Source of the DNA: Enchytraeus crypticus
Lineage: Eukaryota; Annelida; Clitellata; Enchytraeida; Enchytraeidae
Length of the DNA stretch: 64,000 nt
Direction of reading: 5' to 3'
Assembly (NCBI GenBank): GCA_905160935.1
Contig: CAJHZI010000351.1
Coordinates: forward strand, 5,001-69,000
In this document: piece by piece, positions 1 to 64,000 of the stretch
Layout of the letters: every line of letters starts with the position of its first letter
Position numbering within the stretch: position 1 is the stretch's first letter
Notes under the pieces: generated by a model
Database searches by the model: none
The model's input: the letters and a program-made list of their open reading frames with translations, nothing else
What the model was told of the DNA's origin: nothing
Position numbers and translations under genes: made by a program

Positions 1-432
1 TATCCACAATATGAACGATAATAAGGGCAACAGCTGCAAAACTAACGACGGATCGTATTATTACATTTTCGCTAAGAGCTCCGGAAACAGAACGAGGAAA
101 TTGAGACAGGAAGCGTCTACGCGCAGCATCTTATGTCTGTTCAAAGGCGCAAATGAGTGATTCAGTTAGAGACATTTAAACATAGCACATTTGGAATAAT
201 TTAACCTTTAAGAGTTAACCGTTATGGACGCTAGGTAATTGTAAAGAAGCTATTACTAATATTCCTGATAAAATCTAAACTAACACGATCCGATTTATTG
301 TACAAAGTTTGAAACACTTTTGCTTTTTATGTTTCTAATCAAATCATGTTTGCCCAGTGAGCATTTTCTCAGGCTTATAGAAATCTGAAGAATTACACTT
401 CTTGATCACAGAAGAATGTTTGATTCACATAG
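1..432. other. PMCA intron or upstream DNA, no firm feature
   Basis: No segment matches the conserved PMCA N-terminus. A 49-codon frame opens at position 11 but has no recognisable similarity. The acceptor for the first visible PMCA exon is the TAG ending at 432, chosen because it gives a Gly split codon and the same 17-residue spacing to FG as in vertebrate PMCA. Confidence 0.4.
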
Positions 433-3400
433 GTATATCAGAAGACACAGAGGAGATAAACCAAAGGGTAAAATCCTTTGGATCTAACTTAATCCCCGCC
501 AAACCGTCCAAGTCTTTCTTTCAGTTGATGTGGGAGGCGGTGCAAGACGTCACTCTGCTCATTCTCATCGCCGCAGCCCTGCTTTCTCTGGGACTGACCT
601 TCTACAGACCCGCACACAACCAGCAACAGTCTCTAGCGCGTATGAGATACAGATATATCTATTTTAACTAAGAATGGTTACAAGTAAATTTATGATATTT
701 ACGAGATTAACTTAGTAGGCCTAAACAGGAACTATAAATTAATTATTAGAGAAGTAAAATTGGAAGTAAAATACGAAATCATTTCTCTATATACAAATTG
801 TTAGATTTAATTCGACTACATTGAATTTTTCTGATTGCAGTAAGTGAAGAGACGAGAGATTGGCTTAGAGACGGAGCGACGTGTTGCTAGGTGACGAAAG
901 GCGACTGATCGCCTGCAGATGTCGCTACTCCAGTAATTGCATTATCAAGAACGAGCCTGCTCGCGGCTAACCCCGCCATCTTTATCATCATCTCGCTCTA
1001 AAATCAATAAGTCTAACCTCGAATAGGAAGGTCGAACCTGTAGCGCAGATATAATCAATAATTCTATTACATCCAAATCGCTAAACATTAGACACAAGTC
1101 CAGCGTCAATTGGAGATAACTTGATCTATTATATCACTGTGGATTTGTGCTGCGATGATTTACCTGTGGGTTACGTTATGAGATGATTTACCTGCGGATT
1201 GTGTGATGAGGTGATTTACCTGTGGATTGTCAGATGAGATGATTTCCCTGTGGATTGTGTGATGAGGTGATTTACCTGTGGATTGTGTGATGAGGTGATT
1301 TACCTGTGGATTGTGTGATGAGATGATTTACCTGTGGATTGTGTGATGAGGTGATTTACCTGTGGATTGTGTGATGAGGTGATTTACCTGTGGATTGTGT
1401 GATGAGGTGATTTACCTGTGGATTGTGTGATGAGTTGCTTATGGTTACGAGAATAGAAGTGATTTAATATTGCAAAATTCTGATGACAGTCAAAATATTC
1501 TAAAGGGAACAATTGATGAAAGTTTTCTTATAACTGAATACTTACTTATTTGCAAACTTACTAAACTACCGAAAGTTTTCTTATAACTGAAAACTTACTT
1601 ATTTACTTACTTGGAGCCAGTTTGCTGGAGCCTATGGCGATGTCGGTATGATATTCGACCGCAGATTAGTAGTTCAATTCCTGGACTCGTCCGTCACTGA
1701 CATCGCTTTCGAGTGAGGAAATTAACGTTAACATATTTTTATCTCTTTTTACCTACTGACTTGCTGGACGTTTTCCTAACTGAATACTTACTATTTTACG
1801 TGCTTACTTAGGCTTATTGATAGTTTTTGATATTGTCTCACTCAAGAGTACTCCATTGATCTGAAGATTCAGCCCTTAGGCTGTATGCCGATATTAGAGT
1901 AAAGTAAACACGCATCATAGTGAAATGATCAACGATGTTGATATCTATAAATTTTAATACCACATGTTTAAACCGTTAGGAAATTAAATCCATTTTTCGT
2001 ATAACCAATCAAGTGAATAATGCTCCGAGGTGTAGCGCGAAAGGAATGGTAGAATAATGCTGCTCAAGTGCAATGATACTGAAGTTACGCCCTTGACAAG
2101 TGTGCTCTTTTTGCCATCGACTAAACTGGAATGGAGCGAGGATAAGTAAATAATTGTTCATTACACTAACCTCTCATGTACCTGATGCAGACGCCAGAGA
2201 CGAGACAGAGAGCCGGGCGGGGTGGATAGAGGGCGCCGCCATACTGCTCGCTGTCTGTGTGGTGGTGCTTGTGACAGCATTCAACGACTGGTCTAAGGAG
2301 AAACAGTTCAGAGGTCTGCAGAACAAAATAGAGAACGAGCACAAGTTCACCACTCTGAGAAATGGACAGACCGTTCTTATACCTGTGGCTGACCTTGTAG
2401 TGGGTGACCTCTGTCAGGTCAAGTATGGTAAGTGTGTAAGTGTCTGTAAGTGTTTTTGTCAGGTGAGGTAAGACAAGTGTTGAAGTGTTTGAAAGTAATT
2501 ATTGTGAGGTGAAGTGAGATAAGTGTACAAGTGTTTGGAAGTTATTGTTGTATTTAACTCAAATTGTTCGCGTGGTTATGAAATAATCATTGCTGCACAG
2601 AAGTAAAAATACTTCGTTATATAATAAAAGTTCGCTAATACTTCGTTATGAGATAAAAGTTCTCAAAAGATACTTTTACTCAGTGGTTAAAATGGAGGGG
2701 ATGCTGGGGGTACTCAATTACCCTAGCTCTGAATTTTACTGAGGTGCGTTCCCCTGCTAGGGACCAATGTTGGATATTAATAGGGATTATTAATACTGGA
2801 TACTAATAGGGGCCAATACTATTGTCGTGGACGACACTAGCAGCCTAACTGTTGTTGTTGTTGCTCAGGGGATCCTGAATGACAGTGCTCGGTGGTGTCG
2901 TGGACTGTTGTTGTTGTTGTTTAGGGGACCTGCCTGATAGTGCTCGGTGGTGTCGTGGATTGTTGTTGTTGTTGCTCAGGGGACCTGCTGCCCGCAGACG
3001 GGCTGATCCTGCAGTCGAACGACCTGAAGGTGGACGAGTCGGCGCTGACGGGAGAGTCTGACCTCGTTAAGAAGAGCGAGAGCTCCGACCCTTTCCTGCT
3101 CTCAGGTATCACGTGACCCACCTCATCTTAACGTTAGGTTCAGAAGCAGTGTTGACATCAACACTGTCAGCTTAAGCCACTCTGGAAGTCTCTCATTTGT
3201 CATAACTATATAAAATAGTATTTTCCTCATCATCTTCTCAAAACATGTTACAAAATGTTGATAAGCCAATGATACTCTAGAAGCGAAACTCTACGAAATA
3301 GATGCTCTAGAAAAGATGCTTTTGAAAGGATACCATTAAAGAGACACCATGGAAAAAATGAAAACTTTCAAAGTATTTTAAATTAGGTTTTTACAAATGA

Positions 3401-6400
3401 AAATATCCTTTTCCTTTCTTGCTACAATTATTCTTCTCCAAAAATGTCTAAAACTAAACTAAAAATAGATTGATTAATTGATTGTTTAATTGATAGATTT
3501 ATTGATTTATTAATTGATTGGAGTAACTGATTACATAAATAAATTGATTAAACGCTTATTCAATGATTGACTGATTGATGGATGAATAGATGGATTGATT
3601 GTTGGATTGATGGATTGATTGAATGACATTCATCAGGCACGCATGTGATGGAAGGCAGTGGTAAGATGTTGGTCACTTGTGTTGGAATCAATTCTCAGAC
3701 GGGAATTATTTTCTCACTTCTTGGCGCCACAACGAAGCAACCAGTCAGCAATAAACCTCGAACCTCAGGTTAAAGCTTTCAGCAGCAAACATTCATTGCT
3801 TCACTATTCTACCGTCTTAGTTATAAAGGGCTTCAAAGAAGAGATGGGGTTAACAATAGAAATTGTATGAAATTTTAATTGAAATATTTCATATGTAGTG
3901 AGGTACATATTGTGTTTTTGCGCCTGTTTATGTAGATTTTGCAAGAGACGTCCCTGGCATTTTTTATGGCGAGGAACCGGACTATAAATTTTTATTGATT
4001 GATTAATTGATTGATTATTATTTTGCAGTTATTTATATTTATGTATCATTATAGTATAACAATGTCAATGTGTAATCATAGTACAATTATGCATTATTAC
4101 TCTTTCACTTATCTCTGAACATTCATGGTCATGTATATAACCAGTAACTCATTGACCTCAGGCAAAAGCTTTGGCACGTATATCAGTAGTATAATTATCG
4201 TGATGTTTTTATAGTAGCAAGTTATCAACGGCGTGTTATTTCTGCACGAGACGTCCCTGACATTGCCTTCTGGCGAAAAACAGGAGTTAAATTCCTACTG
4301 ATTGGTTAATTGATTGATTTGTTCACTTCACCTCATTGTTATGTATATGCGCAGTTACCCGCACGTCTAACGGAAACAACTTGACGACAGTCGTCGATCA
4401 CACCAGACTTCTGAGCGACCCCCAACCTGACTGTTCTGAGACCAAGGTCTGTCACTTATATACTCTCAGTCACTTCTAGATATAGTAGTACATATTGAAT
4501 GCAGATAAATCAACAGTTCAAAGTGTGAACAAAAATGGAAAATGTTCAATAAACTTGTAGATGTAGATGCGAACATGGGGCGAGGCGTTTAGACCCATAC
4601 AAGATTTCAACTGATGTAGCCTTCTACTATAATTCAAAATAACGATTTTATGGTTCCTTTAATATCTGCCTTGAAAAGGACTTCCATTTGTTCAAATATT
4701 TTTATTTTAATTTTAAATACACAAAGCTACAATATTTAAATTAGACATACTTAGTAGTCGTATATCGATGATAAGATGCATTGAGATGATCGATGGTGTA
4801 ATAATCGAGAGCGAGACAGTAGTAATCGGATGTTGACTTCGCTGTGATGTTTGTATTGACAGCTGCTGGAGGCTGAAGTAACCACGAGCGAAAGGTCGAT
4901 ACTTCAGAACAAACTGACTATGCTCGCCATACACATAGGATATGCTGGTCAGTACGGGTGTTTGCGTGCGTGTGCGTGTATGTGCGTGTGCATAAGTGTA
5001 CGTATGTATGTGCGAGTATGTGCACTGCTTTTTTCGTCATCCTGTATAAAGAGAGAAAGAGAGAGATGAGGAGAGAGGTAGAGAGAGAGTGAGAGACAGA
5101 CGGACAGAGAGAGAGAGAGATGAGAGAGTGAAAGAGATAGAGAGAGAGGAAGCGAGAGAGAGAGTATATGCTAAGAATTTCAGACTTTATTGAAACACTT
5201 ATGAAAATTCGTTTAATAACTGATTTTTGGGGGAATATTTTATTTAGTACATTTTTCGCTCAACCTAATGTCGTACTCGTTCTTGAACCATTTTCATATG
5301 ATTTTAAATCTGCATAACGTAGTAATGTACTTCGTATGCTAACGATTTAGCCATAGCTTGGTGGTGACAGATGTTATAGTGGTTGAGAGTGGCACCATGA
5401 AGATGTGCTGATAGCGGCACATCAATGATTGTGCTCATAGGCACGGTGCTGGCTATTCTCACGGTGCTGGTGCTGTCAATAAGATTCTGCGTCGAGATGT
5501 TCTTCATTCAAAGGAAGCCCTGGCGCATGGACTACGTGCAGAACTTTGTCTCTATCTTCATCATAGGCGTGACTGTGCTGGTCGTAGCCGTGCCTGAGGG
5601 ATTGCCATTGGCTGTCACTGTCGCTCTCGCTTACTCTGTCAGGGTGAGTACAAACACTTTCTGAATGTCTGCACGCTCTTACCCCTCTTTCTTTCTCTTC
5701 CTATTTCTTCATTTCTCTTTCTTAGCTGCTGTTTAGTTAGTGGTCATCTCAATGTTCTTTGTTAGACGATCACTTGCTCTTAGTTTCAAACTAATTAGTT
5801 GAGGTAAAAATGATGCAAGCAAAAGCCTGTTTCCCATCCTAAATGATGCACTAATTGATTGATGTAGAAAATGATGCAGGCCAACAGCCTAATGATCTTT
5901 GTAAATGATTTATTGATTGATTGATTGATGTAGAAGATGATGATGGACAACAACCTGATGCAAACGATTTGTTGATTGATTGGTGCAGGAGATGATGATG
6001 GACAACAACCTGATGTAAACGATTTATTGATTGATTGGTGCAGAAGATGATGATGGACAACAACCTGGTTCGGCATTTGGACGCCTGTGAGACTATGGGC
6101 AACGCGACGACGATCTGCTCGGACAAAACAGGAACCCTCACGACCAACCGCATGACCGTGGTCAGGTCCTACATAGCAGGTGACATGTATGGAGATTCTA
6201 TTTTATCGATACATTTGTCTACTTAAATTTCGACTCGAGTCTTCTTTTAAGTAACAAACATTAAATACGACATGTTTATTTACTACAAAGAACATTTTGG
6301 GTCTAGTTTACCAAATGCGGAGGGTGTATAACAAGCTATGCTAAATTACATAGACATTACATTAGCTGATCAAAATAACTTCAGTTGTCAAAGGTAACAT

Positions 6401-7726
6401 CAAGAAAATATCTAATTTCTTTTAATATTAAGCTAAATATAATAATCTAATTTAATATGTATCATATCAACAGTTCTGTACTCATTCTCTGAAGGAAGGT
6501 CAATTATTTGTTCGATTAATTCCTAGCATTAAAGAATGTCGTTGTCGGTATATTAGCTGAGTATTTGATCAAATGATTGATTAACAGGAAGAGTTCACCA
6601 GAGAACACCCAAGTACAACGATTTGCCTGAGGAAGCGGCAGATCTTCTTGTGCGAGCGATCTCCATCAACACGAGCTGCACGTCTCGACTGCTCGTGAGA
6701 AAGTTATCTGTTATATTCTCAATAGATGATTTCACGGGTGCATTCGACAAGGCTGAAAAATTCAATTTATTTGGCTTCTAATATATTCACTATACTCATA
6801 ATAGTGGAGTATGCCCAGGTACTGCAAGCAAAACTCGATAAGTGTTGAATTTCTAACAAATTATCAGCGAATTAATAGATACTTACATTAAGACCGTTAA
6901 TTAGAACTATGTATGGCAGGGAGTAGGTGTTGTAGAGTATCAGATAATTCATAGTGCTTTGTATATTATTATTTAAATGTGTGACGCTTGATGGAAAATG
7001 CGTAAAGGATTTCATTAATCACTAAAAGTTACCTTCAACAAAGCAGTAATATAGGAATTGATTTTTCAACGATATTTTTTAGGATGATACTCTTATAACG
7101 CCGCTATAGTCATTACAAATAATACTCAACGCTAGTTCTATATAGCACGAGAACTGTGACTGGTTAACGCTGTGCAGCCTTCGGAAGACAAGGCTGACGT
7201 GAGACCTCGTCAGATGGGAAACAAGACGGAATGTGCGCTGCTGGGCTTCGTGAGGGACTTAGGCAGAGACTACGATCTTTACCGCAATCAGCTCAGTCCG
7301 GACTCTCTCCACAAGGTCTACACATTCAACTCTCATAGGAAGTCCATGTCCACTGTAGTCAGGCTTCCTAACCACGCGGGATTCAGGCTCTACACCAAGG
7401 GAGCCTCCGAACTCATTCTCAAAAAGTATAAGTTTCTTTCAGAAAATCACTATTTATATTTTTTAGAGTTTTAATATTGAATAATATATGGACTAACCGT
7501 TGAATGCATGTATCGTACGTAAATGAAGACAAAGCATAAAGATCCAAACCAAAGTTAGAAATGGCATTCGGTTGGTCATCCTAGGCTCCAGAAAGATGCT
7601 ACAATTTTTTGTAAACGAATGGAAAATTTATTCGTATGATCGTATCCCGACCCTGGTTAAACTAAGACTCTAGGGTAGATGATGATGACGATGATGACGA
7701 TGATGATGATGACGATGATGATGATA

Positions 7727-7774
<48 letters not shown>

Positions 7775-8760
7775 ATGATGATGATGATGATGATGATGTT
7801 GATGATGATGCTGATGATGATGATGACGATGATGAATATTGCATAATATTTGCAAGTTTATAAAATACATGTACATGTTTAAAATTTTGAGAGCTAAGCG
7901 AAACAATATTGCCATTTTAATGGAGCTTTTGCTATTTATCTACCGCTACAGTAGATTCTACTAGTAATCTGCTGCACACAGACCAGATTTCTCACTTCTC
8001 AACAAATCCAGATAAAAGATTGATGCTTGCTGCAGGTGTAACTGGATGATAGGATTGGCTGGAGAGGTTTGCAGACTCAACCACAGAGATCAGGATTCTC
8101 TCGTGTCCAAGGTCGTCGAGCCGATGGCTTGGGATGGACTGAGAACAATCTGCGTGGCCTACAGAGACTTCATCACCGGCTAGTCACTCTGTTTCTTATC
8201 TAACGTTTATATAGATCCTACACACGACTAGGCTCGATTATACTAGTCACTTCACGCCTGTGCTATATGCTCTACATGTATATAATCTACTTCACACTGA
8301 TATCATTTTCGAGTGAGAATCCTTTACTATTTAACATTACTGCACTAGCAATGGTGTCATTGCCTGCCTCTTGCTATATAACTATGACGTAGTCAATATT
8401 GTCCAATCAGCAGTGTTATACCGGTTGCAGTATTATACCAGTATTATACTCAACCCGTCTGTTGCAACTTCGGTACTGTAACTTTCTGCGGTTGTCAGAT
8501 TGAAAACAAATGAACGATTATATTATTAGTTGTGGTTGAATAAGTGGCAGCTGCTATTTGGCTGATTGCTACTGCCAAATTTTATGCTTGACTTGATAAA
8601 ATTCATGTTTATTCATCGATTTTGATCTTTAACTGTAGACTACAGGTTCATTGTTGTGGTATCAATTTTACTATCACCGACCTTTTATGTTTATGTTCAC
8701 CAAATCTAATTGACAGAACAAATTAATGTAGTCACTCCATCTATAACTGCCCTTGCTCTC

Positions 8761-8797
<37 letters not shown>

Positions 8798-11700
8798 ATA
8801 ACTCTCACTAAGTGTGTTTCTCTTTTTAACTACTCCAAGGCTATCGCTATATTTTGTAGCTTTCATTCGTTGTTAAACGTCTCAGTCCCACGCAAATCAT
8901 AATCTCTAACCGAGCATATCTGATAGAGCTACGAAATGCTACGATTGCTTAAGAATTGATTGATTAATCCATGGATGGACTGAGAATTGACTGATTAATC
9001 CATGGATGAACTGAGAATTGATTGATTAATTTATGGATGAACTGAGAATTGATTTATTAATCCATGTATGAACTGAGAATTGTTCAATCACCTACAGGAT
9101 TAATGTTTGTCTACACATTATCTACGTTAATATCACAATAAATGGTACGAAATTAGAACAGGTAAGGAGTTTCAAATATTTGGGTCATACTATAACCGAT
9201 GACGGGAAATACGAGACTGAAATATGCAGTAGGATTGCACAAGCAAAAGCGGCCTTTGGTAATAGAAAAGAGCTATTAACAAAAAGTCTGAAGAAAGATA
9301 CAAAGATAAAGATAGTGAAAACTTTGATTTGAACCACGCTATTGTATGGTTGTGAAATATGGACCTTAAGGAAGGAAGATATTAGAAAACTGGAGGCATT
9401 GGAAATGTGGATTTGGAGAAGAATGGAGAGGATTAGTTGGACTCAAAAGGCTACAAAATGAGGAGTTCTAGAGAGAGTTGGCACAGATAGATAGTTAATA
9501 AATGTATTAATAAATAGGAAGAAGAGTTGGATAGCACACATTCTAAGGGGGGAAGGTCTATTAAAAGAGGTCATAGAAGGTAGAATGGAAGGAAAAAGAG
9601 GCAGGGGTAGGCCGAGATTAGGTATGTTAGATGATTTAAAGACCCACTCATATGTGGAAATGAAGAGGAAGGCGGAAGACAGAGAAGAGTGGAGGCGTTA
9701 TATACCATGGACCTGCCAGTAGGCAGTGACTAAGAGAGAGAGAGACAGATAGGGTGTGTTAATTATTACATATACTTTTAAAATAATTTCCCAAGTTATT
9801 CGATAATTATCAGTGTATTCTCTACAAAATATAAATGACGTATTTGCTGAAAGGTCGTCTAGGGTTAAGGATAGGGTTAAGGTTAGGTTAAGGTTAGGGT
9901 TATGATTAGGGTTAGGGTTAGACTTTCTCTATAGACTTAATTATCACAGTCTCAGGCAACTCATTGGTGTGATATCACGTGACGCTAGACACCCACAGGT
10001 GTCAGATATTGACGTGTTGTTGTATGACTCGCAGGCTGTGTGGACAGTGCTGAACCTGACTGGGAGGACGAGGGGCAGATAGTCGCTGATCTGACCTGTG
10101 TCGCTATCCTCGGCATAGAGGACCCCGTCAGACCCGAGGTGACCCTGTCTCGCTCTCTCTATCCGCTCAGCGCTTATGATAAAGAGATTGATTCATTCAT
10201 TTAAATCACAGTCAACGATATAAATCCATTTTTATAAGCTTTAATTAGATAATAATAACAAAGGATTAACATCCGTTTCCTGGTACGAAGGTGATGCCCG
10301 GGACGTCCCTTACAATTAGCCAAGGTCATCCCTGTTTATAAAAAAAGGTAAACATGATTTAGTGGAAAATTATAGACCAATTTCTCTCCTTAATAATTTA
10401 AGCAAAATATTTGAGAAAATCATGCATAAACGCATTACTACATTTCTAAATAAGTTCGAAATCTTTAATGAAAATCAATTTGGTTTTAGATCCGGCCATT
10501 CTACCACTGATGCGCTTTTCTCTAGTGTTAATTTATTATCTAATGAACATAATCATAAAAACAAGACACTTGGTATATTTTTAGATCTCTCAAAAGCATT
10601 TGATACTGCTGATCATAACATTCTGCTTCAAAAATTGCCCTAACCCTAACCCTAACCCTAATTTTTATGGAATAGCCTACGTGGTACTGCCTATGATTGG
10701 TTTAGCTCTTATTTATCTCGAAGAAAACAATACACCTTAATTGGTGACAGCATATCAAGTGTGTTACCTCTTAGTATCGGTGTTCCTCAAGGTTCCATTT
10801 TAGGACCTTTTCTTTTTATAATCTATATGAATGATATTCATAATGCCTGTACATTTGGGTCCATTAAACTGTATGCTGATGATTCTAATTTGTTTGTAAA
10901 ATATAAGTCTATTGATGAATTGTTTATCTCTGAGAATCTAGCTTGCTCTGAAATAAGTAAATGGTTTATAAATAGGCCTAACAAGCTAACTGTAAAAACT
11001 CGAAGTCTTCGTATGTTTTATTCTACCCCACTAAAGACGATGAAGCTACTATTCGATCTAACAATTTAAGTGTATCCCTTGATAATAACTGCATTAATAG
11101 AACAAATGTTACCACATTCTTAAGCTTAACATTAGATGACAATTTGACTTTTGGTGATCATATTAAATCATTAATCTTTGAAATTAATAATTTTAATAGT
11201 ATGGTAAACAATCGTAGAGATTTTATTCCTATGAATTGTCGTAGAAATTTATACCTTTCATTGGTGCAATCAAGGACTCAATATGGAATTGAAGTTTATG
11301 CAAATACAACCAAACAGTTGCTTCAACCCCAACATGTTGCCTGTAACCGTATTCTAAGAACTTTACAGAATAAACACAAATTTCATAATGTTAAACAACT
11401 TTATATGAATTATAATGTATTATCAATTTTTCAGTTATTCCAATTACATACTGGTAAACTTGTTTTTAAATGTATTAATTTTCCCGATCTGACTATGTCA
11501 GAATCCATGAGATGTATTTTGATTGACAATCAGATTTCATTTGTATATAATACCAGGCTCTCCGAGACCAATTATTTGTGTGCTAGAACAACCTCAGAAT
11601 TTTTTAGAATCTTTTGCCTATAAGTATGGCAATTCTTGGAACCAAATACCTCCTGATATCCGCAGTTCGAGGTCTCTAGCTGAATTAAATGTCTATATTT

Positions 11701-13315
11701 TCGTTTTTTGTGTAAATGTTCAGATAGAATTGTGACTTAGCTAACTGCTTTCTAATCAGATTAATTTGTAAATTATTTTCCTGTCTTTTAGTTTGTTCAT
11801 TAATTCTGAGATAATTTTTTATTTCGGTTGATTTTGTATTATACATATATATGTCATTAATGAGTTATAGACGGTGGTCAGCTAGATAAGATGTGTATCA
11901 TCTTCCCTGACGGCCGTTGTTCTGGTGTTTATAGACTGTTTGACACACTGTGTTCCTGGGAATTTTTTTAATTTTTATTTCATTTAAATGTTTATTTCTG
12001 TTTGAATTTGTCAGTGATTTGGTGTTGATGCTGAAATAAACACATATATCTCTCTCCCTGAAGAATAAAGTGAATAAATAGCAATGAGATAAAATGTTGA
12101 TATAGTGTCTACAGTAGCTTTTATCTATCACGGCCCGATTCGATAATGAAAAGGCAGCTTAACTATGGATTAGCTTTATTCATTCGAGAAAATCAGACTG
12201 TCTTGCCGTTGTAGCATGCAGCTATAGACATATCCGAGGAAAACACACTAACCGTTACTCTATATCACTCCATCTTTAGTGTAGGAGGCTCTTGGATCAT
12301 ACTGTGACCCAGACATATCGATAAATAATGACAGTTAATCGGGTCAGCTCTGGGGACATGTTTCCTCTACGAGATATTTTAAATAAACTGTTTCAAGCAA
12401 TCTACTAAATATGTTAGATTTCACACATGTAATACATGTACTTGTACATGTATTACATGTGTGCTATACATAGATATTTGATTATGAGATGATATTCGCA
12501 TAGCAACTACTGTGCCATTCATGTTTATCAGTAAACATAAGCTATCACACAATGTGTCCAATGTACAGATAACAGAAGCTATAACACAATTTGTACAATG
12601 TTACAAGTAACAGAAGCTATCACACAATGTGTACAATGTTACAAGTAACATAAGGTATCACACAATGTGTCCAATGTTACAAGTAACAGAGGCTATAGGA
12701 CAATGTGTCCAATGTTACAGGTGCCTTAAGCCATCACACAATGTATCCAATGTTACAGGTGCCTGAAGCTATAAGGCAATGTCAGCGTGCCGGCATCACG
12801 GTTCGCATGGTGACGGGCGACAACATCAACACTGCGCGCTCTATAGCGATCAAGTGCGGCATCATCAGCGCCCAGGATGACTTCCTCGTGCTCGAGGGGC
12901 CGGACTTCAACAAGAGGATCAGAACCAGCGCTGACAGCCCGGTAAACTCATCTTACTATAACGCGACAGTAATAGCAGATAGGTAGGTTGTAGTGCGGTT
13001 AACGTCAAGGTTTGAAAGCATAAGGCTTCTCTTCAAGACGACTCGACACACTCGAGCTACCGTCAGTAAGATTAATGTAGGATACTTCTATTCAATCATT
13101 ATGCACAAGAATGTTTTACCACATGACAGTGCGGCCATTATCTCGAGAGTGGATTCTCTAAATTACTTTATGAAGTAGTCGTCAGGTACCTCAGATTTAC
13201 CATTACCTGAACTACGTGATAGGCGATAGTTGAATAATTGATTTTAATTAATTGATTGAATGATTAATAAACATATAGATAGAAGAATCCTTCAACCGCA
13301 TGCTTAATTGATTAA

Positions 13316-13346
<31 letters not shown>

Positions 13347-16300
13347 GACACTCAGGTAAGCCAGGAGCTGCTAGACAAGGTGTGGCCACGCCTACGAGTC
13401 CTCGCTCGCTCCTCCCCTCAGGACAAGTACACGCTGGTCAAAGGCATCATCGACAGTCGGCTCAACCCGCACAGAGAGGTCGTGGCTGTCACTGGCGACG
13501 GTACCAACGATGGACCGGCTTTGAAGAAAGCGGACGTCGGATTCGCTATGGTCTCTCTCTCTCTCTCCCTCTCTTATCTCGCTATCTCTCTTGTCTCTCT
13601 ACCTCTCTCTCCATCTCTCTTGTCACTCTACCTCTCTCTCTCTATCTCTATCTCTCTCTCCAGATTTTTCTCTCTCGCTCTCTATCTCTACCTTTCTCTT
13701 TCAGTATCTAATGTGTATATTATTTGGATATTGAAGCCATTTCGTAAATTTACAAATTAGCAATATCTGAAAAAACAATTTTAAATGACCTAAGTACAAC
13801 TAGATCTAAGTTTGTAATAAAATCGTATTTAATTACATTTATTAGATAAATGGCAAATTCACAATTTCAGTCCTTCTTCTGCTCGCTGTTCATTTGCAGG
13901 GTCTAGCAGGAACGGATGTGGCCAAGGAAGCGTCAGACATCATACTGACAGACGATAACTTCACCAGTATAGTGCGCGCTGTCATGTGGGGCAGGAACGT
14001 CTATGACAGCATCGAGAAGTTCCTTCAGTTCCAACTGACCGTCAATGTCGTCGCCGTCACAGTCTCCTTCCTGGCTGCCTGCGCCATCAACGTAATCAAT
14101 CAATCAATTAATCAATTAATCAATTAATCAGTCAATCAATTAATCAATAAATCAATCAGTTAATCAATTAATCAATCAGTTACTCAATTCATCAATTAAT
14201 TAATCGATCAATCAATTAATCAATCAATCAGCTAATCAATCAATCAATCACTCAATCAGTACTCTAGCAACGAAAGATCTCACTCTTCCATCATTTGAAT
14301 CTCGCTTGGCCCTTTTCTGTCTTTACTTCTACAACTCGCTGTTTTATACCAAATGTTGTTGTTGTTGTTTTTAATTCTATTCATTAGCCCTACAGTATAC
14401 TCATTGAACGTGCTGCAAATTCAATCTGACAACCTCCAACTGGAAAAGTATTGAATTCTCAATGTATTTAAAAAGAACAAAAGTATTGAGTTCTCAATGT
14501 ATTTAGAAGAACAAAAGTATTGAGTTCTCAATGTATTTAGAAGAACAAAAGTATTGAGTTCTCAATGTATTTAGAAGAACAAAAGTATTTAGTTCTCAAT
14601 GTATTTATAAGAACAAAAGTATTGAGTTCTCAATGTATTTAGAAGAACAAAAGCTTAGAATAGAAAATATTTACAGCTCTTTTTCCTACTGCAATTAACA
14701 ATTCAACTGCTTACTTACGGGTAGCGGATATGGATAGTGTTAGTATTAAGGGTTTACATGACACAATTCTTTAAAGTGTACTACAAATTAGGGTTAGGGT
14801 TAGACACGCTATTTTATGCTCATTGTGTCTGCTCGTGACACGCTGTTTTATGCTCATTGTGTCTGTTCATAACACGCTGTTTTATGCTCATTGTGTCTGT
14901 TCATGACACGCTGTTTTATGCTCATTGTGTCTAATCGTGACACGCTGTTTTATGCTCATTGTGTCTGTTAGGACACGCCACTGAAGGCTATTCAGATGCT
15001 GTGGGTGAACCTGATCATGGACACGCTCGCCTCGCTCGCTCTCGCCACTGAGATTCCTACAGAAGAGATACTGAACAGAAAGCCGTACGGCAGGACCAAA
15101 GCTCTCATCTCTCGAACAATGCTCAAGAACATTCTAGGCAACTCCATCTATCAGCTAATTGTAGTCTTCGTCATTCTCTTTGTCGGTTAGTTCTGTATTT
15201 TAATCAAACTCTGGAAAAATAAATTATTTGATGAAGTTTCGTGGAAAACAAAAAGTCAACTATATTCAAATTGCGTGATGAAATCATAATCATTATTTTT
15301 AAGTTATACAGTAGGCCTATATCAGTGATGGGCAAAATACTTTCTAAAAGTATTTTGAAAATAGTTTTTAAACAAACTTGAAGACACTAAAACAAATAAC
15401 CTTTCACAAGTATTTTGAAAATACTTTTCTAAGATACCTTTTAAGGAGATTGGCCAGGTTATGACATGCACTAATGACATTATAATATGCACAACTGTAC
15501 ATAGTTGGTTAAAATATAAAAATTAGAAAATAAATATATAAAAAGTTAACATTTTATTGAATATTTTAGAATTTGTCAATATTTAAAATTTAAGCCTTTC
15601 TTTCATAATTTCTTATATTAAAACTTGCATTTATTTTCCTAGAATTCATTACTTTTGCCTAAAGAAAATCTAATTATTCCATTATTAATTATTTGACCAA
15701 CAGATTAAATGTGTTTGACCAACATATGTGTATGGGTCACACAGGTCACATGACACCTGTGTTTATGTGTGACATGTGTTACATGTGTTTATGTGACACA
15801 CAGGTGACACGCTGTTTGACATCGACAGCGGCAGAAGCATGGACGTTTCTGAAGGTCATGCCGGTCCCTCTCAGCACTTCACGATGATATTTAACTCTTT
15901 CGTCCTGATGACGCTGTGTAACGAGATCAACGCGAGGAAGATCCACGGACAGCGCAACGTTTTCTCCGGTCTCTCCACCAACCCGCTCTTCCTCCTCATC
16001 TGGACCACGACCTTCGTTGTGCAGGTCAGTGACCTCGTTGTGCAGGTCAGTGACCTCGTTGTGCTGGTCAGTGATCTTCGTTGTGCAGGTCAGTGACCTC
16101 GTAGTGCAGGTCAGTGACCTCGTTGTGCTGGTCAGTGACCTCGTAGTGCAGGTCACTGACCTCGTTGAGCAGCTCACGTGGTTAGATGAGCGAAATATTA
16201 GAGCGTGCTGGACAGTAACAATTAACTAAGAAAATTGTTGATTTGCTGGTCGCTGTTAAACACTTTTCATGGATCATAATAACAATAACAACAATTAGAG

Positions 16301-18663
16301 TGCTACAGTCATCAATGACAACATCGAGCACTACTGAGCCAAAATCAAGCCGACGAGCAAACTGAAAGGTATAATAAAAACGACGCAAATTCCAAAATCC
16401 AGAAAATTAGTCCAAGGCCATAAGTCGATTAGTCATGAATCAGTGAAGCATTTGCTATTCTATTCGATTCATTTGCTGTCCGATACCTCACGTGTCAGGA
16501 TAGATCGTGTAACTGACTGGAAACAGTGGCGATGTCATTAGGATATCCGGCCGCGGATCAGTATGCGTGGTTTCTAATCCTGGGCTCGCCCCTCACTGCT
16601 GTAGCTTTCAAAAGACGAAACTGACATTAACATCGGCTTTACGACTTTTACAAAAGTGGGACGCGAGGAAATGACAATCAACTAAGTCTAATTTGACTAG
16701 TTCCCTCTCGTTACTCTCTGTGCAAATGAATGTTAGTAGCGTTGTGGTTAAAGGTGTAGATAACGTCATAAAGTTTAAATGACAGATACTGAAGTGAATT
16801 GAAGTGAATTCGTGGGTTCGAATCCCTGCCGCGCTGATCTGAGAGTAAAATCGGATTCAGCGTGTGCTATTAAAATTGATAGATATATCCGTAGTTAATC
16901 GTTTCACTATAGTGTGTGTTATTACAATTGTTATTATTATAGATACTAATCGTGGAGTTTGGAGCCCAGGCTTTCTCTACCGAGAGCCTGACGGTGGAGC
17001 AGTGGATGTGGTGCCTGATGTTTGGGGTGGGAGAACTGGTGTGGGGGCAGGTAGCATTACCTCATCACTTCTTAGTTTAGCTTACAGAATTATATCCCCG
17101 CACATCTGCACGACTACTGGCTTTGTTTTAAACATGTTAAATCTTAACTATGTGAACTGGTTTAGTGAACCAAGTTAGTGTATTACAGGTACAGTGTTAC
17201 AATGTTACTGTAGGCTTACAAAGGCCCTTCATTTCTCTGCTCTCAGCTAGGCATCATGTACTAACAAGTAGATTGTAAAGATTTTTCTCAGCTAAGCTTC
17301 ACGTGCTAACAAGTAGATTGTAAAGATTTCTCTGCTCTCACCTAAGCATCATGTACTAACAAGTAGATTGTAAACATTTCTCTGTTCTCAGCTAGGCATC
17401 ATGTACTAACAAGTAGATTGTAAACATTTCTCTGCTCTCAGCTAAGCATCATGTACTAACAAGTAGATTGTAAACATTTCTCTTCTCTCAGCTAAGCATC
17501 ATGTACTAACAAGTAGATTGTAAACATATCTCTGCTCTCAGCTCAGCATCACGTGCTAAAAAGTAGATTGTAAACATTTCTCTTCTCTCAGCTAAGCATC
17601 ATGTACTAACAAGTAGATTGTAAAGATTTCTCTTCTCTCAGCTAAGCATCACGTGCTAACAAGTAGATTATAAACATTTCTCTTCTCTCAGCTAAGTATC
17701 ATGTACTAACAAGTAGATTGTAAACATTTCTCTTCTCTCAGCTAAGAATAACGTGCTAACAAGAATAGTGTGTAAACATTTCTCAGCTCGTCGTCTCTCT
17801 GCCTAATCGCGTGTTGCCACGCTGCAGACAGACAGGAAACAGTGTGGCCAACTCTAGCGACAGCATAGGCTCTCGTCCCGCCGAGGACGTGACGTCACAG
17901 GATGGGGACATGAGAGGTCACGTGCTGTGGATACATGGACTGACGAGACTACAGAACCAGGTCTGCTCTAATATTATCTCCACTGTTATCAGGCCGACAA
18001 TGTGTAGTATAGTCCTAATTTTTAATAGGAAACCTTATAAGTAATATATATATAACAATGAATCGAAGACTCTTCACTACCCAACTCTTTCTGAACAACA
18101 TCAAACAAAAGCGACGAAATGAACCCGTTTCGTTAAGTTCAATTGTCTTGAGGAAGTAAGAAATAGCAGTAAGCTGTGTTATGGGTAGACATTAAGAAAC
18201 TGCCCGAGGAAAAAGTAATATAAGCCAACATTCAATTCAAAGCTAAAGGCTATATTCTAAACGTTTGATGAATATATTGCATTGTCTAGCCTTTAGTAGG
18301 CCTATTTGTTATGACTTGATAGAGATAGCACTCTGAAACACTGACTAGTTTGCGTTAGTTGGACATAAGGTTATTTTGATATTACGTTACTTGGACGTTA
18401 GATGCACAATGCAATACAGTCGATGGCACAGTGGTAACAGAGTATCAAGAGTTTGTAAAGCCACAGGTGAGACTTCTCTACGGATTTTGATGCGCCAATT
18501 AACGAGAGCCAGAATATTGTCTAAACCCTCTAAAACAATTGATAGAAAACACTGAGCTATCATAGAGCTTAACATCTACTTCTGTGCACCAGGAGACGCT
18601 GTCCTAGTCTCTTAGATGCTCAGAGGCTGTGCAAGAAAATCGATTGATTAATTGTTTGATTGG

Positions 18664-18742
<79 letters not shown>

Positions 18743-18942
18743 ATTAGATTAAGGTGGTTAACGCGTTTAGAGAAGACCTTGCTTTGGCGGATAGTTTCGA
18801 CAGAAGAAGCCTGGCCTCTATACATAGCCAGCAGTCGCTGCAGAACTACAGAGCTCATGCTTTCCGTAACTACAAGTCCATCTCACATGACGGTGACGTC
18901 ACAGTCAATCAAACTGTCATCGAGGAAGCTGTCAACGTCTGA
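433..18942 (+). CDS. ATP2B: Plasma-membrane Ca2+ ATPase (PMCA), 20 exons, 5'-incomplete
   Basis: P2B-type ATPase that exports cytosolic Ca2+ across the plasma membrane. Exons: 433-639, 2191-2427, 2980-3105, 3637-3768, 4355-4446, 4863-4947, 5441-5643, 6044-6179, 6588-6694, 7178-7425, 8036-8178, 10035-10138, 12759-12941, 13356-13550, 13900-14091, 14972-15185, 15804-16024, 16943-17050, 17787-17960, 18748-18942. Phases agree at all junctions, giving about 1,099 codons (family about 1,200); roughly the first 60-70 residues are missing. Landmarks in order: QDVTLLIL (M1), TGES (exon 3), PEGLPLAVT in M4 (exon 7), SDKTGTLT with the phosphorylated Asp at 6122-6124 (exon 8), KGAS (exon 10), DPVRPE (12), MVTGDN (13), [11 protein letters not shown] (14), M5-M10 (exons 15-18), and IKVVNAF, start of the calmodulin-binding helix (exons 19-20). 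Exon 5 encodes the variable first-loop insert. The exon 11 donor is GC, not GT. The tail ends VNV, unlike vertebrate ETSL/ETSV tails. A possible AATAAA lies at 19735-19740. Family assignment is certain; weakest are the exon 1 start and the exon 11 and 14 donors. Confidence 0.95.
1140..1435. repeat. 28-bp minisatellite in PMCA intron 1
   Basis: About ten tandem copies of a unit containing GATGAGGTGATTTACCTG followed by TGGATTGTGT. It is not adjacent to an exon, unlike many other arrays here. Confidence 0.85.
1617..1745 (+). repeat. tRNA-like SINE, family B copy 1
   Basis: Shares a core with 16515-16655 and 19812-19940: GGCGATGTCGGTA, then a box-B-like stretch, then GTCACTGACATCGC and TTCGAGTGAGGAAA. 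Diverged and probably inactive. Confidence 0.5.
1893..2040 (-). repeat. SINE family A, 3' part
   Basis: Matches the non-tRNA part of copies at 20605 and 42851 (AAAGTAAACACG, TGATCAAC, TTGATATCTAT, CCACATGTTTAAACCGTTAG). The tRNA-like head is missing. Confidence 0.55.
2695..2835 (+). repeat. Dispersed element, copy 1
   Basis: Similar to 18960-19135 downstream of PMCA: both contain a GGGTAC/GGGGAAC block, then GTTCCCCTGCTAGGG, then TAGATACTAGG-like sequence. No coding capacity; class unknown. Confidence 0.4.
2848..2990 (+). repeat. Triplicated 3' splice site of PMCA exon 3
   Basis: Three copies with a 55-56 bp period, AG ending at 2868, 2924 and 2979. Each has a TTG-rich run, CTCAG or TTTAG, then the exon's first bases GGGGA(C)CTG. 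Only the third continues into the conserved PMCA frame (DLLPADG). Confidence 0.85.
3470..3630 (+). repeat. ATTG-rich tract at end of PMCA intron 3
   Basis: Imperfect ATTG/TTGA tetranucleotide repeats running to within 10 bases of the exon 4 acceptor. Confidence 0.7.
3900..4320 (+). repeat. Two related short interspersed copies in PMCA intron 4
   Basis: Both contain GAGACGTCCCTG(G/A)CATT, TGGCGA, and end in TTGATTGATT-type tails (around 3940-4020 and 4245-4320). A related fragment with the same tail lies near 42650-42720. Probably SINE or LINE tails; class not established. Confidence 0.4.
5845..6067 (+). repeat. Repeated 3' splice site of PMCA exon 8 (about 4 copies)
   Basis: Copies end at AG 5864 (degenerate), 5933, 5988 and 6043; the last three are exactly 55 bp apart. 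Each has a TTGATTGATTG tract, a TGTAG or TGCAG acceptor, and the first 24 exon bases (GATGATGATGGACAACAACC). Upstream copies then meet stop codons. Confidence 0.9.
7680..7835. repeat. GAT trinucleotide microsatellite
   Basis: (GAT)n with interruptions in PMCA intron 10. It creates a His-rich reading frame on the minus strand that is not a gene. Confidence 0.9.
8945..9085. repeat. ~31-bp minisatellite, 4 copies
   Basis: Unit contains CTGAGAATTGATTGATTAAT and CCATGGATGAA, in PMCA intron 11. Confidence 0.75.
9133..9735 (+). pseudogene. Decayed C-terminal part of a non-LTR retrotransposon polyprotein
   Basis: One frame carries about 200 residues typical of the region after reverse transcriptase in animal LINEs: [58 protein letters not shown] and REEWRRY. 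It is interrupted by about five in-frame stops, with no long indels evident. No endonuclease or catalytic RT core is present, so this is a 5'-truncated dead copy in PMCA intron 11. The clade (L2, CR1 or RTE type) is not resolved. Confidence 0.8.
9860..9922 (+). repeat. Interstitial telomere-like repeat (TTAGGG/TTAAGG)
   Basis: Degenerate array of TTAGGG, TTAAGG and ATAGGG units about 130 bases downstream of the retrotransposon remnant. Confidence 0.8.
10310..11735 (+). pseudogene. 5'-truncated Jockey/CR1-like LINE in PMCA intron 12
   Basis: Reverse-transcriptase domain then C-terminal tail. Motifs in order: [18 protein letters not shown] (from 10362), [25 protein letters not shown], then a 22-base (CCCTAA)n interruption, [20 protein letters not shown] and the catalytic LYADDS (about 10870). 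The tail has [19 protein letters not shown] and [10 protein letters not shown]. Frameshifts fall near 10350, 10638, 11010-11060 and 11590. Similar in its tail to the fragment at 37495-38300. The 5' half with endonuclease is absent. Confidence 0.88.
10638..10661 (-). repeat. Four CCCTAA telomere units inserted in the RT domain
   Basis: Lies between codons for LLQKL and the conserved FYGIRG-type block. Removing 22 bases restores a standard Leu-Asn-Phe-Tyr-Gly reading, so the flanks appear intact. Confidence 0.85.
12422..12463. repeat. Perfect 20-bp inverted repeat, 2-base spacer
   Basis: Arms 12422-12441 and 12444-12463 are exact reverse complements around TT. Located in PMCA intron 12. Confidence 0.9.
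12535..12782 (+). repeat. 38-bp array duplicating the PMCA exon 13 acceptor
   Basis: About six units of 38 bp (GAAGCTATCACACAATGTGT, CCAATGTTACA). The last intronic unit reads TTACAG then GTGCCTTAAGCC; the real exon start is TTACAG then GTGCCTGAAGCT, so the unit includes about 24 exon bases. Older units have ACAAGTAACA in place of ACAGGTGCCT. Confidence 0.88.
13225..13350 (+). repeat. ATTG microsatellite before PMCA exon 14 acceptor
   Basis: ATTAATTG/ATTGATTG runs end about 10 bases before the CTCAG acceptor at 13355. Confidence 0.8.
13551..13700 (+). repeat. CT-rich microsatellite starting at PMCA exon 14 donor
   Basis: The intron begins GTCTCTCTCTC directly at the exon edge. The donor is therefore weak (GTCTCT) and embedded in the microsatellite. 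Confidence 0.85.
14092..14265 (+). repeat. AATC tetranucleotide array starting at PMCA exon 15 donor
   Basis: The donor GTAATC runs straight into (AATC)n with ATTA variants. Complementary in composition to the ATTG arrays found at acceptors. Confidence 0.85.
14450..14655. repeat. ~34-bp minisatellite, 5-6 copies
   Basis: Unit contains AAAAGTATTGAGTTCTCAAT and GTATTTAGAAGAAC. Not adjacent to an exon. Confidence 0.85.
14788..14980 (+). repeat. TTAGGG tract plus 34-35 bp array before PMCA exon 16
   Basis: TTAGGGTTAGGGTTAG at 14788-14803 abuts five tandem units (GACACGCTGTTTTATGCTCA, TTGTGTCTG). The exon itself begins GACACGCC after the real acceptor TTAG at 14971, so each unit includes the exon start. 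In upstream units the acceptor AG is replaced by CAT or CGT. Confidence 0.88.
15322..15445. mobile_element. hAT-like non-autonomous element fragment
   Basis: CAGTGATGGGCAAAATACTT followed by AAAAGTATTTTGAAAATA resembles hAT-type terminal inverted repeats. A matching far end with target duplication was not identified. Confidence 0.4.
15735..15810 (+). repeat. Duplicated acceptor before PMCA exon 17
   Basis: GGTCACACAGGTCACATGACACC at about 15735-15757 resembles the real junction GTGACACACAG/GTGACACGC at 15803/15804, with related GTGTTTATGTG blocks between. Confidence 0.5.
16004..16172 (+). repeat. 21-bp array duplicating the PMCA exon 17 donor
   Basis: Donors of the form TG(C/T)(A/T)G/GTCAGTG lie at 16025, 16046, 16067, 16089, 16110, 16131 and 16152 (last one GTCACT). 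The first three are 21 bp apart and open in frame, encoding VSDLVVQ repeats; a 22-bp step then breaks the frame. Confidence 0.9.
16276..16420 (-). mobile_element. 3' tail of LINE family D
   Basis: AATAACAATAACAACAATTAGAG then GTGCTAC, ATCAATGACAACATCGAGCA and CAAATTCCAAAATCCAG match the 3' UTR of the elements ending at 27810 (+) and 60157 (-). Confidence 0.8.
16515..16655 (+). repeat. tRNA-like SINE, family B copy 2
   Basis: GGCGATGTCATTAGGATATC, GCGGATCAGTA, CTAATCCTGGGCTCGCCCCT, CACTGCTGTAGC then AAACTGACATTAACATCGG. Confidence 0.6.
16738..16866 (+). repeat. tRNA-derived SINE, family A, + copy
   Basis: Box-A-like TAGCGTTGTGGTTAAAGG, then box B GGTTCGAATCC within a CGTGGGTTCGAATCCCTGCC context. 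Same head as the minus copies at 20605-20845 and 42851-43094. Not a functional tRNA gene: A to B spacing is too long and the acceptor stem does not close. Confidence 0.75.
17230..17786 (+). repeat. 11-copy array of complete 3' splice-site modules before PMCA exon 19
   Basis: Units of about 45-60 bp each hold a branch-site-like TACTAAC (7 copies), TGCTAAC (3) or TGCTAAA (1), then AAGTAGATTGTAAACATTTC, a CTCT tract and CAG. The last module (TGCTAAC 17754-17760, AG 17786) is followed by exon 19, whose reading [11 protein letters not shown] continues WGQ of exon 18. Confidence 0.92.
18640..18745 (+). repeat. ATTG microsatellite before PMCA exon 20
   Basis: About 20 near-perfect ATTG units end in GATTGATTAG, which supplies the acceptor itself at 18747. 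Confidence 0.9.
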
Positions 18943-18959
18943 TACACTCGTAACCAGTG

Positions 18960-19135
18960 AAGCGAGGGGACCTCATGGAAATTCAGGGGAACTCAGTTCC
19001 CCTAGCACTCTTTTTTCTTAGGTTCGTTCCCCTGCTAAGGGCCCATTGTAGATACTAGGAGATAGGTAAATATATTGCAGGGGGGCCGAACAATTCTGAC
19101 TGTTCCTTTAGCTCTAAAGGCCCACTTTAACCACA
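18960..19135 (+). repeat. Dispersed element, copy 2 (in PMCA 3' region)
   Basis: Related to 2695-2835: GGGGAACTCAGTTCCCCTAG, GTTCCCCTGCTAAGGGCCCA, TAGATACTAGGAG. May lie in the PMCA 3' UTR. Confidence 0.4.
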
Positions 19136-19811
19136 GCTCGTAACTTCTGCCTAAATAACATTTATCCATTGTGGATTTGTGGTTAGCAACGCAATGTGTG
19201 TTCTTCAGTATTAGAAAACATTTTAACCAATCGACACTGGAAAGCTAATCGTAAAGATTTTGTAACCTACTTAGGAAGCATCATAACTTACCAAACCATT
19301 GGAAACCAATGATTTTCCTCAAACCTGAGGCTTCCAAGTAATCATCGAGCTTCGTAGGCGACGGCTACAGGTTCCTGACCTTGATAATTATTTTAAACTG
19401 TGAATTTTGAGTTTTAAAACCGTTAGCGGTAATTTTCAATAGTCCTGTCGACTTAAACGTTTTAAAAAAGCTGCACCAATCTTTCAAACACTATCAATTC
19501 CATTGCTTTTAATCACGTTCTCTGTTCTATCTGAAGTTCCACGACATTATAGGTCCCTATTGAGGCAACCCTTCTCCAAAACAATTCAACGAAACACTTG
19601 CGTTACAGTCTTACAGAGCTCCTGTGTCATTTCCGGGGCAATGAACAATAGAGCAACTATACCTGTACGTGTCGAAGAGACGACTACTGAAAACATATTG
19701 AAAGCCATGAAAAAGTTTTTGAAGCAGCAGGTTAAATAAAAAGTGTATGCATGATATGAGGTATACACTCTGTCAACAGATCGCTAAACTGATCGAAGGA
19801 GCTAGGGCACT
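19136..19811. other. No recognisable gene
   Basis: AT-rich. A 78-codon frame at 19503-19739 has no similarity I can name. AATAAA at 19735-19740 is the nearest candidate poly(A) signal for PMCA, about 800 bases past its stop. Confidence 0.3.
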
Positions 19812-19940
19812 AGGCTGAGACGGTGGCTTGTAGCCAAGCGGCTCAACTGCGGATCAGTAGGAGCAGAATTCAATCCAGTTCTCTCGCCGTCACTAAGAAG
19901 CTATTGAGTAGGAATCTGACGTTAAACTTGGCTTGGGCCG
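19812..19940 (+). repeat. tRNA-like SINE, family B copy 3
   Basis: CGGTGGCTTGTAGCCAAGCG, GCGGATCAGTAGG, box-B-like AATTCAATCC, then CGCCGTCACTAAGAAGC and GAATCTGACGTTAA. Confidence 0.6.
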
Positions 19941-20604
19941 TTTTGAACGTGAAAGCAGACTGTGATTAGAAAGGATATCATATGTTTATTGCATTGTCGT
20001 TTGTCATATCATTAGACATAGAAAACGAGAGAGAGAAAGAGATAGAGACGTCGACATATAAACACTAAAAATGAAGTTTTTTTATATGTAGCCTACTTAA
20101 CCAGTGTTTGTGCGGTTTAGGATAGAACTTATTATGTGGATCTGTAAGTTATTTGTAAAGTGAGTTTCGTTGATTCAATAGAAAGAAACTTTTATTAACA
20201 GCAAGTAGACATGGTAGATTTAACTTTTGATTTGTGTACAAATGTAATTAATATATTTATTGGGTTCTCCCATCCTACGTCCGTTATAAGAGTTCGGAAA
20301 TGGAGTCGTGGGCTCGATTTTTCCAACTCTTCATGCTTCGGCGGTATTAACCTAGAGGATGCAAGGATCTCTTGCTCATATAGTCAGTTACAGGCTAAAT
20401 CAATGAGACTGGAGCTGCTATGAACAGAACTCATGTTTATTCGTTCAATATATGATAATTTATAGTATTTGTGTTATTATTTGTGACTATCTCTATGAAA
20501 TCTATCTAAAATAGAATATTGACACAAAAACTAGTGATTTATTATTTTGACGATTTATTATTAACAAAGAAACAATATGACGAGTTAAAACATTAAATAT
20601 AAAA
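19941..20604. other. No recognisable gene
   Basis: AT-rich sequence with short frames only. GTTCTCCCATCCTACGTCCG near 20263 begins a 70-codon frame of no known family. Confidence 0.3.
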
Positions 20605-20845
20605 AAGTAAAGTAAACACGCACTATAGTGAATAATCAACTACGTTGATACCTATCACTTTTAAAACCACATGTTTAATCCGTTAGACAATTTAGACCAT
20701 TTTCAGAATAACCAGTCCAGTGAATGTCCGAGATTTTACTCTCAGATCAGCGCGGCAGGGATTCGAACCCACGAGATTCAAATCACCTCAGGATTTGTCA
20801 TTTAAAACTTTATGACGTTACCCCTACGCTATTTAGACATTCTAA
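20605..20845 (-). repeat. tRNA-derived SINE, family A, near full length
   Basis: Read on the minus strand: tRNA-like head with box A at the 20845 end and box B GGTTCGAATCC near 20770, then ATCTGAGAGTAAAATCTCGG and the non-tRNA body ending at AAAGTAAACACG. About 240 bp, same layout as 42851-43094. Confidence 0.8.
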
Positions 20846-21059
20846 AATATAACGTCAAGCTTATAAAATATAACGATAGAATAGAACGTTAAACGAATAC
20901 TACGCAACAATTAATAAAATGCTGAAAAATGCGATAAATATAAAGTCAATCTCCTTCTAATCAGTTAGCTAAATGTCTGTATTTGCAATTAAAATATAGG
21001 ATAGAAATTGTGAAACGAGTTATTGGCTTCAAGGCACTTCTCGCTTATCTGATTTGATA

Positions 21060-21740
21060 CTTTCCCTCTTTTCTTCTTTATTTCCACTGTTAACACGAGA
21101 AGTGTTATTATGCAGTCGTTTACCTGAATCCGTGGAAAAGACGCTTTAACTAGAATAGGCAACTAGTAAATTGCGCTTTCCGTAGAATTTAGAATTTGCA
21201 GTTGCCTCACTGAAATCTAAACGGGAAAGCGCTCATCTAGAGTGGACAACTAGAAAAGTAGCGTTTCTCATAGAATTCCAGTATTATATCTTCGATTTCT
21301 ATCTTCTATCTTCTTTCTCTACTCTTCTTCTGTCTTCTATTTTCTGATTGCTAACACAGGAGTGTTAACTTGCAGTCGTTTAACTGAATCTGTGGCAAAG
21401 ACGCTTAACTAGACTCAAGCACTAGTAAATCGCGCTTTCCGTACAATTCAGGATTATAGTCGTTTAGCTGAATTCTATTAAAGAAACACCTATCTAGTTT
21501 ACGCACTAGAAAATTAGTGTTCTTCGTAGAATATCGCTTTTTCCTGATTCTGTCTTCCTCTTCAATCTTCTATCTTCACTTCTTTCTTCTATCTTCACTT
21601 CTTTTCTTCTATCTTCACTGCCAACACCAAGTGTTGAAATGCAGCTATCTCTGCCTAAATTGACGAGAAAACGCTTTAGCTAGATTCAACTCTCGTAATC
21701 GGCGTTTCTGGTACAATCTAGGATTTCTATAGTAATCTGA
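21060..21740. repeat. Non-coding tandem array, ~250-bp unit with conserved hairpin
   Basis: Three large units. Each starts with a TCTTCT pyrimidine tract, then a short hairpin (TAACAC/GTGTTA in the first two, CAACAC/GTGTTG in the third), then ATGCAGTCGTTT-like, GACGCTTTAACTAGA-like and TTGCGCTTTCCGTAGAAT-like blocks. The latter blocks recur a second time in the first two units, giving sub-repeats of about 110 bp. No ORF. Function unknown; the paired change in the stem hints at a structured RNA or a palindromic protein site. Confidence 0.6.
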
Positions 21741-22884
21741 TATGAGATTTTATGTATTATTTGTCTAACAGACCTATAGAAGATTTAGACGACGATTTAA
21801 CATAAATCTGCAATCCCGTGGGGCACTTGCTCTGATATAGAATTCGTATTTCTGTCATTCATACTATCATCGACCTATAGAAGGTGTAGTAGGACAGCTT
21901 TCTAACGAATTTAATCAGAAATTCAGGAATTCCGAAGCTTGTATGAAATCTACTAGTTTATGTATTTGTCGCAATAATTCATTGAGAATTATATTTAGAC
22001 AAGTTCAGCTAGTAGGCGTAATTCCTTAGAAGCCATAATTCACGAGTGAACTAAAATTTCATATCCTGTCGCCTGATAATATAGCATAGATCGAGGCCAT
22101 GCTCAAGAGCCAATCAGAATAGTTGGTTCACATAGTCGTCAACCAGTCAGAATTTAGCTCTTCAATCTTCTTCATGATCATTTAACCGCCCCAATTTCAT
22201 GGTCGGTAGAATTCCATGCGTTTTTCAATGCAATTTTTATTTGTAGCCTAATGTTCCTGCACTTAATCAAACAAGATACAGTGTTGTCAAACACGAAATT
22301 CTTATAGCCCTATATTAAATAATAATAAATATACCTTGCATGAAAGTCTATAGCTCTAAGCTAAAGTTAGTGTCAAAAATAGAGCATGTATTTTTTGTGG
22401 TGTTGACCAGAGCTAGGCACCTTACCAGATTGTTGGAACACATGTTACCCATAAAAAATATTTAAATATGTGCCAGACTCTTAATTCTTAGCTGCCATTA
22501 AAATTCTTAATTCTTACTTCTTAGCTGCCATTTGTTATCTTAGATATAATCATATGTTGTCTAATGAACAAATCACAAGCGATGCTTGAAAATACTCGTG
22601 TCGTGTATTTTCAAGCATCGCCTACGATCCCACATATGGGACGCATATATTTCTGAAGATATTTTTCACAAAAGTGAAAAAATTCCGAAAACCATCTGAT
22701 TCCACTATTGAGACCCTAAATACATGTTGTCAACAAAAATCATGATTAGAAAAGGTTGGGCATTAATGAGTTAAAAATCCTCATAGTGTTGAAAGGTTTT
22801 TATTAAATTTCAGCCGTCTGCAATCGATGGGCCATAAAAAAGGCAACGATTACTAATAACCATGGATAGGAAGGAGGAGGCAAG
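21741..22884. other. No recognisable gene; one perfect hairpin
   Basis: AT-rich. Contains an exact 17-bp inverted repeat at 22579-22595 and 22605-22621 with a 9-base loop. Around 22830-22884 a block with CCATGGATAGGAAGGAGG relates to the foldback element at 27826-27962. Confidence 0.5.
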
Positions 22885-23115
22885 GTTTCACTATGCTACA
22901 GCCATTAAAGCTAGACACTATCTGTCTAGAAAATAAATTTCAAATTAGCTTCGCCTAAATGTTCGGCATAGCTATACTTCCGAGTTTCCGAAAAATGAGG
23001 ATTACAATTAAGGTTAAAGCGAACATTAGAATTTGAGAGCGGTATTGTGATCATATAGAAAATTCGAAAAGTGTTGCTATTTAGGGATTAAATTTAAAAT
23101 TTTCTTCTAATCTTC
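22885..23115 (+). repeat. Left arm of a ~230-bp inverted repeat
   Basis: Reverse complement of 28015-28243 with roughly 90% agreement (shared TCTAGAAAATAAATTTCAAA, TTCGGCATAGCTATACTT, GGATTACAATTAAGGTTAAA). The arms enclose two retrotransposon copies. Confidence 0.85.
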
Positions 23116-23129
23116 GTTTCGTCGCATTT

Positions 23130-25556
23130 GCAGTAGCAATGTAAAAGATCATTTGCTATTATGTGATAACTTTTTATCTAACGCTGATTCATTGGATTAC
23201 ACATTTGCCAATGAAGCAGCTGGCAGATATAGTTTAATAGACTACTTTATTATTAGTAGGAATCTTTATGTAAGTGTTCAAGATTGCAATATCATTGATA
23301 GTCCTTTAAATATGTCAGATCATAACCCTGTCTTATTAACTATCAGTGATTGTATTGACCTGACTAAAGTGACATCAGAAACGGACAACTTCGTTCAGGA
23401 GCAGAGTAGGCCTACGGTTAATCGCTTTCATAATGTTTTGCGTTGGGACCACAGCGATTTGAAATTGTACCATGATTCTGCGTTTGCATTGTTTTCACCA
23501 TTATGGCATAATATTAAACATTTTACCGCATCGTGTGCACGTTCTAGTCATGTTTCAAACAATGAAATTATAGATCACTTTTATGAAACCATAATTCTAT
23601 GTTTAAATAAAGCAGCCGCTGAAAATGTTAAGGTAAAAAAATCAATTTTTACAAATATTGGTGGGATACCGAAGGTAATACCTTAAAAGAAAAATCTATT
23701 CAGACTCACAGTGTGTGGAAAGAATCAGGATGTCCCAAATCTGGAGATATCTATATGGCTAAAGCGAAGGCTAAACGTGAATATAGATCATTCTTAGCTA
23801 ATAAAATAAAAACTGAAAGAAGTCAGCTCTCTAACTCACTGCATGAGGCCCTCTTAAATAAAGATAATAACACTTTTTGGCACGTTTGGAATGCAAAGTT
23901 TGGTGCTTCTAAGGCTAAATGTTGCACTTTAATTAATAACATTAATGATAGTAATTTAATTTCTAATAATTTCGCGGAAGTTTTTCAAAATTGTACAACG
24001 AAAATTCAGGTGATTTGGGTGATAATTTTGAAGAAAGATTTTCCAACTATATTGGCGATAATCTGGATATAAAATTTGAAGTTGATACCGTTGATGATGT
24101 TATAAACAAGTTGAAGAAAGGCAAAGCCTCTGGAATGGACAATATTACATGTGAACATCTTCAATATGCTCATCCTATTGTTTGCAGTTGCATCACTATG
24201 TTGTTTAACTTAATTGTGGCATTAAAGTATGTTCCTGTTGCTTTTTGGGAGGGGATAATCATTCCGATTCATAAGGGTGATAGGAAATGTGATAATGTTA
24301 AAATTGAAAATTATAAGGGAATAACAATTAGTTGCATGCTGTCCAAGATATTTGAAAGTTGTATATTACGTTATGTAGGCAATTATTTCCTGACATCCGT
24401 TCGTCAATTTGGTTTTAAACAAAAAGTGGGATGTAGTAACGCAATTTATTCTTTAAGAAAAACTATTGAGTATTTCACAACTAAAAGCTCTACTGTAAAT
24501 ATTTGTTCGTTAGATGTATCAAAAGCATTTGATAAAATTAATTTCAAAATGCTATTCTGCAAATTGCTGAACAGAAAATTACCAAGAGTTCTAATTGAAC
24601 TATTGTTAAATTGGTACGGCAAATTAAATTCACGTGTTAAGTGGAATGATGCTGTATCAAGTAGTTTTATCGTTACTTCGGGAGTAAGACAGGGCGGCAT
24701 TTTATCTCCAATATTGTTTGCTGTATGTGTCGATGATATGCTAGTTAAGCTTGAAAAATCCAAAATTGGTTGTTTCGTATCTTCTCTTTGTTGCAATTCC
24801 TTTATGTATGCGGACGATTTAATATTATTATCGTTGACTGTTACAGATTTACAGTCCCTAATTGAAATCAGCACAAATGAATTAACTAATATAGGTTTAA
24901 GTGTTAATTGTAGTAAAACATTCTGCATTAGAATTGGTCATAGACATAATATTAAGCCCATTAATATGATAATTGATAACAGAAGCATAGAATGGGTTAA
25001 TGAAATACGTTATTTGGGATTAGTTTTGGTGTCATCAAAAAGTTTCAAAATTAATATTCAAAATCTTAAACATAAATTTTTAGGGCACTTAACGCTATCT
25101 TCAGCAAAATTGAGGGCAACGCTGCACCTTATGTAGTTATCTCACTTGTTGAATCATATTGTGTACCCATTTTGCTGTATAGTTCTGAATGTGTAGAATT
25201 GGCAGTCTCTGATTCAGAACCAAGAAAATGCTTATTCTCCCTTCTTTTATCAAGTTATTTCGTACATTCGATAAGAAAACAATTAATCAGTGTCAGCTTT
25301 TTTCGGGTCAATTTCCGATTGAACTAAAGATTGTAAATAGAAGATTTAATTATTTGAGGAAATTGTGTCTTTCTGATACCTCTTGTAAATACTTTAATTG
25401 TTTTAATGGAGAGTTGTTGCCATTCATTAATAAATATTGCGCCAACGTAATTAATAGGCCTAACTGTACCTTGCCAGTGAGCTTACAATTTGAGAGACTT
25501 GACTTTAAGTCGTTATTGCGAAACTACTTTGAACGTTCGCTAGAAATCAATTAAGG
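23130..25556 (+). pseudogene. LINE family C: endonuclease end, reverse transcriptase and C-terminal region
   Basis: Non-LTR retrotransposon, 5'-truncated. 23153-23686 holds the end of an AP-type endonuclease (SLIDYFIISRNL, then the SDHNPV catalytic motif). After a break, 23713-24000 continues a linker. 23991-25136 holds reverse transcriptase: GKASGMDNITCEHL, PIHKGD, ENYKGITISCMLSKIFE, LDVSKAFDKI, GVRQGGILSPILF and the catalytic FMYADDL (about 24800-24820), then a C-terminal region to 25554 in another frame. Three frame breaks make it non-functional. It differs from families B and D in the GVRQGG motif (versus GVPQGS). Confidence 0.9.
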
Positions 25557-25695
25557 TTTAGTTATTCATTTTTAGTTTATTGATTGAGTATATGCTTGTG
25601 TCTATTTTTTCAGCACTACGTATGTGTTTACTCGTATGATTGTATTGTAGTTTGTTTCTTGTCTTGCTACCTGAATGGTGAAATAAGCTATATAT
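25557..25695. other. 3' flank of LINE C
   Basis: AT-rich 3' UTR-like sequence between LINE C and the snap-back duplication that begins LINE D. Confidence 0.4.
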
Positions 25696-25699
25696 ATAT

Positions 25700-25815
25700 T
25701 AACGGTTTTCCGTAAACTCTGGGCATTCACAGCCTTACTGATCAAAGAGGAGTAGTAAGAGTACTACTCCTCTTTGGTCAGTAAGTCTGTGAATGCCCAG
25801 AGTTTATGGAAAACT
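25700..25815. repeat. Snap-back inverted duplication at the 5' end of LINE D
   Basis: Arms of about 52 bp differ at only 3 positions and are separated by 4 bases (AGAG). The right arm is the start of LINE D; the left arm is its inverted copy, as expected from a 5' inversion during LINE insertion. Confidence 0.85.
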
Positions 25816-27810
25816 GCTAATGATCTTTTACATAGATCTATTTCTCCTTCTCTTCCTTCTATTCCTGTGGAGTCACTGCCTGAACAATTTTCCAAACACT
25901 TTACAGATAAGATAAGCAATCTTAGAGAATCTATCACTCCAGCTCCTAACTCTACTCCACATACTCCAGTAGAGAATCATTCCAAAGATGAGCTTTCTAA
26001 TTTCACTCCAGTTACAATTGATGAGATTACTAAATTAGTTTTAGACTCTCCAGCTAAACATTGTGACTTGGATCCTATCCCAATCTCCCTTTTAAAGAAG
26101 TGTATTCACATACTTGCTCCAGTATTAACAGTGATTGTTAACCCCACTCTATCTCTATGGCAAATTTCCTCGCGCTTTTAAGCGTGCAGTTATTACTCCG
26201 TTGCTTTAAAACCCCACGTACACTGGATAAGGAATTATTGTCGAATTACAGGCCTATATCTAATCTGTCATACATATCTAAGCTCACTGAAAGAATTGTT
26301 CTACAGAGGCTTTCTACTGATCTCTCTTACAATGATCTATTTAATAAGCATCAAGCTGCTTATACTAAGCATCGTTCAACTGAAACGGTGCTTCTATCTG
26401 TGTGCAATTCTGTTGTTAATGCCATGTGCACACAACGCTTAACTGGATTATGTATGCTTGATCTTTCGGCCGCTTTTGATACCATTGATCCCAATATTCT
26501 TCTGGAACGTCTTTCTTCCTGGTTTGGTGTTCGTGGAATTGTTCTTGATTGGTTTTCCTCCTATCTGAAGGATCGTTCTTTTAGTGTGAATGTGATGGAG
26601 TACATCTCTTCGCCTTCTCACTTAAAGTATGGTGTGCCTCAAGGCTCCGTTCTTGGTCCTATCCTCTTTAACCTCTATACAACACCCCTAAGCACTCTAA
26701 TCTCTTCTCATTCTCTTGATTATGAACTATATGCTGATGACACTCAAATGTACACTTGTTTCACCCCTAACTCCTATTCTAATGCTGAAACCCTCCTGCA
26801 ACAAAGTTTTCAGTCTATGTCCTCTTGGATGTCTGCTAATTTCTTGGCACTTAATCCATCTAAGACTGAATTCTTGTTGGTCGGGACACCTCAACAGCTT
26901 CTGAAGCTGAATGGGAAAACGTTTACGTTATCTTCGGGTATTAAAATATCACCTATTTCTTCTGTGAGAAATCTCGGTGTTATCCTTGATAAACACCTAA
27001 CCTTCCACGAACACATAGCTGAAGCTTCACAAGCATGTTTCTTCCATATCCGTGATCTTCGTCGAATACGTCCATTTTTGTCACGTGAGACAGCTGCTAC
27101 AATTGGTGCTGCTCTTTTGCAATCGAAGTTGGACTACTGCAATTCCCTGTTTTTAAATCTCCCTGGCTGTGAGATTGATCGGTTGCAGTTTGTTCAGAAT
27201 TCCCTTGCGCAAGCAATTTTTGTAGTTCCAAGTACTCACATGTTACGCCTATTTTGAAGTCTTTGCACTGGCTAAAGATTAAGGAGCGTATCATTTACAA
27301 AACAGCTTCGTTAACCTAGAAGTCCATCACCATCCCTGGACAAACTTGTATGTCTCACTTGATTAAAGTGATGCAGCCTGCTATTACTCGGTCTTCTAAG
27401 TTAATTACTCTTGTGAGACCTAGCTTACCTTCACGCTCTAAGCTATCTAATCGTTCTTTCCAGCATGCTGCACCTCAGATCTGGAATTCTCTTCCATCCA
27501 GTCTTCGGAAATCTTGACTTGAATCACATCAGCCTTTGCTTTCCTATGAGCAGTTCCATAAGCAGATGAAGACCTATCTTTTCCATCTCTCTTTTCCACC
27601 CAGTGTCCATGAGCAGCGACCTGCGCCTAAACCACCTTTTCTTTAACTCCCTATACTTTGGACTGAATTTCTGGATTTTGGATTTTGAACCGTTTTTGGA
27701 ACTTCTCTTTTTGCTCGCCGGCTTGACTTTGTCTCAATAATGCTCGATGTTGTCATTGATGACTGTAGCACTCTAATTGTTGTTGTTATTGTTATTATTA
27801 TTAACAACAA
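25757..27810 (+). pseudogene. LINE family D (Jockey/CR1-like), 5'-truncated copy with 3' UTR
   Basis: 25774-26181 covers the region before RT (AKHCDLDPIPISLLK), 26157-27257 the RT: YRPISNLSYISKLTERIV, LDLSAAFDTIDPNILLERL, GVPQGSVLGPILFNLY and catalytic YELYADDTQMY, then SANFLALNPSKTEFLLVG, HIRDLRRIRPFL and LDYCNSLFLNLPG. The C-terminal part continues to PAPKPPFL and a stop near 27645, with a frameshift near 27250 and in-frame stops. The 3' UTR (27646-27810) ends in a TTG/TTA microsatellite and is the tail seen in many short copies here. Closest relative in the window is 60157-61438. Confidence 0.92.
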
Positions 27811-27825
27811 CTTTACAGATAAACA

Positions 27826-27962
27826 TAATGTCACACTGGGTCAGGAAGCAAAGATACTTGTTTAAGGCCCATTTCCTCCTTCCTCTCCATGGTTATTAGT
27901 AATCACCATGGAGAGGAAGGAGGAAATGGGTCTTAAACAAGCAACTGTGGTTCCTGACTCAG
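27826..27962. mobile_element. Foldback/MITE-like palindromic element
   Basis: Two arms of about 60 bp (CACTGGGTCAGGAAGC, TTTCCTCCTTCCTCTCCATG) meet almost directly in the centre. A single arm recurs at 43133-43165 and a fragment near 22855. Target duplication not established. Confidence 0.6.
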
Positions 27963-28014
27963 TGTAACGTTATGTTTATCTGTGTAGTTGTTGTTACTGC
28001 CACTGCGACTAAGA

Positions 28015-28243
28015 TTTGAAGAAAATTCTATGTTTAATCTATAAATAGCAACACTTTTCTAATTTTCTATATGATCACAATACTTCTCTCAAACTCTAAA
28101 GTTCGCTTTAACCTTAATTGTAATCCTTATTTTTCAGAAACTCGAAAGTATAGCTATGCCGAACATTTAGGCGAAGCTAATTTGAAATTTATTTTCTAGA
28201 CAGATGGTGTCTAGCTTTATTGGCTGTAGCGTAATGAAACATT
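28015..28243 (-). repeat. Right arm of the ~230-bp inverted repeat
   Basis: Reverse complement of 22885-23115; see that entry. Confidence 0.85.
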
Positions 28244-28504
28244 GCAATACCGCTCACCGGTTTGAAAACAATAATGAGTTGATTGCTATGTTTGACAGAA
28301 ATAATTATTAATATTTGATTTTATAATGGATACACTCTAAACCTGTACGAAATTATGAATAAATGACACTGTCTTTTTATGTTGTAACGCGCTGAAATCT
28401 TTGTATGTTGTATGTTGTAACGCTGCCAAAAACCATGCAAAATCCTAAGGCCTGAAAATCAGTTACAAAATTAGAAAAGATTGAAAATCAGACAGATATC
28501 AGAT

Positions 28505-28740
28505 TCAAAATAAGGGGTTTACATGTTGGTCGCAACTCATCAACACTGGATGAAAAAGACATGGTATAGGTGTGTCTTTCCTAAAATACTGTTCATAGAA
28601 ACAAAGGCTGGTGTGATTTAAAAGATAATTTCCAATGAGTGTTGGTAGAGAATTCCAGATCTGAGATGCAACATACTGATGGATTTTCTTTGCAGCTCTT
28701 TGATTCGTGCGCAAGTTTAGTTAGTTTAGCCTTTTATCCC
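28505..28740 (-). pseudogene. C-terminal fragment of a LINE D-related element
   Basis: Minus-strand frame 28714-28505 reads QIWNSLPTLIG and a short tail ending like family D (QIWNSLPSSLRKSS, then YEQFHKQ). 3' end only. Confidence 0.7.
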
Positions 28741-29640
28741 CAGTCAAATCCAAAATTCTCAAGATTTCAACCTACTTGATATGATGTATCATGTAGGCCC
28801 TTGCAAGAAACTGAATTTGTGTCTGTTTAAAATTAATCCCCAAATGATGAATGGATTAATTCGCAGAAATTACAGATATGACAGAAATAGATTAGTAGAA
28901 TTTGTAGAATCAAATAAAACGAAATTGCATAGTTATTGTCATGTACAGTAACATCAAAATTGAGCTAAAATTTAATCTGGTATTTGGAGTGGCTCTGTTG
29001 TAAGAATATTGTTTGGTTTATAAAGTAGCATTGACTTAACACTTCCTGGTGTCATAGTGGATTATAGTGGATTCTAATATGTTTATTATGAACTAAATTT
29101 GCCATTTTTGATATTTAGTTACTCATGCAGAAGAATCTTTGACTGGAATGCACTCCAAATCCTATTGCAAAACTGGTTGACAGATATCTTGGCACACAAG
29201 AATATTACACTTCTCTTGAGGTCTTGTACTTTCTCTTAAAATTGGATCTTGTTTTTACTTCGTTTTCTACGACACATGCTTATTTACACGGTTTGTCTAT
29301 TGTTCAAGCAACTCGGACGCAAAACGGGGACATGATAGACTAGTAAAAACAATGTCGCTAAAAGACCTGGAGCTTGTCTAAATGGATAACATTAACATCA
29401 TTCAATATAAATATGTTCTCTTGTAATCTTGTATGTTGTCTGCATAGGTTGTTATCCACAAGTAACAATGTGCCAAAACACTGGTTTACTGATTAAATTT
29501 TTTATTTTATTCTAAGTTATATTCAATTACAGACTTGTTTCTACTGAACTCGTTACTATTATAACGCTCTTGAAACGTATATAGAATATTTTAATTCTAG
29601 TTATTGGAGTATGTCTGTTTTTTTACAGTATTTAGGATTT
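28741..29640. other. Upstream region of TMEM209, no gene seen
   Basis: AT-rich, without long frames. A T-rich run and TTTACAG at about 29631-29637 could be a 5'-UTR acceptor just before the TMEM209 start codon. Confidence 0.3.
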
Positions 29641-29658
29641 GACTTGAGAGCTGGCAAC

Positions 29659-41833
<12,175 letters not shown>

Positions 41834-42790
41834 ATCTCTATCATCTGTCTGTCCATTGTACGCTGAAAGTCTCTCTACTACATCATCTTTGGCCTGTCTA
41901 TTCATCGTGCATTGGTCTAGATTCTGCTGCACGCTTGATAATATCTGCAGTGTTATAACCCTAACCCTAACCCTGAGACATCTATGATAGCATCTTTCAT
42001 CTTTGTGTTAGGAACGTAACGTTACAGTTTTTCTTTCCTTTCATTTCTAAATCTCTGCTAATTCAAACTCTCCAAGGTGTACTATGAGAATGTTAATGCT
42101 CTCTCTCCGTCTCTCCCTCCCTTTCTCTCTCGCTCTCTCTCTCTCTCTGACTCTGACTCTCTCTCATCACACATAGAGGATAAAATTTGTTGTATGGTTT
42201 TAACTTGAGCCGTGAGTAATTGGACTCATTTTACTTGTATTGTACTAAATTAGTTGTGAGAACTTTTGATATTGAGATTAAAAATGAAGTGGCGTTGAAC
42301 TGTTTTAATTCCTTTGAACTCTACCAGCAGATGAAGTGTTGTCCTTTACCCTAGCCATCTATGTAAGTCAGCATGATTTCATCCACTTTTTACATCCCAT
42401 GTCTATTCAGTTTCTGATTTCCCCATGTTCCTGTTATTTCAACTCATTTTGTCCCTCGATATTCCACTAACACAGTGTTTCGTAACACTTAATGTTGTCA
42501 GTGGTCAAACCTGGCCATCTTAGTGTTCATGATATTGCATACAATGAGAAACGGTATTCCATACATGATATGGTGTAGTAGTTAACTGTAGTTTTATATT
42601 AATCTGAATATCAAAATATTTATGGACTTAATTATACTGGTTAAGTTTAAAATGGCTTTTTACGCCAGTACTATCGGGTGAAAATAAAATCTTTTATTGA
42701 TTGATTAAAGTTAAACACATTATACTCTAATTAGCTCTACCGGGAATTATTTCCAGGACTTAAGGAACAGCCATTTAAAATTTCATGATG
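41834..42790. other. TMEM209 3' region; no further gene
   Basis: Contains CCCTAA telomere units at 41955-41973, a CT microsatellite near 42110-42150, and a short interspersed tail ending in TTGATTGATTAAAG near 42650-42720. AATAAA occurs near 42684 but within repeat-like sequence. Confidence 0.35.
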
Positions 42791-42799
42791 CGAACTACG

Positions 42800-42850
42800 G
42801 CGATTAGAGTTGTAGTGTCGTCAATGACAATAACAATAATAATAATAATA
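42800..42850 (-). mobile_element. Short LINE D tail fragment
   Basis: GATTAGAGTTGTAGTGTCGT and CAATGAC match the tail core, followed by an AAT microsatellite. Confidence 0.5.
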
Positions 42851-43094
42851 ACACATTATAGTGAAATGATCAACTATGTTGATATCTATTACTTTTAATA
42901 CCACGTACATGTTTAAACCGTTAAACAATTTTGTCCATTTTCTGTATAACCAGTCCAGTGAATGTCCGAGATTTTACTCTCAGATCAGCGCGGCAGGGAT
43001 TCGAACCCACGAGGGTTCAATTCACCTTTAGGTCTGTCATTTAAAACTTCATGACGTTATCTACACCTCTAACCATTGCGCTATGGAGACATTC
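42851..43094 (-). repeat. tRNA-derived SINE, family A, near full length
   Basis: On the minus strand: GAATGTCTCCATAGCGCAAT, GGTTAGAGGTGTAGATAACG (box A region), GTGGGTTCGAATCCCTGCCG (box B), then ATCTGAGAGTAAAATCTCGG and the body. Best-preserved copy of the family. Confidence 0.85.
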
Positions 43095-43132
43095 AAGCAA
43101 GCACAAATATGTCTCTGTATAACACAACGGCA

Positions 43133-43165
43133 CACTGGGTCAGGAAGCACAGATACTATATGTAT
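43133..43165 (+). mobile_element. Single arm of the foldback element
   Basis: CACACTGGGTCAGGAAGCAC matches the arm at 27830-27850. Confidence 0.5.
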
Positions 43166-43339
43166 GTAGGCACTTGCATATTATCCATGCACTCGCATGG
43201 CTCCATACACAGATGTATTTGTGCTTGTTATTGTATATAGGTTATATCATTGTATATATGCATAGGCTACAATTAATAATTATACGTCTATAGTATATAA
43301 TAGATTTATATATGTATATAATAGAATTATATATTATAG

Positions 43340-43448
43340 GCCTACAATTAGAGTGTTACAATCATCAACGGTAACTTCGAGTACTATTGAGACAAAATCA
43401 AGCCGGCGAGCAAGAAGAAGGTCCAAAAACGGTGCAAATTCCAAAATC

Positions 43449-43512
<64 letters not shown>
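43340..43512 (-). mobile_element. LINE D tail followed by TA microsatellite
   Basis: CAATTAGAGTGTTACAATCA, AAATCAAGCCGGCGAGCAA and AAATTCCAAAATC, then about 30 TA units at 43451-43512. Confidence 0.8.
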
Positions 43513-43513
<1 letters not shown>

Positions 43514-45075
43514 CATATGCATATGTGTGTGTGTACAATTTGTGTAAGATTCGGCTTGAAATTACGACAGGAAGTGAAGTTGAATGAACTTCCACACTGA
43601 GTGCGGTTATTTATCTATTTATATTTTATTTATAACGTAAGAAGTATTAAATTTCGACGTTAAACTTTATGTATATATATATATATTGTCATCTTTTACT
43701 TTATTTGAGTGCTAGCAGACAAAGCGAAGCTTTGTTAAGATCTAGAAAATGTAAAACTGTAGATGACGTGGAGTTAGATGCGATTACCATTTGGCGCGGT
43801 GTTGACTATGTGTCGACATATAATGAAAAATGTTTACATTCCATCAATGAATCCGTAAAAACTTAAAAAGTTTTTCTGAAATATATAGATTCACTCTCCA
43901 GTGTGACCTAATCATCTAATTAACTGAATTTTTAACTTCTTAGTTTTCCATATATTCATCGACTAGTCAGGTAACAGCTGAAATGTAATCTGAAATATCT
44001 TTTTAAATTAATTTTTATATGGAGTTTAAATAGAAAGTGTTCAGTTTAGGAGATTAAGGTTAATTAACCTAATTTTTTATATTAAATATAGGTTAAGTTT
44101 AGCAGTACTTCTGTTCTCATATTCTGATCTCCTGTGTGACAAACCACCTATTTGATTGACCTATCTCTTAAAGGACGTTAGATACTTAACTACATACGGG
44201 CGTATATGGGTGTCTCTAAACAGATTTCGTAGGCCTACAGGTGTTGTTAGAAAAGGTCTCAGTTTGTCGCTGGGGTTATTATAATGCTTCAACACTGTGA
44301 ATGTGGTATCGACGAGGATGACATTGCGCATATAATTCAGTGCTGCCTAACTGGTGGAACAATTACTAGACCAGATTTAATGGAATTTGATAACTCAGGG
44401 AAAGAATATGTTGAAATATGGCTTGAAGCTGTGTAGGGACACAATAAGAAAAAAGACCAACTATAATCTGTATGATCGCATGAGCATTAACGTAAGAACT
44501 GCCTGGGCTCTGAGCAGTAGCTTAGCAGGAGCATATTCACCTCTCAAAATGTCTAAAATTTCATTAAGCCCAAAAGAAAGGTGCGCAAATTGTTTATAGT
44601 GAGTGCTAATTCATGTTCATTTATATTCACTTATTTTTAAAGTGCCGTCATTTGATATTTTTTGGAGTTTATTTGTGTTTGTTTATTCTATTAAAAGTTA
44701 ATTTATATTAAAAACATGTCCCTCCCCAAAATTAGAAATCTTGGCTATGTCACCGCTGTCTCTAGGCTACTTGACCAAGTAACTCTCACCTGAGCTCTAT
44801 AGCCTTATCTCTCATAATAACTGTTATCTCCTAAGTGCTCCTCACTACTTCAGTCCACTCTTTAAAAATGTGATGAATGTGTCATACTAACTCATCTCTC
44901 TATGAACATGACTAATCTGATAGTATTGCAATCATACTATGAACGATCATATACTGGTTTATTCATTAAACGAATATTTGTTCTAGTTGAGATAGACGCT
45001 CAGTGTTCCTCTACATTTAACTAAAACTTACTGGAAATAAGGTTTAGGTGAAGCACAGTACCATAGATTGTTTCA
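43513..45075. other. Intergenic; weak retroelement-like frames only
   Basis: A frame around 44280-44436 contains HCECGIDEDDIAHIIQCC, a Cys/His arrangement like the C-terminal finger of some LINE proteins, but too short to classify. Frames at 43669-43866 and 44387-44599 are unrecognised. Confidence 0.3.
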
Positions 45076-46570
45076 ATGGAAGTCGATCAGAATGCTGAGC
45101 CCTTTTTCTCTAAGATACGCCACAAGTTTCAACCAATACCAATTGACAAACAGATTGAAGTGGAACCTTTCCTGGCTGCAACGAAGGAAGTTCTCGATTT
45201 ACTTGGTTTGACTTTATCTTGTTGTCTTAGTAGGACCAGCTTTATCTAGTTCTGTAGGCCTACTTAGCACTGTTTTTGGAAATAATGTTCATTTTCATTG
45301 AGTGAAACTGGTATATTTTATCATACATATTTTATCATAATTGCTAAGATTGGCAACATTGATAACATAATTTTAAAAGTTAGATACTTCATAAGTTTTA
45401 GAATAATAAAGTTTGAATAGTTTATCTCCCTTATATTTGAAATGCTATTTTACTTAAATTTCTGATGTATGTACAAAAACTTCTAAATCAAGTCTGTTTC
45501 TGCTGATAGACTAGGATGAATACGTGGAGCCGATGTTGAATTAAGATCTGAAGCACTGTATAGTGAGCATCATTCATACAAATATTCCGAAACATTATTC
45601 TTCTTTTGTGTCATTGACTTTTCATCACAGTGAGGTGATTAGGCTCAGACATTAATATAACTCTCATTTACTACCTTGAATTTACCGCTAGTTCATGATA
45701 CTACTAAAATGTATTCTGATGCTGAACTATCGAGCTGTTGACTCTAATCTCTATGACAATATTGATGCGGTGCTGTCTGTACCTTAAAGTTCCTAGCACT
45801 TGGTTCATGGATGCAGTATTGTTTTGTCTTGAACTTTTTAAAAAGAATTGTGTGTCATTTATTTAGTTATTAATTTCATTTTGATCCTACCGTTTACAGA
45901 TTTGTTTGGTTATCTACTGAAGCCTGTCAAATCTGACATCAATGGAAACATTACTGTAACTATCAGCTCTGTCTATATTACGCCATATAACTCTATGTAT
46001 TAGAAAGTTGTATAATATCTGTGGTTGTTAACACTTTGAATTAATAACTCATTAGTTGCATGTATATTTATATAATGTTTTAATGGTACCCTGCATCAGA
46101 TGTGTAATAATTAAGAATTATCTACCAAACTTTAATGTTATTTATTGATTTCTTACTCTTTCTTGTTTGGTGTATTAACTGTACTTACTATACTGGTTCA
46201 GGAGATCATGAAGACTTGTATCACCAGTTTATGATATGATGATAAACTTTCATACTTCAGAAATTAACTTTTAAGTTGTATATTTATAAAGAACATGTAA
46301 ATTCCTAGTCGCTAAGTGTAGTGCTTCAAATATAGGAAACTTATGTAACATGCACTGAATTCCATTTTGGATATAATTAAAGATGTGATGAAAGATTTTT
46401 AAAATAATATTTCCATGTATAAGGCAGATTTCCTTGTTATATTGCAGACCCTGTATGATAAATACTGCAGCCAGCCTGACGTGTACAGAACATTTAGCGA
46501 CATGTTGAATGAGGAATCCAGCGACGGTTCAGCTTATGTCGCTCTACTGTGGCTTAAGAGGTTCTCGTCA

Positions 46571-46650
<80 letters not shown>

Positions 46651-46703
46651 AAGCAAAAAAGCTAAGGTTAACGTCAGTTTCCTCACTCAAAAGTGAAGAA
46701 TAT

Positions 46704-46765
<62 letters not shown>

Positions 46766-48079
46766 ATATCTATCTACCTCTCCAGTCTAGATGCCTTCTC
46801 TTAATAGGCCTACTTAGTTTTTTAAAATTTCAACATTTGAAAGATTTAGGACTTTTAACTTAGCTGTTAACAGTGTTAAATCAGCTGTTAGATTTTTGAA
46901 CTCTATTGTTAACAATGTTAAATCAACTGTTACAGTTTTGAACTCTGATGTTAACAGTATTAAATCAGCTGTTAGAGTTTTTAACTCAGCTGTTAACAGT
47001 GTTAAATCAGCTATTATTGTTTTTAATTCTGCTGTTAACAATGTTAATTCCGGTGATGGCCAGTAGTGATATTCTTTCAAATTTATGGTAACAAGTTAAA
47101 AGTGTTTTTATGGTTTTTATTTAAAGCTAATGTATGTCATCGTAATAAATTTTTGATGAGGATTTTTTTATTGTGCCAATACTGTATTCAATCAATGGTT
47201 TTGTTTTCCTATGTGTATGCAGAGCTCTTGACTTCCTGTGTAACTTCATAACACTGCTGATAGAGGACCACAAGGCAGATGTACAGAGTGAGAGCCTCTC
47301 TACTGTAGCCCACACAGCCTATGAGCGTTCCCTAGAGCCCTACCACAACTTCATCGTGCGCAGCTTCTCCCGGGTGAGTTCTGTGAGAGCTATGTGTGTG
47401 ACTATCTAATGTGCTAGTGGTTCAGTCATAACTCATGTTGTAGTGTCATATGAGATGTATTGTTGCTGTGGTTGTAGGTGTCATATTAGATGTATTGTTG
47501 ATGTATTGTTGATGTATTGTTGATGTGATTTTAGATATCATGATGTATTGTTGATGTATTGTTGATGTGATTTTAGATATCATGTGAGATGTATTGTTGA
47601 TGTATTGTTGATATGCTTGTAGATGTGTTGTTGATGTATTGTTGATGTATTGTCGATGTGGTTGTAGATATCATGTGAGATGTATTGTTGATGTATTGTT
47701 GATATGCTTGTAGATGTGTTGTTGATGTATTGTTGATGTATTGTCGATGTGGTTGTAGATATCATGTGAGATGTATTGTTGATGTATTGTCGATGTATTG
47801 TCGATGTATTGTTGATGTTTTGTTGATGTGGTTTTAGATATCATGTGAGATGTATTGTTGCTGTGGTTGTAGGTGTCATATTATATGTATTGTTGATGTA
47901 TTGTTGATGTTTTGTTGATGTGGTTGTAGATATCATGTGAGATGTATTGTTGATGTATTGTTGATATGCTTGTAGATGTTACTACGACTAATCCCGTGTC
48001 GCTCAAATCTCTACAAGTCATTGACTGGCCAGCGATATCTCTCTCAACAGGTTTCTCCCTCTCTATCTCTAACGCTCTA

Positions 48080-48118
<39 letters not shown>

Positions 48119-49211
48119 ATTGAATTATTTGCTAAAGGCTGCAGACAAATGTAATTTTGCTTTTCACTGTTGGATACAACCTTAGCAGTGGGTTATGTAT
48201 TGTATGTATTGCAAGCTGTATTAGCAGTGTTGTATATGCAGCATGCTTGATACATCACTGTACTGGTTTTATTGTGTGTTGTATTTATTGTGAGCTGCAT
48301 CAGCAGTATTGTATGTATTGTGTATATTGTGAGCTGTATTAGTAGTATTGTATTTATTGTACGCTGTATTAGAAGTATTGTATGTGTTGTACGCTGTATT
48401 ATCAGTACTGAATGTATTGTATGTATTGTGAGCTGTATCAGCAGTGTTGCATGGATTGTGTATATTGTGAGCTGTATTAGCAGTATTGTATGTATTGTAT
48501 GCTGTATTAGCAGTATTGTATATGTTGTACGCTGTATTATCAGTATTGAATGTATTGTATGTATTGTGAGCTGTATTAGCAGTATTGTATGTATTGTATG
48601 TATTGTGAGCTGTATTAGCAGTATTGTATGTATTGTATGTATTGTGAGCTGTATTAGCAGTATTGTATGTATTGTGAGCTGTATTAGCAGTATTGTATAT
48701 ATTGTGAGCTGTATTAGCAGTATTGTATGTATTGTACGCTGTATTAGCAGTATTGTATGTGTTGTACGCTGTGTTATCAGTATTGAATGTATTGTATGTA
48801 TTTTACGCTGTATCAGCAGTGTTGTATGTATTGCACGCTGTATTATCAGTATTGTATGTATTGTATGTATTGTGAGCTGTATTAGCAGTGTTGTATGTAT
48901 TGCACGCTGTATTAGCAGTATTGTATGTATTGTATATATTGTGAGCTGTATCACCAGTATTGTATGTATTGTATGTATTGTGAGCTGTATTAGCAGTGTT
49001 GTATGTATTGTATGTATTGCATGCTGTATTTGCAGTATTGTATGTATTGTATGTATTGCACGCTGTATCAGCAGTGTTGTATGTGCAGCATGCAGCAGAC
49101 ATTGAGGAGACGGCCCAGCTGCTGACAGCTAACCTGTCAATCATCAATCAGCTGTTTCCAGAGGCTGAACGCAGCTGCTACTCAGCCACAACAACAGAGA
49201 ATATCCACTAG
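45076..49211 (+). CDS. GLTP: Glycolipid transfer protein (GLTP), 6 exons, complete
   Basis: Cytosolic protein that moves glycosphingolipids between membranes. Exons: 45076-45205, 45900-45955, 46448-46560, 47223-47373, 47976-48050, 49089-49211; phases agree and give 215 residues (human 209). Matches along the whole length: [74 protein letters not shown], and a C-terminal helix with [13 protein letters not shown]. Of the human ligand-binding residues, Asp48, Asn52, Trp96 and His140 have counterparts (SDINGN, LLWLKR, YHNF); the position of Lys55 is Thr, just after the exon 2/3 junction. Asn at the 52 position argues for a sugar-lipid type rather than the ceramide-1-phosphate type. Both of the last two introns are filled with tandem repeats containing copies of the acceptor. 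Convergent with KLHDC4. Confidence 0.93.
46587..46763. repeat. Two TA microsatellites with a SINE-B end between
   Basis: TA runs at about 46587-46645 and 46698-46763. Between them GTTAACGTCAGTTTCCTCAC matches the 3' end of SINE family B in minus orientation. Confidence 0.8.
46830..47055. repeat. ~39-42 bp minisatellite, about 6 copies
   Basis: Units of CTGTTAACAGTGTTAAATCA, GCTGTTAGAG and TTTTTAACTCAG, in GLTP intron 3. Confidence 0.8.
47405..47981 (+). repeat. Array filling GLTP intron 4, with acceptor copies
   Basis: Short units TGTATTGTTGA in larger periods ending TATCATGTGAGA. TTGATATGCTTGTAGATG occurs three times (about 47606, 47697, 47962); the last is the real acceptor and first exon 5 bases. 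Confidence 0.85.
48185..49095 (+). repeat. Large array filling GLTP intron 5, with acceptor copies
   Basis: About 30 units of 27-40 bp (GTATTGTATGTATTGTGAGC, TGTATTAGCAGT). The real acceptor TTGTATGTGCAG/CATGCAG at 49088/49089 has an early relative TTGTATATGCAGCATGC near 48230. The array is open on both strands for over 250 codons by composition alone. Confidence 0.9.
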
Positions 49212-49539
49212 AAGTCCCTCACTTCTATGATATTAACAGTACCCTCTTCATCCTCAAGTCAAACACACTCTCGTCCAAAGGTCTCGCGTATAAAGTTGCT
49301 GTTAGTAAGAAGATGTTGGAGAATGAGCAAAGGCAGAATAACTACAATTGATTTTGCACAGCATTCATTGCCTGATAATATACGTAAATTACTTATGTAT
49401 CATTCATGCGTTGGTCGTCGTTCAGGATACCAAGTTCTTGCAGTTTAATTGCTACAGAATATGTATAAAAATTCATTAGGCTCATGACACTTGTTTGTGG
49501 CCTTGAAATGCTCTTATTGTGGTCTTAGTCTGGTTTTAT

Positions 49540-49855
49540 TATACAGTGGTAAACTATGACTAGTGATAAACTATGACTAGTGGTAAACTATGTCTAATGG
49601 TAAACTATGACTAGTGGTAAACTATGACTAGTGGTAAACTATGACTAGTGGTAAACTATGACTAATGGTAAACTGTGACTAATTGTAAACTATGACTACT
49701 GGTAAACTGTGACTAGTGCTAAACTGTGACTAGTGCTAAACTATGACTAGTGGTAAACTATTATTAGTGGTAAACTATGACTAGTGGTAAACTATTATTA
49801 GTGGTGAACTATTATTAGTGGTGAACTATGACTAGTGGTAAACTATGGTAGATAT
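49540..49855. repeat. 17-bp minisatellite downstream of GLTP
   Basis: About 18 units of CTAGTGGTAAACTATGA with substitutions. Confidence 0.92.
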
Positions 49856-50514
49856 TGTAGGCTCAAAATTGGTGCGTTAGCTTCAACTGATTGACTATTC
49901 TTGATGTGCCCATGTAAAACCCGCTGTCTTTCACTTGCTAGGATATTATTGTTGATATGCTTTTTGTACCAACTTTACAATTATATGAACTTTATTAGTG
50001 AAACATTGTAATTCATTTTTTGTGTTGTAATGCTGTGTTCGTATTTTTAGTCGTAATTCTACGGTACATTGATTGACTATTAACAAGTTGTTTGATTGAT
50101 CTCTATGCAACCTATCGATGTACTTATGTCTAGAAGGTTTCGTTTACCGGCGTAAACAATGCATCTCTTTATAGCGACTTTAGACATAATTGTTTAGATG
50201 TTTTGCTGTTTATGACCGATTTTACCCGTGTGATTATGATATTTTCTATTAATGAATTATATTATTGTTTAAATGGAATACTTGTCACTTCACAAGTTCT
50301 AACATTGACTTTTAAATCTCTCACAATGATCTGTGGTGGGGTAGGACTGTGGTGATGTGGAGATATTGAAGTCTTTAGTGAACATAGGACCGGTAACTGG
50401 ATTTCAATCCTATTGAACAAATCTGTCAGTGGAAAATATGTCACGAAATTAAACGTGATTTATTTTTTGTTCATTTATTGTTATTATTTATTGTTATATT
50501 TATTGTTCACGCTT
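49856..50514. other. No recognisable gene
   Basis: AT-rich intergenic DNA between the convergent genes GLTP and KLHDC4. Confidence 0.4.
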
Positions 50515-50760
50515 TTAGTCTAAACACTGATTATAGTGAAATGATCTTTGTCGTCCATAATGATGTCTCTGTTTTAATATAACTTCTAAGCCATCTGGAA
50601 GTTTAGCATCAATTATCCAAGCTGCCGGTCCCGTCAAAATCCGAGATTTTTCTCTCTGAGAAGCTCAGCCGAAAATGGAACCCAGACCATGAGGAACAGA
50701 GTGGTAACAATAATGTTTCCTAGCGCTGTACACATTGTGCTATTAGCAATAACGATGGTA
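50515..50760 (-). repeat. Diverged SINE family A copy
   Basis: TATAGTGAAATGATC, then CAAAATCCGAGATTTT, and GAACCCAGACCATGAGG in place of the box B region. Same order as in 42851-43094 but much decayed. Confidence 0.5.
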
Positions 50761-50844
50761 TCTAGCGCTGCAAACACTGTGCTATTAGCAAATCATACTG
50801 CAAGAAACTCGCTAACAAGTCAAGGGCATTGAAAAAACACTAGT

Positions 50845-50905
50845 TTTATTTTACAACAATTCTGTTTAAATTTATTAGCACGACAGCAACTCTGATTCAT
50901 TTATT
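50845..50905 (-). terminator. Candidate poly(A) signals for KLHDC4
   Basis: AATAAA on the minus strand at 50905-50900 and 50850-50845, about 130-190 bases past the stop. Confidence 0.35.
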
Positions 50906-51035
50906 TAGTTTAAGCAGTTAACAACTGTCTACAGAAAGTCATCATCATCGCACACAGTCTTTATCACTCTCTAAATATCATCATCATAATCATCATCATC
51001 ACACACTGTCGAGTCTTCACTTTATATCATCATCA

Positions 51036-59495
<8,460 letters not shown>

Positions 59496-60156
59496 TTCTA
59501 CTTTGCCAACTTAACCAAATTAGACAATCCTTCTGGCTAGTGGGCTACACAAGCAAACATCTGTGAAATACTATAAAACATAAAACTCAAATTACTCAAG
59601 AATTTCTAAAGTTATTACATTATCTGAATGATTTCTCTACATGATGATAATGCATAGAATTAAGGAATTGATAAAATCATCGATGTTCACAGACTAACTA
59701 TGAATATCAACTATGCTCCCCATTCATACTGGCCATGACTACGAGTTTTTAATTTAACCTACATTACACTGGTTCAGCAGGCCGCAAGACCTATAACACC
59801 AGTACAATGTGCATTTAAAACTCTGTAAATAACAGAATCTCTAAATCCAATATATAGGATACATCATATTAGATGCAATGTATTCAAATAATGTGCGAGT
59901 ATTTTTAAATTACAGAACGTTTGGGAATCAGGCAATCTTCAAGTCATAACAGGAATGCTAACTCCATTTAACTTAAAAACTGTACTGTTTTGTAGCACAT
60001 TTTAGTTTCTACTCAGTGTAATTATGTTCACCGAATCGCATTTACTGCATAGATTAGTACAAGATAATAAATAAGGCGAAAGTTTGCGATTATGTATTTC
60101 AGTAAAGTCAAACGACAATATACACTACAACAGTTAGAGAATGGGTAACTAGTTAC
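59496..60156. other. Upstream region of KLHDC4
   Basis: AT-rich; holds the 5' UTR and presumably the promoter, but no TATA box or initiator can be assigned. No gene seen. Confidence 0.3.
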
Positions 60157-61438
60157 TAATAATAATAATAACAACAACAATTAGAGTGCTACTGTCATCA
60201 ATGACAACATCGAGCACTATTGAGTCAAAATCAAGCCGGCGAGCAAAAGAAAGGTCCAAAACGGTGCAAATTCCAAAATCCAGGTAATCAGTCCAAAGAA
60301 AAGGGAATTAAAGAAAAGGAGGTTTAGGTGCAGGTCGCCGCTCATGGACACTGGATGGAAAAGAGAGACGGACAAGATAGGTCTTCAACTGCCTATGGAA
60401 CTGATCATAGGAAAGCAAAGGCCGATGTGCTTCAAATGAAGATTTCCGAAGACTGGATGGAAGAGAATTCCAGATCTGCGGTGCAGCATGCTGGAAAGAA
60501 CGATTAGATAGCTTAGACTTAGAGCGCGAAGGTAAGCTAGGTCTCACAAGAGTAATTAATTTAGAAGACTGAGTAACAGCAGGCTGCATCACTTCAATCA
60601 AGTGAGACATACAAGTTTGTCCAGGGATGGTGACGGACTTATAGGTTAACGAAGCAGTTTTATAAATGATTCGCTCTTTAATCTTTAGCCGGTGCAGAGA
60701 CTTTAAAATGGGCGTAACATGCGAGTGCTTGAAACTACAAAAAATTGCTCGCGCAAGAGAATTCTGAACAAACTGCAATCGATCAATCTCACAGCCAGGG
60801 AGATTTAAAAACAGGGAATTACAGTAGTCCAATTTCTATTGCACAATGGCAGCACCAATTGTAGCAGCTGTCTCACGTGACAAATATGGACGTATTCGAC
60901 GAAGATCTCGGATATGAAAGAAACACGCTTGTGAAGTTTTAGTTATGTGTTCGTGGAAGGTTAGGTGTTTATCAAGGATAACACCGAGATTTCTCACAGG
61001 AGAAATAGGTGATATTTTAATATCCGAAGATAACGAAAGAGTTTTCCCATTCAGCTTCAGAAGCTGTTGAGGTGTCCCAACCAACAAGAATTCAGTCTTC
61101 GATGGATTAAGTGCCAAAGAATTAGCAAGGATAACACCGAGATTTCTCACAGAAGAAACAAGTGTTATTGTAATATCCGAAGATAACGAAAGAGTTTTCC
61201 CATTCAGCTTCAGAAGCTGTTGAGGTGTCCCAACCAACAAGAATTCAGTCTTCGATGGATTAAGTGCCAAAAAATTAGCAGACATCCAAGAGGATATAGA
61301 CTGAAAACTTTGTTGCAGGAGGGTTTCAGCATCAGAGTAAGAGTTAGGGGCGAAACAAATGTACAGTTGAGTGTCATCAGCATATAGTTCATGATCAATA
61401 GAATGAGAAGAGATCAGTGAGCTTAAGGAAATTACCAT
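60157..61438 (-). pseudogene. LINE family D copy with an internal 153-bp duplication
   Basis: Minus strand. Coding runs 61438-60308 in a single frame with one internal stop (60838-60836, a TCG-to-TAG change relative to the 25757 copy), then the 3' UTR to 60157. Shows HELYADDTQLY (catalytic YADD), SANFLALNPSKTEFLLVG, a second copy of ALNPSKTEFLLVG, HIRDLRRIRPYL, LDYCNSLFLNLPG, QIWNSLPSSLRKSS and PAPKPPFL. 5'-truncated within RT. Nearly intact, so probably the youngest LINE here. Confidence 0.92.
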
Positions 61439-61697
61439 TTATGAAAACAAAATACACAATTTCTAAAAAATCAATGAATCAATTTTTTAGTAATTTCAAC
61501 ATTTTGAGATTCTTCTCTCAGGTATGTACAACATATTATTTCTCTACATTTTAAGTTTATATGTGTGTAAATATTCAAAGGTTCTGACTTTTAAAACGTG
61601 TTTTTATTTACTAACAATCCATCATAATAGTTAACTACAGCACTAGCTCCCAGTTAAAATTCATGTAGATCTGATTTAACATGAAAAATATATACTA

Positions 61698-62035
61698 ATC
61701 ATAACAACAACAACAATACGACTACCGTGCTACTGTTGTCCATGACACCATCGAGCACTATGGAGCCAAATCGAAACCTCGAAACCGATGAGCAAAACGT
61801 TGGTGGTCAAAAAAGCGTGTGAACCAAAAGCCCGGTAATCGATCCAAAGAAGAATAGGACTACCAGCGGAATGGAGGTTTACGTGTTAGTTTCCACGTGC
61901 ATTGTATTCATATAACCAGCAAATATTCATGAACATCACAAGGATAGAAAAGATAGTGTTAAAGAGAACAGATTTAACCTCCTATGAAACTGTTCACAAA
62001 TAAGGAAAAGCTAATCTTAACTTAACATAATTATA
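61698..62035 (-). pseudogene. LINE D-related 3' fragment
   Basis: Tail core CAATACGACTACCGTGCTAC, CATCGAGCACTATGGAGCC, then remnants of the coding end near 61985-62030 (CCTATGAAACTGTTCACAAA). Confidence 0.65.
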
Positions 62036-62189
62036 CTGGTTAAGGAAGTCAAAAAGACTTGTAACACCAGTCTTCGTCGTAATTTCATAACTTTATACAT
62101 AGAGACCGTAAAAGAAAAAAGATACAAACCTTGACAAGTTGATAGGCTTCAAAAGGAGAACATAAGAAAAAACTAAAAATTCACCAGCA

Positions 62190-62880
62190 AACCACACACA
62201 CACATAACCAGCTCATGTATAAACTTACACACGGGTATACAACTATGCACAAATGCACATACATATATGCACCAATGCATGTTTACATACATGTTCATGC
62301 ATACACACCCACACACGCATTTGCACATATACACATACATAAATACATAGAAACATTCAAATACTTACATGTATATACATATACATACCCCACATCCATA
62401 TATATATATATATATATACAGATACACACATAAATATGCACACATATGCATACAAATATATACATATACATGCACGAACATATACACATACATACACACA
62501 TATACATATATATACACACATGCATACACATATGTACATACATACACATCTACACACATATATACACACATACATATATACATATATCCATACACATACA
62601 TATATACACACATACACATAAATATATACACACATACACAATTACACATACACCTACATATATAAATATAGAATACACTCACTTGTATATATATACACAC
62701 ATCGACCTTACAGACAAAAATATGCAAGCATGCATATAACTACATACTAGGCATATCCACAATTTGCAAAATATATTCATACATTACAATACATACACGC
62801 ATATATGCACAAACATACAAAGACATACAGACACGTGCATACACTTACCCACACCTACATACTCATACAAGCCTTACCCA
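62190..62880. repeat. ACAT/ACACAT low-complexity region
   Basis: Long irregular run of ACACAT, ATACAT and a TA core (about 62398-62418). Creates overlapping frames on both strands that are not genes. Confidence 0.9.
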
Positions 62881-62968
62881 CACTCATGAATACCTAGAAA
62901 CCAAATACCCTCATGTGGTGTGCAGCTAATCAGCCTACCTACACAAAACAAACAAACAATTTATCAAT

Positions 62969-63360
62969 TCAATGTATTTCTTTCCAATACTTATCTAGCC
63001 TATTCTTAAAAGCATTCACTGACTGTGTCTCTACTATATACTGAGGTATCACGTTCCATATATTGGCAACTCTCTGACTGAAAAAGTTTCTTCTGACCTC
63101 TAATCTGGATCTAACCTTTCAGTGGCGTAGCCAGGATTTTGTCTTGGGGGAGGCACTTGAATCTTGGGGGAGGCACTTTGGGGACGTCCACACTTTATAC
63201 TATGTTTGCACATATTATTTTGGCCATAATAAAACTTTAATGACATCTTGGAGGGGGCACATACCCCTCCCTGCCTCCCCCTCGCTACGCCACTGTAACC
63301 TTTATTATTTTGAATCTATGCCCTCTAGTTCTATCATAATCCGGAGAAGATAAGGAGTTT
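62969..63360 (-). pseudogene. C-terminal LINE fragment split by a MITE
   Basis: On the minus strand, from 63355: DRTRGHRFKI, then (after removing 63120-63295) RSRLEVRRNFFSQRVANIWN, VIPQYIVETQSVNAFKNRLD and KYWKEIH, stop at 62971-62969. Typical end of Jockey/CR1-type proteins and a different family from B, C and D. Confidence 0.85.
63120..63295. mobile_element. hAT-type MITE with 8-bp target duplication
   Basis: 176 bp. Starts CAGTGGCGTAGCCAGG and ends CTACGCCACTG (terminal inverted repeat). Flanked by TAACCTTT at 63112-63119 and 63296-63303. Inserted in a LINE fragment whose reading is continuous once the MITE and one TAACCTTT are removed. Confidence 0.9.
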
Positions 63361-63600
63361 CGCAGAGTGGAAGGAAAAGAATTCAGATCTGTGGGGCAGT
63401 GTGCAAGAAGCAGAGACTAGACAGCTTGCGTGAGGTGGAAAGCTCGGTTTTTATAATGCATATTCATACCAACAATTCGTGTGCTTCTGTCATCCATGAC
63501 GTAACAACATTGAGTATTGGACTATTGAGACAAATTCAATTAAGCCGATGAACAAAAAGAACGTCCAAAATGATGTGAAAGCGAAAATAAGATATCCAGT
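63340..63600 (-). pseudogene. LINE D-related 3' fragment
   Basis: Minus strand: counterparts of KLSNRSFQHAAPQIWNSLP (here with a stop after APQI), then the tail TCATCCATGACG, GAGTATTGGACTATTGAGAC and GAACGTCCAAAATG. Confidence 0.7.
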
Positions 63601-64000
63601 CGAATCCATGCTGAAAAATCATAATCTTTTTTGTTCATATAGTTACGCACATGACAACCTCATATGTTTATGGCTGTTTCCGTTTTTGGATGCTGTTTTT
63701 GTTGATGCTGAAATTGCCAAACGCGCCACTAGCCTCACACCTTAACATCACAAATAATACTTTTTCAGTAGTTAACTCCAAAGTGTGCAAGAGTTAAAAA
63801 AGAAATTAATTAAACTGAACGCAGCAGTAAAGCTACACAAAAGTAATAGTAGACCTTAAAAGCTAATACAAAGTCAAGCAAAATGTAATATGCTGGCTTC
63901 AGGACAAATGAGCCAAAGGTCCTTGAATGTATTCCAAGCATATACATGTAGGTATTCACTATTCATTCAACTAATGAAACATTCAATAGATGGAACAAAG
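63601..64000. other. No recognisable gene
   Basis: AT-rich, one 65-codon frame (63548-63745) overlapping a LINE tail. Confidence 0.4.

Follow-up and report, generated by a model that had tools for sequence, protein, structure and literature searches.

The window, the whole stretch of 64,000 nucleotides of Enchytraeus crypticus DNA that was analyzed here, carries four genes whose exons we remapped by hand and by spliced protein-to-DNA alignment: PMCA (20 exons, + strand), TMEM209 (14 exons, + strand), GLTP (6 exons, + strand), and KLHDC4 (12 exons, − strand; two merged). The ends of PMCA exons 11/12 were set by the fit of the spliced alignment. The TMEM209 model has 195 homologues; Pfam PF09786 is found on all of the best 120 of these 195, among which, some being nameless, none is labeled as an E. 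crypticus protein that might show the spliced form. Minisatellites run across splice junctions in all four genes. A junction was scored as spanned when a TRF array extended at least 3 nt past it on each side, and TRF rows were dropped if they had a score below 50, a period below 10, or a consensus that was itself a short repeat. These rules removed rows at CCT4 exon 7 and at PMCA exon 20, where the microsatellite was left out of the minisatellite counts; a doubtful 66-nt KLHDC4 intron and a 10-nt CCT7 first exon were also dropped. As a TRF-free test, 60 nt of the flanking exon were locally aligned to the intron with a cutoff score of 26. PMCA contains the following features:

2412..2551, + strand: exon 2 donor array, 46-bp unit ×3.1, junction at 2427/2428 (TRF)
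2848..2988, + strand: exon 3 acceptor array, 55-bp unit ×2.5, 9 exonic nt, exon from 2980
5912..6067, + strand: exon 8 acceptor array, 55-bp unit ×2.8, 24 exonic nt, exon from 6044
12534..12772, + strand: exon 13 acceptor array, 38-bp unit ×6.3, exon from 12759
14803..14978, + strand: exon 16 acceptor array, 34-bp unit ×5.2, exon from 14972
16009..16176, + strand: exon 17 donor array, 21/64-bp unit, exon end at 16024
17230..17789, + strand: exon 19 acceptor array, 50-bp unit ×11.3, exon from 17787, marginal with 3 exonic nt
18642..18750, + strand: exon 20 (GATT)n microsatellite running into the acceptor GATTAG, exon from 18748

Both upstream copies in the exon 3 array have an intact AG. At exon 8, the exonic part of the unit corresponds to the codons for KMMMDNNL, and the upstream copies GGTGCAG/GAGATGATGATGGACAACAACC and GATGTAG/AAGATGATGATGGACAACAACC precede the working GGTGCAG/AAGATGATGATGGACAACAACC. 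The exon 13 array has ACAG in the nearest upstream copy and ACAA in the next three, and the TRF consensus unit at exon 16 bears no AG at the acceptor position. No TRF array crosses the junction at acceptor 17. Other repetitive DNA in the window includes retroelement remains with a reverse transcriptase (RVT_1) in PMCA intron 12 (10380-11680) and two intervals that look retroelement-like by eye (∼23300-25540 and 26000-27500); a Pfam scan of one frame each gave no match at 23300-24000 or 26080-27460. Short interstitial telomere-like runs (TTAGGG/CCCTAA, including variants) are found within several introns or immediately 3′ of a gene (∼9860-9921, 10636-10661, 14788-14803, 34609-34624, and 41955-41974), and a dispersed repeat of ∼120 bp at 1895-2019 recurs, mostly at 85 to 92% similarity, in at least some forty other places in the genome.

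The features of TMEM209, GLTP, and KLHDC4 are as follows:

32209..32585, + strand: TMEM209 exon 4 donor array, 45-bp unit, 34 exonic nt, exon end at 32242
35244..35393, + strand: TMEM209 exon 6 donor array, 51-bp unit ×2.9, 27 exonic nt, exon end at 35270
35769..36009, + strand: TMEM209 exon 7 duplication, 110-bp unit ×2, covering nearly the whole 63-nt exon (35930-35992)
40371..40471 (outer ends approximate), + strand: TMEM209 exon 11 acceptor copies, exon from 40443
47454..47979, + strand: GLTP exon 5 acceptor array, 91-bp higher-order unit, exon from 47976
48275..49084, + strand: GLTP intron 5 array, stopping 4 nt short of exon 6 (from 49089), not spanning
58100..58254, − strand: KLHDC4 exon 3 acceptor array, 23-bp unit ×6.7, 5 exonic nt, exon 58026-58104
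56819..57264, − strand: KLHDC4 exon 5 acceptor array, 33-bp unit ×13.5, 4 exonic nt, exon 56686-56822
55597..55816, − strand: KLHDC4 exon 7 acceptor array, 16/24-bp unit, exon 55505-55605
55118..55353, − strand: KLHDC4 exon 8 acceptor duplication, 126-bp unit ×1.9, 45 exonic nt, exon 55040-55162 (positions recalculated from the gene-oriented sequence)
54972..55054, − strand: KLHDC4 exon 8 donor array, 34-bp unit ×2.4

Splicing from donors 2 to 4 of the TMEM209 exon 4 array would lengthen the protein in frame by one to three 15-aa repeats; past a shorter unit, the frame is lost and stops appear. The upstream copy of TMEM209 exon 7 has the acceptor and lacks the CGCAAG/GT donor. Exon 11 of the same gene is preceded by two divergent copies of the acceptor plus exon start (29 nt), with no TRF row across the junction, and the array at its acceptor 3 stops 8 nt short of the exon. 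Upstream of KLHDC4 exon 5, 13 copies of TGTGCTCAG/GCTG keep the CTCAG acceptor intact, while the extra copy of the exon 8 donor has CT, not GT. Only 3 to 5 exonic nt are reached at PMCA acceptor 19, GLTP acceptor 5, and KLHDC4 acceptors 3 and 5. The original prediction had listed 20 junctions in these genes as sites of tandem repeats built on the splice junction. Some 15 or 16 of them are indeed spanned by TRF arrays, i.e., PMCA acceptors 3, 8, 13, 16, and 19 and donor 17; TMEM209 donors 4 and 6 and the exon 7 duplication; GLTP acceptor 5; and KLHDC4 acceptors 3, 5, 7, and 8 and donor 8. Two more, TMEM209 acceptors 6 and 11 (remapped numbering), were recovered by the exon-copy search only (scores of 28 and 33, respectively), and PMCA acceptor 17, TMEM209 acceptor 3, and GLTP acceptor 6 fell short. 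The TMEM209 exon numbers in that list match the remapped exons with some uncertainty, and the PMCA exon 2 donor array was absent from it.

Frequencies were estimated in 20 gene models with 171 introns and 126.6 kb of intron sequence, from an assembly of 524,188,772 bases in 802 contigs. The sample comprised the four window genes (48 introns), CCT1-8 and HSPD1 (103 introns), which lie outside the choice made in the original prediction, and seven MCM fragments (20 introns). Chaperonin loci were located with PF00118, and 9 of 12 were used; those left out lie on C373 and on C259 and C400, the latter two each having one long single open frame. The CCT1-8 models are 65 to 81% identical to human references. 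Locus C385 was rejected as CCT7 (25% identity) and modeled as HSPD1 (75% identity in the spliced protein alignment). The MCM sample, added later, comprised seven of eight MCM-domain loci, including one on C268 that is only 49% identical to MCM5 and could instead represent MCM8 or MCM9. The first 12 genes (140 introns) were inspected before HSPD1 and the MCM fragments joined, and the latter are counted in the totals. The assembly also yielded two side observations: L017 (C373:1699388-1700899) is a divergent open-frame chaperonin-like stretch with no introns across the domain, MKKS/BBS-like by eye, whereas the nine modeled chaperonin genes have 10 to 16 exons; and cox1 fragments with stops on C361, C424, C796, C373, and C166 are probably nuclear copies of mitochondrial DNA.

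Counting any qualifying TRF row, minisatellites run across 33 of the 171 acceptors and 12 of the 171 donors (acceptor versus donor, binomial P = 0.0025), with 22 acceptors versus 6 donors outside the window (P = 0.0037). By group, the 48 introns of the window had 11 spanned acceptors and 6 spanned donors, and the 20 introns of the MCM fragments had 3 and 4, respectively. The 103 introns of CCT1-8 and HSPD1 had 19 and 2, so that the pattern extends to genes beyond those originally considered. The acceptor bias is thus absent in the MCM sample alone, where donors match acceptors in frequency; it rests on the CCT/HSPD1 and window genes and may vary by gene. The TRF-free test (score ≥26) found the first 60 nt of the next exon recurring within the intron in 26/171 introns and the last 60 nt of the previous exon in 9/171, with no reverse-complement copies of either kind (0/171 exon-start and 0/171 exon-end). 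Swapped-intron controls at the same cutoff gave 12 and 9 of 2,990 pairings, respectively (∼0.4%; 151 introns). An acceptor-spanning array or an exon-start copy was present in 40 of the 171 introns (∼1 in 4).

Since a junction is copied only if it lies inside the unit of the duplication, our null model placed the unit of each array randomly within the gene, excluding placements that fell entirely in an exon (2,000 simulations). With one row per array, the 123 arrays included 28 at acceptors, 11 of which enter the exon by ≤9 nt, a depth at which TRF ends are uncertain, and 11 at donors. The acceptor count compares with 6.3 (SD 2.4) under the null, and none of the 2,000 simulations reached it (maximum, 14); the donor count compares with 6.2 (SD 2.3; P of about 0.05). 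When each array was represented by its smallest TRF period, the null values were 5.2 for acceptors and 5.1 for donors (donor P = 0.012). The window contributed 11 acceptor arrays versus 2.4 expected (P = 4e-5) and 5 donor arrays versus 2.4 (P = 0.10), the CCT and HSPD1 genes 15 and 2 versus 3.4 expected each, and the MCM fragments 2 and 4 versus 1.2 expected each. Enrichment of arrays at junctions, as proposed from the window, therefore holds for acceptors in the 20 models pooled, with donors being near chance; by treating the two alike, the original prediction missed the acceptor bias (28 versus 11 arrays). Coverage by nonspanning arrays was nearly flat, at 0.12 to 0.15 upstream of acceptors (0.13 to 0.15 over the interval from 30 to 400 nt) and 0.10 to 0.13 downstream of donors (30 to 400 nt; 140 introns), and spanning arrays added up to 0.20 at acceptors and 0.05 at donors in the same introns. 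Given this nearly even spread of nonspanning arrays, the excess is a property of the junction rather than of crowding at intron ends.

The choice of null decides how this result is worded. If whole arrays are laid anywhere, exons included, ∼17.5% of either kind of junction would be covered, this figure being the fraction of intron sequence that arrays occupy in the first 12 genes; the observed values are near it at acceptors (19%) and below it at donors (7%), which reads as a donor deficit with no acceptor excess. We judged this null to be wrong on the argument, not a measurement, that tandem growth inserts copies and does not overlay exons. Junction arrays are a real, frequent, and nonrandom feature of the sampled genes, and the 3′ splice site is the main signal.

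The splice dinucleotide (AG or GT) is intact in 80 of the 110 extra copies in the first 12 genes, and two arrays, PMCA exon 19 and KLHDC4 exon 3, account for 16 of the 30 misses; in both, an AG lies a few nucleotides further downstream than the aligned position. Alignment of the conserved proteins continues through the exon-proximal copies. Spanning arrays have a median period of 60, versus 22.5 in other arrays, and a mean TRF match of 88%, with several below 81%. The copies are hardly in doubt in clear cases such as PMCA exon 8, KLHDC4 exon 5, and CCT5 exon 10, the last with six upstream copies of an 86-bp unit including 58 exonic nt. Unit lengths leave remainders of 0, 1, and 2 on division by 3 in 15, 12, and 12 of 39 arrays, respectively, which argues that copies are not kept in frame and speaks against frame-preserving coding repeats as the rule. 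The copies have the same orientation as their own exon, lie beside it, and almost never occur in other introns. A mobile, introner-like unit common to many introns found no support in the comparison of exon-start copies in own (26/171) and swapped (12/2,990) introns, a test that covers only the exonic part of the units.

The sequence context of acceptors was surveyed in the first 12 genes. Between −20 and −10 relative to acceptors, the TTGATTGA tract occupies 12% of positions, versus 0 to 0.5% in the 5′ intron halves. TTGAT fits the branch-point-like pattern YTNAY, and acceptors may hence sit in runs of branch-point-like motifs. The region preceding the AG is T/G rich and C poor (C at 4 to 15% from −14 to −4; 140 acceptors), unlike a classical polypyrimidine tract. 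As a seed of the junction arrays, the TTGATTGA tract was discarded (no association in 140 introns; P = 0.80).

The original prediction knew of no described genome-wide pattern of this kind, which does not stand, although the amphioxus descriptions available to us give no genome-wide count. Minisatellite-like duplications of intron-exon boundaries occur in amphioxus globin genes, where they were named mirages after those of Adh3 (PMC3087553), and also in amphioxus PGBD5 and troponin C (TnC) (PMC3902484). Like the E. crypticus arrays, the mirages of Adh3, BflGb6/BflGb9, TnC, and PGBD5 span both 3′ and 5′ exon-intron boundaries (PMC3087553, PMC3902484), and AG/GT is retained in many but not all of their units. 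Mirage units measure 10 to 72 bp in Adh3 and 150 to 160 bp in globins, with 81 to 100% similarity in BflGb6; the period and match of the E. crypticus arrays are mirage-like, several falling below 81%. RT-PCR suggested normal splicing of the amphioxus globin mirages, which show length instability and for which an intron-gain model was proposed (PMC3087553). Those cases come from a cephalochordate and, in the portions of the two papers available to us, are described gene by gene, with neither frequencies nor an acceptor-donor comparison. Relative to these portions, the phylum, a first frequency estimate (for a gene sample), and the acceptor bias are new. The Rogers model explains intron gain by tandem genomic duplication (cited in PMC3087553), and such a duplication in potato RdRp (PMC4974935) likewise includes splice signals; that model creates a new intron, whereas in E. 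crypticus existing introns lengthen and no new position was seen. Among clitellates, the earthworm metallothionein gene has large intronic minisatellites, and one clone contains exon duplications that are absent from the final transcript; those arrays, however, occupy the first intron, with monomers of ∼180 bp on average, and are not built on junctions (PMC12783039). In the literature covered, which includes few subscription papers and each source only in part, the two amphioxus papers are the only direct precedents we recognized, and the metallothionein case, whose arrays lie off the junctions, is the only related annelid report found.

Overall, the arrays are probably mirage-type minisatellites in an annelid, which would arise from junction-straddling duplications and be spliced at the exon-proximal copy. 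Two alternative explanations fare poorly. Ordinary intronic minisatellites could meet junctions by chance, as arrays fill ∼17.5% of the intron length of the first 12 genes and the donor count is not far from expectation (11 versus 6.2); the acceptor count lies above all 2,000 simulations, though, and exon-start copies occur in 26/171 introns versus ∼0.4% of swapped controls. This chance placement, rejected by the simulations for acceptors and not firmly for donors, is very improbable as a general account. Sequence duplicated during assembly is even harder to credit: the genome is a PacBio and Illumina hybrid made with MaSuRCA, to which 80.6% of the PacBio reads map back (PMC8460440), but the units differ by point changes and an assembler has no reason to favor 3′ splice sites. 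In the mirage-type scenario, a small tandem duplication, mostly of 20 to 130 bp, would straddle the junction; the copy contiguous with the remaining exon would stay functional, so that no change in the mRNA would be required, and the other copies would become part of the intron. Array length would then shift by slippage or unequal exchange, with old copies decaying into intron. The duplications may originate from end-joining of fill-in intermediates at break ends, fill-in at broken ends being a source of small tandem duplications (PMC8355091). Splicing presumably takes the exon-proximal copy. Exon definition, with the innermost 3′ site paired with the downstream donor, would account for correct splicing. 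Under first-come splicing, acceptor arrays should cause problems and donor arrays should be tolerated, contrary to the observed bias.

The original prediction offered either tolerance of the duplications or a process targeting junctions. Both survive, but tolerance alone would leave junctions no richer in arrays than the intron interior, which fits donors roughly and not acceptors. A factor specific to the 3′ junction, mutational or selective, thus seems needed, acceptors probably gaining or keeping arrays at ∼4 times the rate of random placement, either as a mutational hotspot or by retention. A mutational version, a sharper form of the mirage-type explanation that does not contradict it, would make the 3′ junction a germline mutational hotspot at which small tandem duplications arise, perhaps because polymerases pause, R-loops form, or paired nicks occur as transcription passes into the exon, with the products kept by tolerance. 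It agrees with acceptor arrays at ∼4 times the intron-interior rate, with donors near that rate, with the fill-in source of duplications (PMC8355091), and with neighboring nonspanning arrays that are not raised, which implies an excess of breakpoints within the exon over expectation. Against it, a TTGATTGA tract within 60 nt of the acceptor is unlinked to spanning (22/109 without and 7/31 with; P = 0.80), and the MCM fragments lack an acceptor excess over donors; we give this version somewhat less than an even chance. Slightly more tentative still is the full form of the idea, i.e., that 3′ junctions are true germline duplication hotspots coupled to transcription or splicing, that introns grow by the repeated uptake of duplicates of their own acceptor plus exon start, and that up to a dozen intact decoys are bypassed for the exon-proximal acceptor. 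A selective version, by which extra 3′ splice sites are kept or favored as added branch points or acceptors for stronger recognition or regulated alternative splicing, is unlikely. Most extra copies do have an intact acceptor, and TMEM209 exon 4 has three extra in-frame donors; yet intactness may just mean young, similar copies, units show no multiple-of-3 constraint (15/39), and the exonic parts are often long, unneeded for plain strengthening of a splice site.

Gene annotation and short-read mapping may err at exons flanked by such arrays. The mirage-type structure also poses the problem of how the correct one among duplicates is selected during splicing, for which KLHDC4 exon 5, with its 13 intact upstream acceptors, offers a natural test case of 3′-site choice among near-identical copies; the arrays could equally be used to ask whether 3′ splice sites are mutational hotspots. 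Its occurrence in lancelets as well places this type of structure in distant phyla. Spanning arrays, including their exonic ends, amount to ∼9.5 kb versus 126.6 kb of intron in the sample, and if the pattern is genome-wide, junction duplication would be a notable source of intron length in E. crypticus.
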